Translations under genes and position numbers: made by a program
Shown here: piece by piece, positions 1 to 64,000 of the stretch
How the letters are laid out: every line of letters starts with the position of its first letter
Numbering within the stretch: position 1 is the first letter of the stretch
Assembly (NCBI GenBank): GCA_037447655.1
Contig: JBBHKE010001283.1
Span: 126,001-190,000, forward strand
Direction: 5' to 3'
Source of the DNA: Zygnema cylindricum
Lineage: Eukaryota > Streptophyta > Zygnematophyceae > Zygnematales > Zygnemataceae
DNA: 64,000 bases
The notes under the pieces: generated by a model
The model's database searches: none
The model's input: the letters and a program-made list of their open reading frames with translations, nothing else
What the model was told of the DNA's origin: nothing

Positions 1-2
1 TG

Positions 3-227
3 TACAGTACACCGCAAATCGGTATTAATGTTAATGTTTTTTTGTTGCCACTTAATACATCCTTTCTCCGTACACACTTGTCCGATTGTGTATTTGACGG
101 TGGCGATTAAAGTGTAAGATGATCGGCTTCCCATTGGCGGTCTCAAACTGAATACTGGACGAGTGTGTACGGAGAAAAGTGGCGAAAAAAGTAAAATGAA
201 AACTAATAGCGATACACGGTGTACTTA
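3..227. mobile_element. MITE-like inverted-repeat element, copy 1
   Basis: The ends form imperfect terminal inverted repeats: AGTACACCG near 6 and CGGTGTACT ending at 225, extending inward about 20 bp with mismatches. A second internal inverted pair (CTCCGTACACACTTGTCC at 66-83 against a near-complement at 156-174) makes the element a fold-back structure. No coding capacity. A diverged relative lies at 3282-3503. Family and exact ends are uncertain because the window starts at the element. Confidence 0.55.
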
Positions 228-669
228 CCTGAACCTGTCCATGTACTGCCAGTATGTACCAGACAATTCAATGCGACGAAAGGACTAAGTGCGATGTCGT
301 TGATAAATCGCATGACCTTTAGAAGTGCGCAACGTCGGGGAACTAAAGGCAGAGCGCAGATTCTCAAAGTACAGATTCTGGCGCGATTCAAATCCGAAGA
401 GCTGAATCCGTGTTTCTGTCTGTCTGTCGGGTACGGCGCAGTACGCATCAGCCACCCCCTCTGAAATTTAAAAAGGGAAATGGCGGCGGATACCGAAATA
501 TTTGATTCGGACACCAAACGAGCTATGGCATATTTTGATGCAGACGCTGAGTACACAGCATGCCAGCTCGTGAAAAGGCCCAAACGGACTGCAAGCGGCC
601 ACAAACAGGCCATTTACTGGAATGCCATGAGAACTCCGTCTCTTGCCCGCGAACAAGGAGACGGTCATT
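228..669. other. no assignable feature
   Basis: A 63-codon open frame lies on the + strand at 480-671, directly upstream of the hAT remnant. It could be a leftover of that transposase's N-terminal part, but I see no recognisable motif in it. The rest shows only a short TCTG microsatellite near 414-428. Confidence 0.4.
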
Positions 670-1380
670 AACAATTTGGCGAGCCACGTTGAGACGATGA
701 AGGTCACCGGTGCCTCGATCACACCAGGCGGTTGGATAGTTGTTGATGAAACACCTCTCCTTAACATTGTAGTAGTCACCCTCAAGGGTGACATTTTTCT
801 CCCGGCGTAAGATACTAATGGAAAATACAAGGATGTCGATTACGTTTGTAAGGTGTAGGAGAAGGGCGTTCTTGCGGTAGAGGTGGAGCATGTGGTGCAA
901 GTTGTGACTGTTTTTGCTCTTGTGAACAAGCCAACAACCTCGCTACTTGTGATCAGGTGCCCTTTCTTCGCGTGGACCCCATGCTCGACCTATGTCTTGG
1001 ACCTAATGTTAGAAAATTGGGGGAAGATGGCATTTATTTCAACACCTCTTTGAGAGGCGAAAGAGGTTTTGGGATTCAACACGAATGATAACATAAGTGC
1101 GGCCATGTTCAACAATTTGCACTTTTGCTTTAAAAACCTAGAGAAACCAGGTTTGCGACAAATTTTTTCATGGTCTAAAGTATTTTACAAGTGAAGGACA
1201 GCCTAGCTTAATGTTTGATGATGGTTGCAAGCACAGGGTGGACAAGGCTAGATACAAATTTGAGGGGGCTAAGATTAAAAGCCACATTATTAGATCGAAA
1301 TTTTGGACGAGAATGACAGAGGATGTGATAGTTGTATGCATGTCGTAGGGCCCTACAACCCCTCGTTTATAAACCATGTC
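670..1380 (+). pseudogene. decayed hAT-family transposase (DUF659-like region)
   Basis: Read on the + strand with several stops, the translation keeps the order of a DUF659/hAT transposase core. It has a GW-V-DE stretch followed by a hydrophobic strand and a short KGDIFL motif (about 735-810), then a KYKDVDYV block (about 818-845). A VEHVVQVVT block follows at about 880-910, where families normally continue with DNASN (here diverged), then WTPCSTYVLDLMLE (about 973-1017). A frame-shifted KFW-RM block with downstream residues resembling the PLVKVLR segment ends near 1360. hAT transposases are cut-and-paste enzymes with an RNase H-like catalytic fold. At least four in-frame stops and one frameshift make this non-functional. 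It lies about 370 bp from a non-autonomous hAT-like element, but there is no evidence that the two were one unit. Confidence 0.75.
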
Positions 1381-1742
1381 CTTACATCCTTTTGTTGGAT
1401 GGTAACTAACGTTAGGGGCTAATACTCGCTGGTCAGTTATCTCAAAATTCGCTCAAAACCCTCACCAAATGTAAATGTATGCTTGTGGTTCAGTCTTGTC
1501 GAGTCACAATTCATCATAAATTCGTTTTCTCAATGGAGAATGAAGTTGACATTTTGTAAATGATTTGAAAGGCAACTATAAAACCTTATTTTTTAAAAGC
1601 CGAAGTTTGATATATACCACAAATCTGCTCGGGTTTTCGTAAATGGTACTACTTAATGTTTGTCTAACTTGAATTATGATGTTATATACACATTTTGGTG
1701 TAAATAAAGACCCTTTATGGTAGGTTTTGTTCTATGTGAATC
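1381..1742. other. no assignable feature
   Basis: AT-rich sequence between the transposase remnant and the hAT-like element. No coding frame, repeat or RNA gene seen. Confidence 0.4.
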
Positions 1743-1750
1743 GTCGTAAC

Positions 1751-2565
1751 TAATGTTGGGTATCGAGGACCTTTTGCCGATATTCGATATATATATCGAA
1801 TTTTAGGTACCCGATAATCGATATATCGCTTCGATATATCGAATATCAAAATATCGCGATATATCGCCAATATATCGAGGCATTAAAAAAAAGAAAATGA
1901 AAAATTTCACGTGTGTCCAAAGTCACGTGCCTTCGGACAAGGTGACCGTAAAATCTTTGCCGAAAAGAATTACCGTTTTTTCTTGGAAGTCAGCAGAGTG
2001 AAAGAGATCTCTGAGGTACATTGACGCGGTACACTTGTAAAGTACACATACATAATAAGAAATTACGGATTTCCATACGAAAATGGTCGGTTTTCAAATC
2101 TTTGACGATTTTAAAGATTTGACCGTCAACTTACAAGGAACCACTCAAATCAAAGTACGTGTGTAAAAACTTGTTTAGAGACCATACGCGATGTAACCGA
2201 GACCTCCGTAATACAAAATTTTTGCTGTCCGTACTATTACAAAGATTTCTGATGTAACCATACCCCAAATAAGTAACTATATGAATTACATAATTAATAG
2301 TTTTTTGTCGGTTACATTTTGCGGCGTCTACCTTTTAAGTCACGGGATGAAAATCACGACGTAAGTGGCGTATCAGACAATTTGTCTTTTTTGCTAAAAC
2401 TACATATTATATAGAAATATAAAATATTAAATTTAAAAAAATACTATATATCGCGATGATTTATGTTGGTCTCGTTATGATATATCAAGGATTCTGTTTG
2501 ATCGTTATTCGATATATCGAATATCGAATTGATCGAGATATGAATTTACCCGATACCCAACACTA
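1751..2565. mobile_element. non-autonomous hAT-like element with 8-bp target duplication
   Basis: The left end reads TAATGTTGGGTATCGAGG and the right end, on the other strand, TAGTGTTGGGTATCGGG, giving short terminal inverted repeats typical of hAT ends. The flanks are GTCGTAAC (1743-1750) and GTCGTATC (2566-2573), an 8-bp target duplication with one mismatch, which is the hAT length. Both subterminal regions are packed with TATCGATA-type palindromes (1780-1880 and 2445-2545). The 815-bp body has no coding frame. Confidence 0.8.
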
Positions 2566-2585
2566 GTCGTATCAATTATCAATTT

Positions 2586-3107
2586 AATACAGTACATCGC
2601 GAATCGTAATTAGAGTTATGTACACTAATCCCGTCACCTCAAAATTTGAGTCTATCATTATAAATAGAGTACATAATTCTAAATTATTCTTTACGTTATT
2701 TAAGGTACTTTTTGAATGGGCGTTAATAACTCTAATACAATGGTGTTTTAAATAGTGTACGGTTGGTGTCTGACCGTGGAAAATTGTACTTTATTAAATT
2801 ATAAAGTTCAAATAATGATTTAGTACATGTCGTTTTCATGTAACCGCGTTTCAACAAACCGCGTAATGCAAATGTCACAATGACGTGAAACTGTACGTTT
2901 TGTCAAATTCAGTATTTGTACATAATTTACAGTGGATATATTCAGCTCGCAAATTTACGCCCAAATTAGAGTTATTGAAAAATTACAGTAAAATTGCGTT
3001 TTAAAAAAGTGTTATCACACAAATTTGAGTAAATAACTCTAATTTTTTTTTTACTTTTTTTACTTTAATTATTTCTTTACTCTAATTACGATTCGCGGTG
3101 TAGTATT
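2586..3107. mobile_element. MITE-like element with about 27-bp terminal inverted repeats
   Basis: The left end (2591-2616, CGCGAATCGTAATTAGAG core) and the right end (3079-3104) are near-perfect inverted complements. The outer TACAYCGCGAATCG resembles the termini of the element at 3-227, so they are probably one superfamily. There is no coding frame; the interior is AT-rich with poly-T near 3042-3060. Confidence 0.7.
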
Positions 3108-3281
3108 GGTTCATTGGTGGTGTGGTTTGTGTACGTGTAAGTTTTATTTCGTGTATATGGTTAAGTTTTTTGTACATGATTTTTAGTTTTTGTTTGCGTC
3201 CTTTATTCTTGTTTAAGGTTGAATTGCTACTCTTGGTACTTGTTGGAAACATTGTGGAGAATCAGGCATCCGCTATGGTAC

Positions 3282-3503
3282 ACAGTGAAACGCCCTTAGT
3301 GTTAATGTTTTATTTGCCACATAATACATCTTTTCCCAGTACACACTCGTCGGATAGGGAATCTGACTGTGGCGATTGAAAGGTAAGATTCTCAAATTCC
3401 GATTGGCGGTCTCAAACTGAAAATGAACAAGTATGCACGGAGAAAAGATGTTTTTAAAGGGACAAAAAAATCGTTAACAGTAATAAGGATACACGGTTTA
3501 CTG
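3282..3503. mobile_element. MITE-like inverted-repeat element, diverged copy 2
   Basis: Shares long colinear stretches with 3-227: TTAATGTTT, the internal CAGTACACACTCGTC arm, the TTGGCGGTCTCAAACTGA block and the right GCACGGAGAAAAG arm. The terminal repeats are badly eroded (CAGTGAAAC against a complement of GGTTTACTG). Confidence 0.55.
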
Positions 3504-3570
3504 CATTTTTGACGATGTTTCGGTTTGCGGAGGGCGACTTGATATTGCGGCTGTATGGAATAATTTGAGT

Positions 3571-3607
3571 GCACGAAGCGGCCGTACTTCTGTACGGCCG
3601 ATCGTGC
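3571..3607. repeat. strong hairpin
   Basis: CGGCCGTAC-TTCT-GTACGGCCG (3579-3600) is a perfect 9-bp stem with a 4-nt loop. An outer stem GCACGA/TCGTGC (3571-3576 and 3602-3607) extends it to 15 pairs with a small bulge. No gene is adjacent; role unknown. Confidence 0.7.
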
Positions 3608-3871
3608 TACTTTTTGTTTGGGAATTTTACATAGAGTTAAAAGTGGACAGCTTTAACTATAGCTTGCGATAGCTCATGCTGGCAGGCTATGGTTGACGCA
3701 ACTTCACCATTGCTAATGGGAAAGGTTTCTTAATTTTCCTTTTAGCTGTATTGGTTCTTTGTAGGGAGTAAGTAGGATAATATGAGTAAGAGAGAGTGAA
3801 AGAATTATCTTTTTGTAAGAGGTAAGTGTAAATGATCATTAAGAGTCGCTTCAATTTTTGTCACTTTGTAA
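3608..3871. other. no assignable feature
   Basis: Unique-looking AT-rich sequence between the hairpin and the first Copia LTR fragment. Nothing recognised. Confidence 0.4.
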
Positions 3872-3958
3872 AAATACATGGTTCTTTTAGTTTTTCTAGG
3901 TCTAAAATGAAATGCACAAAAAAAGCCAAGGCAGTATGCCTCTAACTCCTCTCTTCAA
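3872..3958 (+). mobile_element. truncated Copia LTR start
   Basis: Contains TTTTCTAGGTC, a block shared by the first 50 bp of most LTRs in this window, and the following GCCAAGGCAGTATGCCTCTA stretch. It then stops and gag sequence follows directly, so about 900 bp of LTR plus the primer-binding site and gag start are missing. The fusion is a deletion or recombination scar. Confidence 0.6.
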
Positions 3959-3961
3959 TTA

Positions 3962-6900
3962 ATGGCTGATGATAGGGACAACAGTTTGTCCGAAAAGGGG
4001 AAAGAGCAAGAGACGCCTCTTGCTCCTATTACCACGTCGCCCAAAGCCGCGACCGTGAAGACCGCGAAGAACAATACCCAAACATGGGAAGACATCAACA
4101 TGGCTGCCAAAAACTTCATTCTAAGACACCTCACTCAGGCTTTGGCAGCCTACCATCTTCACATTTACAAGGCCGAGGATTTGTGGGTGAGTTTGGTGGA
4201 AATCTATAGAGCTGGTACTATGCATGAGCTCCAGTTGGCAGAACAAAAGTTAAAGAAATATAGTTACTAAGGGGGAAAGATGTTAGACTATTGTAACGAT
4301 CTCTCTTGTTTGTATATGGAGATGGAGAGTGCCGTGTGGAGAAGTACAATGAAGATGAAAGTTAATACTCTCATCATGAAGTTACCCGACGAGTATGAAA
4401 ACATAGTGTACCGAGTACAAGAAATGACTAACAATTCATGGAAGTGGAACACAGTGGTCCGGATGATACTTGTGTAGGAGAACACAATTGAGATTATTAG
4501 AGGGGGAAAGAGCATCCAAGCTCTAGCCGCAAGATGAAACCGATGGGGGAGGGATCCAAAGAAACCATTCAAAGGAGAGAGAGAGATCAGTCTAGAGGAT
4601 TGAGGCCCCCAAAGGGTCTTTGTCATTTTTGCAAAAAGTCGTGACACTTCATAGCGGATTGTGTCAAGCTGTCAGAGCTGAGGCTCCAAGAGAACGGTGG
4701 AGGGGGTTTTTCCGGTGGAAGAAGAAGGCACTTGTGGTCACAAAAGTGAGAGGAGAGACCGAGGACAAGTCCTCTGAAGAGGAGGATGGGGAGCTTCTTC
4801 TCGACGAGAGTCTGGAAGAGAAGGAGATCCCTCGGAAACAGAAGTGTGCTCTAAGAGCAATTCGGGAAGCTCCACAAAAAGGATGGAATATTAACTCAAG
4901 GGCATCCATGCATATGTGTTGTGATAAACACCTCTTTACTAAGCTAAAAAAAATCCTTCGTGTACAGATAGAGTATGGGGATGGGAGAGTGGTTACAACA
5001 CATCTAGTGGGATTGGTAGATCTGAAAGTCTTAGTGGAGGGTAAGATTTCTATACTAACCTTCTCAAATGTGCTCTACATTCCTCAGCTGAGTAAAAATC
5101 TTGTCTCTACGTCTGTGTTAGATGACAAAGAGTTTGATACCTTCACTAGAAAGGGAGTCTTTAAAGCTAAGTATAGGGATGAAGTCTACTTCACGGCAGA
5201 TAAGGGTAGTTAAGGAATGTTTAGGCTTAACCTTAGTAATGAAAAGAACAATGCTTACTATGTTGGCGTTCCAAAGTTGATGATTTGGCATAAGCGGTTG
5301 GGGCATGTGCATTTTGATAGGCTGAGAGAAAATGAAGAAGCTTGGTGTAGTAGAAGGCATTCAGTTTGGGGATAATGAAATGATGGATGATTGTAGAGGC
5401 TGTGCTGAAGGTAAGGCTCACAAACTCCCTTTTCCCAAAGCCGCCACATATAGGGGTGAGAAAGTACAAGATTTGGCCCACACAGATATCTGGGGGCAAT
5501 CCACAATGTACCCTCCACTAGGGCTGGTGGAAGCTAGTACTAGGTGACGGAACTGCGATCTTTCAGACGGTAGAACTTTGTCGTCCAGCCTCCGTTAGGC
5601 ACGAAACAAAGTGCGTCTTGTGCAGTAAAGGAATTACCATAATCCTTCCGGCTGGTTGCGCTCACTTTTCCGTACTATGAGAACAGTACGGGTAGGAAGG
5701 GTACGGAAATCCTTGGTAATATAGAAGTGTGCCTGAAAAGCACTCGAGCTTGACACCAGTTTGAGGAATACTTCAGAGATGAGGGAGTCAGCACAAGAAA
5801 ACTTAACTATATAACCCCGAACAAAATGTGGTAGCTGAGAGGTTGAACCGAACATTAGGAGATAGTGCATGCAGTATGTTGGCCGATAAGAAAATAGGAA
5901 AGACTTTTGGGCAGAAGCCATGAACTATGCCAACTACATTAAGAATAGAGTCCATACCTCAGCTGTAAACGGAATGACACCGTATGAGAGATGGGTTGGA
6001 AAAAAACCAAATATCTCTCACCTTAAAGTATTCGGTAGCCAAGTTTATAGTCTTGACACGGATAGGAAAAACTGGAAACTAGATGCTAAGGGAAAACCTG
6101 GATACTTTGTAGGATATGATGAGGATGTCAAAGGATATAGAGTCTATGACTTAGCAAAGAGAGATATCATTTTGGTCAAGCACCTAGTTGTCATGGATGA
6201 AGGGAAGTCATTTGACCCTTTTAAATATACCAAGAAGATAAGAATCAGATTTGAGTCCGAAGGTGAGGAGGACTCCATCTTTCTCGAAAAGGACATGAGT
6301 GAAACAGGGATTGTAGATTCAGGGGAGATCGAAGATACAGGAGATCCACCGGAAGCCTCACATATTCCTATGGACTTTGAGGAGACATAAGAGGAGGAAC
6401 CGGAACCAGCTTCCATGGATAAGGGAGCCGATGAAACAGTAAGGAGAAATCCAAGACTTCCCTCTATCCCTGCTTCAGAGTTTGAGGGAGGGAGAAAGAG
6501 CACCAAAAGGATACAAGAAAAACTGGCCGCTCACAAGGTAAATAAGGTATCTCACCCAGATGAGCCTCGGTAATATTTGGAGGTAGTGAACAGTATGGAG
6601 AAAGACAGATGGATTAGAGCCATAAATGATGAGACGACCATCATCATGGAAGCAAATACTTGGGAACTAGCGGACTGTCCTCCAAACAAAAAACCAATTG
6701 GGTGTAAATGGGTGTTTAAACTAAAACTCAACCCAGATAATACCATTGAGAGAAATAACGCTCAATTGGTAGCACATGGGTTCACCCAAAAGGAAGAAAT
6801 TGACTATGAGGAGACGTTTGCTCTAGTTGTTCGGTTCCTATCAGTAAGGATTCTCTTCAGTCCGGTAGCAACGGAAGACATGGAAATACACTAGATGGAT

Positions 6901-7710
6901 ATTAAGACTGCATTTCTCAATGGTGAGTGGGAGGAAGAAATTTTGATGCGGCAACCAAAGGTGTTTGTGGAGGCAGGAGAAGAGAGCAAAGTCTGCAGAC
7001 TCATAAAGTCCTTATATGGATTGAAGCAGGCTCCCTGACAGTGGAATAAGAAACTAGATGGTTTCTCACTGGTTTGGGATATATTCGGATCAGCTCTGAC
7101 CATTCTATCTATATGTTTGAAGATGAGAATGGTGTCATTTTTATTGCAATCTATGTGGATGATCGGCTTGTGTTAAGTTAGTCTTTGGAAAAGATCAATA
7201 AGTTAAAGAAAGATCTTAGAAGCCGATTTGACATGAAGGATTTGCGGGAGGCAAGATATATTTTGGGAATCCAAATGGAGAGAGATAGGGGGAAAAGGTT
7301 TATTAGACTTACCTAGAAAGAAGCAATAGGTAATATTCTTGAGAAATTCCGGATGGAAAAGGCGAACAGTTGTACCACTCCCATGGACTTGAAAAAAGTA
7401 AGTGATGGAAGTGTAGAAGGAGGAGTGATAATCTTAGATGATCAAATGAGTACAGAAGAGAGAGAGTTTATGAAGACTATTCCTTATAGACAGGTCGTAG
7501 GAAGTTTAATCTATTTTATGAATTGTACCCGGCCGGACATAGCGGCAGCAGTTGGAGTACTCAGTAGGAGTCTTAATGATCCTAGGAAGAGGGATTGGGA
7601 GGCAGCCAAGAGAGTCATGAGATATCTGGTAGGAACCAGAGAGTTATGGTTGCATTTGGGAGGGGAGCACACTGACATCACTACTTGGAGTGATGCCAGT
7701 TTATGGAAAC
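3962..7710 (+). pseudogene. Copia element A: broken gag-pol, RNase H truncated
   Basis: Domains follow the Copia order. Gag (3962-4600) is followed by a zinc knuckle at about 4621-4665 (CHFCKK then stop, HFIADC). The protease region near 4887 reads NSRAS instead of the catalytic DSGAS. Next are the GAG-pre-integrase motif HKRLGHV (about 5290) and an integrase zinc region ending near 5500. Foreign sequence replaces the integrase catalytic core at 5530-5760. The integrase C-terminal part with NKxVAERLNRT-like residues resumes and runs to about 6390. Reverse transcriptase is at 6590-7290 with YVDD intact near 7154, then RNase H to WSDAS at about 7690-7703, where the frame ends abruptly. More than ten stops or frameshifts are present, so it is dead. 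No 3' LTR or polypurine tract follows. Confidence 0.85.
5530..5760. mobile_element. small insertion in element A integrase
   Basis: Sequence unrelated to Copia interrupts the integrase core. Part of it (about 5634-5724) has opposed arms, ATTACCATAATCCTTCCG and the near-complement of CGGAAATCCTTGGTAAT, suggesting a tiny MITE. The boundary and any target duplication could not be resolved, and loss of integrase sequence shows that a deletion also occurred. Confidence 0.4.
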
Positions 7711-8569
7711 ATAATGCGACAGGTGGCATTTATGGAAAAGGACGCGACATCGAGGGTGCCGAACAAGAGCGAGAGACGGCGGACAAAGGCCGCCGATATT
7801 TTTTCAAGTAGTGGTGACGCGAAATCGCGTCAATCACACAATATCTATTTTTGGACGGCTCGGATTGTTTTACGAGATTCGTGGAGTCTTGTTGACTTAC
7901 ACGCAATGACTCAGCATACGATTTTGTTGTCGGTGTAAATATTTGGTTAAACATTGTTTTGTCTTTTTGTGAATTAGTTATTAGTGTTATTTTACTCATT
8001 TTGACATACCTTAAAATATTCGGGTATATTAATATTAATTGAGGTAGCTGGTAGATAGCGTACGGTTGGTATGCCTCCGTTCGTTTAGTAGTGAGCTCTA
8101 GTTTATATTTGTAGGACTTAGTCATTTTAAGATATAGGAACTTTCTGTACCAAAAACTATTTATGGTCATTTTTGGTAATTTTGTCTGAGTATTGCTCTC
8201 AGATCCCTTGGCAAAATTATATGAAATTTTGCATGTATGTTGCTCCTTGTAGTTTTTACATTGCTACAGATTTTCAGGCATATTATGTGCCTGGTCTGTG
8301 TTTTACTTCATTGTGAAGCTGGCCGGTTTTATCAAAGTTCTGGCAGACTGTTTTTCTGCAACTTTGACCAGATGATGTGATCACTCTATTCATTATTTTT
8401 GTCTGAAACTTTGTGAGATTATTTTTTAGCCTTGAAAATATCTGTATTTGAAGTTTCAGCTTGTTTTGATATTTTTGTAGAATTCTGTGTTGATTCAAAA
8501 TAAGCTGTTTTTGGGTAGTCTGTGCTGCTTCCGAGGGTAAATCCATGGCTGAAAATGGCTATGGACAAC
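7711..8569. other. unassigned block between two truncated RNase H domains
   Basis: Replaces the end of element A (+) and the start of element B (-), both cut inside RNase H. It contains a perfect hairpin GACGCG-AAAT-CGCGTC (7816-7831). The last 30 bp include ATGGCTGAAAATGG, which could be a gag start, so the block may be an LTR of an unrecognised family. No terminal TG/CA pair or target duplication was found. Confidence 0.35.
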
Positions 8570-9533
8570 ATTCTTTACAGCAGAGCAAGAGGCCATATAC
8601 TCAGCCTCCATGGTGTACTGAGCAATAACCTTTTGCTGTTTGCCACTTCAACAGGAAGCCCCATCACCCACATATAATACATATCCAGAAGTACATCTCC
8701 TCATCGGAGCATCACCATAACTGACATCACTCGAAGTAGTGATGTCAGTATTCTCCCCACCCAAATGCAACCATAGATCCCTAGTTCCTATCAAATATCA
8801 AAGGACTCTCTTAGCTGCCTCCCAATCGTTCATAGTGGGAGCATTTAGACTTCTACTAAGCACTCCTATAGTTGCAGCTAAATCCGGCTGGGTACAATTC
8901 ATAAAATAGATTAGGCTTCCCACTACTTGCCTACAAGGAATAGTCTGCATGAACTTCTATTCTTGAGGACTTGATTCCTCGTCTAAGACTATGACCCCTT
9001 CTTCCTCACTCCCCTCATTTCTCTTCTTTAACTCCATTGGAGTTGTACAACTATTAGCTTTATCCATCTGAAATTTTTCCAGCATGTTCCCTATTGCTTC
9101 CTTTTGAGTCAATCTTATAATCTTTCTTTCTCAATCTCTTTTTACTTGAATTCCCAAAATATGTTTTGCTTCCCCATATCTTTCATTTCAAATCTCCCCT
9201 TAAGATCGGTTTTCAGTTTATTAATTTTTTCAATTGATTTACGTAAAACAATCAAATCATCAACATAAATTGCAATAAATATAATAGCTTCCTCATCTTC
9301 AAAAACATAGATTGAGTGATCTAAGCTGATCCGGATATATCCTCGACCGGTAAGAAACTCATCAAAATTCTTATTCCACTGTGGAGGCGCCTGTTTCAAA
9401 CCGTAAAGGGATTTAATCAGCCGGAATACCTTAATCCCCTCTCCTTCCTCCACAAATCATTCGCGTTGTCGCTTGAAGATCTCCTCTTCCAATTCTCCAT
9501 GCAAAAAGGTTGTCTTGATGTCCATCTGGTGCA
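8570..9533 (-). pseudogene. Copia element B, RNase H and RT 3' part
   Basis: The reverse strand encodes the C-terminal half of reverse transcriptase with YVDD retained near 9255-9266, SLYGLKQAP near 9400, and RNase H up to an ASCSAV stretch near 8575, where it is cut. Stops and frameshifts occur throughout RNase H. The same gene continues at 10580-12512 and is split by the solo LTR at 9534-10579, which landed in the codons around the RT HQMDIK motif. Confidence 0.85.
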
Positions 9534-10579
9534 TGTAGAAATTAATGGTTTTAAAGTATTTTCTAGGTCAGAAATAAGAAAGAAGCCGAGGCAGTCTACC
9601 TCTAACTTCTCTCTCCAACTCTCAAACTTGTCGCAGTCACTGAGAAATTGGAGAGGAAGCTAGAGCCATGGCTACCTAGGCTATCCTGAGGTTTACGGGA
9701 AATATATATTTGGGGTTTATTAAGTAAAAAGATATGCGGCGGCCACAGGATTTGAACCTGGTACCTGCCGGACGGCAAGCTGCCGGTAGCCGGTAACCTT
9801 AACCGTTAAGTCTTGAAGTAGTGTTACGTACGATATAGTTTGATAATTATATAAACATTAATACGTAGGATAAATCATTTAACTATTAATGTTTACGGGA
9901 TACATAGAACCGGTAGTGTAAAAGTACGAATTGCGGTACGGATAAAAAAAAATCAATACCGCGCATTGATTTCGTAAGCGAAACAAATACCGCACATGTA
10001 TTTATTATGGCTCTGATCAAATGTTAATTTAATCGGACGGCCAAAATTAGCGCCAAGATCTCGAAAGAAGAATTCGGCGGTTTGAGGGCATCGCCACATC
10101 GGATGACACGTGGCGAAATTACATTGGATCGTGGTATCTCCGGAGATTACGGCACCAAATCGGAATATGACATGTGTTGACATTTAGGCCATGTTGTACA
10201 ATTTCCGTACATAAAGTACACCGGCGACTGTACTTTTGTTTACGGAAGAGAAATCTGATTGGTTCAGTACATCAGTAGATAGAGTCTGTGAGAGAGATAG
10301 GACTTAGAAAAATTAGGAGATAGGATCCTCTCTCCTAGAGAGCTTCTATACAAAAGGTCAACATTGACCCTCCATAACTTACTGCTCAGGGGAGCAAATT
10401 AAGAGATTCTTTTTGCTATCGACTCAGGGGAGTCTTGCCTTTTCACGAGTACACGTGGTCAGAGTTTTTGTCTGCCAGGGTTGCAGTTATTTTTGCTGAA
10501 ACACAAAGGGGTCAGGATTATCCTAGAGGCTTCTTGGAAGCTGTCCACTCTGAGGACTTATGGAGGTCTCTGAGTTTCA
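9534..10579 (+). mobile_element. solo Copia LTR (F/J-type) inserted in element B
   Basis: Begins TGTAGAAATT and ends GAGTTTCA. The element B sequence TCTGGTGCACCTCC is split so that GTGCA lies before it and CTGCA after it, a 5-bp target duplication with one mismatch. The 1046-bp body carries the antisense tRNA-like unit (9726-9822), the leader hairpins (GCTCAGGGGAGC near 10385 and GACTCAGGGGAGTC near 10421) and the CTTATGGAG start-codon region near 10558. No internal domain is present, so it arose by LTR-LTR recombination. Confidence 0.9.
9726..9822 (-). promoter_or_regulatory. tRNA-like Pol III unit in solo LTR
   Basis: On the reverse strand: D-arm-like TTAACGGTTAAGG near 9797-9809, perfect B box GGTTCAAATCC (9748-9758), then TTTTT (9726-9730). 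Antisense to the LTR. Not a functional tRNA, because no clean acceptor stem or CCA-ready end is visible. Confidence 0.7.
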
Positions 10580-12512
10580 CTGCACCTCCATGTCTTCCGC
10601 TGTTGCTAGACTGAGAAGTATGCGGACGGTGGGAAATCTAACCACCAGGGCAAAGGTTTCCTTGTTGTCGATTCCTTCTTTCTGTGTAAATCCTTTTGCC
10701 ACCAATCGGGCTTTGTAACGCTCAATGGTGTTATCCGGGTTCAGTTTTAATTTGAAAACCCATTTACAACCGATTGGTTTTCGGTTAGGTGGACAATCCA
10801 CTAGCTCCCAAGTATCGGCTGCCATAATTGAGGCCATCTCCTCATTGATGGTTGTCTTCCACCGGTTCCTTTCTGGACAAGTCATCGCCTCTCCATAAGT
10901 TTGAGGTTCATCTTGATGAGATAGTTTTGTTACCTTGTTATTAACCTGTTTTTCTTATAATGTTTTGCTACTTCTCCTTCCCCCCTCAAAATCTGTGGGC
11001 GGAATAGATGGTTCTCGTGGGTTACTTCAAAAAATCTCCGCTTCTCCCCTATCCCTTGATTCCGAAGCAATTTCCATCACGTCTTTCGCTTCGGGTAGAG
11101 TTGTCACTGGAGTTTCCGCAGCCGAGTCCTTTTCGGTCTGATTTGTCCCTGCAAGAATGTCATCTTCTCTAAAACCTGGATAGTTAGGAAGCTCAAAGTC
11201 ATCGGAATTTGCTGACTCAAATCTGATTTTTACTGTCTTTGTATACTTAAAGGCATCCACAAACTTTCCTTCATCCATAACTACTAGATGTTTTACTAAG
11301 ATTATATCTTCCCTTTTTAGATTGTAAACTCTATATCCTTTAACATCCTCATCATATCCTAATAAGTATCCCGGTTTTCCTTTAGGATCTAGCTTCCTAT
11401 TAGACCGATCTGTATCTAGACTGAATACTTGACTACCGAAAACCTTTAAGTGAGATATGTCTGGTTTTCGCCGGTCCATTTCTCATAAGGTGTTTGATTT
11501 TTTATAGCTGAGGTAAGAACTCTATTTTTGAGGTAATTAGCGCAATTCATTTCTTCTGCCCAAAACCTTTTTCCTATCTTCTTATCCGACAACATACTTC
11601 TAGCACTATCACTCAGTGTCCTATTTAATCGTCAAGCTACCCCATTCTGTTTCGGGTTTTCTAGAACTTTATTTTTGTGTTGAACTCCATCTTCCCTCAG
11701 AAAATCCTCAAACTGGTTAGAAGTATACTCTCCACCATTGTCACTCCTTACTCTCTTGATTGGAGTTTCATGGAGTTTTTGGCTCCATGCTTTATATTGT
11801 CTATAACAATCTTGAGCTTCTGACTTGTTTTTCAAAAAACACACCTTGGAATATCGAGACCTATCATCAATGATAGTCATCATAAATCTCTTCCTCCCCG
11901 GTGAGGACAATTTGGCCGGTCCCCAAATATCTGTGTGTACTAGACCTAGAATTTTTTCTCCCCTATAGGTGGTTGTTTTGGGAAAGGTCAATCTGTGTGC
12001 TTTACCTTGAGCACATCTACTATAATCACTTAGATTCTCACTCTCACTGAACTGAATTCCTTCCACCACTCCCATCTTTTTCATCTCTCTTAGCTTATCT
12101 AGATTCACATGCCCAAGCCTCTTATGCCACATCATTATATCATGAACACCAGCATAATAAAGTTTTTTCTTTTCATTGCTTAAAATCAACCTAAACATCC
12201 CTTGGCTACCTTTTTCAGCGGTGAAATAAACTTCCTCCTCTAAAATAGCAGTAAAGACTCCTTTCCTAGTGCTACAATCAAAACCCTTCTCATCTAATAC
12301 AGACGTAGAGATGAGGTTTTTGTTCAGCTCTGGAATAAACAATACATCGGAAAATGTAACTATGGATGTCTTTCGTTCTACCAATACTTTCAGATCTATC
12401 GATCCTACAAGAGTAGTAGTGACTATCCTCCCATCCTCGTACTCTATCTCTACGGTGGGAATCTTTCTTATCTTAGTGAACAAGTGTTTATCCTATCACA
12501 TGTGCATGGAGG
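10580..12512 (-). pseudogene. Copia element B, protease-integrase-RT 5' part
   Basis: The reverse strand carries RT N-terminal sequence ([21 protein letters not shown] near 10700-10765), the acidic linker (11027-11200) and integrase C-terminal KGYRVY near 11325-11345. The integrase core and GAG-pre-integrase domain form a 283-codon open stretch (11632-12483) with HKRLGHV, HTDIWGP, RSDNGGEYTS and a PKQNGVA ending. The protease is cut near 12490-12512, immediately upstream of its MHMC motif, where an LTR of opposite make-up begins. Gag is absent. Several frameshifts lie between the blocks. Confidence 0.85.
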
Positions 12513-13230
12513 TGCAATTCTGTGTCCTCCATTGGACCACAGAATACAGGAAGCCTCTAGATAGTATTTAGCTAACCCACTTCAAGACACAACCACTGCT
12601 GTCCAAGAAGGCAAAATGAAAGTTTGATTCCACCCCTATGCAGCCTGGACTCCCCTGATTCTGTAGCAAAAAGAATCAGTGAAAACGGACAACCATCCGA
12701 TAAGTTATGAGGCAATAAAAATGCCAATTTGTACAAACTCTCAAAGGGAGAGGTGATTACCTACCAAAAATTTTCTAAGTCCTGATTCCCTCTAATAACT
12801 TCTATCTACTGAAGTACGGACCAATCAGATTACTGTACCGTACCAAAAAGTACTACTGCCTGTGTACCTTTTGTACGACCTATGTACAACAAGGCTATTT
12901 AGCGGACGCGTGTCTACTTTTCACACGTCCGTACATTCCTCGGAATTCTCATGACTGAATGTCATCCCTCCACGTGGCTCTAGGTCATGCCACGTCACAA
13001 AACGCCAAAGTGACCACTTCGAGNNNNNNNNNNTACTGTCGACTTTCTATCGGATGTATATATCTGAGAGAGTTCCTCTCTCCATGGTTTTTTGAAAAAC
13101 AAAATCCTTAACTGCAAAAACTGCCACTTTCTAAATATGGCGGCAGCCATGGCGCGCCTTTGATCCTTACTCTCTTTCTTTAAAACAAAACTAAATAGGG
13201 AAGTGAACTATTAATTACCTCTTTTCAACA
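12513..13230 (-). mobile_element. Copia LTR in reverse orientation, interrupted by the assembly gap
   Basis: On the + strand it starts TGCAATTCTGTG and ends CTTTTCAACA, the reverse complement of an LTR of Copia-1 type (Copia-1 LTRs begin TGTTGAAAAG). The start-codon hairpin is present: TTCTGTG(G)TCC-AATGGA-GGACACAGAA on the reverse strand. The part that should hold the tRNA-like unit falls in or next to the 10-N gap. It abuts truncated element B without its gag, so either B lost its 5' interior or this is a separate insertion. Confidence 0.75.
13024..13033. other. assembly gap (10 N)
   Basis: Ten N characters. The true size is unknown. It lies inside an LTR, consistent with repeat-driven assembly failure. 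Confidence 1.
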
Positions 13231-14237
13231 GTAGGTCTATTAGACTTAAGAAGTTTTTTGGTACCTCTCTCCTTGAGAGAGTCTATATATGTAGGCTATC
13301 TTTCAGCTGTCATAACAAAACGCTCAAAAGGAAAAAATTAACATTTCCTTTTGCGTTTGGCCTAGGGGAGCTTTGTCTTCATAGTGGTGAAGTTAGTTAT
13401 GTGAAGTATCTACCTGGGTGGGAGTTATTAACAACAAAAGTCAAGCAGGGCAATACTATCCAAGAAGAATTTTGAAGCTGTGCATTTTGTGGGCTAATGC
13501 AGTCCACATTATTTCAAGTTATAGGCCCACCGTCAAGGGTGCCCATTTTTGATGGATTTGACTTCATCTATTAGGGGATGATGATGGAAGGAGCTCTTTT
13601 CAAAAAGCATCTGTGGGGCATAGTGTCTGGACACATTTGATGCCTGATGCCTCTGGCTTTTGAGGAGTTCGGTTCTCCAAATCCTTAATAGTTGGCAGGT
13701 CTACAGTAAAGATAGCATGAAAGAAAGAGGCCGATGGAAAAAGAGTTGTCATGGATTGAGACAAAGAGGATAACATAGAAGACAACCTCGGGTCACTCTT
13801 GTGATGAAGACCTCGCTAGCAACAATTCAGACGAGGGAGAACACTAAAAAAAGTGGCACTACAAAAATATTGTGGCGAAACACCCTGGACTATCTATGGA
13901 TTGAATGACTGAAAATAAACACTCTAATGATGAAGCTGTTTGATGAGTATTGAAACATTATAAATAAATTTTAGGATCTAAGAGATATGAAGTGGAAATG
14001 GGATGACATAGTGGGTATGACTCAAGTAAAAATGAGTACCATAGAGTTGAGGCGAAGGAGTCATAACCTGCAAACATTAGTTGTTACGATTGGCTGGCGA
14101 AAGCATGAAGAGCAAATAGGAGAAATACCTATCATAACTTTTTTAGAAAATGACGAGGCGGTTGAAGAACTAATTGACAGGGGAGAGGAGCTCGGAGAAG
14201 TGGAGTGTGCCATTTTTGCAAAAAACTAGGGCATTAT
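13231..14237 (+). pseudogene. Copia element D: partial 5' LTR and gag remnant
   Basis: 13231-13516 is the R/U5 part of an LTR (CTCTCTCCTTGAGAGAG, CTAGGGGAG hairpin arm) ending ATTTCA. A mutated primer-binding site AGTTATAGGCCCACC follows at 13517-13531. Gag follows: GPPSRVPIFDG-like start with KHLWGIVSG near 13600, then a badly deleted middle. WDD-VGM and STIELRR sequence lies at 13990-14060 and the first half of a zinc knuckle at about 14208-14237, where element E1 begins. It meets the reverse LTR at 13230/13231 head to head. Confidence 0.75.
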
Positions 14238-15240
14238 TGTTGAAAATTGTAGATATTTATTTCAGTAGATAGGGATGTGAGAGGAGACTATAATAACTTG
14301 GAATATTTTCTAAGTAGTCTGTTGTAGTACTTACTTTAATTAGATTTACAGTAGCAAAAATGTAATAGAGTGTATTCTACTTTAACAAGGACACGCGTTG
14401 GCAAGAGAAACGTATGCAGTTTTTACGGAGTGGCGTTGACAATCAGTCACACGCGTCACGCGAAAAACGATTGGATCCACCGGATCAGTTGAACGGAATC
14501 TGAACCAGTTATTTTGGAAATATATGGTACGGTTCGACGTTATGATCGTTGATTACATTCCTGCCAACGGACAAGATTCACTTGGGACCACAAGCATGAT
14601 TCACGTGGGACCACAAGTGATGAAGCACTCAGGTGCTTCGTACTACACTACCACAGTCAGCAGTACTTTAGCGACTACGGCTGAATAAGCACCTAGAACA
14701 TTTATTATATAGTTCGCTATCTGAAAACATTTGAAAATCATTGTATTGTAGTTTAGTGTAATAAAAAATAGTGTTTCAGTAATTAAGTCTTTGGAAAATA
14801 ATAATTAGGCTTTTGGAGGTACTCACAGTACAGTAAAGTACAGACTGGATACTTTGTCGTAAGTCAGGATAGTCTAGTAGTACGGTTACCCAAACTAGTG
14901 TGACCAGGAGATACTCACTGTGAGTATATATTTTAGGACTTTGCCAATTTTGTAGTATCCAGTTTTGGGAATATGATTTTCTAAGGGCAATTTATAGGAA
15001 ACTTCAAGGCATCATATCTTATGGTTTACTTAGTCATTCGGGCTACAATTTTATAAATTGTCATTTTACTATGCTAAGTATATAGTGGCAAATTTGAGAC
15101 ATATTGGCTTTTTGAGTTATGTTTTGTGTCGGACCAAAGTTGGCTGTTAAGTAGGTGTTTTGATTGTTTTTGTTGTTTCTAATGTCTACTTCCACTACTA
15201 CTGCTGGTTTTTCTCTTGCAACGGTGGTTGTAGAACAACA
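14238..15240 (+). mobile_element. 5' LTR of element E1
   Basis: Begins TGTTGAAAATTG and ends TAGAACAACA immediately before a primer-binding site. The E2 3' LTR (27801 onward) shares TTATTTCAGTAGATAG near the start and the TTTGTCGTAAGTCAGGATAG block. E1 interrupts the zinc knuckle of element D. No antisense tRNA-like unit of the kind found in the other LTRs is evident here. The gag ATG at 15182 lies inside the LTR. Confidence 0.8.
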
Positions 15241-18200
15241 GGTTATGGGCCTTTTGTCAAGAATTCCTATCTTCGATGGCCAAAAGTACGCATAATGGGC
15301 GACGATGGTTAAATCTTCGTTTGAAACTGGTGATTTATTGGGGGTCTTGGATGGCTCCCTTGATGAAACAGACCCGAGTTGGGGGAAAAAGAATTCAATG
15401 GCAAGGAACAATCTAGTTTTTTGTATTTCAGAAAATCTGGTCATGTCTCGCCTGAAAATGATGAAAGCGAAGGAGATTTGGACATCACTAAAATCTGCAT
15501 TTGGGAAATCGAACGTCCAGGATGAGCTCATGGTGAAAAATTTGAGGGTACAAATACTCGAGGGGAACTATGGTCGAGTATTGTGACAACTTTTGTGCAC
15601 TTATTGATAAACACTCTTCTGCTAAGGGGTCATTTCCTGAGTTTAAGCAGGCAACTTTGCTTATTAGAGGTCTTCCTACTAGCATTAAAGGTGTGTCTAC
15701 TCAGTTAAAGAGTCATGATAAAGCTAGTTGGTCATTTCAATTACCATATAATCTTATATTAGAGGAAAAGTCTAATACTAAACTCCTTGAAAGAGAAGGA
15801 AAGGTTGAAGCTTTTGCCACAGCCTTTCACAAAAGAAATTAGTTTAATTAGAATAGAAATCAATTTAACCAGAATCAAAATCAGTTTAATCAATTTAATC
15901 AAAGGCTAAATAGACAATCTTCTACTGCTTTTTCTATTGTTATGAGGAGGGTCATGGATACATGTACTGTCCTAAGCTAAAAAAGGCTAATGAGACAGGT
16001 TTATACAGGCCAGGTTGGCAGCAAAACCAATATCACAGAGGCTTTTTTGGAAATCCTACCCGTGGAGATGCTCTCTTTTCAGCTTCAATATCTGATGCAG
16101 ATAAGTCTCTAAGCTTCTATGAGAAAGAGGAGGCGGAGTTATTTGCTATGGCAGCAGCCATGGAGGGTCCCAAGGATGCAAGATGGATCATGGACACGGG
16201 AGCATCGGCCCACATGTGCTGGACCAAGGCGGCTTTTACAAATCTGCACCAAACACCTCCGAAGAGTATCTGCTATGCTTGTGGCAAGAGTGTTCAAACC
16301 TCAACTTAGGGTGATGTATCTTTAATGGTAGATGTGGGGGGAAAGTCGGTAGAGAGAACTCTTCATAATGTTTTGTATGTTCCACAATTTAAGAATAATC
16401 TTTTCTCTACATCTTTAGTGGAGAACAAAGGCTTTGAAGTCATTTTTGAAAGGAGAAAGACAGGTTGTTAGCAAGAAAGGAAAAGTAGCAGTAACAAGAA
16501 CTACAGATGCTACCAAAATGTACCGGATGGACATGGTTGAATATAAGGAAAATGATGTTCTCTACTCCAGTGTCCAATCTGATAATGAGTTGTGGCATAA
16601 AAGATTAAGACACATGAATTATGATTGTCTAAAGAAAATGGTGAATTCGGGAAAAGTTAATAGAGTTTCTCTCACCTCTCATCTTATAAAATCATGTGAT
16701 GGTTGTTCACTTGGCAAGATCCACATATTGTTATTTCCACATGAAACAGACCAGAGATTGGAAAGAGGTTTGCAGCTAATACATTATGATGTTCTTGGTC
16801 CTTCACAAGTAGCTTCGGCTGGAGGCGTCCACTATATGGTCCCATTCACAGATGACTACTCGAGGTACACCAAAGTTTACTTCATGCAGCATAAAATTGA
16901 AGTATTTTTTCACTTCAAACACTACAACGCGTGGGTCAAAAATCTTCATGGAGTTTCGATCTTAGCGCTAAGATCGAACAATGGGGGAGAATACACATCA
17001 AAGGAATTTGAAAAATTTCTTCTTCAAGAAGGTATCACTCAAAATCTTACAGTTCTATAAACATCGGAACAGAATGGTGTTTGTGAAAGGCTAAATAGGA
17101 CAGTGACAGAGAGCGCTCGGTCCATGCATGCAGATAACGCGCTAGATTTGAAATTTTAGGTTGAAGCACTTAACTGTGCTCTTTATATTTAGAAAAGAAT
17201 TGCTTCTAGATCTGTAAGCACTACATCTTATGAGCTTAGTCAGGAGAAAAACCTAAGGTTAGTCACTTTAAGATTTTTGGTAGCAAATGCTTGATTTTAG
17301 ACACTTCACAAGATAGATGGAAAATAGAGGCTAAGGGCTTACCTGGGATTTTCATGGGGTAAGATGATAATGCAAAAGGGTATAGAATTTTTGTACTTGA
17401 GAAACAAAAATTGATTATCTCTAGGAAATATCCAGATTAAAGATGAACAGGATTTGGTTGACTTATTTAAAGTGCCAGATCAGCAAGAAAAAAAAAACAT
17501 GAATATGTTATTTTTCACCATACACAGCAAGTCTACTTTCCACCAGCAAATGTGACACCTCTTCCTTCGATTCCTCTAGTGCCTTCACATGATACTTCAC
17601 CACAAGTTACAACTTAGGGAGAAGGAACTGCTACACAATCAATACCAGCTCAGGTTACGGTTTAAAAAAAGCATAAAAATCAAAGGCGGCCGACGATTTC
17701 AACCTCACAATTTCCGGGGGAAAGAGATCTAGCAGCCGTCTACAAGAGAGCTCTCACTTTGATTTTTCTGCTGCTACAGAGGAGCCTCCAACAAGTCAAG
17801 GGGCCTTCTCATCACTTGAGAGAAATCAGTGGATCGAGGCGGCAAACGATGAAATGAAGTCTAATATGGAGGCACATACATGGGAGTTGGTGGATCTTCC
17901 TTTGGGTAGAAAAGCCATCGGCCGCAAATGGGTATTCAAAGTGAAGCTGAACCCGGACAACACCATTGAAAGGTATAAGGCTAGACTAGTGGCCAAAGGG
18001 TACAATCAAAAAGAAGGTATTGACTTTGAAGAAACCTTCTCTCCACTCTTCACTTGAATTCCCATTGTCAGAATTTTGCTAAGTTTAGCGACTATAGAGA
18101 ATATCGAAATGCATCAAATGGATGTTAAACCAGCCTTCTTACATGGAGAGTTAGAAGAAACCTTTTATATGAAGCAACCTGAAATGTATGTAGAAAAAGG

Positions 18201-18292
18201 AAAGGAAAAAATTAGTGTGTAAGTGATGATATCTTAGTATGGGCTAAAACAAACCCTGCGTCAATGGAATTTGATGTTAGTGGAGTTTGTGT
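15182..18292 (+). pseudogene. Copia element E1: broken gag-PR-IN-RT, different subfamily
   Basis: Gag starts MSTSTTTAG inside the LTR and passes through the primer-binding site (QQVMG) into SRIPIFDGQKYA. Asn/Gln-rich gag sequence near 15840-15910 precedes a zinc knuckle whose second half is at 15955-15970. The protease retains MDTGASAHMC near 16190-16220. Integrase has WHKRLRHM (about 16592), FTDDYSRY (about 16845) and RSNNGGEYTS, where the second catalytic Asp is Asn (about 16975), then EQNGVCERLNRT. The RT begins at 17820 with [19 protein letters not shown] and breaks off near 18292, where family A sequence takes over without any LTR. Stops and frameshifts are frequent. Confidence 0.85.
15241..15251 (+). 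promoter_or_regulatory. primer-binding site of E1
   Basis: GGTTATGGGCC follows the LTR terminal CA directly. It complements the anticodon stem-loop region of initiator tRNA-Met (GGCCCAUAACC), so the priming type is half-tRNA rather than 3'-end. The match is 11 nt against 15 in Copia-1. Confidence 0.65.
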
Positions 18293-19993
18293 CCAGGAGA
18301 TTGAGGGAGTGAGAAGGAGCAGCAACAGGATACAAGAAAAACATGCCGCTCTCAAGGTAACTAAGCTATCGCACCCAAATGAGCCTCAGTCATACTCGGA
18401 GGCAGTGAATAGTACTGAGAATGACAGATCGATAGGAGCCATAAATGATGAGATGGCCTCCATCATGGAAGCAAATACTTGGGAACAAGCAGACTCTCCT
18501 CCGGACAGAAAACCTATTGAGTGTAAATGGGTGTTTAAACTAAAATTGAACCTAGACAATACTATTGAGAGATATAAGGCTCGATTGGTAGCAAAGGGGT
18601 TCACCCAAAAGAGGGGATTGACTATGAGGAGACTTTTGCTCTAGTTGTTCGGTTCCCTTTAATGAGGATTCTCCTCAGTCTGGCAACAGAGGATAACATG
18701 GAAATACACCAGATGGATATTAGGACTGCCTTTCTCAATGGTGAGTTGGAGGAAGAAAATTTCATGCGGCAACCAAAGGTGTTTGTGGAGTAGGAGAAGA
18801 GAGTAAAGTGTGCAAACTCATAAAGTCTTTATATGGACTGAAGCAGGCTCTCGGACAGTGGAATAAGAATCTAGATGAGTTTCTCATTGGTATGGGATAT
18901 ATTTGGATCAGCTATGACCATTCTATTTATTTATTTGAAGATGAGAATGGTGACATTTTTATTGCAATTTATGTGGGTGATCTGCTTGTGTTAAGTAAGT
19001 CTTTGGAAAAAATCAATAAGTTAAAGAAAAATCTTAGAAGCAGATTTGACATGAAGGATTTGGGAGAGGCAAGATATATTTTGGGAATCTAGATGGAGAG
19101 AGATAGGGGGGAATGGATTATCAGACTTACCCAGAAAGAAACAATAGGTAATATGCTTGAGAAATTCCAGATGGAAAAGGCGAGCAATTGAACCGCTCCA
19201 ATGAACTTTAAAAAAGTAAGTGATGGAAGTGTAAAAGGAGGAGTGATAATCTTAGATGATCAGATGAGTCTAGAGGAGAGAGAGTTTATGAAGTCTATTC
19301 TTTATAAACAAGTCCTAGGAAGTTTGATCTACTTTATGAACTGTACAAGGTCAGACATAGCGGTAGCAAGAGTCCTCAGTAGGAGTCTTACCGATCCTAA
19401 GAAGAGATATTAGGAGGCCGCTAAGAGAGTCATGAGATATCTGGTAGGAACCAAAGAGTTATGGTTGCATTTGGGAGGGGAGCACACTAATATCACTACT
19501 TGAAGTGATGCTAGTTATGGGGATGCACCTATGAGAAGATGCACTTCTGGGTATGTATTGTATGTGGGGGAAGGTGCTTGTAGTTGGAGCAGCAAGCAAC
19601 AAAAGGTGGTTGCACAGTCTACTATGGAGGCTGAGTACATGGCTTCTTGTTTTGCGGTGAAAGAGTTGATGTGGGTCAAGTCGTTGTTGCAAGAACTGGG
19701 GTATATGAAGGAGGGAGTGCATGAAGAGTTTTGTGATAATCAAGCTGCCATTGCAATAGCATCATATCTAAAACATCATTTCAAGGCTAAGCATATGGAC
19801 ATAAGATTGAGTTTTGTGAGATAAAAAGTTGAAAATAAGATTGTGAATCTTGTATATAGATCGGATGCGGAAATGGTGGCTCAAATGGTGGCTCATATGA
19901 AGACAAAACTAGTGCCTTCTCCCAAGTTAAAATATTGCAGAGAAAAGTGTGGACTTAAACTGAAGTTAAAGTTAGACTAGAAAATAAGGGGAG
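18293..19993 (+). pseudogene. Copia element A2: linker-RT-RNase H
   Basis: Picks up in the integrase-RT linker (EGVRRSSNRIQEK) and continues through RT to RNase H. The RT has KPIECKWVFKLKLN near 18500-18545, SLYGLKQA near 18826, and YVGD in place of YVDD near 18971. RNase H has SDASYGDA near 19505, MEAEYMAS and CDNQAAIAIA near 19733-19760. It ends at LKLKLD-stop, followed by polypurine tract AAATAAGGGGAG (19982-19993) and its LTR. About eight stops. The 5' junction with E1 at about 18292 has a few bases of microhomology, so it looks like illegitimate recombination. Confidence 0.85.
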
Positions 19994-21031
19994 TGTTGGA
20001 ACTACTAGATTTATAGGGTATTTTCTAGGTCTAAATGGATCAGTAAAATAGGAAAAAGGAAAGGGCAGACAGCTTGCCTCCACCTCCTCTCTAGCCACCA
20101 TACTGTCAGTAGTCATTGAAGGATAAAGAGGGTGGTTAAGCTAAGGTTATCCTGATTCAACAGGGAAGCTAGAGCCATGGCTGCCTATGCTCCTTCTAGA
20201 ATTCAGAAGGCAGATCCTTGGTAAACTTACCAAAAGGATTGACGGACCCATGATTAGATCCTAGTACCTACCATCTGTCAAAGTAGCCGTTAGTCTTACC
20301 CTGTAGTCTAAGACCAGTGTTGAAGTATATGGGGTACGATAGCTACTTAAAGATGACGAAAAAGAGAAGTTCGATTTACTGACAAATGGACCACAATCAC
20401 ACAGCCACAGTTAAAAATAGAATTACACCGGGAATGTACTACTTGTATTTTTAACGGCTATAAATTAAGGCCGACATTAATCTAACGACGGGGAAAGAAG
20501 CCGGCATCGCGGAATGGTCGATTTGGCGGTTTTTCGGTCACAACCACAACGGGTGACACGTGGCAGCATGACATTGGATGACGGCATCTCCGAGACATAT
20601 TATGGCGAACCCGGATATGGTAGGCGTCGTCTTTCTCGCCATATCGTACAATGGCCGTACAGAAAGTACTTCGGACTAAGTACCTTTCTGTACTGTACAC
20701 TCAATTGATTAGTTCCGTACATCAGTAGAAGAGGGTTTAGAGAGGGGTTTAGGACTTAGAAAATTAGAGATAGCCGCCTCTCTCTCAGAGAGCTTTTGTA
20801 TAAAAGGGTCATCTTTGACCATTGATAATTACCTGCTCAGGGGAGCAAATTCAAGGATTCTTTTTGTGGCAGACTCAAGGGAGTCAACCCTTCCAAGGGG
20901 TGCAATCTGATCAGTCTGTATTCTGTCAGGGTGTCAGCAATATTCAGATAAAGCTCAAATAAATTGAGGTTATCCTAGAGGCTTCTAACATGCTCCCTAC
21001 TCTGAGTACCTATGGATGTCTCAGAGTTGCA
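19994..21031 (+). mobile_element. 3' LTR of element A2
   Basis: Starts TGTTGGAACTACTAG just after the polypurine tract and ends CTCAGAGTTGCA. Contains TTTTCTAGGTC near the start, the antisense tRNA-like unit, a TATA-like sequence near 20810, hairpin GCTCAGGGGAGC near 20835, and ACTCTGAG/CTCAGAGT arms around a TATGGA start-codon loop (about 20999-21028). The downstream flank CACGG is element A3 sequence, not a target-site copy I can pair. Confidence 0.85.
20232..20320 (-). promoter_or_regulatory. tRNA-like Pol III unit in A2 LTR (decayed)
   Basis: TTTT on the reverse strand (20232-20235), a TTGACGGAC arm and opposed ATCTGTCAA arm (20239-20281), and B-box-like GGATCTAATC (20252-20261, one departure from consensus). 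The A-box side is eroded. Confidence 0.55.
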
Positions 21032-23531
21032 CACGGTATCACTCATGTCCTTTTCGGGAAAAAAAGAGTTCTCCTCACGCTCGGACTCAAACCTGATTCT
21101 TATCTTCTTAGTATATTTAAAGGGGTCAATTCACTTTCCTTCATCCATGACAACTAGGTGTTTTACCAGAATGATATCTTGCTTTGCTAAGTCATAAAAT
21201 CTATATCCCTTAACATCCTCATCATATCCCACAAAATATCCAGGTTTTCCCTTAGCATCAAGTTTCTTATTTTTCTTATCCGTATCTAGACTGTAAACTT
21301 GACTACCAAAAACTTTAAGGTGAGAGATATCTGGTTTTCCAACCCATCTCTCAGAAGGTGTCATACCTTTGACTGCCGATGTGAGGACTCTATTTTTAAT
21401 GTAATTGGCACAGTTCATGGCTTCTGCCCAAAATGTCTTTCCTATTTTCTTGTCAGCCAACATACTGCATACACTATCTCATTGTGTTCGATTTATCCTT
21501 TCTGCTACACTATATTGTTCCGGATTATGTGGTACAGTTTTTTGGTGTTGAACTCCCTCCTCTCTTAAGTATTCCTCAAATTGGTTAGAGGTATACTCTC
21601 CCCCATTATCACTCCTTATTCTCTTAATGGGGGTTCTATGCAACTTCTCACTCCAGGCTTTATATTCGTTGAAGTAAGTTGGTGTTTCAAACTTTGTTTT
21701 TATGAAGTAGAATCTAGAGTATCTAGACCAGTCATCGGTTCTTGTCAACATAAACCTCTTTCCTCCAACTGAAAGTACTTTTGCAGGTCCCCAGATATCT
21801 ATGTGGACCAAATCTAGTACTTTCTCACCTCTATATCTGGCACCTTTGGGAAAGGGGAGTCTGTGAGCGTTACCTTGAGCACAGCCACTATAATCATCGA
21901 TCATTTCATTATCCCCAAACTGAATGCCTTCTACTACACCAAGTTTTTTCATTTCCCTTAACCCATCAAAATGCACATGCCCCAATCGTTTATTCCAAAT
22001 CATCAACATTGGAACCCCAACATAGTAAGCATTCTTTTTTTCCATTACTCAGGTTAAGCCTAAACATTTCTTGGCTACCGTTATCTGCTATGAAGTAGAC
22101 TTCATCCCCATAGTTAGGTGTAAAGACTCCCTTTCGAGTGAAGGTATCAAACTCATTGTCATCTTACACAGACGTAGAGAGAAGATTTTTACTCAGCTAA
22201 GGATTGTAGAGCACATCTAAGAAGATGAGTATAGAAGTCTTACCTTCCACTAAGACTTTCAAATCTACCGACCCCACTAGATCTGTTGTAACAACTCTCT
22301 CATCCCCATACTCTATCCCTACATAGGGATTTTTCTCAGCTTAGTAAAGAAGGTGCTTATCACGACACATATGGATGGATGCACCTGAGTCGATAATCTA
22401 TCCTTCTTGTGGAGCTTCTCGAATTTCTCCAAGTGCACACTTCTATTTCTGAGGGATCTCCTTCTCTTTGAGACTTTCGTCTAGAAGAAGCTCCCCATCC
22501 TCCTCCTCAGAGGACTCGTCCTCGGCCTCTCCTCTCACTTTTGTGACCACAAGTGCCTTCTTCTTCCCTCTGGAAGAACCCTCTCCACGGTTCTCTTGGA
22601 GCCTCAGCTCTGACAGCTTCACACAATCAGCTATGAAGTATCCCGACTTTTTGCAAAAGTGATAAAGACCCTTTGGGGGCCTCGGTCCTCCAAACTGATC
22701 TCTCTCTCCTTTGAATGGTTTCTTTGGATCCTTCGCCCATCGGTTTCCTCCTGCAACTAGAGCTTGGATGCTCTTTCCCCCTTTCCTAATCTCAATTGTG
22801 TTTTCCTGCACAGGTATCATTCGGACCACTGTGTTCGACTTCCATGAAATATCAGTCATTTTCTGTTCTCGGTACACTATGTTTTCATACTCGTCAGGTA
22901 ACTATATGATGAGAGTGTAATCTTTCATCTTCATTGTACCTGTCCACCCGACACTCTCCATCTCCATATACAAACAAGAGAGATTATTACAATAGTCAAA
23001 CATCTTGCCCCCTTTGTAAGTATAATTCCCTAAATTTTGTTCGGCCAAATTGAGCTTTTCAATAATACCAGCTCTATAGATTTCCACCAAACTCACCCAC
23101 AACTCCTCAACCTTGTAAATGTGAAGATGGGAGGTTACCAAAGCTTGAGTGAGGTGTCTTAGAATGAAGTTTTTGGCAGCCACGTTGATGTCTTCCCACG
23201 TTTGGGTATCGTACTCCACGTTCTTCATGGTGGCCACTCCGGGTGCCGTGGTAATAGGAGCAAAAGGCATCTCCTTCTCTTTCCCCTTTTTGGACACACT
23301 ACTGTCCCCATCATCTGCCTGACATCATCTGCCTCCTCTAGCGCAGTAGGTGTTGGTGCAGAAAACCTTATTCCACCAAACCTTGGTGGAGTTCCCTGAA
23401 ATGGACGTTTCACTTGTCCACTAACAATACCCCACTATCATTTTTCGCACAAAGCCCACATCATCATTGATTCCCAATAGATGAACCCAGATCCATTGAA
23501 GGTGGGCACCCTAGAGGGTGGGCCCATAACC
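21032..23531 (-). pseudogene. Copia element A3: gag to integrase linker
   Basis: Reverse strand, 5' end at right. Gag begins in the LTR and reads QVMGPPSRVP from the primer-binding site (23517-23531). It continues through AKNFILRHLTQA and a KLPDEYENIVYR block to a zinc knuckle with Tyr for the first Cys (YHFCKKSGYFIADC, about 22655). The protease keeps DSGAS near 22390, followed by GAG-pre-integrase NKRLGHV (about 21995). Integrase has HIDIWGP, RTDDWSRY and RSDNGGEYTS (about 21610), then the C-terminal PSERWVG-KPDISHLKVFGSQ block (about 21310-21350). It ends at KDMSD-like residues at 21032, exactly where the A2 LTR stops. RT and RNase H are missing. Confidence 0.85.
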
Positions 23532-24521
23532 TGCAATTATGTGTCCTCCATTAGAATACAGAATTCAAGAAGCCTCAAGATAGTTTTTAACTAACCCACT
23601 TTCAGCCACAACCATTACTGCCCAAGTAGACAAATTGATAATTGGCTGCAACCCTGTGCAGTTTAGACTCCCTTGAGTCCGTAGCAAAAAGAATCACTAA
23701 AAACGGCCAACTAACCGGTTAGTTATGAAGTGGCAAAGATGCCAAGTTTACACAAAACTCCCTACTGACCGAATTCTCTAAGTCCTAAACCCCTCTCATA
23801 ACCACTATTTAATGACGTACGAACAATCAAACGACTGTAAAGTAAAGAAAGGTATTAGTGCCGATGTACATTTTGTACGGCTTGTGTACGGCAAGGCCAT
23901 TGAGTGGACGCGTGTCCGCTTTTAACTCGTCCTTTTGTTCTCCAAAATTCTTGCAACCGAATGTTATCTCTCTACTTGACGCCAATCACACCATGTCAAA
24001 AAACCGCCAAGGTGACCATTCCGAGATTTTGGGAGCGATATATGCCGTCATATCATAAACCGACATTTAATATTAGCCGTCGAAACAAATGTCTCATTCA
24101 TTTTTTTCGTGCGAGAAAATATTTCTACTATATATTACTTAATTCTATGTTCTTTCATTTGTCATTTCGTTAATCGAATTTAGGATCAAAACACAGTTTA
24201 AATAAATATCACACCCTATGTATGTTTACGAACTCTTACGACAGACTGGTTAGAGCTAATGGCTACGCCTCGCTTTGCCGATTAGAGGTTCGAGTCCTGC
24301 CAGACTCAACCTTTTGTTGAGAGTGACATAAGTCACTCTTTAGTCCTACCTGTTCAACTAGGACAGCCATGGCTCAAGCACCCTCTCAATCCTTTAGTGA
24401 CTACAACAAGTATGGTGGCTAGAGAGAGGAGGTGGAGGAAGGCTGTCCACCCTTTCCTTTTTCCTATTTTACTGATCTATTTAGACCTAGAAAATAACCT
24501 ATAAATCTAGTAATTTCAAAA
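23532..24521 (-). mobile_element. 5' LTR of element A3
   Basis: On the + strand begins TGCAATTATGTG next to the reverse primer-binding site (GGGCCCATAACC, 23520-23531) and ends near CTAGTAATTTCAAAA, the eroded complement of the A2 LTR start. It carries the GACTCCCTTGAGTC hairpin near 23668 and the tRNA-like unit. It was inserted into E2 at AGCTTCAGCAAG. No paired target duplication is available because the other end of A3 is lost. Confidence 0.8.
24238..24315 (+). promoter_or_regulatory. tRNA-like Pol III unit in A3 LTR
   Basis: A-box/D-arm CTGGTTAGAGC (24246-24256), perfect B box GGTTCGAGTCC (24287-24297), TTTT (24312-24315). Spacing is tRNA-like. GTTTAAATAAATATCACACC lies just upstream (24196-24215). 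Antisense to its LTR. Confidence 0.75.
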
Positions 24522-27500
24522 AGCTTCAGCAAGTTATGCCGATGAGTCTTTGAGCTTCAATGAGAAAGAGGAGGCGGAATTATTTGCTATGGCGGAAGCC
24601 ATGGTGGGTCCCAAGGATGCAAGATGGTTCATGGACACGGGAGCATTGGCCCACATGTGCTAGAAACAAGCCGGCTTTTACAAAACTGTAGCAAACACCT
24701 CCAAAGAGTATCTACTATGCTTGTGGCAAGAGTGTTCAAACCTCAGCTTAGGGTGATGTATCTTTAATGGTAGATGTGGGGGGAAAGTTGGTAGAGAAAA
24801 CTCATCATAATGTTTTGTATGTTCCACACTTTAAGAAGAATCTTTTCTCTACATCCTTAGTGGAGAACAAAGGCTTTGAAGTCATATTTGAAAGGAGAAA
24901 GACAGGTTGTTAGCAAGAAAAGAAAAGTAGCAGTAACAGGAACTAGAGATGCTAGCAAAATGTACAAGATGGACATGGTTAAATATTTGGAAAATGATAT
25001 TCTCTACTCCAAAGTCCAATCTGATAATGAGGTGTGGCATAAAAGATTAGGACACATGAATTATGATAGTCTAAAGAAAATAGTGAATTCTGGAAAAAAT
25101 GATGGAGTTTCTCTCATTTATCATCCTATAAAATCAAGTGATGGTTTTTCACTTGGCAAGATCCACAGATTGTCATTTCCACATGAAACAGAACAGAGAT
25201 CGAAAAGAGTTCTGTAACTAACACATTCTGATGTTCTCAGTCATTCACAAGTGTCTTCGGCAGGAGGCGTCCACTATATGGTCACATTCATAGATGACTA
25301 CTTGAGATACACCAAAGTTTCCTTCATGCAGCATAAAAGTGAAGTGTTTACTCACTTCAAACACTACAAGGCGTGGCCCAAAAAGCTTCATGGAGTACCG
25401 ATCTTGGCGCTGAGATCAGAGAATGGGGGAGAATACACATAAAAGGTATTCGAAATTTTCTCTTTCAGGAAGTTATCACTCACAATCTTACAGTTCCATA
25501 TACACCGAAACAGAATGGTGTTTTTGAATGACTAAATAGGACAATGACAGAGAGTGCTCGGTCTCAGCTTGCAAATAAAACGCTAGATTTCAAATTCTTA
25601 GCTGAAACACTTAACTGTGTTGTTTATACTAAAAAAAAAAATGCTTCTAGATTTGTAAGCACTACACCTAATGATCTTCGGACCGGAGAAAAAAATGATG
25701 TTAGTCACTTTAAGATCTTTGGTGGCAAGTGCTTTAATCTAGACACTTCATAGGATGGACGGGAAATTGAGGATAAGGGCTTACTTAGGATTTTCATGGG
25801 GTATGATGATAATGCAAGATGGTATAGAGTCTATGTATTTGAGAAACAGAAAGTGATTTTCACTAGAAATATCTAGATTAAAGATGATCAGGATTTGATT
25901 GACTTATTTAAAGTGCTAGATCAACAAGCAATGGAAAAACAAGAATATGTTATTTTTCACCATACACAGCGAGTCTACTTTCCACCAGCAAGTGGAAACC
26001 TCTTCCTTCAATTCCTCAGGTGTCTTCACAGGATGCTTCACCTCTAATATAGCTCAAGCGGAAAGAACTGCTTCAGATTCAGTACTAACTCAATTTACGT
26101 TTCAAACAAAGCAGAAAAATCAGAGGCTGCCGACGATTTCAGCCTCAGAATTTCTTGGGGGAAGGAGATCTAGCAGCCGTCTACAAGCAAGCTCTCACTT
26201 TGCTTTTTCTGCAGCTACAGAAGAGCCTCCAACAATTCAAGGGGCCTTCTCATCACCTGAGAGAAATCAGTGGATCGAGGCGGCAAACGATAAAATGAAG
26301 TCTATTATGGAGGCACATACATGGAAGTTGGTGGATCTTCATCTGGGCAGAAAAGCCATCGGCAGCAAATGGGTATTCAAGGTGAAGCTGAACCCGGACA
26401 ACACCATTGAAAGGTATAAGGCTAGACTAGTGGCCAAAGGGTACAATCAAAAATAAGGTATTGATTTTGAAAAAACCTTCTCTCCACTTGTCTGATTTCC
26501 CGTTGTGAGAATTTTGCTAAGTCTAGCGGCTATAGAGAATATGGAAATGCATCAAATGGATGTTAAAACAGCCTTCTTGCATGGAGAGTTAGAAGAAACC
26601 ATTTATATGAAGCAACCTGAAATGTATATAGAAAAATGAAAGGAAAAAATTAGTGTGTAAGTGATGAAATCCCAGTATGGGCTAAAACAAGCCCTGCGTC
26701 AATGGAATTTGATGTTAGTGGAGTTTGTGTCCGGGCTAGGTTTTAGGAGAATTAGCTCAAAGCATTTTGTATATGTCTTACAAAGGGAGGATGAGATACT
26801 ATACATTATTTTATATGTGGTTAACTTATTATTAATAAGTAAGTCAATGGATGAAATAAACTGCATTAAAGCATTATCAAGATCTAGGTTTGAAATGAAA
26901 GACCTCGGTGAGGCCATTATATCTTAGGTATACATGTAAAAAGAGACAAACTTAAAAGGCTGATTAAGTTGACTCATAAAGAAGTAATAGATAACATGTT
27001 GGAAATATTTGAAATGAAAGATGAATGATCTATAACTCCATGGGATTGGTGAAATAGAAGAAAGGATTCAACGAAATGGTGTGTGAGAATTAGAGTCAGG
27101 AGGAGGAGTTTATGGCTTCAAAGCCATATAGACAGTTTGTTGGAAGTCTTATATATTTTATGAACTGTACTAAACCCGATATCACAGCGACTGTGGGGGT
27201 TTTTAGCAGAAGTCTGAGAATCCTAAAAAGGCAGACTGGGAAGCTAGAAAAAAGGTGTTGAGATATCTTGCAGGAACTCAAAATATTAAGCTTGTACTCG
27301 GAGGAGGAGAAGTGAAAATACAAACAAGGAGCCACGCTAGCTATGGGGACATGCCAAGCAGAAAATCTACAACCGGTTTTTTTTTAAGACTAGAGATGGA
27401 ACTCGCTTCTGGGGTAGCAAACTACAAAAGGTTATAGTCTAATCCACAATGGAGTATGAATACATGGCAGCAGCTTCTGCCCTCAAGGAGCTCTTATGGG

Positions 27501-27800
27501 CTAAGTCTAATTTACAAGAACTTGGGTATATTCAAACAGGTCCTCTGTCTATCTGGTGTGACAACCGGGCAGCCTTCGGCATTGCCTCTAACCCAGTCAT
27601 CATTTCAAAAGCAAACACATGGATGTTATACTTCAGTTTGTCATAGAAAAAGTGCTTGTAAAAGTGATTAAATTGTGTTATTTACCGGATGACGAGATGG
27701 TGGCTGACATGTTAACTAAAGCCCTTCTTGCTCCTAAGTTGTAGTTTTGCAGAGAGGCTATTGGACTAAGTGAGTAACTAAGTCTAAAGATTTAGGGGAT
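24522..27800 (+). pseudogene. Copia element E2: protease to RNase H with polypurine tract
   Basis: Same subfamily as E1. Opens mid-gag at EKEEAELFAM (about 24565). The protease reads MDTGALAHMC (Ser to Leu) near 24640. Integrase has WHKRLGHM (25037), FIDDYLRY (25288), RSENGGEYT with Glu for the second Asp (25413) and PKQNGVFE (25508). RT spans 26230-26930 with YVVN replacing YVDD (26815). RNase H fragments occupy 27100-27780. It ends AIGLSE-stop, then polypurine TTTAGGGGAT (27791-27800) before the 3' LTR. The 5' part was lost where the A3 LTR inserted. Confidence 0.85.
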
Positions 27801-28474
27801 TGTTGTAATTTGAAATCTTTATTTCAGTAGATAGAGCTGTGAGAGGAGATTAAGTACTTGGAATATTTTTGTCTAAGATAGTTCAAATACTTACCTTTAA
27901 TAGTGTGGCAGTAGCAAATAGACAGTAAAATTGTACTGTACTTGCAGGGACACGTGTCGACAATAGAAGATAATGCAGATAATTTCGAGTGGCGACCGAC
28001 ACTTACATACGCGTGTCGCAAATCGCACGGCAGGTTTTGTAAATCGGACAAACGAAGACTAATCCGAACATCCGGGAGGAAATTCTGAATGATCAAATGT
28101 AGGACAGCGATACAAACATATTTGACGGATGTGATCAAAGTGGGGACCACAATGAGTAAGTGCACCGTACGCACTCTGGATGTTCGTACCATTGAATCAA
28201 CATTTATCTAGATTTTTTGATTAATGTTGACTAAGCATCGACAACGTTAATTGTACGGACGTAATTTGTAAATATTTGGAAAAACACATTGTTGGCGATT
28301 AGTGCATTAGAATTTAGTGTTACACTGTTCATTTAGCGGCAAGTAGTAATTAGGGTTTTGGAGGTACTCGTAGTACAATGAGGAACAGATTGTGTAGTTT
28401 GTCGTAAGTCAGGATAGTACTTTAGTACAACCACCTGAATTAGTATGACCAGTAGATACACACTGTGAATATAT
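27801..28474 (+). mobile_element. 3' LTR of E2, first part
   Basis: Starts TGTTGTAATTTG after the polypurine tract and matches the E1 LTR through TCGTAAGTCAGGATAG to CACTGTGAATATAT, where element F is inserted. TATAT (28470-28474) is repeated at 41176-41180 as the F target duplication. The LTR resumes at 41181. Confidence 0.9.
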
Positions 28475-29544
28475 TCAAACTCTGAAACCTCTATAAGTCC
28501 TCAGAATGTATAGCTTGAAAGAAACCTCTAAGATAACCCTGACCCCTTTATGTTTCAGCAAGAACAGATGCCACCCTGGCAGACAAAAAACTCTGATCAC
28601 CTTCACCCCTCTGAAGGCAAGACTCCCCTAAGTTGATAGCAAAAAGAATCTCTTTATTTGCTCCCCTGAGCAGTAAGTTATGGAGGGTCAAAGATGACCT
28701 TTTGTACAGAAGCTCTCTGAAGAGAGGGTCCTCTCTACCAATTTTTCTAAGTCCTATCTCTCTCACAGACTCTATCTACTGACGTACGGAGCCAATCATA
28801 TTACACTTTCGTAAACAAAAGTACAATTGCCGGTGTACTTTCTGTATGAATATTGTACGACATGGCCTAAAAGTCGACACATGTCATATCTAGATTCGGT
28901 CCCATAATTCCCGAAGATGTCGCGATCCAACACTATCTCGCAATGTGTCATCCGATGTGGCAATGACCACAAACCGCCGAGATTCTCTTCCACGATCTCG
29001 GCTTTCTTCACAACAGTCCGAATGAATGCAGATTTCAATTGGAAACGTTATAAATACTTGCGCGGTATTTGTTTTGTTTAAAAAAACAAATGCGCGGTAC
29101 TTGTTTCTTATCCGTACCATAATCGGATCTTCTACATAACTGACTCTATGTATTTTCTAAGCAGATTCTGTTAAATGAAATATCCTACGTGGTAATGTTT
29201 AAATAAAAATCAAACCCTATAGTGTGTATCGTAAGGCCTAGACTTAACGGTTAAGGCTATCGCCTACTGGCGTTCTAACGATTGGCAGGTACCAAGATGA
29301 AATCCTGGATGCATCACTAATCCTTTTAGTAAATAAACCACCATTAAATAAATCAACTAATCTATTTCCTGTAAACCTTTGGATAGCCTAGGTAGTCATA
29401 GCTCTAGTTTCCTCTCCAACTTCTCAGTGACTACAACAAGTGTGGGAGTTGGATAGAGAAGTTAGAGATAGACTACCTCAGCTTCTTTTTGTATTTCTTT
29501 TTAGACATAGAAAATTTTTCAAAAAAGGACCATCAGTTTCGACA
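28475..29544 (-). mobile_element. 3' LTR of element F
   Basis: Reverse-oriented, 1070 bp, right end TTTCGACA followed by the reversed polypurine tract CTCACCTTATTTT. The left end TCAAACTCTG is a mutated TGAAACTCTG. It pairs with the 5' LTR at 40108-41175 (1068 bp). Target duplication TATAT on both sides of F. It includes leader hairpins (reversed GCTCCCCTGAGC near 28660) and a tRNA-like unit. Confidence 0.9.
29236..29327 (+). promoter_or_regulatory. tRNA-like Pol III unit in F 3' LTR
   Basis: D-arm-like TTAACGGTTAAGGC (29244-29257), B-box relic GATGAAATCC (29296-29305) and TTTT (29324-29327). The upstream conserved block TTTAAATAAAAATCAAACCC is at 29198-29217. Antisense to the LTR. Confidence 0.6.
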
Positions 29545-31648
29545 CTCACCTTATTTTCAAGTCAATCTTATATTTTAGACCACACTTCACCTTGCATAAA
29601 TTAGCTTAGGGGAAGGCACAGGTTAGGTCATCATATCTGCTACCATCTCGCTATCTGGTTGGTACTCTAAACTGATTATTTTGTTTTCAACTTTCTCTCT
29701 AACAAAACTGAGTCTAATGTCCATGTGTTTGGCGTTAAAATGATGTTTAGGATTGGCAGAAATAGCGATTGCTGCCTGATTATCACAAAACAAATTGTGC
29801 ACACCACTCTTAAGGTGCCTTAGCTCACCAAGCAAAGACTTGACCCACATCAATTCTTTTACAGCAGAGCAAGAGTCCATGTACTCAGCCTCCATGGTAG
29901 ACTGAGCAATAACCTTTTGTTGTTTGCTACTCCAAAAGCAAGCGCCATCACCCTCATATAATACATATCCAGAAATACATCTCCTCATCGAAGCATCACC
30001 ATAACTGGCATCACTCCAAATAGTGATGTCAGTATTCTCCCCACCCAAATGCAACCATAGATCCCTAGTTCCTATCAAATATCTAAGGACTCTCTTAGTT
30101 GCCTCCAAATCCTTCTTAGTGGGAGCATTTAGACTTCTACTCAGCACTCCTACAGCTGCAGCTAAATCCGGCCGGGTACAATTCATAAAATAGATTAGAC
30201 TTCCCACTACTTGCATGTAAGGAATAGTCTGCATGAACTTCTGTTCTTCAGGAGATAATTCCTCGTCTAAGACTATGACTCCTTCTTCCTCACTCCCCTC
30301 ACTTCCCTTCTTTAACTCCATTGGAGTTGTACAACTATTAGCTTTATCCATCTGAAATTTTTGAAGCATGTTCCTTATTTCTTCCTTTTGAGTCAATCTT
30401 ATAATCTTCCTTTTTCGGTCTCTTTCTACTTGAATTTCCAAAATATATTATGCTTCCCCCATATCTTTCATTTTAAATCTCCCCTTAAGATCGGTTTTCA
30501 GTTTAAGAATTTTTTCCATTTATTTCCTTAAAACAAGCTTATCATCAAAATAAATTGCAATAAATATAACACCTTCCTCATCTTCAAAAACATAGATTGA
30601 GTGATCTGACTGATCCGGATATATCCCAGATTGGTAAGAAACTCATCAAGCTTCTTATTCCACTGTTGAGGCGCCTGTTTCAAACCATAAAGAGATTTAA
30701 TCAGCCGACATACCTTCCTCTCCTCTCCTTCCTCCACAAACCCTTCGGGTTGTCGCATGAAGATCTCCTCTTCCAATTCTCCATGCAAAAAGGTTATCTT
30801 GATGTCTATCTGGTGCACCTCCATGTCTTCCGCTGCTGCTAGGTTGAGAAGTATGCGGCCGAAGGGAAATCTGACGACCGGGGCAAAGATTTCCTCGTAG
30901 TCGATACCCTCCTCTTGTGTAAATCCTTTTGCCACTAATCGAGCCTTGTAGCGCTCAATTGTGTTATCGGGGTTCAGTTTTAATTTGAAAACCCACTTAC
31001 AACCGATTAGTTTTCGGTTAGGTGGACAATCCACCATCTCCCAAGTATCGGCTGCCAAAATTGAGGCCATCTCCTCATTGATGGTTGTTTTCCACCGGTT
31101 CCTTTCTGAACAAGTCATCTCCTCTCCATAAGTTTGAGGTTCATCTTGATGAGATAGTTTTGTTACCTTGTTATTAACCTGTTTTTCTTGCAATCTTTGG
31201 CTACTTCTCCTTCCCCCATCAAAATCTATGGCAGGAATAGATGGTTCTCGTGGGTTCTTTCGATTAATCTCGGCTTCTCCCTTGTCCCTTGATTCCGAAT
31301 CAATTTCCACCACGTCTTCCGCTTCAAGTAGAGTTGTCACTGTAGTTTCCGTAGCTGAGTCCTTTTCGGTTTGATTTGTACCTGCAAGATTGTCATCTTC
31401 TCTAAAACTTGGATAGTTAGGAAGCTCAAAGTCATCGGAATTTTCTGTCTCAAAATTGATTTTTACTGACTTTGTATACTTGAATGAATCCACAGACTTT
31501 CCTTCATCCATAACTACTAGATGTTTTACTAAGATTTTATCTTCCCTCGTTAGATCGTAAACTCTATATCCTTCAACATCCTCATCATATCCTATTAAGT
31601 ATCCCGGTTTTCCTTTAGGATCTACCTTCCAATTAGATTAATCTGTAT
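29545..31648 (-). pseudogene. Copia element F, RNase H to integrase C-terminus (3' part)
   Basis: The reverse strand holds RNase H and RT in two long open stretches (29623-30441 and 30528-31511). RNase H has SDASYGDASMRRC (about 29985-30020), MEAEYM (about 29877-29897) and CDNQAAIAIS (about 29760-29790). The RT is damaged at the YVDD site (about 30540, frameshift and stop). SLYGLKQAPQQW lies near 30660-30695 and [21 protein letters not shown] near 30945-31000. The acidic linker and integrase C-terminal KGYRVY follow to about 31640, where Copia-1 interrupts it. The gene resumes at 37866. Confidence 0.9.
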
Positions 31649-31785
31649 TGTTGAAAAGAGGTAATTAATAGTTCACTTCCCTATTTTAGTTTCGCCTTAA
31701 AGAAAGAGAGTGAGGACCAAAGGCGCGCCATGGCTGCCGCCATATTTAGAAAGTGGCAGTTTTTGCAGTTTAGGGTATTTTGGCT

Positions 31786-31866
31786 AAAATGATGCCTAGG
31801 TCTAGATTTGAACCTATGACCTCTAGATTATTTATAGCCCTACGCCTTAACCATTAAGGCGTTACG
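31786..31866 (-). promoter_or_regulatory. tRNA-like Pol III unit, Copia-1 5' LTR
   Basis: On the reverse strand: D-arm CGCCTTAATGGTTAAGGCG (about 31843-31861) whose ends pair, containing TGGTTAAGGCG, which fits A-box TRGYNNARNNG. B box GGTTCAAATC is at 31805-31814 and TTTT at 31786-31789. The block TTTATATATTTATGAAACCC lies upstream (31887-31906). An antisense RNA of about 80 nt is predicted. T-arm pairing is poor, so it is a promoter fossil or ncRNA gene rather than a tRNA. Confidence 0.75.
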
Positions 31867-32309
31867 AAACGATACACGTGACGGGTTTCATAAATATATA
31901 AACATTAACGAAACAGCTAATTAACAGCAGATTAACCAAAAGGAGCAATTTCTGCATGTACGCGAATCTGAACCGTGTAAAATATGTTTTGATCGGACGG
32001 TCGGCATTATAGCCGCCACGCGAAGTGAGCCTTTTGGCGGCATACGGATATAGCGTCACGGGGTGCCACGTGGCGCCACATTATTTGATACCGGAGAAGA
32101 TGGGAGGAGGAACCATGGCTTCCGATATGACAGGTGTCACCTTGTAGACCTTGTCGTACAATGGTTGTACAATAAGTACATCGCTCATTGTACTTTCTTG
32201 TACTTTATAGTGTTTCTATTGGACTAGGGTTTAATAGTAGGTAGTCGTGAGTAGGCAGACCGAGACTTAGTAATATTTAGGTACCTCTCTCTCTAAGAGA
32301 GCTTGTAAC

Positions 32310-32315
32310 TATAAA
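32310..32315 (+). promoter_or_regulatory. TATA box of Copia-1
   Basis: TATAAA at the same LTR position where the I and K LTRs have TATAAATGG and others TATA-like sequence. Transcription would start about 30 bp downstream, near the first GC-rich hairpins, so most of these would be in the genomic RNA leader. Confidence 0.65.
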
Positions 32316-32413
32316 GGTCATCTTTGACCAGCCATAACTTACTGCTCGGGTGAGCAAATTCAGTGATTCTTTTTGCGTTTGACTCAGGGGAGTCTTGTCC
32401 TCACAAGGGTGAG
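32316..32413 (+). promoter_or_regulatory. tandem leader hairpins
   Basis: Four stems of 5 bp, each with a 4-nt loop: GGTCA-TCTT-TGACC (32316-32329), TGCTC-GGGT-GAGCA (32343-32356), GACTC-AGGG-GAGTC (32381-32394) and CTCAC-AAGG-GTGAG (32400-32413). Related LTRs change both arms of the last stem together: CTACAC/GTGTAG in K, L, N and the 58597 LTR, and CTTCAC/GTGAAG in J. Compensatory change points to a conserved RNA fold, plausibly a packaging or dimerisation signal (inference). Confidence 0.75.
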
Positions 32414-32507
32414 AGTGGTCAGAATATTTGTGTGCCTGGGCGGCGCTTATTCAGCGGGAAAGTAGAAGGGGCAAATATTATCCTAGAGGCTTTACATACG
32501 CTGCTCA

Positions 32508-32534
32508 TTCTGTGGGTCAATGGAGACCACAGAA
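32508..32534 (+). promoter_or_regulatory. start-codon hairpin
   Basis: TTCTGTG (32508-32514), bulged G, GTC, hexaloop AATGGA (32519-32524), GAC, CACAGAA (32528-32534). The loop contains the polyprotein ATG (32520-32522). Equivalent stems with different pairs surround (A/T)ATGGA in most other LTRs. Confidence 0.75.
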
Positions 32535-35500
32535 TTTCAGGTTATGGGCCCACCCTCTAGGGTGCCAATATTTGATGGATCAGACTTTCTTTATTGGGAA
32601 ATGATGATGGAGGGAGAACTATTTGAGAAGCATCTATGGGGCATAGTGTCTGGACAAATTCGATGCCCACCTCCACCTGGGTTTGGAGGGACACGTTTTT
32701 CTGGCACCTCCGCCTCTACAGTTGGTAGAACAGCTGCCACCATCACCGAGGATGAAGATGAGGAAGGAGAGGAGATTATCATGGAAGGAGAAAAGGGAGG
32801 AGTTGCAACTCAAGTGACACCATTGCCGAAGGCGATAGCGGCAACAGCACCACCAAAAACGGCGACAAGGGTTCAGACCGAAAGATCGGAGTATGAAAAG
32901 TGGAACTACAAAGACAAGGTTGCTAAGCTCTTAATTCTTAAAAGTGTAGCAAAGGGCATTGCCATTCCCCTTATGCATGTCAAATCGTCATCTCAGATTT
33001 GGATATCACTAGTTAACAAATATAAAAGTGGATCATTGCAGCAGCAACAGTTGGCAGAAAATAAGATTGCAGCTTATACTTATAAGGGAGGAAGTATGGA
33101 TAATTATTGTAATGATTTAGGAGCATTGTTTGGAGAGTTAGAGAGTGCAGGTAACTCATGGTCTGAGAGACAAAGAGTGAACACATTAATGATGAAACTA
33201 CCTGAAGAGTATGAGAATATCATTAACCGATTGCAGGACATAGGAGATAGCAATTGGAATTGGGATGACACTGTGGGAATGATTTTAGTGAAAGAAAGCA
33301 CCATAGAGCTTAGGAGAGGGAGTCCAAGTGTTCAAGCATTGTCTGCAGGAGCTGATTGGCGGAAGCGTGATGAGGGGAGAGGGAAAGATCCCTATCGAAA
33401 CTTTGGTGGAAGAGGACAAGGAGGTGGCAGATTTGATAGACAGGGGAGAGGAACTTCTCGAGGAGGATTATGTCACTTCTGCAAGAAACCGGGACACTAT
33501 ATGGCAGATTGTGTCATACTTGCAGATCTTCGACTGAAAGATGGTCAAGGAACCTCAAAGGACGGAGGAAAGAAAAAGGCTTTCCTGACTCAAGTTCTTG
33601 ATGAGGAAGTGGAAGAAAAAACTGAACCTGAAGAGGAGCTTGAGGAGCTTCTCCTTAATCCGAAAAACACTGAAAAACATGTCGACATTCCACGGAGACA
33701 AAAGTGTGCTTTCGGAGGTAAGAGGGATCCACCCGAGGATGGGTGGATCATAGACTCAGGGGCTTCAATGCATATGTGCAAAGATAAGCGGTGGTTCACT
33801 AAACTGAGAAAGATCCCAACAGTTGAGATAGAGTACGGAGATGGTAGAGTAGAAACCACAAGTCTTGTTGGAACTGTTGACTTGAAGGTTCTAGTTGATG
33901 GAAAGGCCTCAATTGTAACACTCTCAGACGTTCTTTACATTCCACAACTTAGCAAGAACCTAGTCTCAACAGCTGTCCTAGATGAAAAGGAGTTTGAAAC
34001 AGGAACTAGGAAAGGAATCTTCACAGCAAGCTTTGATAATGAGGTTTATTTCATAGCTGAGAAGGGCAGTCAAGGAATGTTCAGAATTGTACTTTGCAAT
34101 GAAAAGAGTGTTCTCTACTCGTGTGCAAGTGAGATGATGCTTTGGCATAAAAGGTTGGGGCATGTGCATCTAGATAGATTAAAGAAAATGAAGAAAAAGG
34201 GAATAGTGGAGGGTATTACTTTTGAAGATGATGAGACCTTTGATGATTGTAGTGGATGTGCCCAAGGGAAGATTCATAGACTTCCATTTCCAAAGGCAAC
34301 CACATTTAGGAGAGAGAAAGTATTAGATCTAGTTCACACTGATGTTTGGGGACCTGCTAGGTATGCTTCACATGGGGGGAAGAGATGGATGTTAACTATC
34401 ACAGATGATTGGTCTAGATACACAAAGGTATACTTTCTCAGACATAAGTCAGAGGTATTAAGATGTTTCAAAGAGTATAAAGTATGGAGTGAAAAGCTAC
34501 ATGAAACCTCAATAAAAGAGATAAGAAGTGATAATGGGAAAGAATACACCTCAAGGGATTTTGAAGAATATCTTAAAGAAGAAGGAATTCATCATGAGAA
34601 AACTGTTCCCTATAATCCGGAACAAAATGGAGTAGCAGAAAGAGTGAATAGAACTTTAGGAGATATGTCCAGAAGTATGTTAAGTGATAAGAGGATAGGG
34701 CTGCAGTTTTGGGCTGAGTCTATGAACTATGCTAATTTCATCAAAAATAGAGTCTTAACTTCAGCAAATAAGGAGGAAACTCCGTATGAGAGGTGGACAG
34801 GAAGAAAGCCTGATTTGTCTAGTTTGAGAGTGTTCGGAAGTCAAGTCTACAGTTTGGATTCCGATAAGACTAAATGGAAGTTAGAGGGAAGAGGGAAACC
34901 GAGATATCTTGTAGGATATGATGAGAGCACAAAAGGATACCGAGTGTATGACTTGAAAAAGAGAGATATAATTTTGGTAAAACACATAGTGGTGATGAAT
35001 GAAGAGAAGTCCATTGATCCATTCAAATATAATAAGGAAGTCAAAATCAGATTTGAAACGGATCAGTTTTCTGACTTTGACTTTGAAAATGAAGAGAAGG
35101 AAGAGGGAGAAAAAGAAAAATCTGCAGATCTACCTAAAGAGAAGGAGGAAAGGACAACATCCGAGGCAACGCCACAATACGAAGTGGAAACCGATGAGGA
35201 ACTTGATGAGACACCGGAATTGGAAGATAGGGAAGCTGAAAATCTCCCAAAACGAAACCCAAGGATGCCTTCCATACCGGCGTCCGATTTTGAAGGGGGA
35301 AGAAGAAGTAGTAAACGACTTCAAGAAAGACAAGTAAATAACCAACTCACAAAGATGTCTCACCCAAATGAACCTCAAACATACTTAGAGGCCATAAACA
35401 CTCCAGAAAGTAGCCGGTGGATCACAGCTATAAATGAAGAAATGGCCTCTATCATGGAAGCCAATACATGGGAGTTGGTAGATTGTCCACCGGACCGAAA

Positions 35501-36956
35501 ACCGATCGGATGTAAGTGGGTGTTTAAACTTAAATTAAACCCGGATAATACCATTGAGAGGTACAAAGCTAGGTTAGTTGCAAAAGGTTATACACAGAAA
35601 GAGGGGATAGACTACGAAGAAACCTTTGCACCTGTAGTCAGATTTCCTTCTGTTAGAATCCTTTTAAGTATAGCCGCAGCGGAGGATATGGAAATCCACC
35701 AGATGGATATTAAAACTGCCTTTTTGCACGGAGAGTTGGAAGAAGAAATTTACATGAGGCAACCGGAAGGATTCGTGGAAAGTGGGGAAGAAAACAAAGT
35801 TTGCAAACTGATAAAGTCACTCTATGGGCTTAAGCAAGCCCCGCGACAGTGGAATATAAAGCTCGACGAATTTCTGACCGGTTTGGGGTATATCAGAATT
35901 AGTTCAGATCACTCTATATATTTATTTGAGGATGAGAATGGAGTGATATTTATTGCTATTTATGTGGATGATTTGTTAGTCTTAAGCAAGTCCTTAGATA
36001 AAATTAACAAACTAAAACGGGATCTTAGAAGCAGTTTTGATATGAAAGATCTTGGCGAAGCAAAGTACATTTTGGGAATTCAAATGGAGAGAGATAGAGG
36101 GAATAGAATTATAAGACTCACTCAAAAAGAAGCAATCGGTAATATGCTAGAAAAATTTCAAATGGAGAAAGCAAACGGATGTACTACTCCCATGGATTTG
36201 AAGAAAGTGAGTGAGGGGAGTGAAGAGGGAGGAATATTCATCATTAATGATGAGATGGACGAGATAGAAAGAAAATTTATGGAAAATATCCCTTATCGGC
36301 AAATTGTAGGCAGTTTAATTTATTTTATGAACTGTACCCGTCCGGATATAGCTGCAGCTGTAGGTGTCCTTAGTAGAAATCTAAATGAACCAAGAAAGAG
36401 AGATTGGGAGGCTGCCAAAAGAGTGATGAGGTATCTGGTGGGGACAAGGGAATTATGGTTGCATTTGGGAGGGGAGCACACTGACATCACCACTTGGAGT
36501 GATGCCAGTTATGGAGATGTGCCTTTAAGGAGGTGTACGACTGGATATGTGTTGCAAATTGGATCCGGTGCATGTTGTTGGAGTAGCAAGCAACAAAAAG
36601 TAGTTGCTCAGTCCACTATGGAGGCTGAATACATGGCTTCTTGTGCTGCCACCAAAGAATTAATGTGGGTTAAATCTCTTCTTGAAGAACTTGGGTTCAT
36701 GAAGTCTGGAACTCAACATGTTTTTTGTGATAATCAAGCTGCTATCTCGATTGCAGCTAATCCGAAACATCACTTCAAAGCTAAGCATATGGATATTAGA
36801 CTAAGCTTTGTCAGAGAGAAGGTAGAAAATAAAATTATTAAACTGGTTCATAAAACTGATAGAGAAATGATTGCAGACATGATGACAAAAGCAGTGCCTT
36901 CCCCTAAGTTGATTTATTGCAGAGAAAACTGTGGATTAAAATTGAAAAGTGACTAG
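32520..36956 (+). CDS. Copia-1 Gag-Pol polyprotein (1478 aa)
   Basis: One uninterrupted frame. Gag is residues 1 to about 300, beginning in the LTR and reading QVMGPPSRVPIFDG across the primer-binding site. The zinc knuckle C318-X2-C321-X4-H326-X4-C331 binds RNA. The aspartic protease has D412 in DSGAS. Integrase has H543/H548 and C577/C580 for zinc and the catalytic triad D608, D671, E707 with the exact 35-residue spacing. The motif around D671 reads DNGKEYT where relatives have DNGGEYT. The IN C-terminal block is followed by an acidic linker (about 840-945). Reverse transcriptase spans about 980-1225 with Y1148-V-D-D. RNase H has D1328 (SDASYGD), E1370 (MEAEY) and D1404 (CDNQAA). The length is typical of Copia. 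The ATG at 32520 was chosen because it is the first in frame, downstream of the TATA box, and conserved in relatives. No frameshift separates gag from pol. Confidence 0.97.
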   Translation: METTEFQVMGPPSRVPIFDGSDFLYWEMMMEGELFEKHLWGIVSGQIRCPPPPGFGGTRFSGTSASTVGRTAATITEDEDEEGEEIIMEGEKGGVATQVTPLPKAIAATAPPKTATRVQTERSEYEKWNYKDKVAKLLILKSVAKGIAIPLMHVKSSSQIWISLVNKYKSGSLQQQQLAENKIAAYTYKGGSMDNYCNDLGALFGELESAGNSWSERQRVNTLMMKLPEEYENIINRLQDIGDSNWNWDDTVGMILVKESTIELRRGSPSVQALSAGADWRKRDEGRGKDPYRNFGGRGQGGGRFDRQGRGTSRGGLCHFCKKPGHYMADCVILADLRLKDGQGTSKDGGKKKAFLTQVLDEEVEEKTEPEEELEELLLNPKNTEKHVDIPRRQKCAFGGKRDPPEDGWIIDSGASMHMCKDKRWFTKLRKIPTVEIEYGDGRVETTSLVGTVDLKVLVDGKASIVTLSDVLYIPQLSKNLVSTAVLDEKEFETGTRKGIFTASFDNEVYFIAEKGSQGMFRIVLCNEKSVLYSCASEMMLWHKRLGHVHLDRLKKMKKKGIVEGITFEDDETFDDCSGCAQGKIHRLPFPKATTFRREKVLDLVHTDVWGPARYASHGGKRWMLTITDDWSRYTKVYFLRHKSEVLRCFKEYKVWSEKLHETSIKEIRSDNGKEYTSRDFEEYLKEEGIHHEKTVPYNPEQNGVAERVNRTLGDMSRSMLSDKRIGLQFWAESMNYANFIKNRVLTSANKEETPYERWTGRKPDLSSLRVFGSQVYSLDSDKTKWKLEGRGKPRYLVGYDESTKGYRVYDLKKRDIILVKHIVVMNEEKSIDPFKYNKEVKIRFETDQFSDFDFENEEKEEGEKEKSADLPKEKEERTTSEATPQYEVETDEELDETPELEDREAENLPKRNPRMPSIPASDFEGGRRSSKRLQERQVNNQLTKMSHPNEPQTYLEAINTPESSRWITAINEEMASIMEANTWELVDCPPDRKPIGCKWVFKLKLNPDNTIERYKARLVAKGYTQKEGIDYEETFAPVVRFPSVRILLSIAAAEDMEIHQMDIKTAFLHGELEEEIYMRQPEGFVESGEENKVCKLIKSLYGLKQAPRQWNIKLDEFLTGLGYIRISSDHSIYLFEDENGVIFIAIYVDDLLVLSKSLDKINKLKRDLRSSFDMKDLGEAKYILGIQMERDRGNRIIRLTQKEAIGNMLEKFQMEKANGCTTPMDLKKVSEGSEEGGIFIINDEMDEIERKFMENIPYRQIVGSLIYFMNCTRPDIAAAVGVLSRNLNEPRKRDWEAAKRVMRYLVGTRELWLHLGGEHTDITTWSDASYGDVPLRRCTTGYVLQIGSGACCWSSKQQKVVAQSTMEAEYMASCAATKELMWVKSLLEELGFMKSGTQHVFCDNQAAISIAANPKHHFKAKHMDIRLSFVREKVENKIIKLVHKTDREMIADMMTKAVPSPKLIYCRENCGLKLKSD
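32540..32554 (+). promoter_or_regulatory. primer-binding site, half-tRNA type
   Basis: GGTTATGGGCCCACC begins at the base after the LTR. Its complement GGTGGGCCCATAACC fits the anticodon stem-loop of initiator tRNA-Met as I recall the plant sequence (15 of 15), not the 3' end that most plant Copia elements use. It is also translated as part of Gag (VMGPP). Confidence 0.8.
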
Positions 36957-36961
36957 GAATT

Positions 36962-36969
36962 AAGGGGAG
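36962..36969 (+). promoter_or_regulatory. polypurine tract of Copia-1
   Basis: AAGGGGAG directly before the 3' LTR TG. The same AATAAGGGGAG context precedes the 3' LTRs of A2 and K, and its reverse complement follows the 3' LTRs of J and L. Confidence 0.9.
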
Positions 36970-37860
36970 TGTTGAAAAGAGGTAATTAATAGTTCACTTC
37001 CCTATTTTAGTTTCGCCTTAAAGAAAGAGAGTGAGGACCAAAGGCGCGCCATGGCTGCCGCCATATTTAGAAAGTGGCAGTTTTTGCAGTTTAGGGTATT
37101 TTGGCTAAAATAATGCCTAGGTCTAGATTTGAACCTATGACCTCTAGATTATTTATAGCCTTACGCCTTAACCATTAAGGCGTTACGAAACGATACACGT
37201 GACGGGTTTCATAAATATATAAACATTAACGAAACAGCTAATTAACAGCAGATTAACCAAAAGGAGCAATTTCTGCATGTACGCGAATCTGAACCGTGTA
37301 AAATATGTTTTGATCGGACGGTCGGCATTATAGCCGCCACGCGAAGTGAGCCTTTTGGCGGCATACGGATATAGCGTCACGGGGTGCCACGTGGCGCCAC
37401 ATTATTTGATACCGGAGAAGATGGGAGGAGGAACCATGGCTTCCGATATGACAGGTGTCACCTTGTAGACCTTGTCGTACAATGGTTGTACAATAAGTAC
37501 ATCGCTCATTGTACTTTCTTGTACTTTATAGTGTTTCTATTGGACTAGGGTTTAATAGTAGGTAGTCGTGAGTAGGCAGACCGAGACTTAGTAATATTTA
37601 GGTACCTCTCTCTCTAAGAGAGCTTGTAACTATAAAGGTCATCTTTGACCAGCCATAACTTACTGCTCGGGTGAGCAAATTCAGTGATTCTTTTTGCGTT
37701 TGACTCAGGGGAGTCTTGTCCTCACAAGGGTGAGAGTGGTCAGAATATTTGTGTGCCTGGGCGGCGCTTATTCAGCGGGAAAGTAGAAGGGGCAAATATT
37801 ATCCTAGAGGCTTTACATACGCTGCTCATTCTGTGGGTCAATGGAGACCACAGAATTTCA
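36970..37860 (+). repeat. Copia-1 3' LTR
   Basis: 891 bp, identical to the 5' LTR apart from A at 37112 and T at 37161. TATA box at 37631-37636. Ends TTTCA, followed by target-site copy TGTAT. Confidence 0.97.
37107..37187 (-). promoter_or_regulatory. tRNA-like Pol III unit, Copia-1 3' LTR
   Basis: Same as the 5' copy. Both LTR differences of Copia-1 lie inside this unit (37112 beside the terminator, 37161 between the boxes), and neither touches the A- or B-box cores. Transcription from here would run antisense into the RNase H end of the element. Confidence 0.75.
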
Positions 37861-40107
37861 TGTATCTAGACTGAATACTTGACTATCGAAAACCTTTAAG
37901 TGAAAAATGTCTGGTTTTCGGCCTGTCCATCTCTCATAAGGCGTTTGATCTTTTATAGCTTAAGTAAGAACTCTATTTTTGAGGTAATTAGCATGTTTCT
38001 TGCTTTTGCCCTAAACCTTTTTCCTATCTTCTTATCTGACAACATACTTCTAACACCATCACTTAGTGTTCTGTTTAACCTTTCAGCTTCCCCATTCAGT
38101 TCGGGTTTTCAGGAACTGTCTTTTGGTGTTGGACTCCATCTTCCCTCAGAAAATCCTCATACTGGTTAGAAGTATACTCTCCACCATTGTCACTCCTTAC
38201 TCTCTTGATTGGAGTTTCATGGAGTTTTTCGCTCCATGCTTTATATTGTCTAAAAGAATCCTGAGTTTGTGACTTGTTTTTCAAAAAATACACCCTGGAA
38301 TACCGAGACCAATCATCAGTGAAAGTCATCATAAATCTTTTCCCCGCCGATGAGGGCACTTTAGCTGGTCCCCAAATATCTGTGTGTACTAAATCTAGAA
38401 TTTTTTCTCCCTTATAGGTGGTTGTTTTGGGAAAGGGTAATCTCTGTGCTTTACCTTGAGCACATCCACTACAATCACTTATGTTATCACTCTCACTAAA
38501 CTTAATCCCTTCCATCACTCCCATCTTTTTCATCTCTCCTAAATTATCTAGATTCACATGCCCAAGCCTCTTATGCCACATCATAATATCATGAACACCA
38601 GCATAATAAAGTTTCTTTGTTTAATTACTTAAAATCAGCCTAAACATCCTTGGGCAACCTTTCTCACCAATGAAATAGATATCCTCCTCCAAACTAGCAG
38701 TAAGACTCCTTCCCTAGTGCTAGTAAAAAAACCCTTGCCATCTAATACAGATGTAGAGATGAGGTTTTTGTTCAGCTCCGGAAGAACAATACATCGGAGA
38801 ATGTTACTATAGATGTCTTTCCTTCTACTAACACTTTCAAATCTACCAATCCTACAAGAGTAGTAGTGACTATCCTCCCATCCTCCTACTCTATCTCTAC
38901 GGTGGGAATCTTTCTTATCTTAGGGAACAGGTGCTTATCCTTACACATGTGCATGGAGGCACATGAATCTATAATAGAGCGTGCTTCACCTTTCAATGCA
39001 CTATAAGCACATTTCTGCCTTCGTGGGATTTCGACCTCGTTTTTCGCCTTCAACTCCTCATCCAATAGAAGCTCATCGTCCTCGTCCTCGGAATCCGCCT
39101 CATGTAACTGTGTCACAAGTGCCTTTTTCTTTCCTTTCGGGGTTCCACCGGCCAGCCCCTCCTTTAACCGAAACGCGGTTAGCTTAATGAACACTGCCAT
39201 ATAGTGCCCCCGGTTTCTTACAAAAATGACATAAACCTTTGGAAGTCCTTGGTCCGAACTCGTCAATCTGATTTTTTTGCTCCCTCCCACCATAGTTTCC
39301 GACCGATTTTCGGGAATCCTTGTTCCCCGAATCGGTCGCAGTTGCCAGGGATTACCCACTCATTCCTCCCCTTCCGATCTCAATCGTATTCTCCCAAACG
39401 AGAATCATCCCTACCACTGAGTTCCATATCCACCTTGAGTCCGGCAAGTCCTGCACACGGTTGACTATGTTCTCGAACTCATCGGGTAACTTCATCATTA
39501 AACAATTAACATTTTCTTTTTCACTAAAATCTTTTCCCGCACTCTCTAGCTCCATGAAGAGTGTAGCAAGCTCATTTCAAAAATCCAACATCTTCCCCTT
39601 TTTGTATACATAATCCTTATCAATTGATTAGCCAAGTATTGTTGCTGAATCGTACCACTTTGGTACATCTCTATGAGAGCCATCCAAAGATTGAATGCCC
39701 TTTCTACTTGTAAATGAGGACATGCAAGCCCTTGAGTAAGATGGCGTAGGATGAAGTGCTTTGCCGCCATATTGTTGAAGTCCCAGGCATGAGTATCATC
39801 CTCCTCGTTCCTTGGAATAGGTGACATGAATGCCGAACCAGTTGCTATTGGTGTGGTCGTCTCCTTCTCCTTTCCTTTGTCCAACACCTCCCCTTCGTTT
39901 GTCTCCTCCATTGAAGGTGGATCCTCTTTCCTGGTGAATTTGCTTCCTCGAAACCGTGGAGGGATTCTAAGACTTGATGGACGCCCCACTCGTCCACTCA
40001 CTATCCCCCAAAACCTTTTCTCGCATAGAGCTCCTATCATCATACTTTCCCAATATATGAATCTGGTTCCATTAAAGATTGGTACCCTAGAGGGTGGGCC
40101 CGTGACT
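37861..40107 (-). pseudogene. Copia element F, gag to integrase (5' part)
   Basis: Resumes element F beyond Copia-1, starting with the TGTAT duplication. The gag ATG near 40125 is in the LTR and the frame reads QVTGPPSRVPIFNG through a mutated primer site. AKHFILRHLTQG lies near 39745-39780, KLPDEFENIVNRVQD near 39455-39500 and a zinc knuckle relic near 39190-39230. The protease (IDSCAS, Gly to Cys) is near 38960, HKRLGHVNL near 38560, HTDIWGP near 38370 and RSDNGGEYTS near 38170-38200. It ends in the KVFGSQ block at 37890. Multiple frameshifts. Together with 29545-31648 it makes a nearly full-length but dead element. Confidence 0.9.
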
Positions 40108-41175
40108 TGAAACTCTAAGACCTCCATAAGTTGTGAGAATGGACACTTGCAAGAAGCCTCTAGGATAACCCTAACCCTTTTGTGTTTCAGCAAGAACAAC
40201 TGCCACCCTGGCAGACAAAAACTCTGACCACCTTCACCTCTTTGAAGGCAAGACTCCCTTGAGTCAATAGCAAAAAGAATCTTTTAATTTTCTCCACTGA
40301 GCAGTAAATTATAGAGGGTCAAAGTTGACCTTTTGTATAGAAGCTCTTTGGGAGAGAGGGTCCTATCTACCAATTTTTCTAAGTCTTATCTCTCTCACAG
40401 ACTCTATCTACTAACGTACGGAGCCAATCATATTACACTTGCGTACACAAAAGTATAGCTGCCGGTGTACTTTCTGTACAAATATTGTACGACATTGCCT
40501 AAAGTCGACACATGTCATATCCGGATTCGGTCTCGTAATTCTGGGAGATTCCGCGATCCAACGCAATTTTGCCACGTGTCATCCGATGTGGCGATGATCA
40601 CAAACCGTCGAGATTCTCTTATGTTATCTTGGCTTTCTTCTCGGCCGTTTGATTGAATGCAGATTTCAATTGGAGCCGCTATAAATGCTTGCGCGGTATT
40701 TGTTTTGTTTAAAGAAACAAATGTGCGGTACTTGTTTTTTATCCGTACCGTAATTCGTACTCCTACATAACTGACTCTATGTATTCGTTAAGCCGTTTCC
40801 GTTAAATGAAATATCCTACGTGGTAATGTTTAAATAAATATCAAACCCTATAGTATGTATCGTAACTCCTAGACTTAACTGTAAAGGCTACCGGCTACGG
40901 GCGTTTTGACGATTGGCAGGTACCTGGATGAAATCCTGGATGCATCACTAATCCTTTTAGTAATTAAACTACCATTCAATAAATTAACTAATCTATTTCC
41001 CGTAAACCTCTGGATAGCCTAGGTAGCCATGGCTCTAGCTTCCTCTCCAACTTCTCAGTAACTGCGACAAGTGTGGGAGTTGGAGAGAGAAGTTAGAGAT
41101 AGACTCCCTCGGCTTCTTTCTGTATTTCTATTTAGACTTAGAAAATACTTAAAAAAATGACCATCAATTTCTACA
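40108..41175 (-). mobile_element. 5' LTR of element F
   Basis: Reads TGAAACTCTAAG at left and CAATTTCTACA at right on the + strand. 1068 bp, with target copy TATAT at 41176-41180. A mutated primer site GGGCCCGTGACT lies just left of it (40096-40107). Leader hairpin arms CCTTCA/TGAAGG near 40230 and the tRNA-like unit are recognisable. Confidence 0.9.
40870..40958 (+). promoter_or_regulatory. tRNA-like Pol III unit in F 5' LTR
   Basis: D-arm relic AACTGTAAAGGC, T-arm relic CTGGATGAAATCCTGG (about 40924-40939) and TTTT (40955-40958). Upstream TTTAAATAAATATCAAACCC is present near 40829-40848. Antisense to the LTR. Confidence 0.6.
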
Positions 41176-41180
41176 TATAT

Positions 41181-41472
41181 TGTTTAGGACTTAGCAAATT
41201 TTGTATCATCCAGTTTTTGGATTATGACATTTTAAGGGCAGTTTTTGGGAAACTTCCAGAAGTCATATCTTATGGTTTACGTAATATTTTGGGGTGCAAT
41301 TTTGGGAATTGTGTATTTACTCTGTTTTGTATCACTCTGGGAAATTTGAGACATATTGGCTTTTTGAGTCATATTTTGTGTAAGCTGAAAGTTGGCTATT
41401 CATGTTGATTTCCATGTCTACTTCCAATACTACTGCTGGTTCTCCTCCTACAAATGTGGTTGTAGAACAACA
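41181..41472 (+). mobile_element. 3' LTR of E2, second part
   Basis: Continues the LTR interrupted by element F: GGACTTAGCAAATTTTGTA, the GAGACATATTGGCTTTTTGAG block and the untranslated copy of the STSNTTAG gag start, ending GTAGAACAACA as in E1. Combined length is about 966 bp against 1003 in E1. Confidence 0.85.
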
Positions 41473-42109
41473 AAATTTCCACCGTTTAATGCTACTTGAG
41501 TGGCCTCTTCCTCTAAGATATAAGATTTAGCTACAGCTTTATTCCATTTAGTCTTCTCTAACCTCTTTAACTATTATACGGCTCCTTTATATTGAGTAGG
41601 AAGCCCTCTCATTATAATCATAGCTTGATGATAGGGAGGAAAATTCCCCGGGAACATGCATTTTTCGACAAAAGAAGTTTCAAGCCATTACAATATGAGT
41701 TCATATCCCCCAGGGTATACTTATAATCCCAAAGTTTTCCAGCAATTATAACCTCATTCTGCTCAGCAGCTAGGACATAAGACTCTCTCAAAGCCTTCCA
41801 TATTTCAAATGTCGTAGAGATATTGATATGTGTCATGTTTAAATATTACAACAAGATTTATTAAAGAACATGCAAAGCATCCTCATTTTTCTTATCAAAA
41901 TCCGGATCCGTATCTGGAAGAACACCGGAAACCACATCATATAATTTCACTTGCTTAAGGTAAGACTTAGTTAAATCCGCCCAATACAAATACTTTTGCC
42001 CATTAAACATCGAAATCCGTGAGGGTGGGCCCGCAACCTTTTTTCCTGAGGAAACTGGTGCCCCCGAAGAAGAAGAAGAAGAAGCACTGGCAGCTGCCAT
42101 AATAATCAA
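41473..42109 (-). pseudogene. Copia element G: N-terminal gag
   Basis: Reverse-strand gag with an Ala/Ser-rich start (MAAASASSSSSSG), then KVAGPPSRISMFNGQKYLYWADL where the primer site GGTTGCGGGCCC is translated. The later block IWKALRESYVLAAEQ...AGKLWDYKY...NSYCNGLKLL lies at 41650-41810. A RGLPTQYKG-like stretch near 41600 marks the end of preserved gag. It is truncated against the E2 LTR. It is a distinct subfamily, related to E by SRI-xFxGQKY. Confidence 0.75.
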
Positions 42110-42760
42110 TACACAAAGAGGAAACTCTCACGAAAAACCCACAATAGACCAACTTCACAGTGAAGCCCCAAGAAAACCAGAAACACCCTAGGTCTGAATT
42201 TTTTTTACAATGTACATTATAAAACAAAAAAATCACATGCAAACTTTCACAAGGTTGTGCCCAAAGATCACAATGATCTTGTAATTTAAAGACACCCAGA
42301 AAAATGCTTCGCAGTTTTTCATACAAGGAATTCCTAACTTCAAAATACTCTAAGTCCTATATATACAAGTGAACCTGCAGCTGATTTACACCGTTGGTCA
42401 GCCGGTACACTAAACTTTATCAAAAAAAAAAACTCGTCGTCAACTGTACATAAATATTTACAACAAACCTAAAACTAACAACCGCTAAAGTGAAATAGTA
42501 CGCGGTCAAAGTTCGTCCGCTGAAATGACGGCGCAGTGAATATTCTTCTTCAAAAAATGACGGCGGACTCCGTCCGCCGTCAGTGCATTCTTTCATCACC
42601 GAAGGTGAACCTCCACGTGTAAACCCGGTCCCCAAACGAAACTGTACTTTCCATCATCCGGAACACACAATTTTGACTTCCCCACGGACAGACACGTGTG
42701 TCTGAAGTGTACTAAGCCCGTGTACTCCTTTCGAACTTACATACCACACTAAAAACCTTT
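42036..42760 (-). mobile_element. 5' LTR-like region of element G
   Basis: Lies upstream of the G gag. A TATATATAGGACTTAG motif occurs on the reverse strand near 42350-42365, followed in the transcription direction by the gag leader. It contains a very strong hairpin (42558-42582). The outer end could not be fixed, and I found no tRNA-like unit. Confidence 0.45.
42558..42582. repeat. perfect 11-bp hairpin in G LTR
   Basis: TGACGGCGGAC-TCC-GTCCGCCGTCA, GC-rich and without mismatch. Unknown role. Confidence 0.8.
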
Positions 42761-42902
42761 CTACTACGAATCTGCTTGCACACAAAACGACTAAGACCGA
42801 AACCTCTTTCTCACACACGAGATATAGAGATGACTAAAGGTTTCCAAAACAACATGGAAAACTACTGTTTAGAAGGATACTTGTTAGCCTCTGCTGAGAA
42901 TC

Positions 42903-43115
42903 ATGTCTACTTCTACAACTACTGCTGCAGATCCACCTTCTCTTGTGGTCATTCTCTTGTGGTCATAGAAAAAAAGATTATGGGTCTGTCTTCAAGGATT
43001 CTTATCTTTAATAGGCAGAAATATGCTTACTTGTGGGATATGGTTGAGTCATAATTTGAAACTGCAAGTTTGCTAGAGATTATAGATGGATCACTTAATG
43101 AAGCTGATCAATGTC
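42903..43115 (+). pseudogene. Copia element H: gag start fragment
   Basis: MSTSTTTAD start followed by a VMGLSSR-like site (ATTATGGGTCTG near 42976), then LIFNRQKYAYLWDMVES and a TASLLEIIDGSLNEADQ block. It resembles E1 gag with one frameshift and a stop, and ends near 43115. Confidence 0.65.
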
Positions 43116-43312
43116 ATGCCTCATCTTGTCGGTCATTTTAATTGTTTATATTTAGGTGTTAAGACGGGCAGCCGCCACACTAATTTATATTTGGGTGTTA
43201 TTTGGGTTTCGCAAGACAGTACGAGTTATACAGTACTACATATAGTTCCCGCCATTCCCGCAACCACTTGTACCGTACAACTTATACTTTCCGGGATTTT
43301 CGGCGACAGTGA
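43116..43312. other. no assignable feature
   Basis: Short stretch between gag fragment H and the J LTR. It includes GTAC-rich sequence that may be LTR debris. Nothing firm. Confidence 0.35.
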
Positions 43313-43724
43313 GGAAACTCTGAGACCTCCATAGGTCCTCAAAATGGACAGCTTGCAAGAAGCCTCTAGGATATCTCGGACCCCTTTGTGTTTCATCAAG
43401 AATAATTGCCACCCTGGCAGACAAAAACTCTAACCACCTTCACCCTTGTGAAGGCAAGACTCCTTTGAGTCGATAGCAAAAATAATCTCTGAATTTGCTC
43501 CCCTGAGCAGTAAGTTATGGAGGGTCAAAGTTGACCTTTTGTACAGAAGCTCTCTGGGAGAGAGGGTCCTATCTACCAATATTTCTAAGTCCTATCTCTC
43601 TCACAAACTCTATCTACTGATGTACGTAACCAATCATATTACTCTTGCGTACACAAAAGTACAGTTGCCAGCGTACTTTATGTAACGATTAATGTACGAC
43701 ATGGCCTAAATGTCGACACGTGGT
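43313..43724 (-). mobile_element. 3' LTR of element J, first part
   Basis: Reverse-oriented. The left end GGAAACTCTGAG is probably a mutated TGAAACTCTGAG. It carries CTTCAC-CCTT-GTGAAG (43438-43453), GCTCCCCTGAGC near 43497 and the GGTC/GACC arms around the start-codon loop. It is interrupted at 43724 by solo LTR I (target copy GTGGT, 43720-43724) and resumes after 45072. Confidence 0.85.
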
Positions 43725-45067
43725 TGTTGATATTTGGGTATTTTCTAGGTCATTACTAGATAAGAAAAGAGTAGAGGCAGTCCTGCCTCTGACTCCCATC
43801 TCCAAGCCCCCACACTTGTTGTAGTCACTGAAGGCTGGAAAGGGAGCTAAAACCATGTCTGCCTAAGCTCTCCGGAGAGACAGGTGTAGATAAATATAGA
43901 TTTACTAAAAGGAACGTTGACGGACCCAGGAATTGATCCTGGCACCTGCCGTCCGTCAAGTGTCACGTAGCCGCCAGGTTTTATCCGTTAAGTCTAAGAC
44001 TAGTGCTAGACTATGTAGGGATTGATAAATATATAAACACATACAATTTGAAATATTCATTTAACGGTGCGAGCTGATTCTTAGTACATAGATACAGTAG
44101 TACGAATTACGGTACTTCACGAAACTGATACCGCGCATTTGTTTCGACGGCGAAACAAATACCGCGCACATAATTTTGACGGCAATAATTGAATGCTGGA
44201 TTTAATCGACGGCCGCGATGCGAGCCGAGATTCCAAAATGGCCGACTTGGCGTTTTCTAGCGCCGCCACTCTGGATGACACGTGGCAACTTCATACAAGC
44301 TTACGGAATTTCCGGAACGGCACAAAACAAATCCGGGAATGACAAAAGTCGCATTATGGTGATTTCGTACATTGTACGTACAGAAAGTACACCGGCACCT
44401 GTACTTTCTTGTACGGTACCGTTTATCATACGTGGCATGACCTGGAGCCACGTGGAGAGATAATATTTGACAGCACGAATTCCGGGAAGTAAAATAACGA
44501 GTCCGGATAAGACACATGCTGGTTTTTGGCCATGTCGTACGATGGCCGTACAAAAGGTACACCGGCACCTGTACCTTTATGTACTTTACAGTCTTGTCAT
44601 TGGTTCGTACTTTAGTACTAGGGGGCTTAGAGAGGGGTTTTAGGTCTTAGAATTTTTTTGGTAGGTAGCTGCCTCTCCCAGAGAGCACCTTGTATAAATG
44701 GCAAACTTTGACCAGCCATAATTATCAATTCAGTTGACCAATTCTAGTGATTCTTTTTGCTGCGGACTCAAGGGAGTCCAGGCTACACAGGGGCGTAGTC
44801 GGTCATACTATTTGCTTGCCAGGGTGGCTGCATTTCTAGGGGAAAGTCAAAGTGGGTGAATGTGTCCAAAACTCATATTCTAACTTTGCATTCTGTGGTG
44901 GAACTGAGCACACGGAAAGTCTTATTTCACAGGGGTGAAGCTGTAATGGGGTTCTGATTGTCAAAGGGTCAATCATTTAGGTTTATATCTAGTTGGAGTC
45001 GGCACTATCTAGATTAGCTTCTTTTGATCTGCGAATTCTGTGTGGCAATGGAGCTCATAGAATTTCA
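43725..45067 (+). mobile_element. solo LTR I inside the J LTR
   Basis: TGTTGATATTTG to AGAATTTCA, 1343 bp, flanked by exact GTGGT duplications (43720-43724 and 45068-45072). Has TATAAATGG near 44694, the ACTC/GAGT hairpin near 44765, an enlarged U5 with an extra TTCAC-AGGG-GTGAA stem (44926-44939), and the start-codon hairpin TTCTGTG-TGGC-AATGGA-GCTCATAGAA. An internal stretch near 44270-44460 appears partly repeated at 44430-44590 (CACGTGG and GTACACCGGCACCTGTAC blocks occur twice), which explains its extra length. Confidence 0.9.
43907..44005 (-). promoter_or_regulatory. tRNA-like Pol III unit in LTR I
   Basis: TTTT on the reverse strand (43907-43910), an 8-bp stem TGACGGAC/GTCCGTCA enclosing CCAGGA-ATTGA-TCCTGG, and B box GGATCAATTCC (43929-43939) in the apical part. 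D-arm relic TTAACGGATAAAACC near 43978-43992. Confidence 0.7.
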
Positions 45068-45072
45068 GTGGT

Positions 45073-45705
45073 ATATCCGGATTTGCTCCCCTAATCCCCG
45101 GAGATGTCGCGATCCAATGTCATTCAGCCACGTGTCATCCGATGTGGCGATGACGAAAAACCGCCGAAATCCTCTTCTGCGATCTCGGCATTCATTCCGG
45201 CCATCCGATTAAATGTAGATTTAATCGTAGTCGTAATAAAAACCTGCGCGGTATTGGTTTCGCTATCGAAACAAATGCACGGTACTAGTTTTTTGTCCGT
45301 ACCCTAATCCGTACATTTACATAAACGAATGTATGTATCCTGTAAGTAGTTGCGTTAAATGGGTTTGTCAGCGTAGTGATGTTTAAGTATTTATCAAACA
45401 CAATATACTCTAACACTAGTCATAGACTAAATGGTTAGAGCAACCGTCTACCGGTGGCTTTGACGGCCCGTAGGTACCAGGATCAAATCCTGTGTCCGAC
45501 AGCTATACTTTTAGTAAATCAAATAATCTACTACCCGATCTCTCAGGATAGCATAGGCATCCATGGCTCTTGCTTCATATCCGACTTTCAGTGACTGCAA
45601 CAAAGTTGGGAGTTGAAGAGAGAAGTTAGAGGCACGCTGCCTTGGCTTCTTTTTTGCATTTTATTTTAGACCTAAAAAATGCTAAACGAACCATCAATTT
45701 CTACA
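45073..45705 (-). mobile_element. 3' LTR of element J, second part
   Basis: Continues with ATATCCGGATTTGC and ends CAATTTCTACA. The reversed polypurine tract CTCCCCTTATTTTC follows at 45706. Combined J LTR is about 1045 bp. Confidence 0.85.
45421..45512 (+). promoter_or_regulatory. tRNA-like Pol III unit in J LTR
   Basis: A-box/D-arm AATGGTTAGAGC (45430-45441). A T-arm with real pairing (CAGG-ATCAAAT-CCTG) has B box GGATCAAATCC at 45480-45490. TTTT is at 45509-45512. Upstream TATTTATCAAACAC near 45388. Antisense to the LTR. One of the best-preserved units. Confidence 0.75.
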
Positions 45706-48700
45706 CTCCCCTTATTTTCTAGTCAATCTTTAATTTCACACCACACTTCTCCCTGCAGAAAATTAGCTTAGGGGAAGGCACATGTTTGGTCATCATATCT
45801 GCTACCATCTCACTATCTGGTCGGTACTCTAAACTGATTATTTTGTTTTCTACTTTCTCTCTTACAAAGCTGAGTCTAATGTCCATGTGTTTAGCTTTAA
45901 AATGATGTTTAGGATTGGATGAAATAGCGATTGCTGCCTGATTATCACAAAAACATTTCTACACACCACTCTTAAGGTGACCAAGCTCACCAAGCAAAGA
46001 CTTGACCCACATCAATTCTATTACAGCAGAGCAAGAGGCCATATACTCAACCTCCATGGTAGACTGAGCAATAACCTTTTGCTGTTTGCTACTCCAACAG
46101 CAAGCCCAATCACCCACATATAATACATATCCAGAAGTACAACTCCTCATCCGAGCATCACCATAACTGGCATCACTCCAAGCATGGATGTCAGTATTCT
46201 CCCCACCCAAATGCAACCATAGATCCCTAGTTCCTATCAAATATCTAAAAACTCTCTTAGCTGCCTCCGAATTCCTCTTAGTGGGAGCATTTAGACTTCT
46301 ACTCAGCACTTCTACAGCTGCAACTAAATCCGGTCTAGTACAATTCATAAAATAGATTAGACTTCCAACTACTTGCCTGTAAGGAATAGTCTTCATAAAC
46401 TTCTGTTCTTCAAGAGATAATTCCTCGTCTAAGACTATGACTCCTTCTTCTTCACTACCCTCAGTTCCCTTCTTTAACTCCATTGGAGTTGTACAACTAT
46501 TAGCTTTATCCATCTGAAATTTTTCAAGCATGTTCTTTATTGCTTCCTTTTGAGTCAATCTTATAATCTTTCTTTTTCGATCTCTTTTACTTGAATTCCC
46601 AAAATATGTTTTGCTTCCCCCATATCCTTCATTTCAAATCTCCCCTTAAGATCAGTTTTAAGTTTAATAATTTTTTCCATTGATTTACTTAAAACAAGTA
46701 AATCATCAACATAAATTGCAATAAATATAAAACCTTCCTCATCTTCGAAAACATAGATTGAGTGATCTGAGCTGATCCGGATATATCCCAGATTGGTAAG
46801 AAACTCATCAAGCTTCTTATTCCACTATCGAGGCGCCTGTTTCAAACCATAAAGAGATTTAATCAGCCGACATACCTTCGTCTCCTCTCCTTCCTCCACA
46901 AACCCTTCGGGTTGTCGCATGAAGATCTCCTCTCCCTATTCTCCATGCAAAAAGGTTGTCTTGATGTCCATCTAGTGCACCTCCATGTCTTCCGCTGCTG
47001 CTAGGTTGAGAAGTATGCGGCCGAAGGGAAATCTGACGACCGGGGCAGAGTTTTCCTCGTAGTCGATACCCACCTTTTGTGTAAATCCTTTTGCCACTAA
47101 TCGATCCTTCTAGTGCTCAATTGTGTTATCTGGGTTCAGTTTTAATTTGAAAACCCACTTACAACCGATTGGTTTTGGGTTTGGTGGACAATCCACCATC
47201 TCCCAAGTATCAGCTGCCATAATTGAGGCCATCTCCTCATTGATGGTTGTTTTCCACCGGTTCCTTTCTGAACAAGTCATCTCCTCTCCATAAGTTTGAG
47301 GTTCATCTTGATGGGATAGTTTTGTTACCTTGTTATCAACCTGTTTTTCTTGCATTCTTTTGCTACTTTTCCTTCACCCCTCAAAATCTATGGCCACAAT
47401 AGATGGTTCTCGTAGGTTCTTTCGAACAATCTCAGCTTCTCCCCAATCCCTTGATTCCAAATCAATTTCCACCACGTCTTTCGCTTGGGGTAGAGTTGTC
47501 ACTGGAATTTCCCCAGCCGAGTCCTTTTTGGTCTGAATTGTACCTTCAAGAATGTCATCTTCTCTAAAACCTGGATAGTTAAGAAGCTCAAATTAATCGG
47601 AATTTTCTGACTCAAATCTGATTTTTACTGACTTTGTATACTTGAAGGGATCCACAGACTTTCCTTCATCCATAACTACTAGATCCTTTCCTAAGATTAT
47701 ATCTTCCCTTTTTATATCATAAACTCTATATCTTTTAACATCCTCATCATATCCTAATAAGTATCCCGATTTTCCTTTAGGATCTAGCTTACAATTAGAC
47801 CGATCTGTATCTAGACTCAATACTTGACTGCTAAAAACCTTTAAGTGAGATATGTCTGGTTTCCGGCCTATCCATCTCTCATAAAGCGTTTGATCTTTTA
47901 TAGCTGAAGTAAGAACTCTATTTTTTAGGTAATTAGCACAGTTCATTGCTTCTACCCAAAACCTTTTTCCTATCTTCTTATCTGACAACATACTTCTAAC
48001 ACTATCACTTAGTGTTTTGTTTAACCTTTCACCTTCCCCATTCTGTTGGGGTTTTCTGGAACTGTCTTTTGGTGTTGGACTCCATCTTCCCTCAGAAAAT
48101 CCTCAAACTGGTTAGAAGTATACTCTCCACCATTGTCACTCCTTACTCTCTTGATTGGAGCTTCATGGAGTTTTTCGCTCCATGCTTTATATTGTCTAAA
48201 TGAATCCTGAGCTTGTGACTAGTTTTTCAAAAAATACACCCTGGAATACCGAGACCAATCATCAGTGATAGTCAACATAAATCTTTTCCCCCCCGATGAG
48301 AGCACTTTAGCTGGTCCCCAAATATCTGTGTGTACTAAATCTAGAATTTTTTCTCCCTTATAGGTGGTTGCTTTGGGAAAGGGTAATCTGTGTGCTTTAC
48401 CTTGAGCACATCCACTACAATCACTTATATTATCACTCTCATTGAACTTAATCCCTTCCATCACTCCCATCTTGTTCATCTCTCTTAACTTATCTAGATT
48501 CACATGCCCAAGCCTCTTATGACACATCATAATATCATAAACACCAGCATAATAAAGTTTCTTTGTTTCATTACTTAAAATTAGCCTAAACATCCTTAGG
48601 CTACCTTTCTCAGTAATGAAATAGACATCCTCCTCAAAACTAGCAGTAAAGACTCCTTCCCTAGTGCTAGTAAAAAACCCTTGTCATCTTATACAGATGT

Positions 48701-48906
48701 AGAGATGATATTTTTGTTCAGCACCGGAATAAAAAATCCATCGGAGAATGTTACTATAGATGTCTTTCGTTCTACTAGCACTTTCAAATCTACCGATCCT
48801 ATAAGAGTGGTAGTGACTATCCTCCCATCCCCGTACTCTATCTCTACGGTGGGAATCTTTCTTATCTTAGTGAACAGGTGTTTATCCTTACACATGTTTA
48901 TGGAGG
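45706..48906 (-). pseudogene. Copia element J: protease to RNase H
   Basis: Reverse strand, close relative of B and F. RNase H and the RT end lie in a 199-codon open stretch (45959-46558) with SDASYGDA and MEVEYMAS. The RT YVDD is intact near 46700-46712, SLYGLKQAP near 46845 and [17 protein letters not shown] near 47115-47165. The acidic linker and IN C-terminal block follow (47593-47991). The IN core has HTDIWGP near 48320 and HKRLGHVNL near 48500-48525. The protease is cut at 48906, just before its MHMC-equivalent, by the K LTR. Gag and the 5' LTR are absent. Frameshifts and stops throughout. Confidence 0.85.
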
Positions 48907-50088
48907 TGTTGTTATTTGTGTATTTTCTAGGTCTGTAATAGGATAGAAAAAGGCAGAGGCATTCTGTCTCTAACTCCCCTCTCCAAGCCCCCTCACTTGT
49001 TGTAGTCACTGAAGGCAGGATAGGGAGCTAAAGCCATGGCTGCCTATGCTCTCTAGAGAAGACATGGGGTAAATTAGTAAGACTTACCAAAACTTACTTG
49101 ACGGACACAGGAATTGATCCTGGCACCGACCGTCCGTCAATCTGCCCTTAGCCGGTGACTTTAGCCGTTTAGACTAGAGCTAGTGTTACGACTTATGGGG
49201 TTTGATAAATATTTAAATAGTTACACGTAGACTAGTTTAATTAACTGGAAATGTATACGTATTGCATAGATACAGTTATAGATAGTACGGAGTACGGATT
49301 TCTTTATTGAAACTGATACCGCGCATTTGGTTCGACCGCGAAACAAATACCGCGCGTCTATTTTCAACGGCTTAAAATGTAGCCGGATTTGATCGGACGG
49401 CCGCGATAGGCGCCGCGATCACGGGATATGTACTTTTGGCGGTTTACCCTGATCGTCACATAGGATTACACGTGGCACGTTAACATTTGACTGCGGCGCC
49501 ACCGGAGATTACGGGAACAAATAGATATATGACATGTGTCGACATTTCAGTTATATCGTACGATTGTCGTACAGAAAGTACACCGGCACCTGTACTTATC
49601 TGTACGGTACAGTAAAGTGATTGGTGTCGTACGTCAGTAGATAGGGTCTTAGAGTGAGAATAGGACTTAGAATATTTTCACTAGGTAGTCGCCTCTCCCA
49701 GAGAGCATCTTGTATAAATGGCTAACTTTGGGCAGCCATAACTATCAATATACTTGACCATTTTCAATGATTCTTTTTGCTGCGGACTCAAGGGAGTCCA
49801 CGCTACACAGAGGTGTAGTCGGTTAGAGTTTTTGTCTGCCACGGTGGCGGTATTTCTAAGGGAAAGTCAAAGTGGGTGAATGTGTCCAAATCTCATATTC
49901 TAACTTTGCATTCTGTGGTGGAACTGAGCACACGGAAAGTGTTATTTCACAGGGGTGAATCTATATTGGGGTTCTGACTGTCAAAGGGTCAGTCATTTGG
50001 GCTTATATCAACTTGGAGTCGGCACTATCTAGATTAGCTTCTTTTGGATCTGCATACTCTGAGGGCCAATGGAGGGCTCAGAGTTTCA
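48907..50088 (+). mobile_element. 5' LTR of element K
   Basis: TGTTGTTATTTG to GAGTTTCA, 1182 bp. By eye about 4% different from the 3' LTR over the first 600 bp. It has TATAAATGG near 49711, hairpin CTACAC-AGAG-GTGTAG (49803-49818), the enlarged U5, and start-codon hairpin ACTCTGAG...AATGGA...CTCAGAGT (50056-50084). Confidence 0.9.
49089..49175 (-). promoter_or_regulatory. tRNA-like Pol III unit in K 5' LTR
   Basis: Reverse strand: D-arm relic TAAACGGCTAAAG, outer stem TTGACGGAC/GTCCGTCAA (arms 49098-49106 and 49132-49140) enclosing CAGGA-ATTGA-TCCTG (49108-49122), B box GGATCAATTCC (49110-49120), TTTT (49089-49092). Clearest example of the nested stem. Confidence 0.75.
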
Positions 50089-51041
50089 GGTTATGGGCCC
50101 ACCATCTAGGGTGCCTATGTTTGATGGAAGAGGCTTCACTTATTGGTCGTTTACAATGGAGGGATTGCTTTTCGAGAAGGACTTATGGGGAATTGTTTCG
50201 GGACAAGTGAGATGTCCGCCACTTGGCTTTGGAGGAGCTTACTATGGAGAATCATCTGAGGCTGCCCAGAATATCATCCGGAGTTTAGATGCAACGGAAG
50301 GTGAAGGGAAAAACATTTCCGTGGATGGGGAAATGGGGGAGAAGGAAAAAGGGACACCTATGGTGAGGGGAGTTAGGTTCTCAGCTATGGTACCACATGT
50401 ATGGATTAAAACTGAAGAAAATGACAGAAAAATATGGGAATACAAAAGCACTATAGCAAAACATCTCATACTTAGATATGTGTCTAAGTCTATAGCTATC
50501 GCTCTTTTAAGTCTAACCAAGTCTTCAAAGATATTGGAAGCACTAAGTCAGATTTATAAGAGTGAGATTTATTCAGAGGCAGCAATTAGTAAAACAGGAA
50601 ATAGAGGCCTATGTTTATAAAGGCGATAGCATGATAGAGTTTTGCAAAGATATTGTTGCGTTATATGTTGAGCTAGCTAGTGCGGGATATGTAGAATCTG
50701 AGGAGAGTAAGATTAATACACTACTTATGAAACTCCCAGATGAGTACGAAAACATCATTTGTCGTATGCAGGCACTTGATGGTTCCTCATGGACTTGGAG
50801 CTTTACCATGGGGATAATTCTTGTGAGGGAAAGCACTTTGGAGCTTCGAAGGGGAAGTGACAGGGTGAATGTATTTACAGCTGGTGGTGATTGGCAGAAG
50901 CGTGATGAGAGGAACGGCGGTGATTGGCGGAAGCGTGATGAGAGGAACGGCGGTGACGAGCAGAATTGTGATGAGAGGATGAAAGAGAAAGGTAAACCTT
51001 TGATAAAAAGAGACGGACAGGAAAAGACACGGGAGGTTTGA
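50069..51041 (+). pseudogene. Element K gag, two frameshifts
   Basis: ATG in the AATGGA loop, then QVMGPPSRVPMFDGRGFTYW and LWGIVSGQVRCPP, colinear with Copia-1 Gag. The frame ends at 50620 but the homologous sequence (QLVKQEIEAYVYKG...LMKLPDEYENIICRMQ...STLELRRGS) continues in another frame from about 50575 to 51041. A short basic/acidic repeat (RDERNGGDW) follows. A second shift near 51035 leads into the zinc knuckle of the next frame. Element L keeps this region in one frame, so the shifts look like mutations rather than programmed recoding. Confidence 0.8.
50089..50103 (+). promoter_or_regulatory. primer-binding site of K
   Basis: GGTTATGGGCCCACC, identical to that of Copia-1 and likewise translated as part of Gag. 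Confidence 0.8.
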
Positions 51042-51982
51042 AAAAAGGAGTTTGCTTCTTTTGTAGGGAACCGGGTCATTTTATGGAAGAATGCCCTTGT
51101 TTGGAAAAACTTAGAAGTTGGAATGTGGATGAGGAGGAAAAAGGGGAAGAGGAGAAAGAGGATGAAGATATTTTAGAGCTTCTCCGGATTAGTTGTATGG
51201 GGAAAAGAGAAAAGCACACAGAAATTGCACAAAGGCAGCAGTGTGCTTTTGGAGGTATAAGGGAAGTAAAGAGAGAGGAGGTACTTGAGGATGTCGAGGA
51301 GTGTAAAGTGTATGACTTAGAAATGAGAAAGTCAGATCTAGGATCCATAAGTGAAAACGGGAAAGATATAATTAATGAGGATGATTTTATAGGTATTTTG
51401 GAATTAGAAAACTGGTCGAAAAGGGAGACATCAACGGATTCCGAGGAAAGGGGAGAAGTGAAACTAGAAGGGGTTTTTAAAGATAAGGGAGAAGAGGAAT
51501 ATTTAATGAAAGGTTTAGGGGAGGAGAAATACTTATTGGGAATAAATTTAGAAAGAGAGAGTGGAAAGAAATCCATGGGAGAGAGTGAGGAAAGTTCAAT
51601 TTTTGCGGGTAATGGGTTTGACATCGCTAAAGGGAGTGATGGTATTTATAAAGGTGTGCCTGTAAAAGGGGTAGCATCTGGGTGTATGTTGCAGATTGGA
51701 GATGGGGCAGGCTGTTTGGATCGCAAGAGGGAAATCGGTTTGTGTGTGGATGAAAAAGTGATGAGGTGGATAAAATCTTTGCTCAGATTTATGAAAAGTG
51801 GGATGTTAAATAAAATGTGTGATGCAATTATTATTTCAGTTCAATTACTGCACTGTGTTAAATACTTAAGTTTTATGAAAGGAAAAGGAAAAAGGAAAAA
51901 GAAAAAGAAAAAGGGGAGGAGGTGTTTGTATACTTGTTTGTGGAAATTGAAAGAAAAAAAAAAAAAAAAAACTAGAAAATAA
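51038..51982 (+). CDS. Element K zinc-knuckle protein with RT/RNase H fossils (314 aa)
   Basis: Residues 6-19 form the Gag zinc knuckle CFFCREPGHFMEEC. After an acidic stretch comes QQCAFGG, equivalent to KCAFGG before the Copia-1 protease. The frame then jumps to short pieces of pol in the right order. KVYDLEMRKSD corresponds to the IN C-terminal RVYDLKKRD, and GLGEEKYLLGINLERE to the RT-end DLGEAKYILGIQMERD. ASGCMLQIGDGAGC and RWIKSLLRFMKSG correspond to RNase H TTGYVLQIGSGACC and MWVKSLLEELGFMKSG. Protease DSG, the integrase triad, YVDD and the RNase H SDAS and EAEY motifs are absent. The C-terminus is Lys-rich, from an A/G tract before the polypurine tract. The same layout is found in element L with in-frame indels. 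It probably originally continued Gag. Confidence 0.75.
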   Translation: MKKGVCFFCREPGHFMEECPCLEKLRSWNVDEEEKGEEEKEDEDILELLRISCMGKREKHTEIAQRQQCAFGGIREVKREEVLEDVEECKVYDLEMRKSDLGSISENGKDIINEDDFIGILELENWSKRETSTDSEERGEVKLEGVFKDKGEEEYLMKGLGEEKYLLGINLERESGKKSMGESEESSIFAGNGFDIAKGSDGIYKGVPVKGVASGCMLQIGDGAGCLDRKREIGLCVDEKVMRWIKSLLRFMKSGMLNKMCDAIIISVQLLHCVKYLSFMKGKGKRKKKKKKGRRCLYTCLWKLKEKKKKKTRK

Positions 51983-51988
51983 GGGGAG

Positions 51989-53171
51989 TGTTGATATTTG
52001 TGTATTTTCTAGGTCTGTAATAGGATAGAAAAAGGCAGAGGCATTCTGCCTCTAACTCCCCTCTCCAAGCCCCCACACTTGTTGTAGTCACTGAAGGCTG
52101 GATAGGGAGCTAGAGCCATGGCTGTCTATGCTCTCTAGAGAAGACAAGGGGTATATTAGTAAGACTTACCAAAATTTACTTGACGGACACAGGAATTGAT
52201 CCTGGTACCGACCGTCCGTCAATCTGCCTTTCGCCAGTGACTTTAGCCGTTTAGACTAGAGCTAATGTTACGACTTATGGGGTTTGATAAATATTTAAAT
52301 AGTTACACGTAGACTAGTTTAATTTACTTGAAATGTATACGTATTGCATAGAGACAGTTATAGATAGTACGGAGTACGGATTTCTTTATTGAAACTGATA
52401 CCGCGCATTTGGTTCGACCGCGAATCAAATACCGCGCGTCTATTTTCAACGGCTAAAAATGTAGCCGGATTTGATCGGACGGCCACGATAGGCGCCGCGA
52501 TCACGAGATATGTACTTTTGGCGGTTTACGGTGATCGCCACATAGGATTACACGTGGCACGTCAACATTGGATTGCGGCGCCACCGGAGATTACGGGAAA
52601 AAATAGATATGTGACATGTGTCCACATTTCAGCCATATCGTACAATTGTCGTACAGAAAGTACACCGACACCTGTACTTATCTGTACGGTACAGTAAAGT
52701 GATTGGTGCCGTACGTCAGTAGATAGGGTCTTAGAGTGAGAATAGGACTTAGAATATTTTCACTAGGTAGTCGCCTCTCCCAGAGAGCATCTTGTATAAA
52801 TGGCCAACTTTGGGCAGCCATAACTATCAATTTACTTGACCATTTTCAGTGATTCTTTTTGCTGCGGACTCAGGGGATTCCACGCTACACAAGGGTGTAG
52901 TTGGTCAGAGTTTTTGTATGCCAAGGTGGCTTTATTCTTAAGGGAAAGTCAAAGTGGGTGAATGTGTCCAAATCTCATATTCTAACTTTGGATTCTGTGG
53001 TGAAAATGACCACACAGAAAGTGTTATTTCACAAAGGTGAATCTATATTCGGGTTTTGATTGTCAAGGGGTCTGTCATTTGGGTTTATATCAACTTGGAG
53101 TCGGCACTATGTAGATAAGCTTCTTTTTGGATCTGCTTACTCTGAGGGCCAATGGAGGTTTTAGAGTTTCG
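51989..53171 (+). mobile_element. 3' LTR of element K
   Basis: Follows polypurine AATAAGGGGAG. TGTTGATATTTG to GAGTTTCG (last base G instead of A), 1183 bp. The flank GCCCC does not match GGAGG before the 5' LTR, so the target duplication is lost or the end has recombined. Confidence 0.9.
52171..52257 (-). promoter_or_regulatory. tRNA-like Pol III unit in K 3' LTR
   Basis: Same nested stem (TTGACGGAC at 52180-52188, GTCCGTCAA at 52214-52222), B box GGATCAATTCC and TTTT (52171-52174), despite about 4% divergence between the two LTRs. Confidence 0.7.
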
Positions 53172-55582
53172 GCCCCTCTCCTCCTCTCTAAATTCTCTTT
53201 ATCCCCTTAGGGTTTCCTTTTGCACTTTCCTCCTTTCCTTAAGATTCTATATCGAAGCTACACCTCCTCTCTTCATTCTTTTGCTTCTTTTAGAAGCCGC
53301 CACTTGTCCTCCAATCTGATTTTTGTCAATCTGCACGCTGAAAATGCACATCGAGGTGGGATTAGGAATTATCTGCGCGCTGAAAATACACATCGAGGTG
53401 GGATTAGGAATTAGGGTTAGGGTTTCTTTTTCCGGCTCTTCCACGCGTTCCGCTGCATTCCTTATGGATGAATGCTCCATCTGTACCTGCTTCGCGCTTG
53501 GATTTGGATGTGGATAAATCTGAGCATCTAGAATTTCTTCCTCCTCAAGGTGAGTATAACTTTCTCCTTCCTTGGCAACTTGCTTGACTCCATCTTATTT
53601 GATGCTCTTTCCAAGCAACACTTCTTTAAATGTCCTGTATCTTAACACTCCTCTATCTACTTTCACCTCCTCTATTATTTGGGTTTCTTTGCTCGCAGAT
53701 TTGATGGTGAACTCGGTGGATTTCTCTGAGGTGCATAGTGGAGGAGATTTGAAATCTCCCACTATTGCCAAACAGTAAAGTAATTTTTCCACCAATTCTC
53801 TCCCTTGATTGCTCCAACTATTTTGTTCTTTTGCGTGCAACAAGTTTATACTATGAGTCCTTTTAATGTTTACCTTTTGATCTCCAATCTTCTCCACCTG
53901 AATGATTTGTGGCAGATTTCTGGATTTCTAGTTCCTGACATTTGTTGTCACTTGTGGACCTCTGTGTGCAGGTCCACTTCCTTCATCTCCAAGGGATGAG
54001 GCATTAGGAGAGCCAACTTGTTTCTTTCCGCTCTCCATCTCATTCGGCCATGTCTTCCATGCTTGAGGTAAGACACTGTTTGCCGCTTTTGGAACATTTT
54101 TCTCAGCGTGTGATGCAAATGTTCTAAGATACTCTGAGCTGTCTATGCTTTCTTCACTTATTTGATTCCACTCTTGCTTGAGTTTTTCTTGATCCTCTTT
54201 GTTTCCCTTCGGCTCTTATGTCAAAGTTGACACCAATGTCACCGGCTTACGAACGATTTTTGCTTTCTCCAGTGGCGTTTTTGACAGATTTTTCTGAGAT
54301 TCGGATGCTGAAGCAGTCTTCCTCCCATCGATGGAGGTGGGCATTGGAGAATGGTGGTGGTGACCTCGGCTGACCTTCTTGGCTTTGTTTCTGATCGTGT
54401 TCTTGCAGGTTAGTAAGTTCACCCCTTTGTCTTTTAATTATTTCTCCTTTCTCTCATTGTTTTGAATCTCTTTTTCTTTCTTTTCTATGTAATGTTTTTC
54501 TTTCTTTTTGTGTCTTCTCTCTACCCCTTGCTCACCAATGCTTCCGCTTTCTAAGTCGCTTAGACTCTGGTCTCTTTGAGGTATCTTGCATGTGGTTTGC
54601 CACCTTCGGGTTCCTCTGCCACTATTCCACTTTCTGCATAGTGTTTGCTATCAAAAAATTGATTTCTGATTTCTCTCTCTCTCTGCAGATCTTAAACTAT
54701 CTTGTCATTGGAGCTACTTCTTAGTACTCTTTCCGTGCTACCTAGCCTCTACCTAGCCCGACCATGAGTGAGAGAATGTTTCTGGTTTTCTCTCTACTAC
54801 AACCTCTTTTGTCATCTCGCTTGGGATCGCCTCTCACCTTTTTAAGATTCTTAAGGTAAGAACCTGATTCTCCCTTCCATTTTTCTTCCTCTTTGACATG
54901 CATTCGATTCCCTCCGTTTGTTGAGGTCATATCTTGTACACCTACAATCTTTTGAACTGCTTGTTCGTTGGTGCTACATTCTTTTGTCGCTTGCTAACAT
55001 GCATGGTTAGTGTGCGATCTGTCTCCCTTTGCTTTGCTTGACTGATGGTGTTCTCTATGCTTACTTGCAAGACATCGGTCTCGTCCTCTTTGCATGTTGC
55101 TAATGATGGAGTACTCATTTGATTTGGAGCACTCTCGGTGACATCTCCACAGATTTCCTTTGTCGTGGTTTCCAACTATTCTGAGGCGAAACTTTTCAAT
55201 GTGGTGCCATTCGGTGACACCTGAAGCGTGGTGTATTTTTGCAACACTTGGCTTTTGACTCCCTTTTGGTAAGATCTCCCACTAATGTCCTCCTGAGGTG
55301 AGAGACTCTCCTCGTGAGATCTCTCGGTTGTCTCCCTCTGCCGTGAAAGTTTTTGCATTTTGGGGTCTTTGTTTCTGTGAGTGCTCATCTTTGAGCTGTT
55401 GGTGCTTGCCTTGTGTCAGCCATAATTGATCTCTGTTGTTGTCGCTGCAATATTTGTTGATCTAACTGCGTAGTAGATCTGTTTGTTACTTCGGCTTTCT
55501 GTGTGAGGGATCTAAACTTTGTTGTTGTCCTTGTCGTCCTTTCTGACCACTTTTTCATCCTTTATGACCGCTTCTTTTGTCC
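53172..55582. other. unassigned pyrimidine-rich segment, possibly captured host DNA
   Basis: 2.4 kb without Copia similarity. The + strand is strongly C/T-rich and has features of plant transcribed non-coding or intronic DNA: a telobox-like TTAGGGTTAGGGTTTC near 53413-53428, a possible splice donor CAAGGTGAGT near 53547, and polypyrimidine-plus-CAG acceptors (CTCTCTCTGCAG near 54688, TTCTTGCAGG near 54410). No convincing protein frame on either strand. It joins the K 3' LTR at left and starts element M RNase H at right without LTR structure. It could be a fragment of a host gene or a piece carried inside element M. Confidence 0.4.
53332..53415. repeat. two-copy 42-bp tandem repeat
   Basis: Copies at 53332-53373 and 53374-53415 share GCTGAAAATRCACATCGAGG and GTGGGATTAGGAATTA. 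They differ at a few bases. Confidence 0.85.
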
Positions 55583-56355
55583 ATGAATTGTACCCGTCCT
55601 GACATTGCTGCAACAGTCGGGGTACTGAGCAGGAATCTAGAGAATCCTAGAAAATCTGACTTTGATGGAAAGGAGTCTAAGATATTTGTCCGGAACCAAA
55701 GACCCCAAGCTCACAATAGGCGGAGAAGAAAAACTGCAAACATGGAGTGATGCAAGCTATGGCGACATGCCAAGCCCGAAATCCACCACGGGATTCGTTC
55801 TACAAATTGGGAACGGTACTTGCTGTTGGAGCAGCAAACTTCAAAAGGTGACAGCACAGTCGACAATGGAGTCAGAATATATGGCAGCAAGCTCGGCCCT
55901 CAAGGAACTTTTATAGGTAAAATCCATGTTACAAGAACTAGGATACATGCAAGTTGGTCCACAGGTGATCTGGTGTGATATCCAGGCTGCCATTGCCATT
56001 GCGTCTAACCCAAGTCATCACTTCAAAAGCAAGCACATAGATGTACGATTACACTTTGTAAGAGAAAAAGTGTTCTCTAGAGTGATTAAAGTATGTTATT
56101 TGCCAAATGCAAAAATGATCGCTGATATGCTCACTAAAGCTCTTCCTGCTCCTAAGCTGAATTATTGTAGGAACGCAGTGGGATTAAGTGAATAGTTGAA
56201 TAATTGCACTGCCATATTGCCACTCTGCAATAAGTCCACCATTGAGATGTAGAGGGACTGGGTGACTTGCTAATTACTATACTGCTATGCTGCGATGCTG
56301 CGCTAGTTTATCACCGCTGCTGCCCTGATATACTGAGTCTAAAGCTTTAGGGGAG
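55583..56355 (+). pseudogene. Copia element M: RNase H and 3' end
   Basis: Starts at MNCTRPDIAATVGVLSRNL, continues after a frameshift as RSLRYLSGTKDPKL, then SDASYGDMP (D retained), CCWSSKLQKV, MESEYMAA, CDIQAAIAIA, and an ADMLTKALPAPKLNY end. One stop replaces Trp in the ELLWVK motif (55914-55916). The frame stops at 56195, then polypurine GCTTTAGGGGAG leads to the LTR. Nearer to the E family than to Copia-1. Confidence 0.85.
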
Positions 56356-57064
56356 TGTTGTATTTTTGGAAAGCTTCCAGTCTCAGCGCAGCAGCGCAGC
56401 TGTTATACAGACAGAGCAGCGCAGCTGCTATACAGCAGAGCAACGCAGCAGCGAAGCTGCAACAAAGACAGGACAACGCAACCACAATTATATTTGATAT
56501 GATCCGTATGGACAACACGTCGTTTGATACTCTTAATGTGATTCTGTACAGGATAGAGCAACTGCGATAGATACGATTTTAGTCAACTTAGTGAATAACT
56601 CATTGGTAGCTTAGTGATAGCTCAGTGGTAGCTTAGTGATAGCTCAATGGTAGCTTAGTGATAGCTCAGTGGTAGCTTGACAGATTAGTGTTAGCTTGGT
56701 GGTTTGACGTACCTCTCAAGTACACTGGTGTTGCTGGTTCAACACAAGTATAAGACTTAGGACTCATAACATATCTTGTATCTAGACTTCCAAGTAGTAA
56801 AACTGCAAACAGTTTTTTGGAAACTTCTGAGTATTATATCTTGAGTGTTGTCGGGTCAATTGTGCTGAAGCTTTGGGAGTTATAAGTGTTTATGCTACTC
56901 TATATTCTGATAGAGTTTTGTGAGATTTGGATGCTCGTATAAGAATTAGTGAGCACTTGAGAATAGCTGTTTGATAGGATTCTTGATAGTTTTTGAGAGT
57001 GTATCATGTCTACTTCTACTACTACTGCTGCTCCTCCACCTGCACCGGTGGTTTTAGAACAACA
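56356..57064 (+). mobile_element. 3' LTR of element M
   Basis: TGTTGTATTTTTGG to TAGAACAACA, 709 bp. The end contains a copy of the gag start (ATGTCTACTTCTACTACTAC at 57006-57025), as in the E LTRs. GCAGC-rich repeats lie at 56385-56465 and a tandem TAGCTTAGTGATAGCTCAGT array at 56605-56680. Confidence 0.85.
56605..56745 (+). promoter_or_regulatory. A-box array plus B box in M LTR
   Basis: Three tandem 22-bp units (56605-56670) plus a partial unit, each containing TAGCTCAGTGG or TAGCTTAGTGA, which fit A-box TRGYNNARNNG. A further TAGCTTGGTGG lies at 56692-56702 and a B-box match GGTTCAACAC at 56736-56745, about 35-45 bp on. Unlike the units in other LTRs it is in sense orientation. No tRNA fold is apparent. 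Confidence 0.5.
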
Positions 57065-57263
57065 CTGTGCCTCCGCAAATCATCTTGTGAATCGAGATCC
57101 TCCAAACCCTAGTGGAACTCCCAATTTTGAAATTGACCGACACACACGACCGCTCAAAATACCCTATAGTCGTTTTTCAAATAATACACCCCTCATCATG
57201 GTTTCCCAGGATATGAACCTTGTTCCATTGAAAATGGGCACCCTAGAGAGTGGCCCCATAACC
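57065..57263 (-). pseudogene. Copia element N: gag N-terminus
   Basis: Reverse strand from the LTR ATG: QVMGPLSRVPIFNGTRFISWETMM then FEKRL-stop-GILSGRV. Primer site reads GGTTATGGGGCC on the reverse strand (57252-57263). Cut at 57064 by the M LTR. Confidence 0.75.
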
Positions 57264-58321
57264 TGTAATTGTGTGACCTCCATTGGTCCACAGAATGTCC
57301 AACTTATATGAAGCCTCTAGGATAATATTTGCACTTCTGGTCTTAGCAAAGAATAAGTGCCACCTTGGCACGCAAAAACTTTGACCAACTACACACCTGT
57401 GTAGCGTGGACTCCTTTGAGTCCGCAACAAAAAGAATCTATGAAATTGCTCCCTTGAGCATTAAGTTATGGTTGTTCAATGACAGCGAATTTATACAGAT
57501 GGCCTCCGGAAGATAGGGCTTTCAAAAAAATTCTAAGTCCTAAGAACCTACTCATATCCCCTCTAGACCAATCAAATTATCATTCACTACATAATCTAGT
57601 AGCCATCGTACTTTTTTTACGGAATAATGCAGCACCACTCTCGGTTTGCTACGTGTCGAATAAATCGTCGCCGTTTTATCCCTTTTTCATCTAGCATCCT
57701 GTAAGATGGTGCCATGTGTTAGTTTTCCTCCAATTTGGCGAAGTGCTTCCAAAAAGTCTTTCCGGCATGCTAGCACTCATGCTTGCCGTCGGTTCATAAT
57801 TCGGTGATTAATGTTAGTCGTTCGATCCACGCGCCGCGCCGAATAATCTTTGTTAACCGTTGAAATTTTACGACCGTCGTTCCGTGTTGACCGTTGAATT
57901 TTGAGATCGGTCATTCCTTGTTGACGGTTTCTGTTGATCGCGAACGACATTTGATTTCGTCCGTTGAAATTAGATGCCGTTTCGTTTTTTTTCGTATGGT
58001 AAAGTATTTTGTGTGGTATTGTATGTTTCATGTTCATTTTGTTTCGTATGCGTCGTCGCGTCACTATTTATATATTTATCACATATGATATATGTAACGC
58101 TTCATGAAGCCCTATTGGATAAAGCAAACGGCTACATCGTACGGCAGTTATCAAGAGGTCACAAGATCAATTATTGATTCGACAGTCTACCTTTTGCCGG
58201 GGGTGTTTCTTTTGCCTGTCTTCTTATCTGCCTGAGAAAATTGACAACCTTGTCATGGTTGCTTGGCAGTTCTTAGTGATTGCGAAAAGTATGAGAATTG
58301 TAGAATAACCATAGAATAACA
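57264..58321 (-). mobile_element. 5' LTR of element N
   Basis: + strand left end TGTAATTGTG beside the primer site. The probable right end is ATAACA at 58321 (reverse complement TGTTATTC). Contains CTACAC-ACCT-GTGTAG near 57391, GACTCCTTTGAGTC near 57409, GCTCCCTTGAGC near 57448 and start-codon hairpin TGTGGACC-AATGGA-GGTCACA on the reverse strand. A block with several CCGTTGAAATT-type repeats (57870-57970) is peculiar to it. Confidence 0.7.
58100..58195 (+). promoter_or_regulatory. tRNA-like Pol III unit in N LTR
   Basis: A-box-like TATTGGATAAAGC (58113-58125), B-box relic AGATCAATTA (58164-58173), TTTT (58192-58195). Antisense to the LTR. More eroded than the others. Confidence 0.5.
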
Positions 58322-58596
58322 AAAGAGATAGAGTAAAAAATACCCTTTTTAAGATCCACTGAAATGGAAGTTGGAGTTTAAGGTATACCAGGGTTCTTTT
58401 TAGGGTTTGATGATCACTCGGAAGGGTATAGAGTGTATGACAAAAAGAGAGATAAAAGTCTTGCTAGCTTAGAACATCATAGTGATAGATTAGGGAAAAG
58501 AAGTGGATGTACGTAATCTGCATACATATGAAAAGAAAGATTGAAGTTGTTGAAATTTATGTATTTTCTAGGTCTGTATTGGAAAAATAAATAGAG
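58322..58596 (+). pseudogene. fragment O: integrase C-terminal piece plus LTR stub
   Basis: 58345-58546 reads KWKLEFKVYQGSFLGFDDHSEGYRVYD with stops, equivalent to the KGKPGYLVGYD...KGYRVYD block after the integrase core. A 50-bp stub TGTTGAAATTTATG...TTTTCTAGGTC (58549-58590) matches the first bases of an I/K-type LTR and ends at the next LTR. Confidence 0.65.
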
Positions 58597-59644
58597 TGTT
58601 GAAAAGAGGTGACTAATAGTTCACTTCTATATTTTAGTTAGAATGTAAAGAGAGAGAAAGAGAGGACCAAAGGCACGCCATGGTTGCCGTATCATTTAGA
58701 AGGAGGCAGAATGAATTAGAAAGTATTTTACTAGTTTTAGCAAAATACGGCCGTCGGCCGTTTTGAACCGGGGTCTGTAGGCTACTAAATAGACCAACGC
58801 CTTATCCATTAAGTTACTATCGAAACGATACACGTGAGATGTTTTACGCATATTTAGCTATTGATTCAAAGGACTAATTCGCAGCAGACTTACGAAAACG
58901 CCACTTAATCAATTGATGCAGGGAAGCGAATCGAAGCCGTATAAATACAATTGATCGGACGGCCACCATTACAGCCGCCACTCGCAATAAGCTTTCGGCG
59001 GCCTTTGGGGATAGCGTCACGCGGTGCAACGTGGCGCCACATTATTTGACACCGGAGAAGATTGGAGGAGGAACCATGGCTCCCGATTTGGCACATGTCA
59101 CCTTGTAGACCATGTCGTACAATGGCCGTACGATAAGTACATCGCCCATCGTACCTTCTTGTACTATATAGTGTTCCTATTGGACTAGGGTTTAGTAGTA
59201 GGTAGTCATGAGTAGGCAAAATAAGACTTAGTGATATTTCGGTACCTCTCTCTAAGAGAGCTTGTAACTCTAAAGGTCATCTTTGACCAGCCATAACTTA
59301 CTGCTCGGGTGAGCAAATTCAGTGATTCTTTTTGCTACAGACTCGGGGGAGTCTAGGCTACACAGGGGTGTAGTTGGTCAGAGGTGTTTGCGTGTCAGGG
59401 TGGCACTTATTCAGTTGGAAAGTCAAAGTGGGGAATACTGTCCAAAACACATATTCATGCTTTGCATTCTGTGGTGGAACTGAGCACACACAAGGTCTTA
59501 TCTTCACAGGGGTGAAGTTATATTGGGGTTTTGATTATCAAGGGATCATTCATTTGGGTTTATATCAACTTGGAGTAGGCACTATCTAGATTAACTTCTT
59601 TTGGATCTGCGAATTCTGTGGGCAATGGATCCCATAGAATTTCA
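58597..59644 (+). mobile_element. chimeric solo LTR (Copia-1 type then I/K type)
   Basis: TGTTGAAAAGAGG to AGAATTTCA, 1048 bp. Up to about 59330 it follows the Copia-1 LTR (AGGCACGCCATGG block, TACATCGCCCATCGTAC, TGCTCGGGTGAGCA). From there it follows LTRs I and K (CTACAC-AGGG-GTGTAG, GTGGTGGAACTGAGCACAC, TTGGAGTAGGCACTATCTAG). Flanks TAGAG and GAAGT do not match, so the target duplication is not preserved or one end is recombined. Confidence 0.8.
58742..58820 (-). promoter_or_regulatory. tRNA-like Pol III unit in chimeric LTR
   Basis: Reverse strand: TTAATGGATAAGGCG D-arm (about 58798-58812), B box GGTTCAAAAC (58760-58769), TTTT (58742-58745). Confidence 0.7.
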
Positions 59645-60995
59645 GAAGTGTTGATAATAACTTTTTGGAAGAAAGTCCTATATTTTACAAAAAAAATCAA
59701 ATCTTTTATACCAAATGAGTGACCTTTCACTAACACACATAGTAACTCTCCTCCACCAGAAAGAGGATTTGTTTGACTTGAAAGAATCGCAAATAATCCT
59801 CTATCACAAGCTAAACATGAATCCCAAGCAAGATCACAAGTAGCAGAAAGGAAGACTCAACCCTCTCTACCACCTACCAAATTTCTAGATGGAGTCAAGC
59901 GAAGTGCACGACTCAGGTGCACGACTTAAGGGAGCAAAAGCAACTTTCGCTCTATCAGCACACATAAAAGAACCTTTAAGGGTGCACGACTTAAGGGAGC
60001 AAAAGCAAATTTTGCTCTATCAGCACACATAAGAGAACCTTTAAGACTAACTGAAGACTTTTCATGTCTTGAAAGAGAGCATTGGATGGAATAAATAGAT
60101 GAGGAAATGGAGTCTATGATGGAGGCCCAAACTTAAGATCTGGTGGAACTTTTTCCAAAAAGAAAGGCCATTGGGAGTAAATGGGTGTTTGAATTAAAAT
60201 TTAAACACCATAGAAAGATACAAAACTCGATTGGTAGCTAAGGGATATAATCAAAAAGAGGGGATAGATAATGAGGAAATTTTGTTAACAATTGTCCATC
60301 TGTCTGCAACTTACTTATATTAGTTGTTATAGAGGATTTTGACATCCTCTAGGTGGATGTAAAGACTACCTTCTTGCATGGTGATTTAAAAAAAAATATA
60401 TACATGAAGCAACCAGAGGGGTATGATGAGAAAGAGGGGAAGGAAAATCTTTTATATACTTTTAAAATATTTGTATAACACGAAACAAGCGTCGAGGCTT
60501 GGAACCGAAAGTTAGATGAGTTTTCAGAAAGCCTAAGATTCACTAAAATTAGCTTTGACTATTCAGTTTACGTGATGTGTGGTGATAATCTTGATGATGT
60601 GCTATTTATTGTTGTGTATACAAATGATGTGCTACTAATGAGTAGGAAAAAGGAATTTCTAGAGTTATACACTCTTTTAATTCACAATTTGCAATGAAAG
60701 ATTTGGTTTAGGCAAAATACATCTTTGGAACACAAGTAGAATTAGATTGAAAAAAGAGAATAATCACGCTAACTCAGAAAGAAGCGATAGAGAACATGTT
60801 GGAAAAATTTGGCTTGGCTGACGCCAAAGGTTTTGCCACTCCTATAGAGTATAGGCAAAAACTTGAAAAAATAGAGCATGAGTTTGGAGTCTTGATAGAT
60901 AGGAAACAAAAGGCAAAAGAACAAAAATATATGTCTTAAGTTCCCTATCGCCAAATGTTAGGAAGTTTGTTGTATTTCATGAATTGTACTATCGT
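59645..60995 (+). pseudogene. Copia element P: linker, RT and start of RNase H
   Basis: A distinct, heavily mutated subfamily. REPLRLTEDFSCLEREH...EEMESMMEAQT (60030-60135), GSKWVFELK (about 60175), [12 protein letters not shown] (about 60235), LHGDLKK-IYMKQPEGYDEKEG (60380-60440). KLDEFSESLRFTKISFDYSVYV (60510-60575), YTND for YVDD (60619), LTQKEAIENMLEKF (60770-60810) and MLGSLLYFMNCT (60955-60990), where it ends. Many stops and frameshifts. Confidence 0.8.
59916..60045 (+). repeat. 65-bp tandem duplication in element P
   Basis: 59916-59980 and 59981-60045 both begin GGTGCACGACTTAAGGGAGC and end AACCTTTAAG. Only a handful of differences. The unit is not a multiple of three. Confidence 0.9.
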
Positions 60996-61297
60996 TTTTA
61001 TCTTACACCTTTAGAATTAGACAAGAAATATTGGCATAAAATGAAGGATCTTTGATTTTTTTTTTGACAATTTTTAGGTTTTCTTTTAATGGTAAGTCGA
61101 GTGAGAAAAGTAGAAAAAACGAAATCGGAAACCCTAGCGTAAAGTTCTTGAATCAGTGACGTTGACGTTGTCAAAGTCAGCATGACATCATAATGTCACC
61201 AAACCTTAAACATCTACAATTTCACAAAATACTGACGTCTACAACTGTCGTTGTTTTTGTTGGCGTCACTTAATCGTCGGAAGTTTGTTGTCGTCTT
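60996..61297. other. no assignable feature
   Basis: AT-rich sequence between truncated RNase H of P and the L LTR. Contains a T10 run near 61055 and TGACGT-type repeats near 61157-61245. Nothing recognised. Confidence 0.4.
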
Positions 61298-62417
61298 TGA
61301 AATTCTATGGGCTCCATTGCCACACAGAATTCGCATATCAAAAGAAGCTAATCTAGATAGTGCCGACTCCAAGTTTATATAAACCCAAATGATTGACCCC
61401 TTGACAACCAGAACCCCATTAAAGCTTCACCCCTGTGAAACAAAACTTTTTCTGTGTGCTCAGTTCCACCACAGAATGCAAAGTTAGAATATGTGATTTG
61501 GATACATTCACCCACTTTGACTTTCCCTTAGAAATGCAGCCACCCACGCAGGCAAAACTCTGATCGACTACACCCTTGTGTAGCTTGGACTCCTCTGAGT
61601 CCGCAACAACAAAAATCACTGAAACTAGTCAATTGAGTTGATAATTATGGCTGGCAAAAGTTTGCCATTTATACAAGATGCTCTATGGGAGAGGCGACTA
61701 CCTACCCAAAAATATTCGAAGTCCTAAACCCCTCTCTAAACCTTCTAGTACTGAGGTACTGACCAATCGCAAGACTGTACCGTACAAGAAAGTACAGATG
61801 CCGGTGTACTTTCTGTACGGACAGTTTACGACGTCGCCATTATGCGATATTTGTCACATTCGGATTTGTTTTCTTCAGTTCCGGAGATTTCGTAAACTTG
61901 TATGATGTTGTCACGTGTCATCCGGAGTGGCGAAGTCCGCAAACCGCCAAATTGTCCTTTCCACGGTCATCTGATTGATATCGGTATTTAACACGGATCG
62001 TCGAAACAAATGTCCGTACGATTTGTTTCGTCCGGTACTAATAGTACAACTGTTACTATGTCTAATAAACGGTAATCTAGTTAAATGGAAAATCCTACGT
62101 GTAGATGTTTATATGAATATCAAACCCAATATACCTTAGCACTAGTCCTAGACTAAACGGACAAAGCTACTGGCTACGGGTTACTTGACGGACGACAGGT
62201 ACCAGGATCAATTCTTGGGTTCGTCAAGTACCTTTTGGTACATCTACCTAAATCAACCCATGTCTTCTCTAGTGAGCTTAGGCAGCCATGGCTCTAGCTC
62301 CCAATCCAGCCTTTAGTGACTACGAGAAGTGTGGGGGCTTGGAGAAGGGAGTTAGAGGCAGGTTGCCTCTGCTCTTTTTCTATCATAATAGACCTAAAAA
62401 ATACTCAAATATCAACA
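61298..62417 (-). mobile_element. 3' LTR of element L
   Basis: Reverse-oriented: TGAAATTCTATGGG at left, ATATCAACA at right, followed by the reversed polypurine tract CTCCCCTTATTTTC (62418-62431). 1120 bp, I/K type with enlarged U5 and CTACAC-AAGG-GTGTAG on the reverse strand. Start-codon hairpin GGC-AATGGA-GCC within TTCTGTG/CATAGAA. Confidence 0.9.
62145..62236 (+). promoter_or_regulatory. tRNA-like Pol III unit in L LTR
   Basis: D-arm relic CTAAACGGACAAAGC (62152-62166), outer stem TTGACGGAC/GTTCGTCAA with one mismatch, B box GGATCAATTC (62205-62214), TTTT (62233-62236). Antisense to the LTR. Confidence 0.7.
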
Positions 62418-64000
62418 CTCCCCTTATTTTCTAGTCTATTTTCTCTTTCAACTCCCACAAACAAATAAACAAACATCCCCTCCCCCACCTTTTTTTTTCC
62501 TTTTTGTTTTTCCTTTACCTTTCATACACTTAATAAAATTACTCTCGTATTTACAACAGTGCATTAGATGAACCAAAATAATAATTATACCACACGTTTT
62601 ATTTAGCATCCCACTTTTCATAAATCCGAGCCAAGATTTTATCCACCTCATCTCCTTTCCATCCACACTAAATCCAATTTCCCTCTTGCAATCCAAACAG
62701 CCAGCCCCATTTCCAATGTGCAACACACACCCAGATGCTAACCCTTTTAGAAGCACACCTTCAAAAATGCCATCAATCCCTTTAGTGATGTCAAACCCAT
62801 TACCTCCAAAAAGTGAACTTTCCTCACTCTCTCTTTCTAAATTTATTCCCAATAAATATTTCTCCTCCCCAAAACCTTTCATTAGATATTCTTCTTCTCC
62901 CCTATCTTTTAAAACTCCTAGTTTCACTTCTCCCCTTTCCTCCGAATCCGTAGAAATCTCCCTTTCCAACCAGTTTTCTGTTTTCAAAATATCTATAATA
63001 TTATCCTCATTAATTTTATCTTTTCCATTTTCACTTATGGATCCTAGATTTGACTTTCTCATTTCTAAGTCATCCACTCTACACTCTGCGACATCCTTAA
63101 GTACCTCCTCTCTCTTTACTTCCCTTATACCTCCAAAAGCACACTATTGCCTTCGTGGAATTTCTGTGTGCTTTTCTCTCTTCTCCATTCTACCGATGTG
63201 AAGAAGCTCCAAATTTTCTTCATCCTCTTTCTCCTCTTCCCCTTCTTCCTCCTCATTCACATACTGACTTCTAAGTTCTTCCAAACAAGGACACTCCTCC
63301 ATATAGTGACCCGATTTCCTACAAGCAAAGCAAACCCCTTTTTTCAAAGCTCCCCTTTCTTTTCCTCTCCCTCTCTTTCCACCGAAGTTCCGATAAGGTT
63401 TACCTTTGTTGTTCTTCCTCTCATCACGCTTTCGCTTGTCACTGCCATTCCTCACATCACGCTTCCGCTAGTCACCACCAGCTGTAAATGCATTCACCCT
63501 GTCACTTTCTCGACGAAGCTCCAAAGTGCTTTCCCTCACAAGACTTATCCCCATGGTAATGCTCCAAGTCTATGAGGAGCCATCCACTCCTTGCATACGG
63601 CAAATGATATCTTCGTACTCATCTGGAAGCTTTATGATTAGTGTATTAATCTTTCTCTCCTCAGATTCTACATATCCTGCACTAGCAAGCTCAACATATA
63701 ACGTAGCAATGTCATTGCAAAACTCTATCATGCTACCACCTTTATAAACATAGGCCTCTATGTCTTGTTATACTAATTTATGCCTCTGTATTGTCTCACT
63801 CTTATAAAACGGAATTAGTGTTTCCAATATTTCCGAAGACTTGGTTAGACTTAAAAGAGGGATAGCTATGGACTTAGACACATATCTAAGTATGAGATGT
63901 TTGCTATAATGTTTTTATATTCCCATATTTTTCTTTCATTTTGTTCAGTTTTAATCCCTATGAGTGGTACCATAGCTGAGCGCCTAACTCCCTTCACCAT
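62418..64000 (-). pseudogene. Element L: second copy of the Gag plus pol-fossil protein (runs off window)
   Basis: Reverse strand, 3' end at left. Same protein plan as element K: LPDEYEDIICRMQ (about 63610), STLELRRES, a basic stretch with KGKPYRNFGGKRGRG, zinc knuckle CFACRKSGHYMEEC (about 63290-63330), acidic segment, CAFGG, DLEMRKSNLGSISENGKD. It continues EEEYLMKGFGEEKYLLGINL, ASGCVLHIGNGAGC, RWIKSWLGFMKSG and a Lys/Gly-rich end (62448). From about 63620 to 62448 it stays in one frame apart from three TAG stops (complements at 63570-63572, 63468-63470 and 63144-63146). Differences from K include in-frame indels. Further 5' gag (63740-64000) is more damaged. The 5' LTR lies outside the window. 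Confidence 0.75.

Follow-up and report, generated by a model that had tools for sequence, protein, structure and literature searches.

Candidate antisense Pol III type-2 promoter units in the U3 region of Copia LTRs from Zygnema cylindricum

The analysed window, a 64,000-nt stretch of Zygnema cylindricum DNA (contig JBBHKE010001283.1, positions 126,001 to 190,000), contains a Copia element, c (31649..37860, + strand), and LTRs of several further families. The element has LTRs of 99.7% identity, a TGTAT TSD, a long gag-pol ORF (gag, integrase, and RT), and a half-tRNA-type PBS. It is the only one in which the Ty1/Copia (Pseudoviridae) features were found, namely gag, integrase before RT (RVT_2), TG..CA LTRs, and a 5-bp TSD. 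A comparison of an RT piece with viral_contigs gave one weak match (41% over 41 residues), and the PBS pattern gave 0 matches.

The original prediction had listed fourteen tRNA-like units in these LTRs, and all fourteen (14/14) were present where it had placed them. Their modules, measured from TATA to TTTT, lie on the minus strand in eight plus-strand LTRs: a1 (9727..9855; LTR about 9534-10578, a solo LTR by context; B box GTTCAAATC), d (20232..20351; LTR about 19995-21025; B box GATCTAATC, one mismatch), c1 (31786..31902; 5' LTR 31649-32541; B box GTTCAAATC), c2 (37107..37223; 3' LTR 36970-37860, paired with the c1 LTR at 99.7% identity and with the TSD TGTAT), b1 (43907..44037; solo LTR 43725-45067, TSD GTGGT, nested in LTR a4), b2 (49089..49217; LTR 48907-50089), b3 (52171..52299; LTR 51989-53170), and c3 (58742..58858; LTR 58597-59645; B box GTTCAAAAC), the last being the most diverged of the 14 units. 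The other six lie on the plus strand in minus-strand LTRs: e (24197..24315; LTR about 23534-24520; B box GTTCGAGTC), a2 (29198..29327; LTR about 28475-29544; B box GATGAAATC, one mismatch, common to a3), a3 (40829..40958; LTR about 40108-41175; element shared with a2; D-arm GG changed to TG), a4 (45382..45512; LTR 45705-45073 with an apparent continuation at 43722-43314; B box GATCAAATC), f (58067..58195; LTR about 57265-58361; B box GATCAATTA, one mismatch; recovered by a profile trained without f), and b4 (62108..62236; LTR 61298-62417). The B box of b1, b2, b3, and b4 is GATCAATTC. Adjoining c3, a 30-nt match of 9.8 bits was left out of consideration.

LTR direction was assigned by alignment to LTRs oriented by their TSD and TG..CA ends (the c element, TGTAT; b1, GTGGT), with further evidence from the c-element gag ORF and from a polypurine tract, resembling AAGGGGAG, that precedes the start of several LTRs. 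All 14 units run against their LTR, as had been claimed. The claim of a fixed place about 130–280 bp from the LTR start held for the place; the offset is actually about 137–357 nt, an approximate range since several LTR ends are approximate. Two LTR pieces keep the U3 start and lack the module: the piece at 12513-13232 diverges at the module and then runs into a 10-N gap (13024-13033), and the piece at 3879-3958 is truncated before the module. Self-targeting to Pol III units is unsupported by a small sample of three nested insertions, of which only b1 lies in an LTR, ~340 nt upstream of where a4 is presumed to start; the a1 and c insertions lie in internal regions.

The B box (GWTCRANNC) is perfect in 10/14 units and has one mismatch in 4/14, with 94/98 specified positions fitting, and every unit thus carries the predicted B box or its relic at no more than one mismatch. 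The TTTT run was likewise present in all units (14/14), at a distance of 14–19 nt past the B box instead of the 10–15 bp that had been given. Across all 1420 columns of the LTR alignment, it is the sole run of four that are invariant; columns past the end of the truncated LTR a4 cannot count as such. A TATA-like block that the original prediction had missed also belongs to the module, and a start-site-like motif follows it by about 28–31 nt. The spacing from TATA to the D-arm GG is 50–51 nt in 13/13 measured units (a3 was left out, having no GG; b4 has two overlapping TATA matches, giving 51 or 49), and the GG-to-B-box spacing is variable (39–48). Fixed TFIIIB placement combined with a tolerated A–B distance is the expected type-2 geometry; the fixed TATA-GG spacing, the variable GG-to-B spacing, and TTTT at 14–19 nt thus form the arrangement expected for TFIIIB placed at a fixed distance.

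The predicted D-arm/A-box sequence was borne out in part. A D-arm-like block is found in all units, and the match to the A box (TRGYNNARNNG) is uneven: the best in-range match has 0 mismatches in four units, one in four, and two in six, and falls outside the D-arm block in a1, a2, a3, b1, and d (5/14). Of the promoter elements, the A box backs the Pol III type-2 reading least. Some copies in the window are decayed, with a3 lacking the GG and B-box mismatches in d, f, a2, and a3. One study describes plant tRNA genes as having TATA and CAA motifs upstream, along with A and B boxes and a poly(T) run, and only 22–32% of angiosperm tRNA genes as having the TATA (PMC11700998); we count the latter figure against a Pol III reading.

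The TATA-like block could instead belong to a conserved sense-strand Pol II element that happens to resemble a Pol III one when read from the opposite strand. Sense TATATAAAC or TATAAAC occurs at the module TATA in a1, b1, b4, c1, and c2, with a similar form in f. A separate sense TATAAA-type box, however, lies at LTR 662-969 in 8/13 LTRs examined (b1-b4, c1, c2, d, and f), and a TACAAAAGG form lies at 816-840 in a1-a3, with none clear in e and c3. Moreover, in the sense direction, the 60 nt that follow the module TATA show no notable conservation (0.32–0.46), and we consider this explanation highly improbable.

A loose A+B+TTTT scan of the whole window showed no enrichment (98 matches versus 93.4 ± 12.4 in 20 shuffles). 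The same scan found a sense-strand match somewhere in 6/14 LTRs, and shuffled LTRs gave an antisense match in 5.35/14 on average, with a maximum of 11/14 (200 rounds). Since the loose scan was not enriched, consensus matches alone prove nothing, and we used column shuffles, leave-family-out profiles, and an out-of-sample set instead. With thresholds set after the units had been seen, co-location at one alignment column was observed in 14/14 units, compared with at most 4 in 150 relatedness-keeping column shuffles; a perfect B box with TTTT was observed in 10/14, compared with at most 2 in 150 column shuffles. The proposed enrichment of A/B boxes over shuffles was therefore absent in the simple scan and present for co-location at one column, and co-location, not motif matches, is the unusual feature.

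Plain mean between-family identity fails to single out the module (0.34–0.65 in the module, 0.63 at LTR 121-140, and 0.76 in R/U5). We also used a sliding control, in which profile windows were moved along the LTR with the target family left out of training. Within the first ~400 nt of c1, c2, and f, the profiles of other families recognised the module alone. Module-region profiles trained without the target gave 27.5 bits for c1 and 44.4 bits for f, and control windows ending by LTR position 218, or spanning 299 to 491, gave c1 and f 0–3.2 bits. In another leave-family-out comparison, f reached 43.5 bits, and c3 only 3.1 bits once family c was withheld from training. An ancestral tRNA gene or SINE that landed in the LTR and was then merely inherited would agree with the homology of the units by descent. 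Such a passive relic seems very unlikely in view of c1, c2, and f, where U3 on both sides of the module is unrecognisable to profiles and the module is still recognised.

In the 200 kb of flanking genome, we identified 25 further modules (E < 1e-4), all antisense in an LTR; the direction was set by an R/U5 profile for 23 of the 25, and the remaining two are antisense to the adjoining U3 start. Their B boxes, whose counts lean upward because the modules were picked by the module profile, are perfect in 20/25, have one mismatch in four, and are cut by a locus end in one. TTTT is present in 20/25, and of the five misses two are cut by locus ends and three are uncut. The TATA-GG spacing was 48–51 in 18/25, with some calls visibly misplaced by the automatic caller. 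Conservation of position was supported in this wider LTR set by 27 U3-start places that were located independently of the module; 22 of them carry it 6–38 nt downstream. Among the other five, one lies at a locus end with a module opening the next locus, two are weak wrong-strand matches that overlie real starts, and two are without the module.

The original reading was supported as to an antisense Pol III-type promoter module, and the "tRNA-like" label was not supported for the RNA. ARAGORN returned 0 tRNAs, and Rfam over the window gave no tRNA match at the gathering score or at E up to 10. When Rfam was applied to single units, a weak tRNA-family match was found in one of the four tried (a1; tRNA-Sec, 22 bits, E 0.02 on 151 nt, under the gathering score). 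D- and T-stem pairing was no better than with shuffled partners and showed no covariation, and the consensus fold of 34 modules was empty; single-unit folding z-scores ranged from +0.33 to -3.27, with 5/14 below -2.25 (b1, b2, b3, b4, and c2). On the results of ARAGORN, Rfam, the pairing comparison, and the consensus fold, we reject a functional tRNA gene; the sequences instead suggest Pol III type-2 units in which it is the promoter, and not a tRNA, that has been maintained. The embedded SINE that had been suggested is also unlikely, and insertion of a tRNA-derived SINE was rejected, as the same alignment position is occupied in 14/14 with LTR on both sides, the TATA lies within the module, and neither an A-tail nor a flanking duplication was seen by eye. 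Rfam over the window gave no 5S match, and the c element is a coding Copia, neither of which fits Cassandra.

The module might also provide the 3' half of a bipartite PBS, with U3 RNA base-pairing to the T arm of the tRNA primer. The PBS of the c element (GGTTATGGGCCCACC) fits the iMet anticodon arm. Complementarity was scored for 12 of the 14 units against two tRNAs only, a plant iMet and an Arg-type tRNA; families a, b, and d score 12–17 against the iMet, and c1 11.5, all above shuffles (about 7 ± 1.3). The Arg-type tRNA, however, fits c1, c3, and e better (16, 16.5, and 13.5, versus 11.5, 10.5, and 8 for iMet), and c1 and e adjoin the same PBS despite this likeness. The suggested role as a priming decoy is disfavoured for a related reason: family c has an initiator-tRNA-like half-PBS, yet its module is nearer the Arg-type tRNA. 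Furthermore, a primer consisting of the 5' half of a tRNA has no T arm, and a bipartite PBS leaves the TATA, its fixed spacing from GG, and TTTT unexplained. Ty3 offers a precedent, its U3 pairing with the T-psi-C arm of tRNAiMet (PMC5371799), and we nevertheless give this explanation a very small chance.

Based on the sequence, position, orientation, and conservation of the module, we infer, with a probability of roughly 70%, an antisense Pol III type-2 transcription unit in the U3 of these Copia LTRs. Along the antisense strand, its order would be a TATA-like box, a start-site-like motif, an A-box/D-arm block, a B box, and a TTTT terminator. By binding to both boxes, TFIIIC would set TFIIIB on the TATA, and the predicted Pol III product is an RNA of roughly 90–105 nt with its 3' end at TTTT. 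As far as the compared sequences indicate, conservation applies to the promoter and does not extend to the RNA between the boxes, either in sequence or in fold.

TFIIIC might also bind without Pol III transcription, as at yeast ETC or insulator B boxes. The well-kept B box agrees with this, and yeast tDNA and ETC sites influence neighbouring Pol II transcription (PMC4228148); a TFIIIC-only site would not, however, need a TTTT terminator or a fixed-spacing TATA, and we regard it as unlikely. With the same promoter, it could otherwise be the product that matters, an antisense RNA that, by pairing with the element mRNA in its 3' U3, restricts or regulates that mRNA (as copy-number control or a small-RNA source). 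The antisense unit of the 3' LTR is complementary to genomic RNA between the pol end and R, and TTTT would delimit a discrete antisense RNA. Between-family identity between the boxes is low (0.34–0.41, windows at b2 219-248), and there is no common fold. This low conservation carries little weight against the proposal because complementarity to the element's own RNA is automatic, and we hold an antisense-RNA role to be possible but doubtful.

For the Pol III unit itself, the most likely role, which we put forward tentatively and at somewhat under even odds, is that a Pol III complex in cis keeps the LTR open and shields the element's Pol II promoter from silencing or flanking read-through. Transcription would be directed away from that promoter: a Pol II TATA-like box lies ~400–660 nt from the module in the opposite direction, as exemplified by TATAAATGG in LTR b2 (49713..49721, + strand; LTR position 807, ~500 nt from the module). 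As a counterpoint, if such a complex stopped Pol II in the 3' LTR, the element's own mRNA would be obstructed too. More speculatively, a whole Copia lineage may have an active antisense Pol III gene as part of its life cycle, with families having exchanged or re-tuned tRNA identity (an iMet-like T arm in a, b, and d; Arg-like in c and e), following host tRNA promoters in the way that Cassandra follows 5S genes, and with the Pol III assembly as a boundary or antisense-RNA device.

Cassandra had been named as a precedent and is of the right kind, a plant LTR retrotransposon with a Pol III internal promoter in its LTRs (PMC10853983). It is a non-autonomous TRIM with a 5S promoter in place of the Pol II promoter (PMC10853983), whereas c is a full-size, coding element that keeps a Pol II-type TATA and has a putative tRNA-type (type 2) unit. 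Simian foamy virus has A/B-box Pol III units in the LTR U3 (PMC7104284), as proposed here; these belong to an animal retrovirus and encode pre-miRNAs (PMC7104284), and no conserved hairpin was found here. The modules share an upstream TATA and start motif, an A-box-like block, a B box, and poly(T) with plant tRNA genes (PMC11700998), but have no recognised or maintained cloverleaf. They share degenerate A-box-like and B-box sequences with plant tRNA-derived SINEs (PMC9033089), but sit at a fixed LTR position, include a TATA, and show no A-tail or TSD of their own as judged by eye. Like the Ty3 bipartite PBS (PMC5371799), they offer a U3 stretch that may be antisense to a T arm, but with promoter geometry and a terminator, and with c and e departing from the primer tRNA. 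A literature search covering little subscription content, judged on titles and the openings of abstracts, turned up no account of Pol III units of tRNA type, or in antisense, within Copia LTRs. The modules are best described as a putative variant of known LTR Pol III units (Cassandra and the foamy-virus U3 units).

The sequence features suggest that the elements draw on the cellular machinery of tRNA genes for some purpose. If the units work, full-size Copia elements would hold two promoters in one LTR, one for Pol II and, facing away from it, a tRNA-type Pol III unit, in many copies genome-wide, with a bearing on silencing escape in nested repeats, antisense control of retrotransposons, and annotation of 'tRNA-like' repeats. 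One LTR subfamily alone gave at least 43 matches, from 40 candidates scored of 4923 first-look candidates.

The window consists of nested Copia elements. The c element (31649-37860, + strand) has LTRs with 99.7% identity and a target-site duplication, TGTAT. Its open frame of 1489 codons encodes gag, integrase, and RVT_2 domains in the order of Copia; the remaining RT pieces in the window share 37-87% protein identity with its RT. The 14 LTR copies were sorted by eye into six families, a (a1-a4), b (b1-b4), c (c1-c3, with c1 and c2 in the 5' and 3' LTRs of the c element), d, e, and f, with a mean identity between families of 0.40-0.57 (gaps counted). In each LTR, the module runs antisense to the element and comprises a TATA-like block (consensus TTTAAATA..TATC), a short A-N-C start-like motif ~28-31 nt past the first T of this block, and a D-arm-like block (AGACT[TA]AA[CT]GG.TAAGGC), followed by variable sequence and then by a B box and TTTT. 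The distance from the TATA to the D-arm GG was 50-51 nt in all 13 window units having both (the GG of a3 is mutated, and b4 has two overlapping TATA matches, 51 or 49 nt from the GG), and the B box followed the GG by 39-48 nt. TTTT was present in 14/14 units, as originally noted, at 14-19 nt beyond the B box end rather than ~10-15 bp. The B box consensus was fitted by 94 of 98 cells, a count in which a2 and a3 come from a single element, as do c1 and c2 from a second one; families differed at the W, R, and N sites of the consensus, and its fixed positions were seldom changed. The formal A-box consensus fitted less well, its best in-range match having no mismatch in four units, one in four, and two in six, and lying outside the D-arm block in 5/14.

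A loose consensus scan detected no enrichment in the window, and shuffled LTRs gave a match in a mean of 5.35/14. More informative was a U3 null model in which whole alignment columns were shuffled 150 times, so that relatedness was kept. With thresholds set post hoc, the composite occurred at one alignment column in 14/14 sequences versus at most 4 in the shuffles, and a perfect B box plus TTTT in 10/14 versus at most 2. The predicted enrichment was absent for loose matches and present for the co-located composite, and the claim of one position and antisense orientation across diverged LTRs was borne out. The first 420 nt of the LTR contain 29 invariant columns, of which 18 lie inside the 127-nt module; the sole invariant run of four columns is the terminator of the module. 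By plain mean identity between families, the module (0.34-0.65) was not clearly above its surroundings, which had 0.63 at LTR 121-140 and as much as 0.76 in R/U5. Sliding LTR segment profiles, which were more revealing, were built without one family and used to re-find that family. For c1, they scored 0 bits in windows ending by LTR 218, 27.5 over the module, and 0-1 in windows 299-491, before increasing toward R/U5; for f, the values were 0-2 before, 44.4 over, and 0-3.2 after the module. Because these profiles score the module and hardly its flanks, the module is an island within the U3 of c1, c2, and f. The flanks of d and e were still recognized, so these two do not discriminate, and c3 was an exception (at most 6.3 bits by sliding profiles; 3.1 bits in a separate leave-family-out profile).

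The window occupies 126001-190000 of a 738-kb contig in a 353-Mb genome. A module profile search of 200 kb flanking the window on the same contig identified 28 places, of which we retained the 25 with E below 1e-4; one of the three weaker places left out, L024:3-52, completes a module that is split between loci L025 and L024. The LTR direction, determined from R/U5 profiles for 23 modules, showed an antisense orientation in 23/23, and the remaining two adjoin a U3 start and are antisense. The B box was perfect in 20, had one mismatch in four, and was cut in one, while TTTT was present in 20/25, the misses being two modules cut by locus ends and three with decayed runs. The automatically called TATA-GG spacing was 48-51 in 18/25; the other values (44, 59, 61, 63, 63, 81, and 97) include several that are visibly miscalled. 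Conversely, when U3 starts were located without use of the module (27 places), the module lay 6-38 nt downstream in 22. One further start is at a locus end, with a module opening the next locus, two are wrong-strand matches (19-22 bits) on real starts, and two lack the module, one being broken by a sequence gap and one diverging at ~150-170 nt. A search from R/U5 (29 places) found an antisense module upstream in 22; three places are near locus ends and four have no antisense module upstream, among them L025:3124-3342, with a module in its own sense that we assigned to the neighboring LTR on the other strand.

The description "tRNA-like" was not supported for the RNA, and a functional tRNA was rejected. 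ARAGORN found no tRNA, and Rfam gave no match at the gathering score; among four units searched singly, there was one weak tRNA-family match (a1 to tRNA-Sec, 22 bits). A 4-bp T stem was predicted on the 14 window units, but tRNA-type D and T stems paired no better than shuffled partners (82.3% versus 81.4%); slid controls scored lower, which is to be expected of a structure derived from the sequences themselves. RNAalifold predicted zero pairs on 34 modules, namely 13/14 window units (without c2, a near copy) and 21/25 new ones (without two c copies and two cut modules). Given the weak or absent tRNA matches and pairing, the lack of a consensus fold, and a perfect B box in 26/34 modules, the apparent target of selection is the promoter elements at the DNA level. 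A 9-10-bp hairpin, not common to all families, is predicted around the B box in the b2, b3, and b4 modules (49089-49219, 52171-52301, and 62105-62240; z -2.3 to -3.0), with arms TTGACGGAC/GTCCGTCAA in b2 and b3.

According to PMC11700998, plant tRNA genes are marked by TATA and CAA motifs upstream, by A/B boxes, and by poly(T), although a TATA occurs at only 22-32% of angiosperm tRNA genes. In the module, TFIIIC would bind the A and B boxes and then position TFIIIB on the TATA; Pol III would initiate ~30 nt past the TATA and terminate at TTTT, yielding a ~90-105 nt RNA directed away from the element's own promoter. In the 5' LTR, the unit would form a divergent pair with the sense TATAAA-type box, located at LTR position 662 (c1, c2), 745 (b4), 805 (d), 807 (b2, b3), 867 (f), or 969 (b1), and at 816-840 in the form TACAAAAGG in a1, a2, and a3; among the 13 LTRs searched (a1-a3 and all those of families b-f), e and c3 had no clear box. 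A cis role at the outer LTR edge, leaving the LTR open or shielded, would fit the module, because the promoter is conserved and the product is not. The cis role faces the difficulty that the mRNA must cross the module copy in the 3' LTR, and its main alternative is an antisense RNA as the functional product. According to PMC4228148, Pol II read-through in yeast is blocked, and neighbors are affected, by Pol III complexes and by TFIIIC sites.

LTRs are able to host Pol III promoters in Cassandra, confirming the precedent originally cited, and in foamy viruses (PMC10853983 and PMC7104284, respectively), and the window LTRs, with their putative promoter, are alike in this respect. Targeted searches of the open-access literature did not find a tRNA-type antisense unit common to Copia families, in agreement with the original impression; this is not proof of absence.

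Twelve of the 14 units were compared with two presumed plant tRNA sequences. The a, b, and d units resembled what we take to be initiator Met (scores 12-17; shuffles ~7 ± 1.3), c1, c3, and e were closer to the presumed Arg type (16, 16.5, and 13.5), and f was strong to neither presumed tRNA (9 and 11). The family-wise tRNA identity is a lead, drawn from these two presumed tRNAs. A PBS-like GGTTATGGGCCCACC lies at 32542-32556, directly after the c1 LTR, and a PBS-like sequence also flanks e and, less exactly, f (slightly different) and a3; these presumably match the initiator Met anticodon arm. The c element PBS may be likened to the half-tRNA priming of Drosophila copia and Ty5, for which half-tRNA or internal priming is described (PMC5371799).

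At 32520-32610 in the c element, an in-frame ATG of the gag frame sits within the 5' LTR, and the frame runs on across the LTR end and PBS (METTEFQVMGPPSRV...); gag may have no untranslated stretch past the LTR. Two LTR pieces stand head to head at 12513-13519, one containing a 10-N gap (13024-13033), and their junction near 13232 is possibly an assembly join. At 48907-53170, a pair of b-family LTRs only ~1.9 kb apart possibly represents a shortened, non-autonomous element. Two features make a plant the probable host: on the contig, one of six reading frames tested had a partial GRAS-domain match, and L020:840-3649, in the flanking genome, contains snoZ122/U31b-type C/D snoRNAs in a tandem array with ~300 nt spacing.
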